DNA of 64,000 nucleotides, taken from positions 1 to 64,000 of the forward strand of contig NZ_BLPF01000002.1 of NCBI RefSeq assembly GCF_011764425.1, in the 5' to 3' direction. Source of the DNA: Phytohabitans houttuyneae (GTDB lineage: Bacteria; Actinomycetota; Actinomycetes; Mycobacteriales; Micromonosporaceae). This document shows positions 1 through 64,000 of this stretch, one piece after another. Made by a program: the position numbers and the translations under genes. The notes below the pieces were generated by a model, which saw nothing but the letters and a program-made list of their open reading frames with translations, had not been told where the DNA came from and searched no databases. Position 1 is the stretch's first letter; each line of letters begins with the position of its first letter.

Positions 1-263
1 AGCACGGCCGTGGCCAGTCGCGTCTTTCCGATGCCTGCCTCGCCCACGACCAGAGCGCCTCGGCCGTGCGTGACCGCGCGCAACAGCATCGACCGTTGCG
101 CCGCACGGCCCACCAACGGCCAGGCCAGGGCGTCCACCTCGGAGCCGATCGGGTCGCCGGGCAAATCGACATGCACGGATCCGATCCTAATGGTGCGCCC
201 GGCACGCGGCCGCTCGTCGGATCCGCGATCAGAAGGGCCAAATCGTCTGAAAACTCCAGGCAT
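1..263 (-). CDS. P-loop transcriptional regulator, LuxR/LAL-like, N-terminal fragment
   Basis: Minus-strand frame open from an ATG at 263 to the window edge, so only the first 87 or so residues are present. It contains a Walker A motif, GEAGIGKT, preceded by 'PLVGRAAQRSMLLRAV'. This is the usual layout of the N-terminal nucleotide-binding domain in large ATP-binding regulators of the LAL/MalT (STAND) type, where 'L-V-G-R' leads into the P-loop. The expected C-terminal HTH is outside the window. An in-frame stop lies just upstream of the chosen ATG. A GTG about 40 codons further in is a possible alternative start. It is divergent from the secreted protein gene at 394. Whether it regulates the polyketide cluster cannot be told. 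Other AAA/STAND families share this N-terminus, so the family name is tentative. Confidence 0.6.
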   Translation of the reverse strand, partial: MPGVFRRFGPSDRGSDERPRAGRTIRIGSVHVDLPGDPIGSEVDALAWPLVGRAAQRSMLLRAVTHGRGALVVGEAGIGKTRLATAV

Positions 264-393
264 CGGCGGAGCCGATCTTCAAACCTGGTGAGTACCGTCG
301 GGTGCAATTGAGTACCAGCTACTCATGTGGACCGCATGTCTCCACGGGACTATTTCGGACGACCGATCCCGATGTTTCCCTGGAGGTTCGCGT

Positions 394-1305
394 ATGCACA
401 AGGGTTCGCCGCACCCAAATCAGAGCAAATCAGCTGTCTGGATGCGCTCGATCAGCGTCATGCTGGCATTCGTGCTCGTGAGCACGTTCGCCATTTCGGC
501 CCCCGCTCACGCCGCCCTCGTGATTTCGTCATTCAGCGGGACGCTGGCACCCGGCGCCTCGCAGAATCATGTGTGGAACAACGTCCCGGCGAATACCGCC
601 TACAAGGTCGGCCTGTCGCCGGTCGGTGCCAGCACCTCGGCGATGTGCGAATTCGAGGTGACCAACCAGTGGTATGAGCGGCTGAGCACCGGAGAGCGCA
701 AGTTCCACTGGACGATCAAGAACATCGGCACGCTCGCCTGCGGCACGAACGTCCTGCTGTCGGCGATCAGTTCGGACTCCATCCAGTCGACGGGGGGTAT
801 GGAGCCCAGCGAGATCAAGACCTTTTCGGTACAGCTCACCGCCTTCGGCGACGTGTTCGAGGTACCGCTGCTCGGCCTTGTCCCCAGTGGCGCGACCAGC
901 GCGAACCCCTGCCGGTTCAAGGTGCGGCGGACGTGGTACCAGCGCGTGGCCCAGGGCGACGTCGCCCAGCCGGTCTACCTGCGCTACGAGGTGCAGAACA
1001 CCGGCAACATCGCGTGTAGCGCCGACGTGCAGAAGGGCGCCGTCCCGGTCGAGTCCCGGCTCTCGGCGAAGAGCCTCGGCGGCGGCTCGTCCTCATCCAC
1101 CCGGTGGAACAACGCCACGCCGACGTCGGCGACGCATCTGATCGGGCTGGACCCGGTGGAGCTCGGCTGCGCCATGGAAGTCACCCGCAACTGGTACCGG
1201 CAGGTCGTCAACTCGACCGGTACGACCGAGCGAGAGCTCGTGTGGACGATGAAGAATCTCGGCACGACACAGTGTTCGGCCGAGCGCGTGCTGTCCCGGA
1301 TCTGA
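394..1305 (+). CDS. secreted three-repeat protein of unknown function
   Basis: 303 residues from the ATG at 394, chosen because GGAGG lies 8 bases upstream; an upstream in-frame ATG at 325 lacks this. A typical signal peptide (basic start, hydrophobic 'VMLAFVLVSTFAISA', cleavage after 'APAHA') predicts export. The mature part holds three repeats of roughly 85 residues. Each has a Cys followed by E/K-V-[TR]-x-x-W-Y, then a strand-like '[VW]-[TR]-[IMY]-[KE]-[NV]-x-G-T/N' and a second Cys. The paired Cys in each repeat could form a disulfide across a small beta-sandwich. I do not recognise the family and assign no function. Transcription probably ends at the hairpin at 1343-1378. It is not obviously linked to the biosynthetic cluster. 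Confidence 0.8.
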   Translation: MHKGSPHPNQSKSAVWMRSISVMLAFVLVSTFAISAPAHAALVISSFSGTLAPGASQNHVWNNVPANTAYKVGLSPVGASTSAMCEFEVTNQWYERLSTGERKFHWTIKNIGTLACGTNVLLSAISSDSIQSTGGMEPSEIKTFSVQLTAFGDVFEVPLLGLVPSGATSANPCRFKVRRTWYQRVAQGDVAQPVYLRYEVQNTGNIACSADVQKGAVPVESRLSAKSLGGGSSSSTRWNNATPTSATHLIGLDPVELGCAMEVTRNWYRQVVNSTGTTERELVWTMKNLGTTQCSAERVLSRI

Positions 1306-1342
1306 TCTGCGCGACGGCTCACCTCACGCAGGTCCACATAGG

Positions 1343-1378
1343 AGAAGGCGGTCCCGCTGGCGCGGGGCCGCCTTCTTT
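1343..1378 (+). terminator. strong intrinsic terminator hairpin
   Basis: A 15-bp stem (1343-1357 with 1362-1376, one G-T wobble) around the loop TGGC, followed by TTT. It lies 37 bases after the stop of the secreted repeat protein. Confidence 0.85.
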
Positions 1379-1531
1379 CGGCAGCGGTCCGGCAAGCGTC
1401 CAAGCAGGAGCGTCCCTCGTTGCGTGTTGCCTTATGTAAGGAACAACCTATATTTTCTCTTGTGAACGCTTTGCGGCGACGTCGTCAGCACTGACGTCCC
1501 CCCAACCAACGACTAGCAACGGAGCATCCCC

Positions 1532-1957
1532 GTGGTCGATAGTCTCAGCGTCAACGTCTCTTGGCTCGGCATCATCGTCGGCGCCATCGCCCTGTTCATC
1601 CTCGGCGGCATCTGGTATATGCCGCTGTTCGGCAAGGTTTACCGCCGGGAGCTCGGCCTTTCCGAGCCAGGCGAAGGCGAGAGCCCGCTTCCTCCCGGCA
1701 AGACGCTCGGCAAGGCGCTGGCCGGACAGTTCATCGCCAGCCTCGCAATCGCCGGCCTGCTCGCCTGGCTCATCGGCAACGAATCTGCCGGGCACGGAGC
1801 CGTCGTGGGTCTCGTTGGTGGCGTACTCGTAGCGGCCGCCCTCACGCAGCTCCACCAGTTCGAGGGCAAGACCCTTACACACCTGCTCATCAACGTCGGC
1901 TACGTGGTGGTCGGCCTCACCGCCGTCGGCGCCATCCTCGGAGCCTTCCAGGCGTAG
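1532..1957 (+). CDS. DUF1761-family small integral membrane protein
   Basis: 141 residues from a GTG at 1532 with GGAG about 8 bases upstream. Four hydrophobic stretches can be seen: residues about 9-30 ending 'GGIWYMPLFG', 65-83, 88-105 and 117-138. The N-terminal 'GGIWYMPLFGKVYRRELG' and the overall size fit the DUF1761 family, whose function is unknown. It follows the terminator at 1343-1378, so it is probably transcribed from its own promoter in 1379-1531. It converges with the MFS gene ending at 2102. There is no obvious link to secondary metabolism. Confidence 0.75.
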   Translation: MVDSLSVNVSWLGIIVGAIALFILGGIWYMPLFGKVYRRELGLSEPGEGESPLPPGKTLGKALAGQFIASLAIAGLLAWLIGNESAGHGAVVGLVGGVLVAAALTQLHQFEGKTLTHLLINVGYVVVGLTAVGAILGAFQA

Positions 1958-2101
1958 ACGCTGGTGCTGGCTGTGCCCGGCGAGCCACAGGGCCCGCCGG
2001 GCCGCACCGGGGCCTCGGCAGGCTCTGGTCAGTCGCATCCGACGGATCTTGCCAGAAGCGGCGGTGCGGTGAGGTCCGCGGCCCTGGCGCCGGGGTAGTG
2101 C

Positions 2102-3331
2102 TCAGCTATGCCGGCGGACGAGCGCGAGCGTGGACAGTCCCGCGGCCAGGAAGAGGGCAGCCAGCACGGCCCAGCCGCCGCGGCCGTGGTTGATCGCTGT
2201 CGCGGTGACGACCAGCGGGGCGAGCATCGAGCCGAGTGCCGCTCCGGTCTGGCTGACGCCCTGATACGCGCCGGCGTTGTCCGGGTCGGCGAGCTCGAAG
2301 GCGAGCGTCCAGCTACCCGCCTCGGAGAGGACCTCGGCGAGGCTGTGTGCCACGGTGGCGAGGGCCAGCACCGCCACGACGACCGCGACGCCGCCGGAGG
2401 TGCCGGCCGAGTAGAGGCCGCAGCCCGCGGCCAGCAGCGCGCCGGCACGGGCGACCGAGCGTCCGGCCGCTGGGAGGTCGTGCGCCCGGCGCGCCGCCCA
2501 GACTTGGAGCAGGGACACCATCACGGTGTTGACCGCCAGGAGCGCCGCGACGGTCACCGCGGGCGCCGTCGTCCAGCCGGCCACCCACAGGGGTACACCC
2601 ACGGTCAGCATGCCGAACTGCATGGTCATGACCGCGTTGAGCGCGGTGGCGGCCAGGTAGGTGCGGTCGCGCAGTGGGGAGCGACGTGCCCGTTCCGCGC
2701 GGAGCGGGGTGGCCGGGCCGGGCGGGGCGAGCCGGCGCAGGGACAGCGCGGAGACGAACAGCAGTGCCGCCGTCGACGCCATCGCCAGCATGTACGCGGG
2801 CCTCGTGCCGACCGCGAGGGCGATGGCCGCGAGGCCCGTGCCGAGGCCGATGAAGCAGTTCATGACCACGCGGAGGCGGGCGCGCACCTCGACCCGTTCC
2901 GGTCCGGTGAAGCTCTGGGCGATCATCGTGTTCAGCGCCGTGCGCTGCATGGCCTGCTGGCCGACCGCGGCGCAGGCGACGGCGACGAACGCGACCGGTG
3001 AGCTGACCGTGAGGTACGCCAGCAGCGCGACGGCCTGGCCGGCGGTGGCGGCCAGCAGGACCCGCCGCGCGCCGGCGATCGCGGCCAGGTAGCCGGCGCC
3101 CAGCGACGCGGCCACCGCCACGGCGCCGGCGATCGTGAGCCCGAGCCCGACCGTGGTCGGGGTGAGGCCGGCGACGCGGGTGAAGAACAGCGCGCTGACG
3201 CTGAAGAACACGCCCCTGGAGAGGGCGGCGGACATCGTCGACCAGGTCAGCGCCCGGGCGACCGGGTCGCCGGGGAGCAGGGTTCGGCGGACCCAACCCG
3301 CCGCCCGGGGAGGGCTCGCGACAAGAAGCAC
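2102..3331 (-). CDS. MFS transporter (drug-exporter-like)
   Basis: About 409 residues from a GTG at 3331, with about 12 hydrophobic segments, the normal length and topology of a major facilitator exporter. The longer upstream open frame overlaps the divergent gene and is not hydrophobic, so the start was placed just before the first membrane-type segment; it remains uncertain. Recognisable pieces are 'GLGLTIAGAVAVAASLGAGYLA' early in the protein and a proline/arginine-rich central loop near 'RRLAPPGPATPL'. It is divergent from the ArsR-type regulator at 3389, which probably controls it. The substrate cannot be inferred. It might export a small molecule, but it lies about 5 kb outside the biosynthetic genes and is not counted as part of the cluster. 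Confidence 0.8.
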   Translation of the reverse strand: MLLVASPPRAAGWVRRTLLPGDPVARALTWSTMSAALSRGVFFSVSALFFTRVAGLTPTTVGLGLTIAGAVAVAASLGAGYLAAIAGARRVLLAATAGQAVALLAYLTVSSPVAFVAVACAAVGQQAMQRTALNTMIAQSFTGPERVEVRARLRVVMNCFIGLGTGLAAIALAVGTRPAYMLAMASTAALLFVSALSLRRLAPPGPATPLRAERARRSPLRDRTYLAATALNAVMTMQFGMLTVGVPLWVAGWTTAPAVTVAALLAVNTVMVSLLQVWAARRAHDLPAAGRSVARAGALLAAGCGLYSAGTSGGVAVVVAVLALATVAHSLAEVLSEAGSWTLAFELADPDNAGAYQGVSQTGAALGSMLAPLVVTATAINHGRGGWAVLAALFLAAGLSTLALVRRHS

Positions 3332-3388
3332 GCCAACAGTTGTCGCAGGTACCCGGCTTGCCAGCCCAACGATGTAGCGTATTGCTTC

Positions 3389-4369
3389 ATGGTCCGGTAT
3401 GAGCTGGTCGGCATGGACCTGGCCGACGTGCGGTTCGCGGTCTCGCCGCTCAACGAGCTGGTGCTGTCGCTGCGGGCCTGGCGCGACCCGGGCCGGTTCC
3501 CGCTGCACCTGCGCTGGCTGCACGCCCTGCGCGAGGCGCGCGGCGGCCTCGACGCCGCCACCCTGTCCGCGCTGACCAACGACCGGCTGTGGACCCCCGA
3601 CTTCCTCAACCCGCGTCCGTACTCGCCGCTGACCCGGATCGACGACGAGCTGGACCGGATTGCCGGCACCGACCCGGCCACCGTGCGGCGCGACCTGCGG
3701 GCCGTGCACGGCGAAGGCCCGCTCCCGAAGCCGTTGCGCGGGTCCGCGCCGCGCGTGCTGGCGCGCGTCCTCGACGCGCTCGGCGAGTACTGGCGGCGCT
3801 GCTTCGAGCCGCACTGGCCGCGGATGCGGGCGCTGCTCGAAGGCGATGTCACCCACCGGGGACGGCAGATCGCGCAGCACGGGCTGGCGGCGATGTTCGC
3901 CGACCTGTCCAGCACGGTGCGCCTGGCCGGCAACGTGGTCGAGGTGCGCCTGCGCTCCAATGTGGACTATCACCGCCCGACCACCGGCGGCCTCACCCTC
4001 GTGCCCACGCTGTGGACCACCAACGCGTCGACGCCCATCTCCGCCGCCGAGCCACCGATGATCCTGTACGCCGCGCGCGGCCTCGCCACCCTCTGGGAGC
4101 CCCAGGTGCTGCCGGCGCCGGACACGCTCGCCGCGATCCTCGGCCTCACCCGGGCCGGGCTGCTCGTCCACCTCGCGACGCCGGCGTCCTCCACCGAGCT
4201 GGCCACCCGGCTCGGCGTCACCACCACGGCGGTCAACCAGCACCTGCGGACCCTGCACGCCGCCGGGCTGCTGGTCAGCGCCCGGCACGGCCGCTCGGTG
4301 CTCTACCGCCGCTCCGACCTCGGCGACCAGCTCGCCGGCCACCAGGGCACGGGTCAGACCGTGGTGTAG
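3389..4369 (+). CDS. DUF5937/ArsR-family winged-helix regulator
   Basis: 326 residues from ATG 3389. The C-terminal ~70 residues form an ArsR-type winged helix-turn-helix: 'LLVHLATPASSTELATRLG', recognition helix 'TTTAVNQHLRTLHAAGLL', wing 'SARHGRSVLYRRSDLG'. The N-terminal ~230 residues match the DUF5937 layout common in actinomycete regulators, starting with a 'V-[RS]-[FY]-A-V-S-P-L-x-E-L' segment. No cysteine metal site is evident, so it is probably not a classical metal sensor. The start codon is only about 60 bases from the divergent MFS start, and a TAGCGT box sits about 9 bases before the ATG, so the message may be leaderless. It probably autoregulates and controls the MFS gene. The 3' end overlaps the convergent dehydrogenase by 16 bp. 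Confidence 0.8.
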   Translation: MVRYELVGMDLADVRFAVSPLNELVLSLRAWRDPGRFPLHLRWLHALREARGGLDAATLSALTNDRLWTPDFLNPRPYSPLTRIDDELDRIAGTDPATVRRDLRAVHGEGPLPKPLRGSAPRVLARVLDALGEYWRRCFEPHWPRMRALLEGDVTHRGRQIAQHGLAAMFADLSSTVRLAGNVVEVRLRSNVDYHRPTTGGLTLVPTLWTTNASTPISAAEPPMILYAARGLATLWEPQVLPAPDTLAAILGLTRAGLLVHLATPASSTELATRLGVTTTAVNQHLRTLHAAGLLVSARHGRSVLYRRSDLGDQLAGHQGTGQTVV

Positions 4370-5109
4370 CCGCCATCGATGACGAGCACCGAGCCGGTCA
4401 TGAACGCGGACGCGTCGCTGGCAAGGTAGATGAGGCTGGGCGCGATCTCCTCCGGGGTGGCATAGCGCCGCATGGGCACGTCATCGATCCAGCGCTGGCG
4501 AAACTCGGGCCGGTCGACCGGCGCCATCTCCGTCTTGATGTACCCGGGCGCGAGCGCGTTGACCCGGATGCCCAGCGGCGCCCACTCCGCGGCGAGCGAT
4601 TTGGTCAGCTGGTGTACCGCCGCTTTGGAGGCGTTGTATGCCGGCTGCCACTGTGGACGGTTGACGATCAGCCCGGAGATCGAGCCGATGTTGACGATCG
4701 TGCCGCCGCCGCGGCCGGCCATGTGCCTGCCGAACGCCTGGCAGCAGTGCCACACGCCGGTGATGTTGGTGTCGACGACCTGCGCCCAGTCGTCCTCGGT
4801 GACGTCGAGGGCAGGCGCGTGTACGCAGGCGCCGGCGTTGTTGACCAGGATGTCCACGCCGCCCATCTCGGCCGCGATCTCCTCCACCACCCGGTCGACG
4901 TCGGCGCGGCGGCGCACGTCCGCCTGAAAACCTCGGGCGGTCGCCAGCTCGTCCACCACCTCCGCGGTCTTGGCCGCGTCCCGGGCGACGATCGCGACCC
5001 GCGCGCCGGCCTCGGTGAGCGCGGCGGTGAACGCCCGACCGAGTCCCCGGTTGCCGCCCGTCACGACCGCAACCTTTCCGGCCAGCCCAAACGCGTCAAG
5101 TACCGACAT
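4354..5109 (-). CDS. SDR-family NAD(P)-dependent oxidoreductase
   Basis: 251 residues, a classical short-chain dehydrogenase. It shows the dinucleotide motif TGGNRGLG near residue 18, NNAG near 90, a catalytic Ser in 'NIGSISG', the YNASK catalytic Tyr/Lys pair, and 'PGYIKTEM' followed by a C-terminal 'GSVLVIDGGYT'. The sequence style is closest to gluconate/sorbitol-type dehydrogenases, but the substrate cannot be decided. ATG 5109 was chosen; a GTG one codon upstream (5112) is also possible. It starts 9 bases after the stop of the CBM2 gene on the same strand, so the two are probably co-transcribed. Its 3' end overlaps the convergent regulator. Confidence 0.85.
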   Translation of the reverse strand: MSVLDAFGLAGKVAVVTGGNRGLGRAFTAALTEAGARVAIVARDAAKTAEVVDELATARGFQADVRRRADVDRVVEEIAAEMGGVDILVNNAGACVHAPALDVTEDDWAQVVDTNITGVWHCCQAFGRHMAGRGGGTIVNIGSISGLIVNRPQWQPAYNASKAAVHQLTKSLAAEWAPLGIRVNALAPGYIKTEMAPVDRPEFRQRWIDDVPMRRYATPEEIAPSLIYLASDASAFMTGSVLVIDGGYTTV

Positions 5110-5118
5110 CACGGTCGG

Positions 5119-5661
5119 CTACGCGGTGCAGGGCGCGTTGTTCAGCGTGAACGTCGTGGGCGGTGGCTGACTTGCCGTCGACGCGCCGTACATGCCGAAC
5201 CAGGTACTGCCGCCGGGCGGGATGACCTGGTTCCAGCGGGCGTTCGACACCGTCACGGCGGCGCCGGTCTGGACGTGCGTACCGTTCCACAAGCTCGTGA
5301 TCCGCTGGTCGCCGGGGAACGTGAAGCCGACCGTCCACCCACTGACCGGTGCGGTGCCGTTGTTGTGGACGGTCACCCTGGCCACGAATCCGGTGGCCCA
5401 CTGCGACTGCGTGGCGTACGTGACCTTGCAGGTGCTGGGCGGGGTCGTGCTCGACGACGCGGACGAGCTGATTGGCGTTCCGATCGTGCACTGCACCCCG
5501 CTCGGCGTCGGGCCGGCGCAGGTGTTCAGCACTACCGGCGGTCCCATGCCGGCCGCGGCGGGCATCGTCACGAGGGCGGTGCCGGTCACCGTCGCGGGAA
5601 TTGCCACGACGGCCAGCAGAGCCGACCAGATACGACGTTGTTGCCGCGAGCGTCCACCCAT
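5119..5661 (-). CDS. secreted protein with a lone CBM2 cellulose/chitin-binding domain
   Basis: 180 residues from ATG 5661, which has a GGGG stretch just upstream and begins a signal peptide (basic 'GGRSRQQRR', then a hydrophobic core). A short Cys-containing segment and a Ser/Thr/Pro linker ('SSSASSSTTPPS') lead into a family 2 carbohydrate-binding module of about 100 residues. Features are a first Cys in 'CKVTY', Trp in 'SQWATGF', 'SGWTVGFTFPG', 'SLWNG', 'NARWNQVIPPGGSTWFG' and a closing 'NNAPC'. The Cys pair bracketing the module and the aromatic Trp positions are typical of CBM2 binding faces. No catalytic domain is attached, so it should bind polysaccharide rather than cut it. It lies between the coiled-coil gene and the dehydrogenase in a tight minus-strand run. 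Confidence 0.85.
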   Translation of the reverse strand: MGGRSRQQRRIWSALLAVVAIPATVTGTALVTMPAAAGMGPPVVLNTCAGPTPSGVQCTIGTPISSSASSSTTPPSTCKVTYATQSQWATGFVARVTVHNNGTAPVSGWTVGFTFPGDQRITSLWNGTHVQTGAAVTVSNARWNQVIPPGGSTWFGMYGASTASQPPPTTFTLNNAPCTA

Positions 5662-5692
5662 GCCCCGAGGATCCGCCGTGCATCGACGATCG

Positions 5693-6631
5693 TCAAGATA
5701 ATGGGTCGAGGAGTCGGCTGCGTTCGGCCTCGATGGAGGCCAGCCGTTCACGTGTGTCGGCCGCTCGCTGGTGCAGCCGCTGCTGTGCGCGCCTTACCCG
5801 GTGGGCCCACACGGCGATGTTGTCCCGGGCTCTGTCGATCCGCCCGTCCACTGCGACGTTGGTGACGGTGGCGTCCCAGCCGACGTCGAGTGACCAGGTC
5901 ATCGCGTCCACGGCGAGGTGGGCGGTGGCGGGCGGTACCTGCTCGATATTGGTCAGTTCGGTTCGCAATACCGCAAGGCAGCGGTCGGCGTGTGCGGCCA
6001 CATCGGCCGCCTCCTCTATGTAGGTGTATTTGATCCCGTCAGCCGGTGTGCCGCGCGAGAGTATGTCGACAGTCGACCAGCCCGAGGCGCGTCCGAGCTT
6101 GCGATCGACGGCCTCGAGCGCCTGCTCGGCGGCATCGGCCGCTTGCAGCGCCTTGTCCAGGTCGGCCAGATCTTCGTTGAGCCGTCCCCGTTCATCGGCC
6201 AGCTCAAGCAGCCGCTGCGCGCGTGGGTCGCCCGACTGGCTCAGGTGCTGGTAGTCGGCCAGGACGGCGCGGTAGGTGGCGGGTGCCGAGGCAAGCTCCT
6301 GCAGGCGTGCCAGCACGGCGATGTGTTCGCCGCGCATCATCTGCAGGTGCGCCTCAGCCTCGGCGACGCGGTGTTGGGCGGCCTCGCGTCGGATGTGCTG
6401 CCGGCCCAGCGCCTCCTCGCGGTGGCCGCGCAGGGTCGTCAGCAGCCCGCTCAGCCATCCCCGCCTGCCGTCCCGCTGGTCGGCCAGCTCGTCCCGCAGG
6501 TCGCTGAGCTGGCGGCTGAGGCGGTCGATCCGCTCCTCGAGATCTCTGCGGCGCTCCGCGGCCACCTCGTGCGCCCGGAACGCCGCGGCTGCGGCCGCCA
6601 CGCGTTCGACGTCGTCGGCCATGCCGTTCAT
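5693..6631 (-). CDS. coiled-coil protein of unknown function
   Basis: About 312 residues from ATG 6631 (a second in-frame ATG lies at 6622). The first two thirds are rich in Ala, Glu, Arg, Leu and Gln with heptad spacing ('RRRDLEERIDRLSRQLSDLRDEL', 'LADLDKALQAADAAEQAL'), predicting long coiled coils broken near 'DGRRGWLSGLL'. The C-terminal third has a small ordered-looking segment ('MTWSLDVGWDATVTNVAVDGRID') before a final helix. There is no signal peptide or membrane segment, so it is probably cytoplasmic. I do not recognise a family. It is last but two in a minus-strand run with the membrane-anchored protein upstream and the CBM2 gene 32 bases downstream. Confidence 0.65.
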   Translation of the reverse strand: MNGMADDVERVAAAAAAFRAHEVAAERRRDLEERIDRLSRQLSDLRDELADQRDGRRGWLSGLLTTLRGHREEALGRQHIRREAAQHRVAEAEAHLQMMRGEHIAVLARLQELASAPATYRAVLADYQHLSQSGDPRAQRLLELADERGRLNEDLADLDKALQAADAAEQALEAVDRKLGRASGWSTVDILSRGTPADGIKYTYIEEAADVAAHADRCLAVLRTELTNIEQVPPATAHLAVDAMTWSLDVGWDATVTNVAVDGRIDRARDNIAVWAHRVRRAQQRLHQRAADTRERLASIEAERSRLLDPLS

Positions 6632-6674
6632 TCGAACACGCGGCCGCAACCTCCCACGGCGCACCAAGCGACGC

Positions 6675-6887
6675 CTACATCGCGGTCGCTGTCGGGGGCG
6701 GCGGTGGTGCTTGCCAGCGGGATGGGCGAGGCGTGGTCCCGTTCTCCATTTCGTCGCGGCGGTGAATCTCGATCAGCTCGTCGCGGTATCGGTGGTCGGC
6801 TGTGGGCAGCTCGTCGCGTACCTGAGCGCCGCTGTCCCACCACTGCATCAGACCGCGTCCCTGCTCCTGGCCGGCGCGTGTGTGCAC
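6675..6887 (-). CDS. small hypothetical protein
   Basis: 70 residues, between two genes on the same strand, starting 14 bases after the stop of the upstream gene. Codons end almost always in G or C, as in its neighbours, which supports real coding. The middle is charged ('DELPTADHRYRDELIEIHRRDE') and the C-terminus is proline-rich. An internal ATG at 6848 is an alternative start. No family recognised; it could be a spurious frame. Confidence 0.4.
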   Translation of the reverse strand: MHTRAGQEQGRGLMQWWDSGAQVRDELPTADHRYRDELIEIHRRDEMENGTTPRPSRWQAPPPPPTATAM

Positions 6888-6900
6888 GCAGCGGGCGTAG

Positions 6901-7479
6901 TCAGAGGCCGGCGGCGGCGTCGTACCGGCGGCGCGCGTCGGCCATCTCGGAGTCGGGCAGCGCCTCTTTGAGCGCCAGCTGCGCGTACTTGTCGGGGAAC
7001 ATCTCCCGCAGGCGGTCGACGTACGTGACGTTGGCGGTCGCCTCGACCACCTGGATGCCCGCGGGCTCGGTGGTCATGTCCAGGATCACCGCGCCGGCCA
7101 GCTTGACCGCCACGTCCCAGGGGCGCTTTCGTTCCACGACGCCGCAGAAGTGGAAGCCGTACACCGTCTGCACGTCGGCGAGCACGGTGGCCTGGGTCGG
7201 CTCGTAGCCGTAGACCCGGACCCCGCAGACCACCGGCGGCTTGGCCCCATCGGCGGCGACCTGCTGGACGTTGTGCCCGGCGTGGTTGTGCTGGCCCGGA
7301 TCGGTATGTTCGAGCGTGGTGCGCATCCGGCTGACGATCTGTGCCTGCAGATCCGGCGGTTCCGCCTTCGAGCCGGTCGAGTTGACCAGCACGACCGCGC
7401 CGGCCGACGCCGCCAGGATCACCGCCACCCACACGAAGCGGTGTCGGTACCACCCCGCGAAACTCTCCCGGGAAATCAT
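6901..7479 (-). CDS. membrane-anchored hypothetical protein
   Basis: 192 residues from ATG 7479. A basic N-terminus ('GWYRHRF') is followed by one hydrophobic helix ('VWVAVILAASAGAVVLV') without a clear cleavage site, predicting an inside-out anchor with the rest extracytoplasmic. The outer part contains two Cys ('VVCGVRVYG' and 'FHFCGVVE') that could pair. No enzymatic motif can be seen and the family is unknown. It is probably first in the minus-strand run that continues through the small ORF to the coiled-coil gene. Confidence 0.6.
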   Translation of the reverse strand: MISRESFAGWYRHRFVWVAVILAASAGAVVLVNSTGSKAEPPDLQAQIVSRMRTTLEHTDPGQHNHAGHNVQQVAADGAKPPVVCGVRVYGYEPTQATVLADVQTVYGFHFCGVVERKRPWDVAVKLAGAVILDMTTEPAGIQVVEATANVTYVDRLREMFPDKYAQLALKEALPDSEMADARRRYDAAAGL

Positions 7480-7776
7480 GATCGCTTCTCACCTCGTCGA
7501 GAACTTGGAACGCTTCCGGCAATTCGGAGGCCGACCCCGTCGGCGGCGTGCTGATGGCCCGGCGATGAGGCGGGCAGGCGTCCGCTAAGCCGCGCGCTGC
7601 CGGCGCTGCGATGCTCCCGTGCTGGCCGTCCTCAGCGCGGTTGCCCCCGCGCTGCGGCGATATGAACCATTCCAGCACGCCTGGACCCATTCCGGCAACA
7701 TCGATGATCCTCGTTGTTGTTCCGGTTCGTCAGGATCAGGCCGGTGCCGCGGCGGTCCGGGTCGAGGTGTCGGAGG
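7480..7776. other. intergenic region without a recognisable gene
   Basis: About 300 bases between the membrane-anchored protein gene and the lipase stop, both on the minus strand. It should hold the promoter for the genes to its left. Open frames here lack coding character. No clear terminator hairpin was found. Confidence 0.5.
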
Positions 7777-8715
7777 TCAGAACAGCGGAAGGTGCAGCAC
7801 GCAGGGCGGTGGTGTCGCGTGTGCCGGGTCGAGGGCGTTCTTGACGTACCCGATGGCTCGGGGTGAGTAAGGCATGGCGAGGTGGTCGGACAGGTCCAAC
7901 GCGCAGCCGTCCTGAAGGGTGATGTTGGTGACCGCCGCGCCCGGCCCGGGAGCCAGGAAGTTCTGGTCCCACGGGGTGATGATGACGTCGTACGCGGTAG
8001 CGATCACCGTGTAGCGGACGCCGGGCACGGTGGCGCCGCCGGCGTTGAGGGTGGCGAGGAAGTCCGAGCCGCGGACCTGCTGGCGGATCGCCGGACCGCT
8101 GACCGGCTCGACCAGCCCGAGGATGCCGAACTGTTCGAGCAGGGTGCCGATGCCGCTGATGGTGGTGCCGAAGTGCGGGGCACCGAGCGTGACGAGCGCG
8201 TTCACCTTGCCGGCGCCGCCCTCGAACCTGAGGTACTGCCGCGGCACGATCCCGCCCTGCGAGTGGCCGACCACGTCGACCTGCGTGGCGCCGGTCGCGG
8301 CGAGAACCTGGTCGACGAATGCGCCGAACTCGCGGGCCGACGTGCGGATGTCGCCGAGTCCCTTGGAAGCCGGGGGAGCGCCCGGGATCTCGCCGTAGTT
8401 GAGCGCGAAGACGCAGTACCCCGCGGCGCTGAGGGCCGGTGCCAGCCGGGCCCAGTTGTTGTACCGGTTTTCGTTGGTGCCGTGGGCCAGGACCACCGGG
8501 CGCGGATGGGCGGCGGTCGGCCGGCACGCCCAGTCGTTGGCGCCGGGCGTGTCGGCCTCCGGGTGGAGCAGCGAGTAGGCGAAGGCGAAGGAGAAGCTGG
8601 TGGTGGGCGGCCCGGCCGGTTCGGCGGCCCGGGCGGGCTGGGCGGTGCCGGCGAGCAGGCCGACGATGACGGCAACGGCGGTGGCCACCCGCCGGGCGTG
8701 GAACGACCAACTCAT
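7777..8715 (-). CDS. secreted alpha/beta-hydrolase, lipase (class 2-like)
   Basis: 312 residues from ATG 8715, preceded by GAAAGG. The signal peptide has basic 'HARR', a hydrophobic core and a cleavage-like 'ARA-AEPA'. The catalytic Ser lies in GHSQGG, the oxyanion region is 'PVVLAHGTNENRYNNW', and a His follows the Asp in 'LDLSDHLAMP'. This fits actinobacterial secreted lipases/triacylglycerol esterases of the PF01674 type. It starts only 36 bases after the halogenase stop, so it may be read through from the halogenase operon. Whether it serves the pathway, for example by removing an ester outside the cell, or simply borders it cannot be told. The enzyme class is clear, the substrate is not. 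Confidence 0.85.
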   Translation of the reverse strand: MSWSFHARRVATAVAVIVGLLAGTAQPARAAEPAGPPTTSFSFAFAYSLLHPEADTPGANDWACRPTAAHPRPVVLAHGTNENRYNNWARLAPALSAAGYCVFALNYGEIPGAPPASKGLGDIRTSAREFGAFVDQVLAATGATQVDVVGHSQGGIVPRQYLRFEGGAGKVNALVTLGAPHFGTTISGIGTLLEQFGILGLVEPVSGPAIRQQVRGSDFLATLNAGGATVPGVRYTVIATAYDVIITPWDQNFLAPGPGAAVTNITLQDGCALDLSDHLAMPYSPRAIGYVKNALDPAHATPPPCVLHLPLF

Positions 8716-8750
8716 CGGATGCCTTTCTGCCGTGGGCCGCCGGTGCCGCG

Positions 8751-10100
8751 TCAGCCGACGGGGGCGGTCAGCGGTGCGCGGAGCGTGCCGAGGTACGGGT
8801 GCCACAGGTGGGTCGGGTCGTTTTCGACGGCGGTGACGATCGCCTTCATCTCGTTGAGCGTGGTCGGCTCGGCGTCGTCGTAGACGTCGCCCTGGAGGAG
8901 CTTGAGCACGCCGATGCGGTAGCGCGGGTCCTGCACGAACGCGGTGTAGAGGACGTTGAGTCGATAGTAGACGGAGATGAACTCGTACCAGTTCTTCACC
9001 GCGCGCCGCATCTTGCGTTCGAACTCGGCGAAGCTGCCTTTGGAGAAGTCGCCGCCGGCGGCGTGCGCGGCGATGATGTCCTTGGAGGCGATGCGGGCGC
9101 TGTTGAGCGCGATGCTGACGCCGGTGGAGAAGATCGGGTCGACGAACCGGGCGGCGTCACCGACGAGCACGAACCGGTCGCCGCAGATCTCCTTCATGAC
9201 GTAGCTGTAGTCGCCCTCGGCCTTGAACGGGCGCAGCCGCTTCGCCTTCTTCAGCGCGGCTTCGAGCTCGGGCCGGCTGCTCACGTACTCCCAGAAGAAG
9301 CCTTCACGGTCCACATTGGCCTCGGCGAAGCGGTCCTTGCGGGTGACCACGCCGATGCTGGTGACGGTATCGGTGATCGGGATCTGCCAGACCCAGGTGT
9401 CCTTGATGGGCAGGAAGTGCACGAAGATGAAGTCCTGCCGCTCGGGGTCGACCGCCACCGAGCCGCGGTCCAGCCCCTCGAACCAGGTGTGGATCGCGTA
9501 CTGGTTGAAAACCGGGTCGGAGGTCTTCAGCTTCAGTTTGCGGCCCAGCAGCGTCTGCCGGCCCGACGCGTCGACGACAAGCTTCGCCGTGAAGTCCACC
9601 TGCCGCGGGCCGAAGCGGGTGCTCACCCGCACCGCGTCCGGGTCGTCAAAGTCCACGTCGAGCACGCGGGCGCCGCTGAAAACGGTGGCGCCGCAGCTCT
9701 CGGCGTGTTTGAGCAGGATCAGGTCGAACTTGCCGCGGTCGACGTGGTACGTGTAGTCGCGATCGACCTCCGGCTGGTCCCGCTCGACGAAGGTGATCTC
9801 GGCCGCCTTGAAGCCGTGGTGCAGGCCGGTGAAGCCGTTGTGCGGCACATTGCGCGACTCGGCGGAAGTCCACGCGGCGCCGTACTTGCGGGGGAAGCCG
9901 GCCTTGTCGATCTCGTCCATCACGCCGATCTCCAGCAGCACCGGGGTGGTGGCCGGCACCAGCGACTCCCCGACGTGCTCGCGAGGAAACAGCTCCGACT
10001 CCAGCACCGCCACCGACATGCCCGCCCGGGCCAGGTAGGACGCGGTAGTCGAGCCGCCAGGGCCGCCGCCGATGACGATGACGTCATAGTCCGTGCTCAT
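8751..10100 (-). CDS. FAD-dependent halogenase 1 (carrier-protein-substrate type)
   Basis: 449 residues. The FAD motif GGGPGG is at residues 11-16, the family Lys lies in 'GFPRKYGAAW' (K72), and the halogenase signature W-x-W-x-I-P is W236-V-W238-Q-I-P. 'GDAARFVDPIFSTGV' is the second flavin region. This family uses reduced FAD, chloride and oxygen to make hypochlorous acid, which the Lys holds as the chlorinating species. The long C-terminal region, ending 'HLWHPYLGTLRAP', resembles halogenases that act on carrier-protein-bound aromatic acyl groups, such as ChlB4 in chlorothricin synthesis. Its start codon shares one base with the stop of the ACP gene upstream (TGATG), so the pair is translationally coupled. 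This suggests that ACP carries its substrate. A flavin reductase is not seen in the window. Confidence 0.92.
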   Translation of the reverse strand: MSTDYDVIVIGGGPGGSTTASYLARAGMSVAVLESELFPREHVGESLVPATTPVLLEIGVMDEIDKAGFPRKYGAAWTSAESRNVPHNGFTGLHHGFKAAEITFVERDQPEVDRDYTYHVDRGKFDLILLKHAESCGATVFSGARVLDVDFDDPDAVRVSTRFGPRQVDFTAKLVVDASGRQTLLGRKLKLKTSDPVFNQYAIHTWFEGLDRGSVAVDPERQDFIFVHFLPIKDTWVWQIPITDTVTSIGVVTRKDRFAEANVDREGFFWEYVSSRPELEAALKKAKRLRPFKAEGDYSYVMKEICGDRFVLVGDAARFVDPIFSTGVSIALNSARIASKDIIAAHAAGGDFSKGSFAEFERKMRRAVKNWYEFISVYYRLNVLYTAFVQDPRYRIGVLKLLQGDVYDDAEPTTLNEMKAIVTAVENDPTHLWHPYLGTLRAPLTAPVG

Positions 10101-10378
10101 CAGATTCCTCCGTCGGTCGCGGGTATGCCGCTCAGGGCGTCGACCATCGCGGCGATGCTGCGCACGTCCTTGAAGTTGCTGGCCACCATCTGCATCGGCG
10201 GGACGCTCACGCCGAGCTCGTCGCGGATGTAGTTGAGCAGGATGGCGGTCTTGAGCGAGTCGAGGATGCCCAGCTCGATCAGGGGTGTGCCGGCCTCGAT
10301 CAGGTCTGCCATGTCCTTGGGCCGCAGCGTGGAGTTGATGAACTCCAGCAGCTTGTCCTCGGTTTTCTCGTCGGCCAT
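10100..10378 (-). CDS. stand-alone acyl carrier protein 1
   Basis: 92 residues. The phosphopantetheine attachment site is the Ser in 'LGILDSLK' (S41), followed by a normal helix II/III pattern. Helix I is 'DKLLEFINSTL'. It lies between a KASIII-like acyltransferase (33 bases upstream) and the halogenase (1-base overlap). The likely role is to receive the 6-methylsalicyl group from the iterative PKS through a KASIII-like transferase and to present it to the halogenase. ChlB2 in the chlorothricin pathway does the same job. Assignment as a carrier protein is firm; the cargo is inferred from neighbours. Confidence 0.9.
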   Translation of the reverse strand: MADEKTEDKLLEFINSTLRPKDMADLIEAGTPLIELGILDSLKTAILLNYIRDELGVSVPPMQMVASNFKDVRSIAAMVDALSGIPATDGGI

Positions 10379-10411
10379 GTCGCTCCTCGCTGTGGTGTGC
10401 CGGACGGATGG

Positions 10412-11425
10412 TCAGCCGTACCAGGGTGGTGCGTGCCGGATACGTACGACGGCGGCGGCCACGGTCACGCCCGGCCCGTGGCCGAGCAGCAGCACGTGGT
10501 CGCCGGGTCGCAGCTCTCCGCCGGTGAGCAGGTGGTCCAGGGCGGCGATCTGATCGCTCGCACCCAGCTGCCCGACGTTCCGTGCGAACGCCCAGGTGCC
10601 GGCGGCCTCCGGGAGTCCGAGCGCGGCCAGCAGGGCGGTGACCGCGACCCGCCCGGCGGCGGGTCCGGCCACCCGGGTCACCCGGCCCGGATCGACGCCG
10701 GCTTCGGCCAGCGCCCGGTGGGCGACCTCGCGCAGCCGTGCACCGGCCTCGGCGAGCAGGGTGGGGACGTCCTTGCGGTACGCGGCGGCGCGCCGGCCGA
10801 AGTCGACGCCGCGTCCGGCGGTGGCGCCGGGCGGAAACAGCGGCTCACCGGCGCGGTACAGCTCCTCGTCCTCGGTGTAGGTGGCCACCTGGACGGCGAG
10901 CAGCTCGGCGAAGCCCGGCTCGCGGGTGAGCAGGGCCGCGGTCGCGGCGTCCCCGGCGATCTGGCCGGGCCCGGCGGACCAGCGTTTGAACAGCGGCGTG
11001 CCGAAGTTGTCCGCGGCGACCAGCAGCGCCGCCTGCCGGTCCGGGTCGGCCGTGAGGTACCGGGCCGCCAGCGCCAGCGCGCCGAACATGCCGGTGCTGC
11101 CCTGCTGTACCTGCACCGCCAGCGTGGCGCCGCCGACCAGGTGTCGCTGGAGGTGGTACTGCGGCTGCCAGCCGTCCGGGCCCTGGTGCCAGGTGTTGAC
11201 GTAGAGCAGCAGGTCGGTGTCGGCCGGGCGGCGCCCGCAGCGCTTGTACGCCTCCTGCGCCGCCAGCAGCGCCATCTCGGGTGCGGGCGTGTCGCCGGCG
11301 ACGGCCGAGCCGGCCCAGTCCTGCGCGGCCGCCTCCTCGGCCCGGTAGCGGCGTTTGGCGACTGCGGCCTCGATCCCGGTGGTGGGAGGCAGATAGCTGC
11401 CGACGGCGGCGAGGTAGGCGGTCAC
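10412..11425 (-). CDS. KASIII-like acyltransferase with degenerate active site (copy 1)
   Basis: 337 residues from GTG 11425, which overlaps the stop of the PKS gene by four bases (GTGA). It has the fold signature of the DpsC/CerJ/ChlB3 group ('NTWHQGPDGW', 'GDAATAALL', 'GEPLFPPGATAGRG'). At the nucleophile position it reads 'QGSTGMF' with Ser110 where the two paralogues in this window have 'GCNGxF'. Around residue 267 the catalytic His found in the others ('VVHNLAR', 'FMHYSRE') is replaced by 'VAGPAAG'. The Asp region 'GQLGASDQ' remains. A Ser nucleophile is known in DpsC, but DpsC keeps its His. This copy is therefore a candidate pseudo-enzyme, docking partner or altered transferase. Operon position between the iterative PKS and ACP1 suggests a role in handover of the aromatic acid. 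Confidence 0.85.
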   Translation of the reverse strand: MTAYLAAVGSYLPPTTGIEAAVAKRRYRAEEAAAQDWAGSAVAGDTPAPEMALLAAQEAYKRCGRRPADTDLLLYVNTWHQGPDGWQPQYHLQRHLVGGATLAVQVQQGSTGMFGALALAARYLTADPDRQAALLVAADNFGTPLFKRWSAGPGQIAGDAATAALLTREPGFAELLAVQVATYTEDEELYRAGEPLFPPGATAGRGVDFGRRAAAYRKDVPTLLAEAGARLREVAHRALAEAGVDPGRVTRVAGPAAGRVAVTALLAALGLPEAAGTWAFARNVGQLGASDQIAALDHLLTGGELRPGDHVLLLGHGPGVTVAAAVVRIRHAPPWYG

Positions 11426-14400
11426 ACGCCCACCACCGGACGCTCCTCGACCTCCGCCGGGGCCGCGTCGTCGGCGGCGCCGGACAGCAGCTCCACGAGG
11501 TGTTCGGTGATCGCGACGACGGTCGGCTGGTGCCACAGAAGGGTGGCCGGCAGGGGGTGGCCGAAACGGCGTTCCAGCCGGCGGCGGATCAGCAGCGTCA
11601 TCACCGAGTCCAGGCCCTGCTCCACCAGCGAGCGGCGCGGGTCCAGGGACTGCGCGGGCAGCCGCATCTCGCCGGCGATCTGGCCGCCGACCTCGTCGCG
11701 TACCCGATCGCGCAGCTGCTCCTCGGGCAGTCCGGCGAACTCCGCCGCGCCGCCCCCTCCGTCCGGCTGCTCGTCCCGCTCCACCGGGAGCGCGTCGAGC
11801 AGCGGCAGTCGCTGGACACCGGGCTCGGGCGGCAGCGTACGCAGCACCGGGTAGTGCCCACCGCCGTGCCGGGCCGCCAGGTCCCAGGCGGCGAACGCCT
11901 CGGCGGCGGCGATGTCGCCGACACCGCGAGCGCGCAGCTCCGCGTCGACCACCGCGTTGACCGCCATGCCCTGCCCGCGCCAGGACGTCCAGCCGAAGCT
12001 GAACGTGCCGGGGCAGCCGTCGTCGCGGCGGCGCGCGGCGAACGCGTCCAGATAGGCGTTGGCGGCGCCGTAGCTGGCCTGACCGGGCAGGCCGAGCAGC
12101 TGGCCGCAGGAGGAGAAGAGGACGAGGAAGTCCAGGCTGCCGGGTGGGAACAGCCTGTCCAGGACGCGGGCGCCGTCCACTTTGGGGCGCAGGACGGTAC
12201 GCATCGAGGATTCGTCCACATTGGAGATGAGGCGGTTGTCGAGGACGCCGGCGGCGTGCACCACGCCCCGGATCGGCGGCATGCCCAGCGCCTCCGGCGT
12301 CAGTGCCTGGGCGGCTCGCGCGGCGTCGGTGATGTCGAGGCTGATCAGGCGGACCGCGACACCGAGCGCCTCCAGTGCGTGCAGCTCCGGGTCCCATTCG
12401 GCGCGCGGCGGGACCGGGCTGCGACCGGCCAGCACGATCCGGCGGGCGCCGCGTTCGACCAGCCAGCGGGCCACCTCACGGCCGAGCACGCCGAGGCCAC
12501 CGGTGATCAGGTACGTGCCGTCCGGGTGGCAGCGCAGCGGCCCGGTGACCGGTTCGCGCGCGATCCGGGCCAGCCTGGCGACCGCGGCCGCGCCGTCGCG
12601 GAGCCGGACCACGTCGTCCGGGGGAGCGGCGTCCAGCACCCGCCGCAGAGTGTCCACTGTGCTCACCAGCTGCGCGGGATCGAGGTCGAGCACGCCGCCC
12701 CACAGTCGCGGGTGCTCGCCGCCGACGACCCGGCCCAGACCCCACAGGGTGGCGTGGTCGGCGTTCCGTACGTCGGCGCCGGCGGTGACCGCCCACAGCC
12801 GCGTCCCGTCCGGCGAGCCGGCGGCGAGGCGTTGGACGGCCGAGGTCAGCAGCCACGCCGCCTCTTCGGCGGTGTCGGGCGGGACCACGAGCACGTCGGC
12901 GGGGCCGGTCAGCGCGGCCAGCTCGGAGGGGTCGGTGAGGCGCGTGGCGGCCAGCCCGTCGCGGAGACCGGCCAGCAGCGGCCCGTCCGGCCCGAGCAGG
13001 AGCAGCGGTCGCGCGCTGGCGTCCGGGGCGGGCTCGGGCAGTTCCAGCGGCACCCAGGTGACCTCGTGCACGAGCTGATGCGGGCCGGTGGCGACGGCGC
13101 CGTGGCCCAGCTCGGCGTACGTCAGCCCGTCCAGCGCCGCCCGCACCCGCCCGTCGGGGTTGGCGATCAGCACGCGTACCGCGTCGCCGCCGTCCGGGTC
13201 GAGGACGACCTGGACCAGGGCGCGCTCCGGCGGCTCGCCGCTGACCCGCAGCCGGCCCACGGCGGCGACCATCCGCAGCGCCGGCTCGCCGGGATAGGCG
13301 GACGGGGCGATCGACAGCGCGGCGTCGAGCAGCGGTCCCCAGGTGGGTGGCGCGGACGCGGCGGCGTTCTCCGCGTGCGGCGCGCGTACTGCGGCGCGCA
13401 GGCCGGTGGGGGCGCGGGTCAGGGACTCCACCTGCCAGGTGAACGCCATACTCGGCACCCCGACACCGGCCAGGTGGCGCAGGATCTCGTCCGGGTCGGC
13501 CTCCTGACTTCCGGGCAGCGGCGCGCCCAGCGCGGCGGGCAGCGGCACCGGCCCGGTGAGTGCGGCGGCGTGGGTCAGCCAGGAGCCGTCCTCGTCGTCG
13601 GCGGCCCGGGACGCCAGCCGGACCCCGCCCCCGTCCTCGATGACCTGCACCTCGCGTTCCTGGTCCACGGGCAGCGGCAGGCGCAGCACCAGGTCGGTGA
13701 GCGATTCGCTCGCGCCGGCCCGCAGGAAGGTGGTGATCAGCACCGCGGCCGGCAGGATCTCCACGCCGTTGATGGTGTGGCTGCCGGGATACGGGCGGCG
13801 GCTGGCGTCCAGCAGAGTGCGCCACAGCCGCAGCGACTGCCCGGCGACCGGCACTGCCGCGCCGAGCAGGGTGTGCGAGTCGACGTCGTGTGCGAGTCCG
13901 TCGCCGCTGCCGCCGGGCATGGCCGCGCGCCAGTGGGGGCGCCGCTGCCAGGCGACCGTGGGCAGGTCGGCCAGCTCGCCGGTGGGCTGGAGCGCGCCCC
14001 AGTCCACTGGGTACCCGTGACAGAACAGCTCGCCGGCGTTTGTCAGCAGGCTCTGTGACTCGTCGGTGTCGCGGCGGAGCGTGCCGGTCACCACCGCGTC
14101 CGGGAGGGTCTCGGCGATCGAGTGGGTCACCACGGGGTGCGCGGAGATCTCCAGGAACGCGGTGTACCCGTCCTCGGCGGCGGCTCGCACCGCGGCGGCC
14201 AGGCGCACCGGGTTGCGCAGGTTCGCCGCCCAGTAGCCGCCGTCCAGCGGGCGGGTCGAGCGCGGGTCGGACATCGCGGTGGAGTAGACGGGGATGCCCG
14301 GCGCGACAGGTTCGAGGTCTTCGGCCGCCTCCGCCAGGTCGGAGAGCAGGGCGTCCATGTGCGGGCTGTGGAACGCCACGTCGGAGGCGACCCGGCGGAC

Positions 14401-16536
14401 CGACACTCCGTCCGCCTTCCACCGCTCGACCAGCTCGTCGATGGCGGCCGGGTCACCGGCAACCACTGTGGACAGTGGCGAGGACCAGATCGCCGGTACC
14501 GCGTCGGTACGGCCGGCCAGAACCGCGGCGACGTCCTCGAACGGCAGCCCGACCATGGCCATCGCGCCCTTGCCGGCGACCTGGGTGAGCAGCGCCGAGC
14601 GGCGGCAGATCAGCCGGGCGCCATCCTCCAGGCTCAGCGCGCCGGCCACCACGGCGGCGGCGATTTCGCCCACCGAGTGGCCGATCACCGCGTCGGGGCG
14701 GACGCCGGCGGCGCGCCACAGCTCGGCCAGGCCGAGCTGCATCACGAAGATCATCGTCTGGACCCGGTCAACGGTGGCCAGATCGCCGTCGGTGAGCACC
14801 TGGCGGGGGGAGAAGCCGATCTCCTCCAGGAAGATCGGCTCGAGCTGGTCGACAACGGCGGCGAACGCCGGCTGCTCGGCCAGCAGCCGCCGGCCCATGC
14901 CCGCCCACTGCGAGCCGTGTCCGGAGAAGACCCAGACCAGCCCCGCGCCCGGCTCGACGGTCGCGCCGGTGGCGGTACCGCGCTCGCTGTCCCCGGCGGC
15001 GACCGTGCGCAGGCGCGCGGCGAGCTCCCGCCGGTCGGCGGCGACCACCGCGGCCCGGTGACCCAGGTGGGTACGGCGCGCGGTCAGGGTGTGCCCGACC
15101 GAGGCGAGCGGGGTATCGGCGCCGGGGCCGTCCAGCCAGGCGGCCAGTGCCCCGGCGGACTCGCGCAGTGCCGGCTCGGAGTGCGCGGTCAGCGGGTACA
15201 GCCGCGCGGCGGGGGCGGCGGGCACGCGGGCCGGGGCAGGCTCTGCGGGAGCCTCCTCCAGGACGACGTGTGCGATCGTGCCGCCGTAGCCGAAGCCGGA
15301 CACTCCGGCCCGGCGCGGCGCGTCACCGGCGGGCCAGGCCGTGGGCTCGGTGACCACGCGCAGGCCGTTGTTCGCCCAGTCGATCGCCGGGTTGCCGGTG
15401 GTGTGGTTCAGGCTCGGCGGTATCCGCTCGTGCCGCAGCGCCAGCACCACCTTGATCAGGCTGGCCACGCCGGCGGCCGCCTCCAGGTGGCCGATGTTCG
15501 ACTTCACCGAGCCGATCAGGCACGGCTCGTCCGGCAGGCGCCCGGTGCCGTAGACGGCGCTGAGCGCGCCGGCCTCCAGCGGGTCGCCGAGGCGGGTGCC
15601 GGTGCCGTGCGCCTCCACGTAGCCGACGGAGGCCGCGTCCACCCCGGCCTGCCGGACCGCGCGGCCGATCACGTGCGCCTGGGCGGGACCGCTGGGCGCC
15701 ATGATGCCGTTCGTGCGCCCGTCCTGGTTCACCGCGCTGCCGCGGATCACGGCCAGCACCCGGTCGCCGTCGCGGCGCGCGTCCGCCAGCAGCTTGAGCA
15801 CCAGCACGCCGCACCCCTCGCCGCGGCCGTAGCCGTCGGCCGATGCGTCGAACGACTTGCACCGCCCGTCGGGGGCCATCGCCCCGGCCGCGTCCAGGGT
15901 CAGCGTCAGACCCGGGGAGACGATCAGATTGACGCCCGCGGCCAGCGCGAGCGGCCCCTCGCCGGCGCGCAGGCTCTGGCAGGCCAGGTGCACCGCGACA
16001 AGCGAGGCGGAGCAGGCGGTGTCCACGGCCATGCTCGGGCCGCGCAGGTCCAGGGCGTACGAGACGCGGTTGGCGACCGCGCACATCGCCGCGCCGATCC
16101 CGGTCCACGCCTCGATGCCGGGCAGGTCCTCCAGCAGCCGCCGGCCGTAGTCGTCGGAGCCGACACCGACGAACACGCCGGTGTCCCCGCCGGCCAGCGT
16201 GTGCGGGGGTATGCCGGCGTGCTCCAGGGCCTCCCACGCCACCTCCAGCAGCAGCCGCTGCTGGGGGTCCATCAGCGCCGCCTCGCGCGGGCTGAGGCCG
16301 AAGAACTCGGCGTCGAAGCCCTCGATGTCCGGCAGGAAGCCGCCGAAGCGGGTGGCCCGGCGCAACGTCGCGGCGACGTCGGCACCCAGCTCGGCGTACG
16401 GCGCCCAGCGCTCGCCGGGCAGCTCACCGATGCCGTCGCCGCCGCGGGCCAGCAGCTGCCAGAACCGCTCCGGCGAGTCGGCGCCGCCGGCGAACCGGCA
16501 ACCCAACCCGACCACAGCGACCGGTTCTACTCCCAT
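11422..16536 (-). CDS. iterative type I PKS, 6-methylsalicylate synthase type (KS-AT-DH-KR-ACP)
   Basis: 1704 residues from ATG 16536, which has AAGGGGG 10 bases upstream; the ATG at 16545 is too close to that site. Domains in order: KS (Cys in 'DTACSAS' near residue 175, His in 'EAHGTG' and 'SNIGH'), AT ('GHSVGE', then 'VAFH', fitting malonyl-CoA), DH/thioester-hydrolase-like (His in 'HTINGVEILP', the H-x3-G-x4-P motif), KR ('TGGLGVLG', 'VHAAGVLDN', Ser/Tyr/Asn in 'FSSCG...ASYGAANAY') and a C-terminal ACP (Ser in 'GLDSVM'). This order and size match bacterial 6-MSA synthases such as ChlB1. The KR separates it from orsellinate synthases CalO5/AviM. The expected product is 6-methylsalicylate from four malonate units, bound to the ACP. 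There is no thioesterase, which fits release by the neighbouring KASIII-like proteins. It lies in an operon with copies 2 (upstream) and 1 (downstream). Confidence 0.9.
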   Translation of the reverse strand: MGVEPVAVVGLGCRFAGGADSPERFWQLLARGGDGIGELPGERWAPYAELGADVAATLRRATRFGGFLPDIEGFDAEFFGLSPREAALMDPQQRLLLEVAWEALEHAGIPPHTLAGGDTGVFVGVGSDDYGRRLLEDLPGIEAWTGIGAAMCAVANRVSYALDLRGPSMAVDTACSASLVAVHLACQSLRAGEGPLALAAGVNLIVSPGLTLTLDAAGAMAPDGRCKSFDASADGYGRGEGCGVLVLKLLADARRDGDRVLAVIRGSAVNQDGRTNGIMAPSGPAQAHVIGRAVRQAGVDAASVGYVEAHGTGTRLGDPLEAGALSAVYGTGRLPDEPCLIGSVKSNIGHLEAAAGVASLIKVVLALRHERIPPSLNHTTGNPAIDWANNGLRVVTEPTAWPAGDAPRRAGVSGFGYGGTIAHVVLEEAPAEPAPARVPAAPAARLYPLTAHSEPALRESAGALAAWLDGPGADTPLASVGHTLTARRTHLGHRAAVVAADRRELAARLRTVAAGDSERGTATGATVEPGAGLVWVFSGHGSQWAGMGRRLLAEQPAFAAVVDQLEPIFLEEIGFSPRQVLTDGDLATVDRVQTMIFVMQLGLAELWRAAGVRPDAVIGHSVGEIAAAVVAGALSLEDGARLICRRSALLTQVAGKGAMAMVGLPFEDVAAVLAGRTDAVPAIWSSPLSTVVAGDPAAIDELVERWKADGVSVRRVASDVAFHSPHMDALLSDLAEAAEDLEPVAPGIPVYSTAMSDPRSTRPLDGGYWAANLRNPVRLAAAVRAAAEDGYTAFLEISAHPVVTHSIAETLPDAVVTGTLRRDTDESQSLLTNAGELFCHGYPVDWGALQPTGELADLPTVAWQRRPHWRAAMPGGSGDGLAHDVDSHTLLGAAVPVAGQSLRLWRTLLDASRRPYPGSHTINGVEILPAAVLITTFLRAGASESLTDLVLRLPLPVDQEREVQVIEDGGGVRLASRAADDEDGSWLTHAAALTGPVPLPAALGAPLPGSQEADPDEILRHLAGVGVPSMAFTWQVESLTRAPTGLRAAVRAPHAENAAASAPPTWGPLLDAALSIAPSAYPGEPALRMVAAVGRLRVSGEPPERALVQVVLDPDGGDAVRVLIANPDGRVRAALDGLTYAELGHGAVATGPHQLVHEVTWVPLELPEPAPDASARPLLLLGPDGPLLAGLRDGLAATRLTDPSELAALTGPADVLVVPPDTAEEAAWLLTSAVQRLAAGSPDGTRLWAVTAGADVRNADHATLWGLGRVVGGEHPRLWGGVLDLDPAQLVSTVDTLRRVLDAAPPDDVVRLRDGAAAVARLARIAREPVTGPLRCHPDGTYLITGGLGVLGREVARWLVERGARRIVLAGRSPVPPRAEWDPELHALEALGVAVRLISLDITDAARAAQALTPEALGMPPIRGVVHAAGVLDNRLISNVDESSMRTVLRPKVDGARVLDRLFPPGSLDFLVLFSSCGQLLGLPGQASYGAANAYLDAFAARRRDDGCPGTFSFGWTSWRGQGMAVNAVVDAELRARGVGDIAAAEAFAAWDLAARHGGGHYPVLRTLPPEPGVQRLPLLDALPVERDEQPDGGGGAAEFAGLPEEQLRDRVRDEVGGQIAGEMRLPAQSLDPRRSLVEQGLDSVMTLLIRRRLERRFGHPLPATLLWHQPTVVAITEHLVELLSGAADDAAPAEVEERPVVGV

Positions 16537-16576
16537 CGATGCCATGCCCCCTTCGCGCCTCGCGACGGCAACTCGA

Positions 16577-17614
16577 CTACAGCCACGGCGGTGGCTCGAG
16601 GAGACGAACCACCGCGCTGGAGATGGTGATGCCCGGGCCGATGCTGGCCAGCAGGACGTGCTCGCCCGGGCGCAGCTCGCCGGTGTCGAGCAGGTGCTCC
16701 AGAGCCACGATGTGGTCGCTGGAGCCCAGGTGCCCGACGGTACGGCCGAAGTCGAACGTGGAGCGTGACATCGGCAGGCCGATCGCGCCCATGCCGCGGT
16801 GCTCCACGATCTCCCGCGAGTAGTGCATGAAGGCCGCGCGGGCCACCTGCCCCAACTCGATGCCGGCCTCGGCGAGCGCGCGCCCGGCCACGGTCACCAG
16901 CTGCTGGTGCACCGTCATCCAGACCGAGGTGCCGAAGCCGGCGCCGGCGCGGCGGTTGAAAACGGCGGTACGGTCGCTGAAGTTCAGGCCCCGACCGAGC
17001 GTGGGCCCGGGCGGAAACAGCGGCTCGCCGCAGCGGTGCACCTCTTCCGCCTCGGCCACCGCGGTCGTACAGGTCGACAGCAGCCGCGCGAACCCGCCGC
17101 GGCGGCCGAGGACCAGGGCGCTGGCGCCGTCGCCGGCGAGGTAGCCCGGGCCCATCCGCCAGCGGTCCACCATCGGGGTACTGAAGTTGTCCGCGGCCAC
17201 CAGAAGCGCGGCCTCATCGACCGGACCGGCGGCCAGGTGGCTGGCGGCCAGCTCGAACGCGCTGAACATGCCGTTGCAGCCGTGCCGCAGCTCCATCGCC
17301 AGCGCCCGGTCGAGCCCGAGCCGCCGCTGGAGGTGGTGCTGCGGCGGCCAGCCGTCCGGCCCCTGGTGCCACGAGGTGGCGTACAACAGCAGGGAGACCA
17401 GCTCCGCCTCCTGCCCGGCCCGCTCCAGCGCCGCGCGCGCCGCGCGCAGCCCCAGCTCCGGTGCGGGCACGTCGCCGGCGACGGCGACCGCGGTGAGGCC
17501 GTGCAGTGCCGCGTCCTCGGCCAGGTACCGCCCGTCGGCGACCGCGTCGGCCACCGCCACCGTGGCCGGCACGCAGCTGCCCAGCCCGGTGATGTACGTG
17601 TCCGGCGTGCGCAC
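16577..17614 (-). CDS. KASIII-like acyltransferase (copy 2)
   Basis: 345 residues from GTG 17614, preceded by GGAGGG at 5 bases. The catalytic triad looks complete: Cys113 in 'HGCNGMF', His in 'FMHYSRE' and Asp in 'GHLGSSDH'. Family members do not condense. They move acyl groups between carrier proteins or from a carrier to a sugar hydroxyl (ChlB3 and ChlB6 in chlorothricin, CerJ in cervimycin). It is first in the minus-strand operon that continues with the iterative PKS 40 bases downstream, so off-loading the 6-methylsalicyl group to a stand-alone ACP is the simplest role. Assignment between ACP-to-ACP and ACP-to-sugar transfer is not possible from sequence alone. A pair of heptamers 11 bp apart lies about 50 bases upstream of the start. 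Confidence 0.88.
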   Translation of the reverse strand: MRTPDTYITGLGSCVPATVAVADAVADGRYLAEDAALHGLTAVAVAGDVPAPELGLRAARAALERAGQEAELVSLLLYATSWHQGPDGWPPQHHLQRRLGLDRALAMELRHGCNGMFSAFELAASHLAAGPVDEAALLVAADNFSTPMVDRWRMGPGYLAGDGASALVLGRRGGFARLLSTCTTAVAEAEEVHRCGEPLFPPGPTLGRGLNFSDRTAVFNRRAGAGFGTSVWMTVHQQLVTVAGRALAEAGIELGQVARAAFMHYSREIVEHRGMGAIGLPMSRSTFDFGRTVGHLGSSDHIVALEHLLDTGELRPGEHVLLASIGPGITISSAVVRLLEPPPWL

Positions 17615-17644
17615 GCGTCCCTCCCCGTCGCCTCGAATGTGAGC

Positions 17645-17678
17645 ACCATCGCCCGATGCGCTTAAGGCCCGCTAACGC
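17645..17678 (-). promoter_or_regulatory. SARP-like heptamer pair, promoter of the aromatic-acid operon
   Basis: On the minus strand, GCGTTAG (17678-17672) and CCTTAAG (17667-17661) are spaced 11 bp, followed 8 bases later by GCGATGGT. It lies about 50 bases before the GTG at 17614. The same heptamers occur at 17699, 22184 and 28395. Confidence 0.5.
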
Positions 17679-17698
17679 CCGCCTGTGCCGGCGCGCGC

Positions 17699-17736
17699 GG
17701 CTTAGCCGTCCTTTAGCGGGGCGCGGGACGGTGGCC
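17699..17736 (+). promoter_or_regulatory. SARP-like heptamer pair, promoter of KASIII copy 3
   Basis: GGCTTAG (17699-17705) and CCTTTAG (17710-17716) are 11 bp apart. ACGGTGGCC begins exactly 11 bases after the second repeat, as at the sites near 22200 and 28400. The GTG start at 17764 follows about 50 bases from the second repeat. Confidence 0.55.
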
Positions 17737-17763
17737 TGGCCCCGTATCGGCGAGGAGGCTCGT

Positions 17764-18831
17764 GTGCGCGTAGGTGACGTCTACCTGAGTGGGCTCGGTG
17801 TCGTGCTGCCCGGGCGGGAGAGCGTACTGTCCGCTGTGGAGCGTGGCCTGCTCACCGCGGAGCAGGCCGAGGTCCTGGAGTTCGAGTCGGCGGCTGTCGC
17901 CGGCGAGGAGTCAGCGCCCGAGATGGCGCTGCGCGCCGCTCAGGACGCGCTCAAGACCTCCGGCGTGGCGCCCAGCGAGCTGGACGCGCTGCTGTACGCG
18001 AACGTGTGGCACCAGGGGCCGGAGGGCTGGGGGCCGCAGACCTACCTGCAACACCACCTGCTCGGCGACGACCTGCTGGCGGTGGAGCTCAAGCAGGGCT
18101 GCAACGGGGTCTTCACCGGCATGGAGCTGTCGGTGGGCGTGCTGCGCGCCGAACCGTCCCGCCGAGCCACCATCGTGCTGGCCAGCGACAACTTCGGCAC
18201 CCCGATCATGGAGCGGTGGATGCCGGGTACCGGCCTGGTGATCCTCGGAGACGCGGCGTCCGCGACCGTGCTCACCAAGGCGCCCGGCTTCGCTCAGCTG
18301 CTGTCCATCCACACCTCGGCACTGTCCGGGATGGAGGAGGCGTACCGGGCCGGTGAGCCGCTGTTTCCACCGGGCATCACCGTCGGGCGGCGGCTGGACT
18401 TCGTGGGCCGGCTGGAGGCGTACAAGGCCAAGGCGGTCGCCGACGGGAGCGGATGGGTCCTGGCCCTCCAGCACAACCAGCGGTACGTGGACTGCATCCG
18501 CCGCGCGCTCGCCGACGCCGACGTGGACGCGTCCGAGATCAAGCGCGTCGTCGTGCACAACCTCGCCCGGGCCGAGGTGGAGCTGTACCTCGGCGTGCTG
18601 GGCATCCCGCTGGCCAGGACCACCTGGGGCTTCGGGCGCAAGATCGGCCATCTCGGATCGAGCGACCACCTCGTCTCGCTGTACCAGCTGATCGCCACCG
18701 GCCAGGTCGCCCCGGGCGACGCCGTTCTCATGTGCGGGTACGCGTCCGGGGTCACCTACAAGGCCGCGGTGCTGCGCATCCTGGACGTGCCGTCCTGGGC
18801 GACCGAGACCGGCGGTCTCGACCTGGACTGA
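17764..18831 (+). CDS. KASIII-like acyltransferase (copy 3)
   Basis: 355 residues from GTG 17764, chosen because GAGGAGG ends about 6 bases upstream and the paralogues begin at the same point; the frame is open further upstream. The triad is complete: Cys113 in 'QGCNGVF', His in 'VVHNLAR', Asp in 'GHLGSSDH'. It is monocistronic, transcribed divergently from copy 2, with its own heptamer pair in the promoter and a strong terminator right after the stop. Its separate promoter suggests a different step from copies 1 and 2. One candidate is the late transfer of the finished chlorinated acyl group onto a sugar or aglycone, as proposed for ChlB6; this is inference. All three copies clearly derive from one ancestor, and copy 3 is nearest the canonical family. 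Confidence 0.88.
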   Translation: MRVGDVYLSGLGVVLPGRESVLSAVERGLLTAEQAEVLEFESAAVAGEESAPEMALRAAQDALKTSGVAPSELDALLYANVWHQGPEGWGPQTYLQHHLLGDDLLAVELKQGCNGVFTGMELSVGVLRAEPSRRATIVLASDNFGTPIMERWMPGTGLVILGDAASATVLTKAPGFAQLLSIHTSALSGMEEAYRAGEPLFPPGITVGRRLDFVGRLEAYKAKAVADGSGWVLALQHNQRYVDCIRRALADADVDASEIKRVVVHNLARAEVELYLGVLGIPLARTTWGFGRKIGHLGSSDHLVSLYQLIATGQVAPGDAVLMCGYASGVTYKAAVLRILDVPSWATETGGLDLD

Positions 18832-18834
18832 GCC

Positions 18835-18873
18835 GGTCAGCGGCGCCGGTCGGGGGAGCCGACGCCGCTGACC
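18835..18873. terminator. bidirectional terminator between convergent genes
   Basis: A perfect 11-bp stem (18835-18845 with 18863-18873, GGTCAGCGGCG and its complement) with further pairing inside the loop. It fills the gap between the stop of KASIII copy 3 and the stop of the ABC permease. There is no T run on either side. Confidence 0.75.
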
Positions 18874-18879
18874 GTGTCC

Positions 18880-20471
18880 TCAGCCGGCCGGTACGTCGCG
18901 CCGGCGCAACCCCGCCAGTCCGACCGCGCCCAGCGCCGCCGCCACGACCGCCAGCAGGATCAGCGGGAGGGCCTCGACGGTGCCACCGGGCAGCCGGGGC
19001 AGGTGGGTGTACGGAGAGATGTCCAGCAGGGCCTGCGGGAAGTCGAAGATCGCGCCGAGCTGGCCGAACAGGAAGCAGAACGCGAACGCCACCCAGCTGG
19101 CCGCCACCGCCCGCGGCATGAGCCCGAACAGTGCCACGGTGACCGCGCCCAGCACCCAGACCGCGGGCAGCTGCACGGCCGCGCTGGCCAGAACGCGGGG
19201 TATCTCGCCGGCCACGTCGTCGCCGCTGGCGCCGTAGGTGATCCCGCCCAGCAGCCCGTACGCCAGCAGCGCCGCCGTCGGGCCGAGGAGCGTGAACACG
19301 AGGTGGCTGGCCGCCCAGCGCAGTCGCGGCGCCGCCGTGGCGAGCACAGGCTCGGCCCGCCCGGTGACCTCCTCGCTCTGCAGCCGCAGGACGGTCTGGA
19401 TCGCGTACCCCGCCGCGATCAGCCCGAGGATGCTGGTGAGGCTGGCCAGGAACGCGTCGCTGAGCGCGGAGCCGCCGCCCACCCGGCTCACCACGTCCCG
19501 CAGGTTTTCGTTGTCGCCGACGTTTTCCCCGGCGTCCCGCGCGACGCTGCCGAACAGCAGGCCGGCCACGGCGAAGCCCAGCGTCCAGGCGACCAGCATG
19601 CCGCGGTGCATCCGCCACGCCAGCGCGAACGGGCCGGCCAGCGACGGGGCGGCGGCCGGTGGGCCGAGCCGCTCGGCGATCAGTCCGGAGCCCAGGTCGC
19701 GGCGGGCGGCCAAGGCGTACGCGACGGCCGCGGAGAGCACCGCCAGAGCCGCCGGGAGCAGGAACAGCCACCACCGCTCACCGGCGTACGGGCGGACCGC
19801 GCCGACCCAGTGCAGCGGCGAGAGCCAGGACAGCCAGGACAGGCCGTCGGCGGAGTCACCGGCGAGGCGCAGCAGGTACGCCAGCGCGAGCAGCCCGATG
19901 CCCAGTCCGCGTGCCGCGCGGGCACCCGTGGAGACCTGGGCCATCAGCGCGCCGACCGCGGCGAACACGATGCCGGCGACGGCCATCCCGGCCGCGAGGG
20001 CGAACGACCCGGTGGCGGGGAGGCCGAGGCCGATCATGCCGACCGCGACGATCACGCCGAGCAGCAGGTTGGCCAGCACGGTCACCAGCAGGGCGGCGGT
20101 CACCGGCGCCAGGCGGCCGATGGCGGTGGCGGCGAGCAGCTCGCGCCGCCCGGACTCCTCCTCGGCCCGCGTGTGCCGGATGACCGTCAGGAGGCTGATC
20201 AGCGCGACGATCACCACCATGTCGCTCATCCGCTGGGCCACCAGCGAGCCGATCTCCCAGCTGTACGCCGGGCCGAACAGGGCGACGTAGGACGGGTTGC
20301 TGGCGGTGTCGGCGAAGTACTTCTGCTGCTCGGCCGCGGTCGGGTAAAGGTCGACCAGCGAGCTGGCCACCGCGATCGGAAACAGGCTGAACGCGACGAT
20401 CCAGGAGGGCAGCAGGAAACGGTCGCGGCGCAGCACCAGCCGGACCAGGTGGCCGGTGCCCTGCTGGGCGC

Positions 20472-20475
<4 letters not shown>
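18880..20475 (-). CDS. ABC exporter permease, polyketide-antibiotic type
   Basis: 531 residues from ATG 20475, which overlaps the ATPase stop by four bases (ATGA). There are about 12 hydrophobic segments in two similar halves, each beginning with a membrane segment after a basic stretch and holding a large extracytoplasmic loop ('[25 protein letters not shown]' in the first half). This duplicated ABC-2 layout is typical of actinobacterial exporters annotated for polyketide antibiotics, such as the Rv1217c/Rv1218c pair in mycobacteria. It works with the ATPase encoded immediately upstream; the TetR gene is first in the same run. The substrate is probably the cluster product or an intermediate, giving self-resistance; this is inferred from position. 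Confidence 0.88.
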
Positions 20476-21398
<923 letters not shown>

Positions 21399-21462
21399 GA
21401 CATGTCCTTTTTGGAGGGTAGGAGTGTGAGTAGCACCAGGCCTCGGGGACCGTCCCGTCGCC

Positions 21463-22107
21463 TCAGCCTGGCCCGGCCTCGGGATGCTGGCTCTTGCCGC
21501 TGAGCATGGCGTCGACGGCGGCGGCCGTCTCAGGGCTGATCATCGGGTGGGAGTGGATGTCGAGCATCGCGAGGATGATCCGCCGGTCACCCTCCGGGCC
21601 GAAGACGTCGGTGTCCAGTGCCCGGGACAGATGCTCGTGCAGCAGGGGGACACCCATCCGCATGGCGATCAGCAGGGCGGCGCGCGCCCGCCGGTCGCCG
21701 TAGGGCGCCTTTTCGCGGGACTCGTCGGCGTGCGCGAGCCACTTTTCGGTCAGCGCCACAACCTCGTCGAAGAAGCTCGAGGCGGCGGCGGAGCCGTCCA
21801 GCAGAGCACGGGCCACGTATCGCTGGAACGGGAGGATCTGCCGCCCCACCAGCAGCGGGTTGGCAGCCGCGGAGTCGCCCGCGGACTGCTCGCCGGCGCG
21901 GCGCAGGCCGGCCAGCACGTACTCGTCGCAAGCCTGACGCAGCTCCTCTTTGGAGCCGAAGTGGTGGCGCATCAGGCCGGGGGAGACGCCGGCGGTCCTG
22001 GCGATGTCCCTGACCGTGGCTCTCGCGAAGCCGTCCCGTGTGAAGTGCTCGAGGGCGGCGTCCCTGATCCGGGCGCGCGCGGTCAGATCCTCGCGGGATG
22101 GCTCCAT
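21463..22107 (-). CDS. TetR-family repressor of the ABC exporter
   Basis: 214 residues from ATG 22107. The N-terminal helix-turn-helix is complete ('[21 protein letters not shown]', then '[24 protein letters not shown]'). The remaining ~150 residues form the variable ligand-binding domain. Gene order TetR-ATPase-permease on one strand is a standard self-resistance arrangement in which the exported compound relieves repression. A candidate operator with CTATAC-type half sites lies directly upstream at 22119-22154. The divergent M28-like gene could also be affected. The ligand is unknown, with the cluster product or an intermediate being the likely choice. Confidence 0.9.
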
Positions 22108-22118
22108 TGCTACACCCC

Positions 22119-22154
22119 CTATACGCCTGAATAGCGGACCACACAGTTGTATAG
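22119..22154. promoter_or_regulatory. candidate TetR operator
   Basis: An imperfect palindrome CTATAC-GCCT-GAATAG (22119-22134) followed by a further GTATAG half site (22149-22154), all within 50 bases of the TetR start. CTATAC and the distal GTATAG are perfect inverted repeats. Assignment is by position and symmetry only. Confidence 0.5.
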
Positions 22155-22183
22155 CGCCGCGTCCGTGATCGCAAGTCGACGCG

Positions 22184-22220
22184 GCGTTAGGCCTGCTTTA
22201 GTCCGGGGGCAAACGATGGC
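22184..22220 (+). promoter_or_regulatory. SARP-like heptamer pair, promoter of the M28-like gene
   Basis: GCGTTAG (22184-22190) and GCTTTAG (22195-22201) are spaced 11 bp, with ACGATGGC starting 11 bases after the second repeat. The ATG with the good ribosome site (22255) follows 53 bases after that repeat. Confidence 0.6.
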
Positions 22221-22254
22221 CCGGTACCCGTCGACTGGGATCTGGAGGACCGAC

Positions 22255-23621
22255 ATGGGGGTTACCCGGGCTCCGCCGCAACGCCGACGACAGCTGAGAT
22301 GGTGGCCTGGATCGCCGAAGTGGTGGATCAGGGCATTCGCCGGCCCGGCTATCCGGCCGATGAATGGGTCGAACGGTGGGGCGCCGAGCGCTTCACCGAG
22401 ATCGGCCTGCGGGACGTGCGGCTCGAACCGGTCGAGACCACCTGCTGGCTGCCGCGCGCGCACGCCACCCTGCGGGTGTGGCCGGCCGGCCGGCCCGAGG
22501 CGGCGGTCGACTTCACCGGGCTGGCGCTGCCGTTCACCGCACCGACCGAGGGCACCGAGGGGACGCTCGCCGCCATGGCCGGGGAGAGCGACGTGAGCGG
22601 CCGGTTCGCCGTCCAGGAGATCACCCTGACCACGATCCCGCAGGCGCACATGGCCACCAAGGCCACAGCCTCGTACGATCCGGAGGGCGCCTTCGCCGAC
22701 TCGTTCCAGACGCTGCCGCTCGACCTGGTCAACGGGCTCGGCTTCGACGCCGCGATCGCCGCCGGCGCCACCGCGTACGTCGGGCTGCTCACCGGCGCGC
22801 CGTGGGAGACGCACGACTACTACTGGCCATATGACGCGACCGCCCGCCCCATCCCGGGTTTGTGGCTGTCGCCGTCCGACGGCCGTCGCCTGCTGGAGCT
22901 GATGGCGGCCGGCGAGCACGAGGCCCGTATCGTCTCGGACGCCGAGATCGTGCAGCGGACGACCCACAACGTCATCGGTACCCTGCCCGGCGCCTCCGAC
23001 CACTGGGTCGTCGTCGCGACCCACCACGACGCGCCGTGGGCCTCCGCGGTCGAGGACGGCTCCGGCATCGCGCTGGTCCTCGCCCAGGCGAAGCTGTGGG
23101 CGTCGGTACCGGCCGAACAGCGCCCGCACAACCTCATGTTCCTGCTCACGACCGGGCACATGGCCCGGGCGGCCGGCACCGAGGCGTTCGTGCGCGACCA
23201 CGCCGACCTGCTCCCCGAGCTGGTGCTCGAACTCCACCTCGAGCACGCCGCGCGGCGCTGCGTGGTCCAGGACGGCGCGCTCGTGCCCACCGCGGACCCG
23301 GAGACCCGGTGGTGGTTTACCACCCGGTCGCCCGAGCTGGAGAAGAACGTCCTGGACGCGCTGCAGGGCGAGGACGTGGGCCGCTCGTGGATCCTGCCGC
23401 CCACCGCGCTGGGGCCTATGCCGCTGACCGACGGCGCTTTCTTCCACCCGGCCGGGGTACCCCTGGTCCAGTTCATCACGCTGCCGATGTACCTGTTCGA
23501 CCCGGCCGACACGATGGACAAGGTGCACGAGGCGAGCCTGGAGCCGCTGACCCGCGCGGTGGCCCGCATCGTCCAGGGCACGGAGGGCGTCAAGCCGGAC
23601 GGGTTCCGCCCCGCCGACTGA
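22255..23621 (+). CDS. M28-peptidase-like protein with altered metal ligands; apparent frameshift at the start
   Basis: The frame from ATG 22299 encodes 440 residues but has no ribosome site. The ATG at 22255 has GGAGGA seven bases upstream but is one base out of frame. Adding one G to the G5 run at 22257-22261 joins them and gives a 455-residue protein starting 'MGGYPGSAATPTTAEM'. The first ~200 residues resemble the PA-type insert, the rest an M28 zinc-peptidase fold. The first metal region is present ('ATHHDAPW', 'EDGSG'). The usual Glu-Glu pair (x-G-E-E-x-G-L-x-G-S) reads 'TTGHMARAAGT' and the next Asp region reads 'LELHLEHAA'. Normal aminopeptidase chemistry is therefore doubtful. It shares its promoter motif with the PKS genes, so it probably belongs to the pathway. 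Its reaction is unknown. Confidence 0.7.
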
Positions 23622-24124
23622 GCGGGCCTCTGGGGAAACGTGGAGCGCAGCGGAGCCAGCTCCCGCGACAGCTTCCGGTGTTCCTCCAGTTCACGGTGCC
23701 CCTGCCCGTGCTTCTGCAGATCGTTCGAGACGGGAGTGCGCGAGTCCGCCCGCGGTTCGGCGCCGTCGTCGCGGTCAGTGACTGCCGATCAGGTGCAAGC
23801 GATGTGAGCTTCGAAATCTTGGTGAGTAAGCCCGCCATTTCGACGCTAACTTGCCAAGATCTGCCGGAGCAGGCTCCTGGGTTGAGCTGGGCGACCGCGG
23901 AGGGTGAGGCCGCGGGAGCAACGGTCCGGACCACGGCGGACGCCGCGGTAGCCCGGATCTGTTTCGAATTGGATCGGTCTGAAACGGGCTACCATGGTCG
24001 CGCCCCACCCTGACGCCGAAAGGTCTCCAGACCGGATATCGCACTTGCGATCGCCCAATCGCCCCCGGGCGGCCGCCACCCCGCTCGGTTGTGGACGGAT
24101 TCGCCCACCTCGACCCCAAGGGGT
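23622..24124. other. 500-base intergenic region between convergent genes
   Basis: Lies between the stop of the M28-like gene and the stop of halogenase 2. Base composition is less GC-biased than the flanks around 23800-24000. Frames here lack coding character and no RNA gene is recognised. Only short inverted repeats were seen, such as GGAGC-CA-GCTCC near 23675. It presumably contains the transcription ends of both genes and perhaps decayed coding remnants. Confidence 0.4.
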
Positions 24125-25471
24125 CTAGAACATCGGCGCCGCGGTGGGTGCGCGCAGCGTGCCGAGGTACGGGTGCCACAGGTGGGTCGGGTCGTTCTCC
24201 ACGTCCGCCACGGTCTCCCGCATCGTGCGCAGGACCTTCGGCTCCTCCTCGTCGTACAGGTCGCCCTGCAGCAGCCGGACCACGTCCAGCCGCGAGCGCG
24301 AGTCCTGTACGAACGCGGTGAACAGGATGTTGAGCCGGTAGTAGATGGAGATGAACTCGTACCAGTTGCGCACGCCGTTGCGGATGGTCCGCTCGAACGT
24401 GGCGAACCGCGCCCGGGAGAAGTCGCCGGCCTCGTGCGCGGCGATGATGTCCCGGCTGGAGAAGCGGGCGCTGGCCATCGCCACGCTCACGCCGCTGGAG
24501 AAGATGGGGTCGACGAAGCGGGCCGCGTCACCGATCATCACGAACCGGTCGCCGGTGATCCGCCGCATCGCGTAGCTGTAGTCGGCCTCCACCGTGAACG
24601 GTCGTAGCTGCGTCGCCCGCCCCAGTGCCTCGCGGAGCTCCGGGCGGCTGGCCAGGAAATCCCAGAAGAACGCGTCGCGGTCGGTGTTCGCGGCGGCGAA
24701 CCGGTGTTTCTGGGTCACCACGCCCACGCTCGTGACGGTGTCACTGATCGGGATCTGCCACACCCAGGTGTCCTTGATGGGCAGGAAATGGATGTAGATG
24801 TAGTCCGCCTTCGCGGGGTTGGTGGTCATCGCGGACCGGTCCAGCCCTTCGAACCAGGTGTGGATGGCGTACTGGTCGAAGACCGGGTCGGGCACCTTCA
24901 CCCGCAGCTGACGGCCGAGCATCGTCTGCCGGCCGGACGCGTCGACGAGCATCCGCGCCGAGGCGGTGAACTCGCCGGCGCCGCCGCGGCAGGTGACCAC
25001 GACGCGGCTCGGGTCGTCGAAATCGGCGCGCAGCACGCGGGTGCCCTGGGACACCCGGGCGCCAAGGCTCTCCGCGTGCTCCAGCAGGATCTGGTCGAAG
25101 CGGCCGCGGTCCACGTGGTAGGTGTAGTCCCGGTCGACGCCCGGCTGGTCCCGCTCGCTGAAAAGGATCTCCGCCGCGCCGAACTCGTGCGCCAGCTTGC
25201 TGAAGTCGTTGGTGACGATGTTGCGGGAGTCGGCGGACGTCCACGCGGCGCCGTACTTGCGCGGGAAGCCGGCCTTGTCGATCTTGTCAATGGCGCCGAT
25301 CTCCCGCAGTACCCGGGTGGTGGCGGGTACGAGTGACTCGCCGACGTGCGGCCTGGGGAAGGTCTCGCTCTCGAACACCGCGACGGAGAGCCCCGCCTGG
25401 GCGAGGTACGCCGCCACGCACGAGCCGGCCGGGCCACCGCCGACGACGGCGACGTCGAACTCTGGGGACAT
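24125..25471 (-). CDS. FAD-dependent halogenase 2 (carrier-protein-substrate type)
   Basis: 448 residues and clearly paralogous to halogenase 1 over the full length. FAD motif GGGPAG at residues 11-16, Lys72 in 'GFPRKYGAAW', signature 'WVWQIP', second flavin motif 'GDAARFVDPIFSSGV', and the same C-terminal 'HLWHPYLGTLRAP'. Differences cluster in the region that shapes the substrate pocket (about residues 80-105) and in the last 100 residues. The gene starts six bases after the stop of its own ACP. Together with halogenase 1 it could add a second chlorine to the same ring, or the same reaction to another acyl group. Both halogenases appear intact by motif, so this is not an obvious case of a dead copy. 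Confidence 0.92.
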   Translation of the reverse strand: MSPEFDVAVVGGGPAGSCVAAYLAQAGLSVAVFESETFPRPHVGESLVPATTRVLREIGAIDKIDKAGFPRKYGAAWTSADSRNIVTNDFSKLAHEFGAAEILFSERDQPGVDRDYTYHVDRGRFDQILLEHAESLGARVSQGTRVLRADFDDPSRVVVTCRGGAGEFTASARMLVDASGRQTMLGRQLRVKVPDPVFDQYAIHTWFEGLDRSAMTTNPAKADYIYIHFLPIKDTWVWQIPISDTVTSVGVVTQKHRFAAANTDRDAFFWDFLASRPELREALGRATQLRPFTVEADYSYAMRRITGDRFVMIGDAARFVDPIFSSGVSVAMASARFSSRDIIAAHEAGDFSRARFATFERTIRNGVRNWYEFISIYYRLNILFTAFVQDSRSRLDVVRLLQGDLYDEEEPKVLRTMRETVADVENDPTHLWHPYLGTLRAPTAAPMF

Positions 25472-25477
25472 CGCGGC

Positions 25478-25762
25478 TCACTCCGTTCCGGCGGGGGTCG
25501 GCTGCTGGCCTCGCGACAGCTCGTCGACGAGCGCGCTGATGGTGTCGACGTTCTGGAAGTTCCGGGCGTTGACGTACCGGGCGGGCACCTGGGTGCCGAG
25601 CTCCTCCCGGATGAAGATCAGCAGGATCGCGGTGTTCATGGAGGTCAGCACTCCCCACTCCACCAGCGGAGTGTCCGGCCGCAGCTCGCCTTGCGGGTCG
25701 CCGTCGAGGAACCGTTCCCGGATGAACGCGGTGATCCGGGCGGACACATCGGCAACGATCAT
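25478..25762 (-). CDS. stand-alone acyl carrier protein 2 with non-canonical attachment motif
   Basis: 94 residues from ATG 25762, preceded by GGGAAGGGAG. It aligns along its length with ACP1 (helix I 'ARITAFIRERFL', helix II 'TAILLIFIREELG'), but the phosphopantetheine motif is 'WGVLTSMNT' instead of 'LGILDSLKT'. Ser41 is kept while the normally invariant preceding Asp is Thr40. The Asp contributes to recognition by phosphopantetheinyl transferases, so activation may be slow or need a particular transferase. It is located six bases before halogenase 2, which probably acts on whatever it carries. The other neighbour is the alpha/beta hydrolase, 61 bases upstream. Confidence 0.85.
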   Translation of the reverse strand: MIVADVSARITAFIRERFLDGDPQGELRPDTPLVEWGVLTSMNTAILLIFIREELGTQVPARYVNARNFQNVDTISALVDELSRGQQPTPAGTE

Positions 25763-25823
25763 GTCGCTCCCTTCCCAAGAGCTGTTTTCGCCGTACGCGC
25801 TGTCTACCGCGCCTGGGCGTTTC

Positions 25824-26708
25824 TCAGCTGGCCAGCCGGGCGAGGTCGATCAGGTCGCTGGTCAGCCGTGCCGGCTGCTGTGCGGGCAGGTCGTGGTCGG
25901 CGTCGACGTACTCGCGAACGGCGACCGTGGCGTCCGGCATCGCGTTCGTGATCTTGATCATCCAGTCCCGGATGTCGGCGGCCCGCCTCGGCATGCCGGT
26001 GTCCGGCAGGACCGGCAGCAGCAGCACCGGCACCGCGACCGCGGGGTGCCACAGGGCCGGCGACTCCTCCCACATGCTGCGCACGATGGACATCCGCCGC
26101 TCGTCCGTGAGGCGGGAGGTGACGGCGCCGCCTGCGGAGACGGTGAAGTTTTCCATCGCCGCCTCGATCGCGCCCGCGGACCAGTCCGGGTGACTCAGGC
26201 GAAGGTAGGACCTGAGGGTGTCGACGGTGATGCTGGCCAGGCGGGGTGCGGCCATCACCTGGGCGCATTGCTCCCAGGAGTCGAAGGCCGCAGACGGGTC
26301 GATCCAGCCACCGTCCACAAGGGCCAGTGCTGCCACCCGCGCGGGGTGCTCGGCGGTGAACCGGACCGCGACGTTGCCACCCCACGAGTGTCCGGCGAGC
26401 ACCGCGCGTGTGATGCCGAGCTGCTCGTGTACGGCGGCCAGGTCGGCGGCGAAGGTGGCCGAGTCGTAGCCGGTGGGCGGGTCGTCGGAGGCGCCGTGGC
26501 CGCGCGCGTCGGGCGCGTACGCCGGGTGGCCGGCAGCGGCGAGGCGGCTGCCGACCTCGTCCCACATCAGGGCGTTCGAGGCCAGGCCGTGCACCAGCAC
26601 GAACGGCACGCCGCCGCTGGCCGGCCAGTGCCGCACGCGCAGCCGGACTCCGCCGGGTCCGGTCACGGTCAGGTCCGTGGCGGCCATGGCCTGTTCCACA
26701 TGCGACAT
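25824..26708 (-). CDS. alpha/beta-hydrolase
   Basis: 294 residues, cytoplasmic (no signal peptide). Nucleophile Ser in GHSWGG near residue 108, oxyanion strand 'FVLVHGLASNALMWDEV', 'DARGHGASDDP', and the catalytic His in 'DADHDLPAQQP' near the end. This is the common alpha/beta-hydrolase fold with a cap region in the middle ('LRSYLRLSHPDW...'). Possible jobs are hydrolysis of a misprimed acyl-ACP, of an ester intermediate, or release of the aromatic acid; none can be chosen from the sequence. It lies between the secreted DUF protein and ACP2 on the same strand, after a strong hairpin that could isolate it from the upstream genes. Confidence 0.85.
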   Translation of the reverse strand: MSHVEQAMAATDLTVTGPGGVRLRVRHWPASGGVPFVLVHGLASNALMWDEVGSRLAAAGHPAYAPDARGHGASDDPPTGYDSATFAADLAAVHEQLGITRAVLAGHSWGGNVAVRFTAEHPARVAALALVDGGWIDPSAAFDSWEQCAQVMAAPRLASITVDTLRSYLRLSHPDWSAGAIEAAMENFTVSAGGAVTSRLTDERRMSIVRSMWEESPALWHPAVAVPVLLLPVLPDTGMPRRAADIRDWMIKITNAMPDATVAVREYVDADHDLPAQQPARLTSDLIDLARLAS

Positions 26709-26742
26709 TCGCGAGCCCTCCGGGTCGATGGCGGCGGATGGA

Positions 26743-26776
26743 CCCGTACCGGCCCGTGACGACGGGCCGGTACGGG
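26743..26776 (-). terminator. perfect 15-bp hairpin within the minus-strand gene run
   Basis: CCCGTACCGGCCCGT (26743-26757) pairs perfectly with 26762-26776 around the loop GACG. It lies just after the stop of the secreted protein (26791) and before the hydrolase start (26708). There is no T run, so it could be a terminator, a processing site or a stabiliser of the upstream message. Confidence 0.6.
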
Positions 26777-26790
26777 AACGCGGGTTGCGG

Positions 26791-27423
26791 TCAGCGGCGC
26801 TGGACGCAGTCGAACGAGGCCGTCACCGAGCTGCCGTTGGGCAGCGTCGCGGTCTGCGAGAGCGTGAAATGTCCGGGCCCGATGACCTGCCAGTCGTCGG
26901 CGAGCTGGATCGGGAAGCCGGTGGTGACGCCGGTGGAGGTGGGCGCCGCCACCTGGCTGAGCTGGCCGGTGAAGCGCAGGTGCCCGTCCTGCCAGCCGGG
27001 CGAGGTGCCGGAGCCGTGCGAGCCCCAGTTGTCGTGGTACTGCAGGATCAGCTTGCCGGCGACCGGGTCCCAGCCGTAGATGCCCATCGCGTGCGGGTCC
27101 GGCAGCGTCGCCGAGTACAGGAACTGCCTGAGCTCGGCGTAGTAGAAATGCCCGTCGATCTGCTTGCGGACGTCCATTGTGACGCGCACCGGGCCGGTCG
27201 GATCGCCCGGCAGCCGGCACACGTGCCGGCCAAGCATGAAGTCGAGGGCACGGATCTGTTGCGGCGCCGGGAAGACGTCACTCCCGCGCGGCGGCCGCTG
27301 CGCGGGGGCCGCGGTGGCCGGCGGGACGCCCACCGCCAGCGCGCCCAGCACTATGCTGAGGACGCCCGCCACGGCACGCGCGCCGGCGCGCCGCCGGTGC
27401 CCTGTTGCCTTCGCTACGATCAC
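26791..27423 (-). CDS. secreted DUF1579-like protein
   Basis: About 210 residues. GTG 27423 was chosen because GGGAG lies seven bases upstream; the GTG at 27429 is only one base from that site. The N-terminus is a signal peptide (basic 'GHRRRAGAR', hydrophobic 'VAGVLSIVLGALAVGV', then 'PPATAAPAQ'). The mature part begins 'LDFMLGRHVCRLPG' and continues with 'GHFYYAELRQF', 'MGIYGWDPVAGKLILQYHDNWG' and a final 'ASFDCVQRR'. This is the beta-barrel pattern of DUF1579/lipocalin-like proteins ('F-x-x-G-x-W', then 'Y-x-x-x'). Two Cys could form a disulfide. Lipocalin-like folds can bind small hydrophobic ligands, but no function is proven. It is located between the methyltransferase and the hydrolase. 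Confidence 0.65.
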   Translation of the reverse strand: MIVAKATGHRRRAGARAVAGVLSIVLGALAVGVPPATAAPAQRPPRGSDVFPAPQQIRALDFMLGRHVCRLPGDPTGPVRVTMDVRKQIDGHFYYAELRQFLYSATLPDPHAMGIYGWDPVAGKLILQYHDNWGSHGSGTSPGWQDGHLRFTGQLSQVAAPTSTGVTTGFPIQLADDWQVIGPGHFTLSQTATLPNGSSVTASFDCVQRR

Positions 27424-27470
27424 TCTCACGCTCCCTTTTCGTTTTATGTGGGGCCTGGTGCCGCGCCGGC

Positions 27471-28280
27471 TCAGGGCTTGTGCGCGACCAGGATCAAGCA
27501 GCCGAAGCCGGGCACCGCGGGCAGCGCGTCCTTCGCCGCGTCCAGCACCTGCTGCACGGTGACACCGTGGGTCGCCTCGAACTCCTTGCGTACGCTGATG
27601 ATCCGGTCCAGCAGCTTCGGCAGGGTCGGCTTGGTCTGCTCCGTGACGTCGGTCAGCTCGTCGGCGACCAGGCCGGAGCCGGCCACCAGCTCCGGGTAGC
27701 GGGCGAAGCTGACCAGCGTGCTGACGACGTCACCGACCTCCTCGTCCCGGTACGAGTCGTCGATCGGGGTGACGTCGGTGAGCACCAGCCGCCCGCCCGG
27801 CCGCAGCACCCGGTGAAACTCGCGCAACGCCTTCGCCCGGTCCATGTGGTTGATGGACTCGAAGGACAGGATCGCGTCGTAGGAGCCGTCCGGGTACGGC
27901 ATCGCCATCCCGTCGGCGTACTCGAAGCGCACCGTCCCGGAGAGCCCGGCCGCGGCGGTCAGCTCGGTGGCCTGCTCGACCTGCTGGCGGCTGATGGTGA
28001 TGCCGAGCACGTGGGCGCCGGTCACCGTGGCCACCCGGCGCGCCGGCTCGCCGATGCCGCAGCCGACGTCCAGCACCCGGTCGCCCGGTCCCACGCCGAG
28101 CCGCTCGATGAGCAGGTCGGTGAAGTGGTCGGCGGCCTCCTGCGGGCTGCGCCGGTCCTGCGGGCCGTCCCAGTACCCGATGTGGAAGTTGTCACCCCAG
28201 GCCATCCGCAGCAGCGGGCCCAGGGCGCTGTAGTAGTCGGCGACCTCGCCGGCCGACGGCACGGCTTGCTGGGCTGTCAT
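27471..28280 (-). CDS. SAM-dependent methyltransferase (class I)
   Basis: 269 residues from ATG 28280 with GGGAGG at four bases. Motif I 'VLDVGCGIGEPARRVA', motif II region 'MPYPDGSYDAILSFESINHM', motif III 'LRPGGRLVLTDVTP'. The N-terminal 'YYSALGPLLRMAWGDNFHIGYWDG' is typical of small-molecule O- or C-methyltransferases of the RebM/tocopherol-methyltransferase type. The acceptor could be the phenol of the chlorinated 6-methylsalicyl unit (chlorothricin carries an O-methyl there) or a sugar or aglycone hydroxyl. It leads the minus-strand run that ends in halogenase 2 and is divergent from PKS gene A, sharing the 170-base regulatory region. Confidence 0.88.
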   Translation of the reverse strand: MTAQQAVPSAGEVADYYSALGPLLRMAWGDNFHIGYWDGPQDRRSPQEAADHFTDLLIERLGVGPGDRVLDVGCGIGEPARRVATVTGAHVLGITISRQQVEQATELTAAAGLSGTVRFEYADGMAMPYPDGSYDAILSFESINHMDRAKALREFHRVLRPGGRLVLTDVTPIDDSYRDEEVGDVVSTLVSFARYPELVAGSGLVADELTDVTEQTKPTLPKLLDRIISVRKEFEATHGVTVQQVLDAAKDALPAVPGFGCLILVAHKP

Positions 28281-28372
28281 GCGGCCTCCCGTGGGCGTGA
28301 CGGTCCGGCGCCGTGGCGGGGCACGGTCCGGCGATGTCTGCGGCGATGGTGCACGGCGGCGATAACGGCGGA

Positions 28373-28390
28373 CTAAAGCGCGATGTTTGG
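28373..28390 (-). promoter_or_regulatory. TTTAG heptamer upstream of the methyltransferase run
   Basis: GCTTTAG on the minus strand (28379-28373). The heptamer 11 bp further upstream (CCAAACA) is poor, so this is the weakest of the set. It lies about 95 bases from the ATG at 28280. Confidence 0.35.
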
Positions 28391-28420
28391 CGTGCCTTTA
28401 GCGCGCCGGCACACGATGGC
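28384..28420 (+). promoter_or_regulatory. SARP-like heptamer pair, promoter of PKS gene A
   Basis: TGTTTGG (28384-28390, weak) and CCTTTAG (28395-28401) are spaced 11 bp, with ACGATGGC starting 11 bases after the second repeat. The start of gene A follows 48 bases after the second repeat. Confidence 0.55.
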
Positions 28421-28449
28421 CCGGTGCCGAATACGAGGGTTCGCGAAGC

Positions 28450-42971
<14,522 letters not shown>

Positions 42972-42988
42972 CGGGGGAGGCGAAGGCC

Positions 42989-45900
42989 ATGTCCAGCCAC
43001 GGACAGGCGTCAACCGAGCAGAAGCTGCGCACCTACCTCAAGCGGGTGACCGCGGACCTGCAGGACACCCGGCAACGGCTCGACGAGGCGCAAGCACGCC
43101 AGTTCGAGCCCGTCGCCGTCGTCGGGATGGCCTGCCGGTACCCGGGCGAGGTGCGGTCACCGGAAGACCTGTGGGAGCTCGTGGCCACCGGCCGCGACGC
43201 CATCGGCGCCTTCCCACAAGGCCGTGGCTGGGACCTGGCTGACCTGTTCGACGACGACCCCGACCGCGCCGGCACGAGCTACGCCCGCGAGGGCGGCTTC
43301 GTGCACGACGCCGACCTGTTCGACGCCGAGTTCTTCGGCATCAGCCCCCGCGAGGCCCGGGCCATGGACCCCCAGCAGCGGCTGCTGCTCGAGGTCTCCT
43401 GGGAGCTGCTGGAGCGGGCCGGGATCGACCCCGCCGTCCTGAGAGGCACCCAGACCGGCGTGTACGTCGGCACCGCCTTCCCCGGCTTCGGCACCCCGCA
43501 CATCGAGCGCAGTGTCGAGGGCTACCTGCTTACCGGCAACACCCCGAGCGTGCTCTCCGGCCGGGTCGCGTTCACCCTCGGCCTGGAAGGCCCGGCGGTC
43601 ACCATCGACACCGCCTGCTCCTCCTCACTTGTCGCCATCCACCTGGCCATGCAAGCGCTGCGGCAAGGCGAGTGCACGCGCGCCGTGGCCGGCGGCGTCA
43701 CCGTCATGACCACACCGAACCTGTTCACCGAGTTTTCCCGCCAGCGCGGCCTGGCCCCGGACGGCCGCTGCAAACCCTTCTCCGACGCCGCCGACGGCAC
43801 CGCCTTCGCCGAAGGCGTCGGCCTCGTCCTCCTCGAACGCCTCGCCGACGCCCAGCGCAACGGCCGGCGCATCCTCGCGGTCCTGCGCGGGTCGGCGGTC
43901 AACCAGGACGGTGCCTCCAACGGCCTGACCGCCCCCAACGGCCCGTCCCAGCGCCGCGTCATCCGCCAGGCGCTCAACAACGCCGGCCTCGGCGTGACCG
44001 ACGTGGACGCGGTGGAGGCACACGGCACCGGAACCACCCTCGGCGACCCGATCGAAGCGCAGGCGCTGCTGGCCACCTACGGGCAGGGACGCCTCCCGGA
44101 CCGTCCACTGTGGCTCGGCTCGGTCAAGTCGAACATCGGACACACCCAGGCCGCCGCCGGAGTCGCCGGCGTCATCAAGATGGTGATGGCGATGCGGCAC
44201 GGCGTCCTCCCCGCCAGCCTGCACCTCCAGGAGCCGTCCCGGCACGTCGACTGGTCCGCCGGCGCGATCCAGCTGCTCACCGAGCCCACCCCGTGGCCTC
44301 GCGGCGACCGCCCCCGCCGGGCCGCCGTCTCCTCCTTCGGCATCTCCGGCACCAACGCACACCTCGTGGTCGAGGAAGCCGTGGCGGCCACCCCCGAGCC
44401 CACGCCCGCGCCGGAGCAGAGCGCCGTACTGCCGTGGGTGCTGTCGGGGCGGGACGAGGCCGCGTTGCACGCCCGGGCCGCCCAGCTCGCCGGCTGGGCC
44501 GCCGACCGCGATCCGGTACAGGTCGGATGGTCGCTGGCCACCACCCGGGCGCACCTGGAACACCGCGCCGTCGTGGTCGGCACCGACCGGGAAGAGCTGC
44601 TGGCTGGGCTCGACTCCCTCGCCGCACCTGGCCGGGTGGTGGCCGGCGAGCTCGGTCCGGTGCTGGTGTTTCCGGGTCAGGGTTCGCAGTGGCTGGGTAT
44701 GGGTGTGGAGCTGCTGGACCAGTCGCCGGTGTTCGCGGCGCGGATGGTCGAGTGCGAGCGGGCGCTGTCTTCCTATGTGGACTGGTCGCTGGTCGAGGTG
44801 TTGCGTAGTGGGGAGCGGCTGGATCGGGTGGACGTGGTGCAGCCGGTGTTGTGGGCGGTGATGGTGTCTTTGGCGGAGGTGTGGCGTTCGTACGGGGTGA
44901 CGCCGGCTGCGGTGGTGGGGCATTCGCAGGGGGAGATCGCGGCGGCGTGTGTGGCCGGTGCGTTGTCCCTGGATGACGGGGCGCGGGTGGTGGCGTTGCG
45001 GAGCCGGGCGTTGCGGGCGCTCGCGGGTAGTGGGGCGATGGCGTCCCTGGCCGTGCCGGCCGGTGAGGTGCCGTCGTGGTTGGACGGTAACCCCGACGTT
45101 ACGGTCGCGGCGGTGAACGGGCCGGTGTCCACTGTGGTGTCCGGTCCGCCGGAGCAGGTGGCGGCGGTGGTGGCGGCCTGCGAGGCCGCCGGTCAGCGCG
45201 CCCGGCTCATCGACGTCGACTACGCCTCACACGGCCCCCAGGTCGAACAGCTCCACGGCCAGCTCACCGCCGAGCTGGCCGGCGTGGCGCCCACGACCTC
45301 GTCGGTGGCGTTCTACTCATCGGTGACCGCCGGACGGATCGACACCAGCGGGCTGGACGGCGCCTACTGGTACACCAACCTGCGCCAGCCCGTCCGGTTC
45401 GGGCAGGCGGTCGACGCCCTGCTCGCGGCGGGGCACCGCGTCTTCATCGAGGCGAGCCCGCACCCGGTGCTCGCCGTCGCGGTGGGCGAGAGCGTCGAGC
45501 GGGCCGGCGTCGACGCGGCCGTGGTGCCCACGCTCCGCCGTGACCAGGGCGACCTGCGGCAGCTGACCCGCGCTGCCGGCGACGCGTACACCGCCGGTGT
45601 CCCCATCGACTGGCGGCACTGGTATCCCAGCGACCCCACCCCGACCGTCGTCGACCTGCCCACCTACCCCTTCCAACACCAGCGCTACTGGCTCGCGACC
45701 GCTGGCGGCGTCACGGCGCCGGCCGGCGGCTTCCAGCCGGTGGGGCTGCCCGACGGCGGCCTCGTCCTCACCGGTCTCGTCGCCGCGGCCGGCGGCTGGC
45801 TCGCCGAGCACGTGGTCGGCGGCACCCCGATCGTGCCGGGTGCGGCACAGGTCGAGTGGGCGCTGCGCGCCGGCGACGAGGTCGGCTGCCCGGAGCTGGA

Positions 45901-48900
45901 GGAGCTGACCCTGCGGGTACCGCTGGCCCTGCCGGCGTCGGGCGTGCTGCGCGTGCAGGTCGTGGCCGGCCCGGCCGGCGCCACGCAGCGCCGCGACGTG
46001 CGGGTCTGGTCCAAGCCGGAGGGCTCCACCGCCGACTGGGTCTGCCACGCCGAAGGCACGCTGGCCCCCGAGGCGGGCCTGCCCGCCACGACGCCGGCCA
46101 CCGCCTGGCCACCGGCCGGGGCCCGCCCGATCGACCTGGACGGCTTCTACGACCGGCTCGCCGCGGGCGGCTACGGCTACGGGCCGGCGTTCCGCGGGCT
46201 GCGAGCCGCCTGGTGGGACGGCACCGACCTGGTCGCCGAGGTGACCCTGCCCGAGGCGGCCGGCCCCGTCGACGGCTACGTGATACACCCCGCCCTGCTG
46301 GACGCCGTACTGCACCCGGCACTGCTGAGCCTCGACACCGGGGACGGCCAGCTCTGGCTGCCCTTCGCCTGGAGCGGCGTGTCGCTGTCGGCCGCGGGCG
46401 CCACGGCGGTGCGCGTACGGCTGACCCGGACCGGTACGCAGGAGCTCGCCGTCACGGTCACCGACCCCGAAGGCGTGCCGGTGCTCACCGTCGGATCGCT
46501 CGCCCTCCGGCCCGCCCGCACGGACCACCTGCACGCCGCCGGGCCGGCACGCGGCGCACTGTACACCGTGGACTGGCTGCCCCACCCCGGCGCCGACTCC
46601 GGCACCGCGGACACCACGCACACCACCGTCGGGCGCCACGGCGACCACCCCGACCTGGCGGCGCTCACCAGCCAGATTGCCGGCGGCGCGCCCGCCCCGG
46701 CACTCGTCGTCGCCCACGTCGAGTCCGGCACGGCCGACCCGATGGTCGCGGTCGACCGGGCGCTGCGCCTCGTCCAGGACTTCCTCGGCGAGTCCATATT
46801 GGACGGCAGTCGCTTGCTGCTGGTGACCACCCGCGCGGTCGCGACCGCCGACGGCGAACCGGTCGACCCGGCCGCCGCGGCGGTATGGGGACTCGTGCGC
46901 TCGGCCCAGCTCGAGCACCCCGACCGGCTCCTCATCCTCGACCTCGACACGCCGGATGCCACCCCGCCCGGCGCCGCGCTGCTGGCCTCCGCCGAGCCGC
47001 AGGCCGCGCTGCGTGGCGACCGGCTGCTCATCCCCCGCCTGGCCCGCGCCGCCGCGCCGGCCGCACCCGCCTCCGCGCCTGAGCCGCACGGCACCGTCCT
47101 CATCACCGGCGGTACGGGCACCCTCGGGGGCCAGGTCGCCGAGCATCTCGCCACCACCTGGGGCGTGCGGCACCTGGTGCTGGTCAGCCGCCGCGGCCCG
47201 GACGCGCCCGGCGCCACCGAACTGGCCGAACACCTCACGGCGCTCGGCGCCCACGCCCGGATCGTGGCCGCCGACGCCGCCGACCCCGGCGCGATGGCGG
47301 CGCTCGTCGCCAGCATCGACCCGGAACAGCCGCTGACCGGCGTCGTCCACGCCGCCGGCGTCTTGGACGACGCGGTGCTCACCGCACAGGACCGGGAGCG
47401 GCTCGCCATCCCGTGGCGGGCCAAAGCCGCCGCCGCGGCCGTCCTGCACGAGGTCACGGCCGGGCATCCGCTGCGGCTGTTCCTGATGTTCTCTTCCGCG
47501 TCCGGCATCCTCGGCTCACCGGGCCAGGCCAACTACGCCGCCGCGAACGCCTATGTGGACGGTCTGGTCGCCGCCCGCCGAGCCGCCGGGCGGCCCGGTA
47601 CCTCCATCGCCTGGGGGCTGTGGGAGCGGGCCACCGGCATGACCGGGCGCATGGGCCACGCCGACCGGGCCCGCCTGTCCGGGCTCGGGCTGCGCGGGCT
47701 GGACGACAGCCGCGGGCTGGCCCTGCTGGACGAGGCGGCGACCCGGCCCGGCGGGGTGCTGCTAGCGGCCGACCTCGACCCGGCCGGAGCCGACGCCGCC
47801 CCGCCGATCCTTGCCCGACTGCTCGGCCGCCGCCGCCGCCGCACCGCGGCTGCCGGTGATGGCGGGGGTGGGCTGCGTGCGCGGCTCGCGGGTTTGGACG
47901 AGGCCGGTCGGTTGCGGGTGGTCGACGAGGTGGTCCGCGGTGTCGTGGCGGCGGTGTTGGGTTTTGGCGCGGTGGGGTCGGTGGGTGGTGGGCTGAGCTT
48001 CCGAGACCTGGGTTTCGACTCGTTGTTGGCGGTGGAGTTGCGCAACCGGTTGGGGGCGTTGACGGGTTTGCGCTTGCCGTCAACGGTGGCCTTCGACTAT
48101 CCGAGTCCCGCCGTGCTGGCCCGGTTCTTGTTGGCGGAGTTGATGGGGGAGCCGGCGCCGGCGATGGGTTCGGGGCCGTCGGTGTCCGTGGCGGCTGGGG
48201 ATCCCGTTGTCGTGGTCGGCGTGGCGTGCCGTTTTCCGGGTGGAGTGAGTTCGGCGGAAGAACTGTGGAGCTTGGTGGCGTCGGGCCGGGACGCCGTGGG
48301 TGCCTTTCCGTCGGGTCGAGGTTGGGATCTGGCGGCGTTGTTCGAAGGGGACGGTGCCGGTGCCGCGCCGAGCGTGGCGCGTGAGGGTGGGTTCCTGCAC
48401 GAGGCGGACAGGTTCGACGCCGGGTTCTTCGGGATGAGTCCGCGGGAGGCGTTGGCGACGGACCCGCAGCAGCGGTTGTTGCTGGAGGTGGCGTGGGAGC
48501 TGTTCGAGGGGGCGGGGGTCGATCCGGGCTCGTTGCGGGGTTCCTCGACGGGGGTCTACGCGGGGGTGATGTATCACGACTATGCGGCGGGTGTGGCCGG
48601 TCGTGGTGGCACGGAGGGCTACTCGCTGCTGGCGAGCGCGGGGAGTGTGGTGTCGGGGCGGGTGGCGTACGCGTTCGGCCTTGAAGGGCCGGCGGTGAGC
48701 GTGGATACCGCGTGCTCCTCGTCCTTGGTGGCGGTGCATCTGGCGGCGCAGGCGTTGCGGCAGGGCGAGTGTTCGATGGCGCTGGCGGGTGGGGTGACGG
48801 TGATGGCCACGCCGGAGGTGTTCACCGAGTTTTCGCGGCAGGGGGGTTTGGCGCGGGACGGGCGGTGCAAGCCGTTCGCGGCGGCCGCGGATGGCACGGG

Positions 48901-51900
48901 TTGGGGTGAGGGTGTTGGTCTGTTGTTGCTGGAGCGGCTGTCGGACGCGCGGCGCCATGGCCGCCGGGTGCTGGCGGTGGTGCGCGGGTCAGCGGTCAAC
49001 CAGGACGGCGCGTCGAATGGCTTGACGGCGCCGAACGGTCCGTCGCAGCAGCGGGTCATCCGGCGAGCCCTCGCCAACGCCGGGCTCACCGCCGCTGATG
49101 TGGATGTGGTGGAGGCGCATGGGACGGGCACCACGCTGGGCGATCCGATCGAGGCGCAGGCGATCATCGCGACGTACGGGCAGGACCGGCCGGCGGACAG
49201 GCCGTTGTGGTTGGGTTCGGTGAAGTCGAACATCGGTCACACCCAGGCGGCGGCGGGCGCGGCCGGTCTGATCAAGATGATCATGGCGATGCGGCACCAG
49301 CAGCTGCCCGTTACTTTGCATGTCGACGCGCCGAGCCCGCACGTGGACTGGGAAGCCGGCAACGTCCAGCTGTTGACCCGCGCTCGACCCTGGCCGCCCG
49401 AGCCCACTCCACGCCGGGCCGGGATCTCCTCCTTCGGCGCCTCCGGCACGAACGCCCACATCATCATCGAAGAACCACCGCACACACCGCCGGAGCGGTT
49501 CACCCCGTACCACGGCATCGTGCCCCTGGTCGTGTCGGCGCGGACGCCCGCCGCCCTGCGCGCCCGGGCCGCCGATCTGGCCGCGCTCAGCCGCGACGGC
49601 CAGGAGCCGGACGAAGCCGCGGTCGGCTGGGCGCTCGCCACCACCAGGGCGACCTTCGCCCACCGGGCGGTCGTGCTCGGCGGCCTGGAGGCGATGACCG
49701 CGCTCGCCGCCGGCGACCCGCACCCGCGGCTCGTGCACGGCGAGCCCGGACAGGGCGGGCCGAGCGTCTGGATGTTCAGCGGCCAGGGAGCCCAGCGCGC
49801 CGGGATGGGCCAGGAGCTGTACCAGCGGTTCCCCGTCTTCGCGGCCGCCTACGACGAGGTCTGCGCGCTGCTCGACCCGCTGCTGCCCCAGCCGCTGCGC
49901 TCGGTCGGCCCGGCCATGCTCGACCACACCACCTGGGCGCAGACCAGCCTGTTCGCGCTCCAGGTCGCGCTCGCCCGGCTGCTCGGCGACCTCGGCCTCA
50001 CCCCGGACGCCGTCATCGGGCACTCCATCGGCGAGGTCGCCGCCGCGCACGTGGCCGGCGTGCTCAGCCTCGCCGACGCCAGCCGCCTCGTCGCCGCCCG
50101 CGCCACCCTGATGGGGTCGCTGCCCGCCGGCGGCGCCATGGCCGCCATCCACGCCACCCCGGACGAGCTCGGCGACCTCGACGGCCTGGCGATCGCGGCG
50201 CTGAACACCCCCGGCGCGACCGTCGTCTCCGGCCCCGCCGACGCGGTCGCGCGGCAGGTGAGCCGCTGGCGCGACGCGGGCCGCAAGACCCGCGAGCTCT
50301 CCGTCAGCCACGCATTCCACTCCGCCGCGATGGAGCCGATCCTCGACGACTTCCGCGCAGCCATCGCCGACCTCGACTTCCAGGCACCGCGCCTGCCGCT
50401 GATCAGCAACCTCACCGGCGAACCCGTCGAGTCGACCGACGCCGGCTACTGGACCGCGCACATCCGCCAGCCGGTGCTGTTCCACCCCGGCGTCCTGCAC
50501 GCCCAGCGCACCCTGCGCCCGGCCTCGTGGGTCGAGGTCGGCCCGGGCTCCACGCTCGCCGCCGCGGTCTCCCAGTCGGTCGACGCGCCGGTGACGACCG
50601 CGACCCTGCCCGGCGCGCTCGGCGAGGCCGAAGGGCTGGCCACGGCGCTGGCCCGGCTCTACGTGGCCGGTACCGCCGTCGACTGGGCCCGCTGGTTTCC
50701 CGGACCGCAGCCGGCGGTCGCGCTGCCCACCTATCCGTTCCAGGGCGAGTCGTACTGGCTGACCGCCACCCCCGGCCCCCGCGACGTGGGCGCGGCCGGC
50801 CTCGACGCGGTGGACCACCCGGTCCTGCCGGCGGCCGTCTTCCTGCCCGACGGCGGGCTGCTGCTCACCGGCCGCCTGCCCGGCGGGCGGGACGAGTCCC
50901 TGGGCGACCACACGATGAACGGCACGGCGCTGGTCCCCGGCGCGGCGCTCGCCGAGTGGGCGGTACGCGCAGGCGACGAGGTCGGCTGCCCGCGCGTCGA
51001 CGAGCTCACGCTGACCGCCCCGCTGGCCGTACCGGCGACCGGAGCGCTGAAGGTCCAGGTGGCCGTCGACCCGCCCGGTGACGACGGCCGGCGCACCGTC
51101 CGGATCTACTCCCGCCCGGACGGCCCCGCCACCGGCTGGGTACGCCACGCCGAAGGCACCCTCGCTCCCGCCGGCCCGGCACCCGCCTCAGCCGACGGGG
51201 CCTGGCCACCGGCCGGTGCCGAACCGATCGGCGTTGACGACTTCTACGAGCGGGCGGCCGCCGGCGGCTACGGCTACGGCCCCGCCTTCCAGGGCCTGCG
51301 CGCCGCCTGGCGGGACGGGACCGACCTGGTCGCCGACGTCGCGCTGCCCGAGGCGGCCGGCGACCCGGCCGGGTTCGGCATCCACCCGGCCCTGCTCGAC
51401 GCCGCGCTGCACCCGCTGCTGCTGACCCGTGACCCGCACGACGCCGAGGTGCGGCTGCCGTTCGCCTTCACCGGGCTCGCGCTGTGGGCTTCAGGCGCAC
51501 GCGCCGTCCGGGTCCGGCTCACCCCGACGGGCGACGACACGGTACGGGTGACGGTCACCGATCCCGGCGGGGCGCCGGTGCTGACGATCGACTCACTGGC
51601 CGCGCGCGCCGTCTCCACCGTCGCGCCGGACCCGGCCTCCGGACTGTACACAGTGGAGTGGCGGCCGGTGGCCACGACGCCCGGCGCCCGCCGGGTCGAA
51701 CGGGCGGTGCTCGGCGCCGACCATCCGGACCTCGACGCCCTCGTCGCCGCGATCGAGGCCGGCACCCCGGCGCCGCCGTACGCCCTCGCCGCCCTCACCG
51801 GTACCACCGCCGGTGGCCTGGCGCTCGCCGTTGACGCGCTGTCGCTCGTCCAGCGCTGGCTGACCGAGCCGGCCCTGACCGCGACCACCCTCGTCATCGC

Positions 51901-54466
51901 CACCCGCGGCGCCGTCTCCACCCCCGCTACCACCCAACCCACCGCGCCCGGCGTGGCGCCCCCCGACGAGGCGGCACCCGACCCGGCCGCCGCCGCCGTC
52001 TGGGGCCTGGTCCGCAGCGCCCAGCTGGAAAATCCCGGCCGCTTCACCCTGCTCGATCTCACCCCCGACCTCGACGACCTTCCGACCGACGCGGTCTGGC
52101 AGCTGGTCGCCGATGGCGAGACCCAGCTCGCGGTCCGTGGCGACATCGTCTTCACCGCGCGGCTCGTCCCCGACACCACCCCGGGCGTACTCGGCGTCGG
52201 CACGGCCGGCTGGCACGTGGACGCCGGCGCCGCGCACACCGTGGAGGCCGTCCAGGCGGTACCCGGCCCGGACATGTGGCGCCCCCTGGGCGCCGGCGAG
52301 GTGCGGGTGGAGGTGCGCGCCGCGGGGGTGAACTTCCGCGACGCGCTGATCTGTCTCGGGTTGTACCCAGGGGCGGCACCGCTCGTGGGCGGTGAGGGCG
52401 CTGGCGTGGTGCTGGAAGTGGGAGCCGACGCCGGGCAGCTGGCCGTGGGCGATCGCATCTTCGGGGTCTTCGGCGGCGCGTTCGCTCCGGTCGTGGTGGC
52501 CGACGCGCGGACGGTGGTGCCGATGCCGTCGGGTTGGGACTTCGAGGAGGCGGCCGGGGTCCCGGTGGTGTTCCTGACCGCCTGGTACGCGCTGGTGGAG
52601 CTGGCCAAACTACGAGCGGGGGAGTCGGTACTGGTCCACGCCGGCACGGGCGGCGTCGGGATGGCGGCGATCCAGATCGCGCGCCGGCTGGGCGCCGAGG
52701 TCTTCGCGACCGCCTCGCCGGCCAAGCACGGGGTGCTGGCGGAGCTGGGCGTGGACGAGGCGCACCGGGCCTCGTCGCGGGACGCCGGGTTCGAGGACCA
52801 GTTCCGGCGGGTCACAGGCGGTCGTGGTGTGGATGTGGTGCTGGACTGCCTCTCCGGTGACCTGGTAGACGCGTCGTTGCGGTTGGTCGCCGACGGCGGG
52901 CGTTTCCTGGAGATGGGCAAGACCGACGTGCGCGATACCGAGACGGTGGCGGCCGAGTACGCGATTGACTACCGGGCCTTCGACCTGCTGGTGGACGCCG
53001 GTCCGGACCTGATGGGCCGGATGCTGGTTGGCCTGGTGGAGTTGTTCGAGTCCGGTGGGTTGACGTCCCTGCCGGTGTCGGTGTGGCCGTTGAGCCGGTC
53101 GCGTGAGGCGCTGCGGTTCGTGTCCCAGGCCCGGCACATCGGAAAGGTCGTGCTGACGCCACCCCCGGCGCTGGACCCGGGCGGCGTGGTGGTGGTGACC
53201 GGTGGCGGCGGTGTGCTCGGCCGCCTGGTCGCCGAACACGCCGTCACGGTCTGGGGCGTGCCGCGGGTGGTGCTGGCCTCCCGCTCCGGCCCGGACGGCG
53301 AGGGTGCCGCCGAGTTCGCCGACCGGATGGCGCGGGCCGGTGGCCGGGTGGAGTTCGCCCGCCTCGACGTGACGGACCCGGTCGCGGTCCGGGACCTGTT
53401 CGACAGCCTCGGCTCGGTCACCGCCGTGGTCCACGCCGCGGGGGTGTTGGACGACGGGCTCGTCTCGTCCCTGACCCCGGACCGGCTGGAGCGGGTGTGG
53501 GGCCCCAAGGCGGTCGGGTTGGCGAGCCTGCTGGCCGCCACGGAAGGCAGAAGGCTCGGCGCGTTCGTCGTCTTCTCCTCGATCGCCGGTCTGATCGGCT
53601 CGCCCGGGCAGGCGGCGTACGCGGCCGCCAACGCGTACTGCGACGCCCTCATCGCCCGCCGCCCCGGCGCCGTGTCGATCGGCTGGGGGCTGTGGGACAC
53701 CCGTTCCGGCATGACAGCCGACCTCAGCGACGCCGACCTGGCCCGCATGGCCCGCTCGGGCATCCGTCCCATGGACGCCGCACACGGCCTGCGGCTGCTC
53801 GACGCCGCCCTCGCCCACGGCGGCAGGTACCTCGTCGCCGCCGACGTCGCCGCCAACACCGGACCCGACGCCCCGGCACTGCTGCGCGGCCGGGGCGGCG
53901 GCCGCCCGCCCACCTCCCGCATGGTCGCCGCCGGCGCCGCGACGGCGCCCGTCGACTGGACCAGCCGGCTCGCCACCATGAGCATCGAGCAGCGCGAGCG
54001 CGAGCTGCTGGACCTGGTACGCCTCAACGCCGCCACCGTCCTCGGCCACACCGACCCGCGCGCCGTCTCCCCCGAGGCGAGCTTCAAGGAGCTGGGCTTC
54101 GACTCGCTGACCGCCGTCGAGCTGCGCAACCGGCTCAGCACCGCCACCGGCCTGCGCCTGCCCGCCACAGTCGTCTTCGACTATCCCGCCGCCGCCACCC
54201 TCGCCGACCACCTGTACACGCGGCTGGTCCCCGCGACACCGGCGGCGCGGCCACTGGAGCAGCTGGCGTTGCTCGAAGAGAGCCTCGCCGCCACGGCCGC
54301 CGACCCCGCGCAGGCCGCCGAGCTGGCCGAACGGCTGGAGGCCATCCTGTCCGGCATGCGGGCCGCGGCCCGTCCCGGCGAGCCCGAGTCGGCCGCTGAC
54401 CGGCTCCGCGACGCGAGCGCGGACCAGGTCCTCACCTTCATCGAAAACGAACTCGGCGTGTCCTGA
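42989..54466 (+). CDS. modular type I PKS gene B: modules 3 and 4
   Basis: 3825 residues, uninterrupted. ATG 42989 was chosen over the in-frame GTG at 42968 because GGGGGAGG lies eight bases upstream. It begins with an N-terminal docking coil ('[22 protein letters not shown]') that should pair with the C-terminal end of gene A, 17 bases upstream. Domains: KS-AT-DH-KR-ACP and KS-AT-DH-ER-KR-ACP, then a C-terminal docking segment with '[12 protein letters not shown]' and the final '[14 protein letters not shown]'. It extends the chain by a methylmalonate (enoyl) and a malonate (fully reduced) unit, then hands on to gene C, which starts 26 bases later. All catalytic motifs appear intact. Long segments are nearly identical to parts of genes A and C. 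Confidence 0.95.
43109..48150 (+). other. module 3: KS-AT(methylmalonyl)-DH-KR-ACP
   Basis: KS 'DTACSSS'. AT 'GHSQGE', 'RVDVVQ' and 'VDYASH' (methylmalonyl). DH '[10 protein letters not shown]' and 'HPALLDA'; its N-terminal edge is shorter than in the other DHs, starting '[10 protein letters not shown]'. KR about 47080-47650 with 'VLDD'. ACP 'LGFDSL'. The product should be an alpha-methyl trans-enoyl unit. Confidence 0.9.
48200..54230 (+). other. module 4: KS-AT(malonyl)-DH-ER-KR-ACP
   Basis: KS 'DTACSSS'. AT 'GHSIGE' and 'HAFH' (malonyl). DH '[10 protein letters not shown]' and 'HPALLDA'. ER about 52230-53160, with 'LGLYPG' and '[11 protein letters not shown]'. KR with 'VLDD'. ACP 'LGFDSL'. 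It should add a fully reduced, unbranched two-carbon unit. Confidence 0.9.
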
Positions 54467-54492
54467 CATCCCACATCCCCGGGAGCCCGCAC

Positions 54493-57400
54493 ATGGTGAG
54501 CGAAGAGAAGCTGGTCGACTACCTCAAGCGGGTGGCCGCCGACCTGCATGACACCCGGCAACGACTCCACGAGGTCGAGGGTCGCCAACACGAGCCGGTC
54601 GCGGTGGTGGGGATGGCCTGCCGGTACCCGGGTGGTGTGCGGTCACCGGAAGACCTGTGGGAGCTCGTGGCCGCCGGTCGCGATGCCGTCGGCGGGTTTC
54701 CCACCGGCCGGGGCTGGGACCTCACCGGCCTGTTCCACGACGACCCCGACCATCCCGGCACCAGCTACGCCCGCGAAGGTGGGTTCCTGCACGACGCCGA
54801 TCTGTTCGACGCGGAGTTCTTCGGCATCAGCCCTCGCGAGGCGTGGGCGATGGACCCGCAGCAGCGGCTCTCGCTCGAGGTCTCCTGGGAGCTGCTGGAA
54901 CGCGCCGGGATCGACCCCGCCGGGCTCAAAGGCAGCCAGACCGGCGTCTACGTCGGCACCGCCCTCACCGGCTACGTCTCCCAACCCAACCCGCTACCCG
55001 AAGCCGCCGAAGGCTACCTCGGCACCGGCAACGCCCCCAGCGTCATCTCCGGCCGGGTCGCCTACGCGTTCGGGCTCGAAGGCCCCACCATGACGGTGGA
55101 CACCGCCTGCTCCTCCTCACTTGTCGCCGTCCACCTGGCGATGCAGGCGCTGCGGCAGGGCGAATGCAAGCTCGCCATCGCCGGCGGCGTCACGGTCATG
55201 ACCAACCCCAACATGTTCACCGAGTTCTCCCGCCAGCGCGGCCTCGCCCGTGACGGCCGCTGCAAAGCCTTCGCGGCCGCCGCCGACGGCACCGGCTGGG
55301 GCGAGGGCGTCGGCCTCATCCTCCTCGAACGCCTCGCCGACGCCCAGCGCAACGGCCGCCGGATCCTGGCCGTGCTGCGCGGGTCGGCGGTCAACCAGGA
55401 CGGTGCCTCCAACGGCCTTACCGCACCCAACGGCCCTCCCAGCGCCGCGTCATCCGCCAGGCGCTGGCCAACGCCCGCCTCACCCCTCCGACGTGGACGT
55501 GGTCGAGGCCCACGGCACCGGCACCACGCTGGGCGACCCGATCGAGGCGCAGGCGATCATCGCCACGTATGGGCAGGGCCGGTCGGACGACCGTCCACTG
55601 TGGCTCGGCTCGGTCAAGTCGAACATCGGTCACACCCAAGGCGCCGCCGGCGTCGCCGGGATCATCAAGATCGCCATGGCGATGCGGCACGGCGAGCTGC
55701 CCGCCACCCTCCACGTCGACGCGCCCACGCCACACGTCGACTGGGAGGCCGGCGGCACGCGCCTTCTCACCGAACCCCAGCCGTGGAAAGTCAACGGCAA
55801 GCCCCGCCGCGCCGGCATCTCCTCCTTCGGCGCCTCCGGCACCAACGCCCACGTGGTGATCGAGGAAGCCCCGGAGGCGGAGGAGGCCGCCGTCCCCGCA
55901 CCCTACGACGGCGCCGTGCTGCCCTGGATCCTGTCCGGACGCAGCGAGGTGGCGGTGCGGGCGCAGGCAGCCAGCCTGGCCGCCGCCGTCGAGGACTCCG
56001 ACCCGCTGTCAGTCGGCTGGTCGCTGCTGACCAGCCGATCCACTCTGGACTGGCGAGCCGTGGTGGTCGGCGCCGGCCGCGAGGAGCTGCTGGCCGGGCT
56101 CGACTCCGTGGTGGTGCCGGGCCGGGTCGTGGCCGGTGACCGGGGTCCGGTGCTGGTGTTTCCGGGTCAGGGTTCGCAGTGGCTGGGTATGGGTGTGGAG
56201 CTGTTGGACCAGTCGCCGGTGTTCGCGGCGCGGATGGTCGAGTGCGGGCGGGCGCTGTCTTCCTATGTGGACTGGTCGCTGGTCGAGGTGTTGCGTGGCG
56301 GCGAGCGGCTGGATCGGGTGGACGTGGTGCAGCCGGTGTTGTGGGCGGTGATGGTGTCTTTGGCGGAGGTGTGGCGTTCGTACGGGGTGACGCCGGCTGC
56401 GGTGGTGGGGCATTCGCAGGGGAGATCGCGGCGGCGTGTGTGGCCGGTGCGTTGTCCCTGGATGACGGGGCGCGGGTGGTGGCGTTGCGGAGTCGGGCGT
56501 TGCGGGCGCTTGCGGGTAGTGGGGCGATGGCGTCGCTGGCGGTTCCGGAGGCGGAAGCCGCTCGGCTGCTGGCCGACTTTCCCGAGGTGGGTGTGGCGGC
56601 GGTGAACGGGCCGGTGTCCACTGTGGTGTCCGGTCCGCCGGAGCAGGTGGCGGCGGTGGTGGCTGCGGTCGAGGGGGCGGGGGAGCGGGCGCGGCTGATT
56701 GATGTGGACTACGCCTCGCATGGTCCTGGGGTGGAGGCGGTGCGTGAGGAGTTGCTGGCCGGTCTCGGCCAGCTCCGCCCGGGCACGGCCGATACGGTGT
56801 TTTACTCGACGGTCATGGCTGGACGGATCGACACCGGTGGTCTGGACGGCGGCTACTGGTACACCAACCTGCGCCAGCCGGTCCGGTTCGCCGACACCGT
56901 CACCGCCCTGCTGGCCGACGGTCATCGGGTCTTCATCGAGTGCAGCCCGCATCCGGTCCTGTTGCCCAGTGTCCAGGAAGCGGACGAGCAGGCCGTCGCC
57001 GTGCCGACGCTTCGCCGTGACCAGGGTGACCTGCGGCAGCTGACCCGCGCTGCCGGCGACGCGTACACCGCCGGTGTCCCCATCGACTGGCGGCGCTGGT
57101 ATCCCAGCGACCCCACCCCGGCCGTCGTCGACCTGCCCACCTACCCCTTCCAACACCAGCGCTACTGGCTCTCCCCGGAGGCGGGCCCCGGCAACGTCGC
57201 CGCCGCCGGACTCAACCCCACCGGCCATCCCATCCTCGCCGCCGGCATGCGCCTGCCCGACGGCGGCCTTGTGCTCACCGGCGCGCTCAGTGCCGACGGC
57301 GACGGCTGGCTCGCCGACCACACCGTCTCCGGCCAACAGCTGCTCCCCGGCGCCGCCTTCGTCGAATGGGCCACCCGAGCCGGGGACGACGCGGGCTGCC

Positions 57401-60400
57401 CGACTGTCGAGGAGCTGACCCTGCAGGCGCCGCTCGCGGTGCCCACCACCGGCAGGGTCCGCGTCCAGGTCGCCGTCAGCGCCCCCGACGGCACCGGCCG
57501 GCGCGGCGTGCGGATCTACTCCTCCGCCGACCCCGGAGGCGTGGAGTGGACCCGCCACGCCGAGGGCACCCTCAGCGCCGCGCGGCCGGCCGCCGACGCC
57601 GGTGAACAGGTGTGGCCGCCGGCCGGTGCCGAGCCGCTTGACCTGACCGGCTGCTACGAGCGTGCCGCCGAGGCCGGCTACGGCTACGGCCCGGCCTTCC
57701 AGGGCCTGCGTGCCGCCTGGCGCGACGGCACCGACATTGTCGCCGAGGTCAGCCTCCCCGAAGCGGCCGGAGACACCGACGGGTACGGCATCCACCCCGC
57801 CCTCCTCGACGCCGTACTGCACCCCACCCTGCTCGCGCATTCCTCCGGCGAGCTGCGGCTGCCGTTCTCCTGGAACGGCGTGACGCTCCTCGCCTCCGGT
57901 GCGACCGAGGTCCGGGTACGGCTCACCGCCAGCGGCCCCGACACCCTGCGGGTCCGCGTCGCGGACGCCACCGGGCAGCCGGTACTCGTCGTCGCCGACC
58001 TCGCGACCCGACCCGCCACCGCCGCCCAGATGCGCGCAGCCGCGGCCCGCGTCGACGGCCTCTACCACCTGCGCTGGGAGCCGCACCCCACCGCCGTGTC
58101 CACCGCCGGCGACGACTGGCCCACCGTCGCCGGTCCCGCCGACGTGGCCACCCTGGCACCGCCCGCGTCCGGCGTCGCGCTCGCCTACCCGACCCCGGCC
58201 GGGGCCGCGCCGGCCGAACCTGACGCGCGTACCGCCACCGACCGCGCCCTCGCGCTCATCCAGGCCTGGCTCGCCCGGCCGGAACTGGCCGACACCCGGC
58301 TCACCTTCGTCACCCACGGCGCGCCGGACGGTGACCTCGCCGCCGCCGCGGTCTGGGGACTCGTGCGCAGCGCCCAGGCCGAGCACCCCGGCCGCTTCAC
58401 GCTGCTGGACCTCGAAACCGGCACCGGTGAGCACGGCGTACCGGACGTCGCGCGAGCCGCTGTCGCGGAGGGTGAGCCGCAGCTGGCGGTCCGCGCCGGC
58501 CAGCTCCTCGTGCCGCGCCTGGCCCGCAGCACCACCGCCGACTCCGGCGCGGAGGCACAGCCGGTGGACCTCCGGACCGGGACCGTTCTCGTCACCGGCG
58601 GCACCGGCACGCTCGGCGCCCTCGTGGCCGAGCATCTGGTCCGCGAGTACGGCGTCAGTGACCTGATCCTCGCCTCCCGCCGGGGCGAGGCGGCACCCGG
58701 AGCGGCGACGCTGCGCGAGCACCTGACCGCCCTGGGAGCCAGGACCCGGATCGTCCGCCTCGACGTCACCGACCCGCGCGAGCTGCGCGACCTGCTCGCC
58801 CAGGTGCCCGCCGACGCGCCACTGGCCGGCGTCGTACACACCGCTGGCGCCCTTGACGACGGGCTGGTCGACGCGTGGGACCGGGAACGGCTGGACCGGG
58901 TGTGGGCGGCGAAGGCGACCGGCGCGTGGCACCTGCACGAGCTCACCCGGGAGCTGCCGCTCGCCCTCTTCCTGCTCTTCTCCTCGGCCACCGGCACCGT
59001 CGGCGGCGCCGGACAGGCTGGGTACGCCGCCGCGAACGCCTTCCTGGACGCCCTGGCCACCCGCCGCCGCGCCGCCGGACTTCCGGCCACCTCCCTCGCC
59101 TGGGGACTGTGGGCCCAGGCCAGCGAGATGACGAGCCACCTCGGCGAGCGCGACCTGGCCCGGCTCCGCGCGCTCGGCATGCGCCCGCTCGCCACCACCC
59201 ACGCGCTCGCCCTCATGGACGCGGCGCTGCGTACCGCCCATCCGGTCCTCGTCGGTGTCGACCTCGACCCGGCCGCCCTCACCACCGGTGACGCGCTGCC
59301 CGCCGTGCTGCGTGGCATGGCCCGCCCCACCCGCCGCACCGCGGCGTCCGGAGATGACGGCAACGCCTTGCGGGCGCGGCTGGCGGGCCTGGACGAGGCT
59401 GGCCGGCACGCCGCGGTGCTGGAGCTCGTGCGTGGCGTGGTGGCCGGGGTCCTGGGGTTCGGGTCGGCTGCTTCGGTGGTCGGGGGGTTGAGCTTCAAGG
59501 AGTTGGGGTTCGACTCGCTGCTGGCGGTCGAGCTGCGAAACCGTCTCGGCGCGTTGACGGGTCTGCGGTTGCCGGCGACGGCCGCGTTCGACTATCCGAG
59601 TCCCGTCGCGCTGGCCCGGTTTCTGCTGGACATGCTGATGGGCGCGTCCCGGCCGGACTCCTCGCTCCGGCAGCCGTCGATAGTGGACGGCGACCCCGTC
59701 GTGGTGGTCGGGGTGGCGTGCCGGTACCCGGGTGGGATCGGGTCGGCGGAGGACCTGTGGGATCTGGTGGCGGCCGGTGGGGACGCGGTGGGGAGCTTCC
59801 CGCTGGGCCGGGGCTGGGATCTGGCGGGCCTGTTCGACGACGATCCTGATCGTGCGGGAACCAGTTACGCGCGTGCGGGCGGGTTCCTCGCGGACGCGGA
59901 CAGGTTCGACGCGGGGTTCTTCGGGATGAGCCCGAGGGAGGCGCTGGCGACGGATCCGCAGCAGCGTCTTCTGCTCGAGGTGTCGTGGGAGTTGTTCGAG
60001 AGGGCGGGTATCGATCCAGGTTCGTTGCGAGGGTCGTCGACGGGCGTCTACGCGGGCGTGATGTACCACGACTACGCGGTGGGGATGGCCGGTCGTGGTG
60101 AGGTCGAGGGCTATTCGTTGTTGGCCGGTGCGGGCAGTGTGGTGTCGGGGCGGGTCGCGTACTCATTCGGCCTGGAGGGGCCCGCGGTAAGTGTGGATAC
60201 CGCGTGTTCGTCGTCGTTGGTGGCGGTGCATCTCGCGGCGCAGGCGTTGCGGCAGGGTGAGTGTTCGCTGGCGGTCGCCGGTGGTGTGACGGTGATGGCC
60301 ACGCCGGAGGTCTTCACCGAGTTCTCGCGCCAGCGCGGCCTGGCGAAGGACGGGCGGTGCAAGCCGTTCGCGGCGGCCGCCGACGGCACCGGCTGGGGTG

Positions 60401-63400
60401 AGGGTGTCGGCCTGCTGCTGCTGGAGCGGATGTCCGACGCGCGCCGTAACGGCCACCGGATCCTGGCGGTGCTGCGCGGCTCGGCGGTCAACCAGGACGG
60501 CGCCTCCAACGGCCTGACCGCCCCGAACGGGCCGTCCCAGCAGCGAGTGATCCGGCAGGCCCTCGCCAACGCAGGCCTGCGGCCGGGCGACGTCGACGTG
60601 GTCGAAGCGCACGGGACCGGTACAACGCTGGGTGACCCGATCGAGGCACAGGCGATCATCGCCACCTATGGGCAGGAGGAGCGACCGGACGGCGAGCCGC
60701 TGTGGCTCGGCTCGGTGAAGTCGAACATCGGCCACACCCAGGCCGCGGCGGGCGCGGCCGGGCTGATCAAGATGATGATGGCGATGCGGCACCACGAGCT
60801 GCCGGTCACGTTGCATGTGGACGCGCCGACGCCGCATGTGGACTGGGATGCCGGCAACGTCCGGCTGCTCACCCAATCCCGGCCCTGGCCAGCCGGAGAC
60901 AGGCCCCGCCGGGCGGGGATCTCCTCGTTCGGGGCCTCCGGCACCAACGCACACGTCATCCTCGAAGAACCGCCGCCCCTGCCGGCCGTACCCGCGCCCC
61001 CGCGGGACCAGCCGACCGTACTGCCGTGGATCCTGTCCGCGCGCGACGAAAACGCCTTGCGCGCCCAGGCCGCGCGACTCGCCGACTGGGCGGCCGACCG
61101 CGATCCGGTGGAGGTGGGCTGGTCGCTGGCGACCACCCGAGCCGCCCTGGAGCACCGCGCAGTGGTGGTGGGCGGCAGCCGGGAGGAGCTGCTGTCCGGA
61201 CTGGGCTCGCTGCAGTCGGGCAGGCCCGGGTCGCTCGGTCCGGGTCCGGTTTTCGTCTTCCCGGGTCAGGGTTCGCAGTGGCTGGGTATGGGTGTGGAGC
61301 TGTTGGACCAGTCGCCGGTGTTCGCGGCGCGGATGGTCGAGTGCGGGCGGGCGCTGTCTTCCTATGTGGACTGGTCGCTGGTCGAGGTGTTGCGTGGCGG
61401 CGAGCGGCTGGATCGGGTGGACGTGGTGCAGCCGGTGTTGTGGGCGGTGATGGTGTCTTTGGCGGAGGTGTGGCGTTCGTACGGGGTGACGCCGGCTGCG
61501 GTGGTGGGGCATTCGCAGGGGGAGATCGCGGCGGCGTGTGTGGCCGGTGCGTTGTCCCTGGATGACGGGGCGCGGGTGGTGGCGTTGCGGAGTCGGGCGT
61601 TGCGGGCGCTTGCGGGTAGTGGGGCGATGGCGTCGCTGGCGGTTCCGGAGGCGGAAGCCGCTCGGCTGCTGGCCGACTTTCCCGAGGTGGGTGTGGCGGC
61701 GGTGAACGGGCCGGTGTCCACTGTGGTGTCCGGTCCGCCGGAGCAGGTGGCGGCGGTGGTGGCTGCGGTCGAGGGGGCGGGGGAGCGGGCGCGGCTGATT
61801 GATGTGGACTACGCCTCGCATGGTCCTGGGGTGGAGGCGGTGCGTGAGGAGTTGCTGGCCGGTCTCGGCCAGCTCCGCCCGGGCACGGCCGATACGGTGT
61901 TTTACTCGACGGTCATGGCTGGACGGATCGACACCGGTGGTCTGGACGGCGGCTACTGGTACACCAACCTGCGCCAGCCGGTCCGGTTCGCCGACACCGT
62001 CACCGCCCTGCTGGCCGACGGTCATCGGGTCTTCATCGAGTGCAGCCCGCATCCGGTCCTGTTGCCCAGTGTCCAGGAAGCGGACGAGCAGGCCGTCGCC
62101 GTGCCGACGCTTCGCCGTGACCAGGGTGACCTGCGGCAGCTGACCCGTGCTGCCGGCGACGCGTACACCGCCGGTGTCCCCATCGACTGGCGGCGCTGGT
62201 ATCCCAGCGACCCCACCCCGGCCGTCGTCGACCTGCCCACCTACCCCTTCCAACACCAGCGCTACTGGCTCGCGGCCACCGCCAGGAGCGGCGACGTTTC
62301 CGCCGCCGGTCTCGACGCACTCGGCCACCCCGTCCTCGCCGCCGGCGCCTCACTGCCCGACGGCGGCATCCTGCTCACCGGGCGAATCTCGCTCGCCAGC
62401 GCCGGCTGGCTCACCGACCACACCGTCGGCGGCGTCGTGCTCGTGCCGGGCGCCGCACTCGCCGAGTGGGCGGTACGCGCCGGTGACGAGGCCGGCTGCC
62501 CCCTCGTCGAGGAGCTCACCCTGCGCACCCCGCTCATCGTGCCCGCCACCGGGGCGCTGAAGATCCAGGTAGCGGTCGACCCACCCGGCGACGACGGCCG
62601 GCGCGCCATCCGGATCCACTCCCGCCCCGACGAGGCCGGCGCGGGATGGACCAGCCACGCCGAGGGCACGCTCGCCCCTGCGCCGACTGCCGTCGACGCC
62701 CCCGCCGAAGGGATCTGGCCGCCGGCCGGTGCCGAGCCGCTTGACCTGACCGGCTGCTACGAGCGTGCCGCCGAGGCCGGCTACGGCTACGGCCCGGCCT
62801 TCCAGGGCCTGCGTGCCGCCTGGCGCGACGGCACCGACATTGTCGCCGAGGTCAGCCTCCCCGAAGCGGCCGGAGACACCGACGGGTACGGCATCCACCC
62901 CGCCCTCCTCGACGCCGTACTGCACCCGGCTCTGCTCCTGCACACCGGCGCCGCCCCGCGGCTCAGGCTCCCGTTCTCCTGGAACGGGTTGGCCCTACTC
63001 GCCTCCGGCGCCCGCGGCGTACGGGTGCGCCTGGCGGTCAGCGGCGAGGACACGCTCCGGCTGATCGTGACGGACCCCGCCGGCGCCCCCGTGCTGAGCG
63101 TCGACGCGCTCGTCACCCGGCCCACCACTGTGGAGCGGCTGCGGGCCGCGACGGCACGCCAGGACGCGGTGCCGGGACTGTTCACACTCGACTGGGTGCC
63201 GCTGGCCGCCGATCCCGCCGCCACGCCAGGCACCTGGGCGGCCTTGCGCGGTGCACCCGCCGCGTGGGGCCTGCCGGTCGTCGACGACCTGGACGCCGTC
63301 GCGGCCGCCGCGGTACCGGACGTCCTGCTGCTCGACCTGACCGCACCGCCCGGCCCGGACCCCTCCGGCCGCGCACTAGCCACAGTGGAGTCCACGCTCG

Positions 63401-64000
63401 CGCTGGTCCAGGACTGGCTGTCGCGTCCCGCCTTCGCCGCCGCACGCCTGGCCCTCGTCACCCGTGGCGCCGTCACGGTAAGCGGTGACGCGACCACCGA
63501 TCCCGCGGCGGCGGCGGCTTGGGGCCTCGTGCGCAGCGCACAGACCGAAAACCCCGGCCGGCTGCTGCTCGTCGACCTCGACCCGGCCACCGGGGAGCCC
63601 GACGCCCTGACCGCCGCGGTCACCGCCGCACTCGCCGAAGACGAACCGCAGGTGGCGGTCCGGGGCGGCACCGTGCTCGCCGGCCGGCTGGCACCGGCGA
63701 CCGAGCCGGGGCTGCGCGGGCTCGGTACCGAGGGGTGGCGGCTGGACACCGGTGTGATGTCCACTGTCGACGGCGTGATGGCGATCCCGGCGCCGGGAGC
63801 CTGGGCACCGCTGGCGCCCGGCGAGGTTCGCGTCGAGGTGCACGCCTGCGGCGTGAACTTCCGGGACGTCGTGGTCTGCCTCGGCCTGGTGGAAGGGCAG
63901 GCCGGGATAGGCGGCGAGGCGGCCGGTGTGGTGCTCGACGTGGGCGCCGACGTCACGCACCTGGCGCCCGGCGACCGGGTCATGGGAGTCTTCGCGGGCG
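54493..64000 (+). CDS. modular type I PKS gene C: modules 5 and 6, 3' end beyond the window (three apparent frameshifts)
   Basis: At least 3170 residues after restoring three single bases. ATG 54493 has GGGAG eight bases upstream and begins a docking coil ('[22 protein letters not shown]') like that of gene B. Apparent deletions: near 55436 (expected 'NGPSQRR', read 'NGPPSAA'), near 55486 in a C run (expected '[13 protein letters not shown]'), and in the G4 run at 56419-56422, where the near-identical copy at 61517 has G5. After the third, the original frame returns and stays open to 64000. Domains: KS-AT-DH-KR-ACP and KS-AT-DH-ER (cut off). The shifts remove no conserved residues, so the gene is probably intact in the organism. 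Confidence 0.9.
56162..57171 (+). repeat. 1.01-kb near-identical AT repeat, copy in module 5
   Basis: Matches 61261-62271 with one substitution (C/T near 57050) and one G missing in the run at 56419-56422. It covers the AT core to the end of the post-AT linker ('PFQHQRYWL'). Confidence 0.95.
57613..57824 (+). repeat. 212-base identical DH segment, copy in module 5
   Basis: Identical to 62716-62927. Encodes the second half of the DH from '[10 protein letters not shown]' to '[11 protein letters not shown]', containing the catalytic Asp. Confidence 0.9.
61261..62271 (+). repeat. 1.01-kb near-identical AT repeat, copy in module 6
   Basis: Partner of 56162-57171, 5.1 kb downstream in direct orientation. 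Identity stops abruptly at both ends, as after recent gene conversion or duplication. Confidence 0.95.
62716..62927 (+). repeat. 212-base identical DH segment, copy in module 6
   Basis: Partner of 57613-57824. The sequence between it and the AT repeat differs between the modules, so the two identical tracts arose or were kept separately. Confidence 0.9.

What the first reader, a model, noticed from the sequence alone, without database searches (positions are those of the whole stretch)
8751..28280. Duplicated halogenase/ACP pairs and three KASIII-like transferases around one 6-MSA synthase
Seen: two paralogous FAD halogenases, each coupled to its own stand-alone ACP, one iterative KS-AT-DH-KR-ACP PKS and three DpsC/CerJ-type proteins. 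Known: chlorothricin uses one 6-MSA synthase, one ACP, one halogenase and two KASIII-like proteins. Inference: the aromatic unit is either dichlorinated in two carrier-bound stages, with acyl transfer between ACP1 and ACP2, or two different acyl groups are halogenated. Stage-specific carriers for successive halogenations would be a new arrangement.
Basis: partly seen in the sequence, partly recalled or inferred. Interest (0 to 1): 0.8.

Follow-up and report, generated by a model that had tools for sequence, protein, structure and literature searches.

The report
Hybrid chlorination cassettes in polyether cluster
A soil actinobacterium appears to carry genes for a polyether ionophore with a chlorinated salicylate arm, and its two chlorinating-enzyme/carrier pairs are not copies of each other: one belongs to the salicylate kind and the other is kin to enzymes that chlorinate pyrrole.

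Summary
The genes are present as described: two ChlB4-like halogenases, each beside its own carrier, one 6-MSA-type iterative PKS and three KASIII-like proteins. Three points change the reading. (1) The pairs are not duplicates. hal1/acp1 belong to the chlorothricin-type 6-MSA lineage; hal2/acp2, and the acyltransferase kas3, have their nearest kin in pyrrole pathways. A hal1+hal2 clade is rejected (p-AU 1.1e-46). Proline-activation and oxidation genes, which accompany those kin, were not found in C2:1-180k; the genome's only close copies lie in a separate cassette. (2) Two of the three KASIII proteins keep the Cys-His-Asp triad; kas1 reads Ser-Gln-Asp. (3) The scaffold is a polyether: MonCI- and MonBI/II-like enzymes, KSQ loading, about 12 extension modules. 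Known polyethers carry 6-methylsalicylate (cationomycin, alpha-770) or an aromatic ring with two chlorines (CP-54,883), so dichlorination is plausible. P. suffuscus (same genus) has the same cluster with hal1, acp1 and kas3 but no acp2, hal2 or kas1. Best reading: 6-MSA is chlorinated on ACP1, passes to ACP2 for a second chlorination by Hal2, and is grafted by kas3. The ACP1-to-ACP2 step is inferred and has no intact dedicated enzyme. Rivals: a chloropyrrole supplied in trans, or a relic pair.

The parts
8751..10100 (-). hal1: ChlB4-lineage FADH2 halogenase, counterpart of P. suffuscus C1:16566-17909 (78%)
10100..10378 (-). acp1: stand-alone carrier of the 6-MSA type (ELGILDSLKTA)
   Evidence: set with four 6-MSA-locus carriers and the P. 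suffuscus one, 100/92
10412..11425 (-). kas1: KASIII-like protein with degenerate active site (Ser-Gln-Asp); GTG start overlaps the pks6 stop
11422..16545 (-). pks6: iterative KS-AT-DH-KR-ACP PKS, putative 6-methylsalicylic acid synthase
16577..17614 (-). kas2: ChlB3-like acyltransferase with intact triad, putative pks6-to-ACP1 loader
17656..18831 (+). kas3: acyltransferase with intact triad, sister to P. suffuscus kas3, then to KAS of pyrrole cassettes (start may be GTG 17764)
18880..20637 (-). putative ABC transporter membrane protein (Pfam match below the curated cut-off)
   Evidence: 59% over 511 aa in the P. suffuscus cluster
20472..21398 (-). ABC transporter ATPase (DrrA-like)
   Evidence: 73% in the P. 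suffuscus cluster
21463..22107 (-). TetR regulator
22299..23621 (+). M28-family peptidase, counterpart in the P. suffuscus cluster (59%)
24125..25471 (-). hal2: halogenase of a pyrrolyl-carrier lineage (79% to S. gossypii L030)
25478..25762 (-). acp2: stand-alone carrier with a signature (EWGVLTSMNTA) like those of pyrrole loci
25824..26708 (-). alpha/beta hydrolase, counterpart in P. suffuscus (60%)
26791..27429 (-). protein of unknown family, secreted by the look of its N-terminus; counterpart in P. suffuscus (53%)
27471..28280 (-). SAM methyltransferase, counterpart in P. suffuscus (62%)
28450..64000 (+). modular polyether PKS: KSQ-AT-ACP loading, then modules 1-6 (module 6 crosses the window end; the cluster continues to about C2:115k)

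Best explanation
A Phytohabitans polyether-ionophore cluster whose salicylate ester arm is made by a hybrid set of acyl-handling genes. Shown by sequence: polyether scaffold genes; a chlorothricin-type 6-MSA cassette (pks6, kas2, acp1, hal1); and a second set (hal2, acp2, kas3) whose nearest kin belong to pyrrole pathways, without the proline-supply genes. The three need not have come together: the nearest hal2/acp2 kin lie beside modular PKSs with no KASIII found in the DNA held, the nearest kas3 kin in cassettes that include a KASIII. Inferred mechanism: pks6 makes 6-MSA; kas2 moves it to ACP1; Hal1 chlorinates it as ChlB4 does; the acyl group moves to ACP2, where Hal2 adds a second chlorine; kas3 grafts it onto a hydroxyl of the polyether. 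ACP2 would be an adapter between the 6-MSA module and an acyltransferase of pyrrole-pathway kinship. kas1 is most likely non-catalytic.
For: Polyether: MonCI-like epoxidase (1e-177), MonBI/II-like protein (3.6e-54) with a second SnoaL-like gene beside it, KSQ loading, 12 extension modules plus a terminal KS, Na/H exchanger and thioesterase. The same cluster is in P. suffuscus. 6-MSA arm: kin of hal1, acp1 and pks6. Second set: hal2 in one set with four loci that have both proline-type genes (100/97; 98*), carrier signature, kas3 100/99 with the G197 and G213 KAS. No close proA/proDH in C2:1-180k; the only close copies (55%, 54%) are at C1:2134-2139k, so 6-MSA is the only aromatic acyl supply that I found in the cluster. 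hal2/acp2 end a run with methyltransferase, unknown and hydrolase genes (gaps 41, 82, 61, 6 bp), all three with counterparts in P. suffuscus. The hal2 dN/dS against three relatives (0.25-0.29) resembles three pairs presumed functional (0.24-0.32), which speaks against long decay (pairwise, rough). The 6-MSA/pyrrole label changes at least twice on starred branches of the halogenase tree, so substrate switches seem to have happened. Product precedents: CP-54,883 with two chlorines on its ring (PMC9144361 passage); alpha-770 and cationomycin with 6-methylsalicylate at C-3 and the same C27 chain, alpha-770 a likely tridecaketide (PMC6023020 passages).
Against: No competent dedicated enzyme for ACP1-to-ACP2: kas1 lacks Cys and His. 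At 14 columns that separate the ten pyrrole relatives from nine 6-MSA-type rows, hal2 reads as pyrrole at 10 and as 6-MSA at 4. In P. suffuscus kas3 lies near an A-PCP, a B12-radical SAM protein and an acyl-CoA dehydrogenase, so kas3 there may carry another acyl group. A two-halogenase cluster can give a monohalogenated product (venemycin). PMC9573744 places ChlB4 after grafting. PMC6023020 attributes the 6-methylsalicylate of cationomycin and alpha-770 to a type III PKS (its own inference), unlike the iterative type I PKS here.
Confidence: 0.4

Rival explanations
1. Two acyl groups: hal1/acp1 handle chloro-6-MSA, while hal2/acp2/kas3 handle a chlorinated pyrrole-2-carboxyl group whose proline activation and oxidation are supplied in trans by the separate cassette at C1:2134-2139k.
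For: The nearest kin of hal2, acp2 and kas3 are in pyrrole pathways. In Nonomuraea zeae L077 KAS, both proline-type genes, carrier and halogenase lie beside homologues of this cluster's Na/H exchanger and carboxyltransferase; in G042 halogenase, exchanger, KAS and both proline-type genes lie within 16 kb (no carrier above the cut used); in G197 both proline-type genes, KAS and carrier lie beside a MonB-like pair. hal2 keeps pyrrole-type residues at 10 of 14 columns.
Against: No close proA or proDH in C2:1-180k. The C1 cassette already has its own carrier, halogenase and KAS, and cross-supply would need its adenylating enzyme to charge a foreign carrier.
Confidence: 0.28
2. Relic or dispensable pair: after a change of acyl supply from pyrrole to 6-MSA, hal2/acp2 (and kas1) remain but are not needed; the product is monochlorinated by hal1.
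For: P. suffuscus keeps the cluster without acp2, hal2 or kas1. kas1 has lost its triad. Venemycin precedent.
Against: hal2 and acp2 are intact, with high third-position GC; hal2 keeps its motifs and constraint like that of relatives; the pair sits in a tight run with polyether genes.
Confidence: 0.18
3. Late chlorination: one or both halogenases act on the salicyl ester already attached to the polyether, and the second carrier has only a transfer role.
For: PMC9573744 states that ChlB4 acts on the grafted molecule (passage). The Nucisporomicrobium flavum two-halogenase cluster shows no carrier hit beside either halogenase.
Against: PMC8407142 describes ChlB4 as acting on tethered salicylate; PltA and Mpy16, the next solved relatives, act on carrier-bound pyrrole (recalled). 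Each halogenase here is paired with its own carrier gene.
Confidence: 0.1

Closest known systems
Chlorothricin 6-MSA cassette (ChlB1-ChlB6, Streptomyces antibioticus; roles from PMC9573744 passages)
   Same: iterative PKS, stand-alone ACP, ChlB4-type halogenase, KASIII-like acyltransferases for loading and grafting; ChlB3 triad kept in kas2 and kas3
   Different: polyether genes instead of a spirotetronate; a second halogenase/carrier pair of other lineage; a third, triad-less KASIII; grafting candidate kas3 groups with KAS of pyrrole cassettes (ChlB6 itself was not compared)
Cationomycin / alpha-770 / CP-54,883 polyethers
   Same: module count fits the likely tridecaketide alpha-770, which shares its C27 chain and 6-methylsalicyl ester with cationomycin (PMC6023020); CP-54,883 has an aromatic ring with two chlorines (PMC9144361)
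   Different: one search for a cationomycin gene cluster found one paper, a review whose searched passages give none; methyl pattern and product here not determined; PMC6023020 assumes a type III PKS for the arm
Pyrrolyl-carrier halogenase cassettes (S. gossypii L030, N. zeae L077; PltL/PltA type)
   Same: nearest kin of hal2 and acp2 (L030 and allies); same carrier-halogenase pairing
   Different: no proline adenylating enzyme or dehydrogenase found in the cluster; the modular PKS starts with KSQ, not an aromatic starter
Phytohabitans suffuscus NBRC 105367 polyether cluster (C1:16k-130k)
   Same: counterpart polyether genes, hal1/acp1, pks6, a kas2-like protein, kas3
   Different: no acp2, hal2 or kas1; its second halogenase is of another lineage, split over two frames and without a carrier beside it; an A-PCP/B12-radical SAM set lies near kas3

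Membership tests
ChlB4/PltA-type FADH2 halogenase (both) | GxGxxG, catalytic Lys region, WxWxIP, FxxPxFSxG | tested here: met
   best solved relative ChlB4, then Mpy16 and PltA
ChlB4/PltA-type FADH2 halogenase (both) | acts on a carrier-bound substrate | not testable with these tools
   an adjacent carrier gene for each is suggestive only
6-MSA synthase (bacterial, iterative type I) | single KS-AT-DH-KR-ACP protein without thioesterase, KR with S-Y-N | tested here: met
   58-63% to the PKSs of eight other loci with halogenases of this family
6-MSA synthase (bacterial, iterative type I) | product is 6-methylsalicylate | not testable with these tools
   needs expression
ChlB3/CerJ-type KASIII acyltransferase: kas2 and kas3 | Cys113-His296-Asp301 triad (ChlB3 numbering, PMC9573744) | tested here: met
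ChlB3/CerJ-type KASIII acyltransferase: kas1 | Cys113-His296-Asp301 triad | tested here: not met
   Ser-Gln-Asp; 37 of 38 rows keep C/H/D and kas1 is the exception
Polyether ionophore cluster | MonCI-type epoxidase and MonB-type epoxide hydrolases with a modular PKS | tested here: met
Pyrrolyl-carrier (prolyl) cassette | proline adenylating enzyme plus prolyl-carrier dehydrogenase near the pair | tested here: not met
   none close in C2:1-180k; only close copies at C1:2134-2139k
Pyrrolyl-carrier (prolyl) cassette | halogenase phylogeny | tested here: met
   hal2 100/97 with four such loci
Pyrrolyl-carrier (prolyl) cassette | carrier phylogeny | tested here: inconclusive
   signature and nearest rows fit, but acp2 is unresolved within a 95/90 group that also holds the 6-MSA carriers
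Cationomycin/CP-54,883-class polyether | tridecaketide-length PKS plus salicylate-type ester | tested here: inconclusive
   12 extension modules plus loading fit, but methyl pattern, ring system and product were not compared

The most novel reading that the evidence does not exclude
A second carrier/halogenase pair of chloropyrrole kinship has been re-aimed at a salicylate: ACP2 acts as an adapter that lets a pyrrole-pathway-type O-acyltransferase (kas3) accept a 6-MSA unit, and each carrier presents the ring to its own halogenase, so the two chlorinations are separated by carrier.
Probability: 0.33. Interest if true: 0.65.

Novelty: new variant of a known kind. Interest (0 to 1): 0.5.

Why it matters
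A chlorinated aryl polyether, CP-54,883, was reported in 1987 (reference seen); in the held library my searches turned up no gene cluster for one, so this is a candidate cluster for that kind of product. It also offers a natural test of whether a halogenase and carrier of pyrrole kinship can serve a benzenoid substrate, and whether a carrier can be an adapter between two acyl systems. The triad-less KASIII, kept in a tight operon with the 6-MSA-type synthase, poses its own question.

Tried and rejected
Recent in-cluster duplication of the pair: rejected by tree and AU test. Spirotetronate product by analogy with chlorothricin: set aside because MonCI- and MonB-like genes are present and a HAD-type gene sits with acyl-CoA dehydrogenase, 3-hydroxyacyl-CoA dehydrogenase and O-methyltransferase genes, which I read as a methoxymalonyl set (tetronate genes were not searched for as such). 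Pyrrole-primed modular PKS: not favoured, because the first PKS opens with KSQ-AT-ACP. Residue switch in hal2 towards 6-MSA: looked for, not seen. Solved-structure hits of the carriers as a discriminator: useless, both ACPs hit PltL. Scan of viral contigs with acp2: no relative.

Two-halogenase clusters elsewhere: in the window's family 19 of 300 genomes have a match at 1e-100 and four have two or more: G000, G191 (15 kb apart), G079 (two 103 kb apart that I place in one cluster) and G042 (over 3 Mb apart). In the family of G002, 24 of 341 have a match at 1e-170, each with one. In both searches only the best 4-5 candidates per genome were scored, so second copies may be missed. In one search, 7 of 22 genomes reached from loci have two or more, but on one contig only in G008 (same organism as G191) and G017 (same as G079). 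The G191 pair (N. flavum) lies among oxygenase, SDR and cyclase-like genes (my reading of N-termini and SDR hits, no family search), with no carrier or 6-MSA PKS hit. kas3 in the wider class: 8 of 394 genomes at 1e-80, none with an identity above 46% besides the own genome. Structure model of kas1: mean pLDDT 81, pTM 0.85, with segments 81-84, 143-150 and 196-207 below 50; no fold search was run.

Dropped or hand-set rows: three divergent KAS rows (all C/H/D) were left out from then on; window kas3 was missing through a naming slip and was added. Five duplicate halogenase rows were left out; the same duplicates and carriers under 60 aa were left out of the carrier tree (66 rows). Two rows that the script labelled 6MSAS (L049, L070; long KS matches that I read as modular PKS) were taken out of that group by hand, and three rows with both labels (L053, L055, L064) were counted as pyrrole. 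Labels rest on neighbours in the DNA held, mostly 10 kb each side; 49 of 105 halogenase rows have none. The P. suffuscus second halogenase entered the trees only as its longer piece.


Full report
WHAT IS THERE. On the minus strand a run kas2 - pks6 - kas1 - acp1 - hal1 spans 17614 to 8751 with gaps of 31, -4, 33 and -1 bp; a second minus-strand run mt - unknown - hydrolase - acp2 - hal2 spans 28280 to 24125 with gaps of 41, 82, 61 and 6 bp; kas3 stands alone on the plus strand. pks6 has KS, AT, DH, KR and ACP matches in Pfam and no thioesterase. acp2 has no Pfam match at E 0.001 and rests on weaker carrier models and on its relatives. Both halogenases match ChlB4 best among solved proteins, then Mpy16 and PltA; all three KASIII-like proteins match ChlB3 best.

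THE CLUSTER IS A POLYETHER CLUSTER. Beyond the window, C2:79278-80702 matches MonCI (E 1e-177) and C2:80808-81302 matches MonBI/MonBII and LasB (3.6e-54), with a second SnoaL-like gene beside it. The first modular PKS opens with a KSQ (VDTAQSSS)-AT-ACP loading module. The domain table gives 7 extension modules on the plus strand and 5 on the minus strand, plus a terminal KS with a partial AT; taking that last protein as a chain-release KS is inference from other polyethers (recalled). O-methyltransferase, HAD, acyl-CoA dehydrogenase and 3-hydroxyacyl-CoA dehydrogenase genes, a Na/H exchanger, SARP, LuxR-type regulator, thioesterase and carboxyltransferase genes are also there; not every gene of C2:64-115k was annotated. 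P. suffuscus C1:16k-130k holds counterparts: MonCI-like 63%, MonB-like 49-58%, Na/H exchanger 68%, carboxyltransferase 62-77%, the HAD/dehydrogenase/methyltransferase set 67-75%, pks6 58%, methyltransferase 62%, ABC ATPase 73%. Cationomycin and alpha-770 are polyethers with the same C27 chain and a 6-methylsalicylate ester at C-3; alpha-770 is called a likely tridecaketide (PMC6023020, passages), though that paper assumes a type III PKS for the arm. CP-54,883 has an aromatic ring with two chlorines (PMC9144361, passage). I did not compare methyl patterns or predict the product.

THE PAIRS ARE NOT DUPLICATES. In a tree of 105 halogenases hal1 pairs with P. suffuscus C1:16566 (99*) and lies near ChlB4 and halogenases beside 6-MSA-type PKSs; hal2 lies in a set of 11 whose other 10 rows all have proline-type adenylating and dehydrogenase genes nearby (98*). 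A careful tree of 37 rows gives hal2 with four such rows at 100/97, and holding hal1 with hal2 is rejected (p-AU 1.1e-46; with the P. suffuscus counterpart added, 2.8e-6). The carriers point the same way. acp1 (ELGILDSLKTA) groups with four 6-MSA-locus carriers and the P. suffuscus one (100/92); the carriers of 7 of 7 labelled 6-MSA loci with a carrier read SL followed by K or R. acp2 (EWGVLTSMNTA) is nearest by path to carriers of pyrrole loci, and those of 10 of 10 nearest hal2 relatives read LNSMN. The signature is not perfect: three pyrrole-labelled loci (L015, L019, L025) read DSLR. The carrier tree has few columns and acp2 itself is unresolved within a larger 95/90 group.

kas3 GROUPS WITH KAS OF PYRROLE CASSETTES. 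Searching kas3 in 354 genomes of the family gave 27 with a match at 1e-80, the best outside the genus being G197 (54%), G213 (52%) and G136 (51%). In G197 the order is dehydrogenase - KAS - adenylating enzyme - carrier, next to a MonB-like pair; in G213 KAS - dehydrogenase - adenylating enzyme - carrier, with no polyether gene hit in the 60 kb fetched. kas3, P. suffuscus kas3 and these two form one clade (100/99). By contrast the nearest hal2/acp2 kin (L029, L030, L033, L078) lie beside modular PKSs with no KASIII hit in the DNA held, so hal2/acp2 and kas3 need not share one source. Proline-type adenylating and dehydrogenase genes were not found in C2:1-180k (the only dehydrogenase hit is the 28% one of the polyether set), and the genome's only close copies (55% and 54%) lie in a separate cassette at C1:2134-2139k with its own carrier, halogenase and KASIII. 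The window starts at the contig end, so a gap cannot be wholly excluded.

kas1 IS DEGENERATE. ChlB3 uses Cys113, His296 and Asp301, and C113A abolishes transfer (PMC9573744, passages). kas2 and kas3 keep all three; kas1 reads Ser, Gln, Asp and is the only one of 38 rows to do so. DpsC works with Ser together with two histidines (same paper); kas1 has Gln where ChlB3 has His296, and I did not place the other DpsC histidine. The frame of kas1 is intact and its start overlaps the pks6 stop; the model keeps a confident fold apart from three short segments. A non-catalytic partner role is possible but untested.

HOW IT MOST LIKELY WORKS. Loading of 6-MSA from pks6 to ACP1 by kas2 and chlorination by Hal1 follow the chlorothricin precedent, with the caveat that print disagrees on whether ChlB4 acts before or after grafting. 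The step to ACP2, a second chlorination by Hal2 and grafting by kas3 are inferred. Reasons to think Hal2/ACP2 still work: intact motifs; dN/dS of 0.25-0.29 against three relatives, compared with 0.24-0.32 for three pairs presumed functional (pairwise NG86, rough, and much of it predates any recruitment); and co-location with polyether genes. Reasons for doubt: hal2 keeps pyrrole-type residues at 10 of 14 discriminating columns; no intact third transferase; and P. suffuscus has the cluster without the pair. In P. suffuscus a second halogenase beside pks6 lies outside the hal2 set and is split over two frames, no second carrier of this kind was found in C1:1-160k, and near kas3 lie an A-PCP protein, a B12-radical SAM protein, an acyl-CoA dehydrogenase and a thioesterase, so kas3 may serve another donor. 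Pyrrole-type gene sets beside homologues of this cluster's exchanger occur in Nonomuraea zeae (L077) and G042, which keeps the two-acyl rival alive.

NOVELTY. Searches of the held library for polyether ionophore, halogenase and 6-methylsalicylic, two-halogenase polyether or 6-MSA clusters and a cationomycin gene cluster showed me no description of this arrangement; I saw listings and passages only, lists were cut (20 of 75 papers), and subscription journals are mostly not held. The parts are known kinds; the combination is a new variant.

Noticed in passing
L079, L083-L088 (the seven Acidobacteria-labelled loci among the 80 kept): All seven carry two adjacent halogenases of this family in tandem, with no carrier hit beside them; in six of the seven most copies fall into two parallel clades, as after an old tandem duplication, while the two of L079 pair with each other.
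   Followed up: no
P. suffuscus C1:122282-130116 (L125): Near kas3 lie an A-PCP protein, a B12-binding radical SAM protein, an acyl-CoA dehydrogenase and a thioesterase, possibly a second amino-acid-derived acyl group for the polyether.
   Followed up: partly
P. suffuscus C1:120863-122205: The halogenase beside the 6-MSA-type PKS is split over two reading frames.
   Followed up: partly
Nonomuraea zeae L077:5866-21117: KASIII, both proline-type genes, carrier and halogenase beside Na/H exchanger, carboxyltransferase, SARP and LuxR homologues of this cluster: perhaps a chloropyrrole polyether.
   Followed up: partly
G197:C89 (L163), locus 17884-23783: Thioesterase, proline-type dehydrogenase, KAS, adenylating enzyme and carrier beside a MonB-like pair; the genome's best match to these halogenases is distant and on another contig.
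   Followed up: partly
window about 38541-38607, 55434-55490 and 56407-56425: PKS domains change frame inside KS or AT; perhaps assembly indels.
   Followed up: no
Nucisporomicrobium flavum L016/L022 (G191:C23:72156 and 88462): Two halogenases 15 kb apart with no carrier or 6-MSA PKS hit, among oxygenase, SDR and cyclase-like genes.
   Followed up: partly
own genome C1:2134331-2139546 (L096): Separate cassette of carrier, halogenase, dehydrogenase, KASIII and proline-type adenylating enzyme, with adenylation-domain hits in the next stretch (L097).
   Followed up: partly
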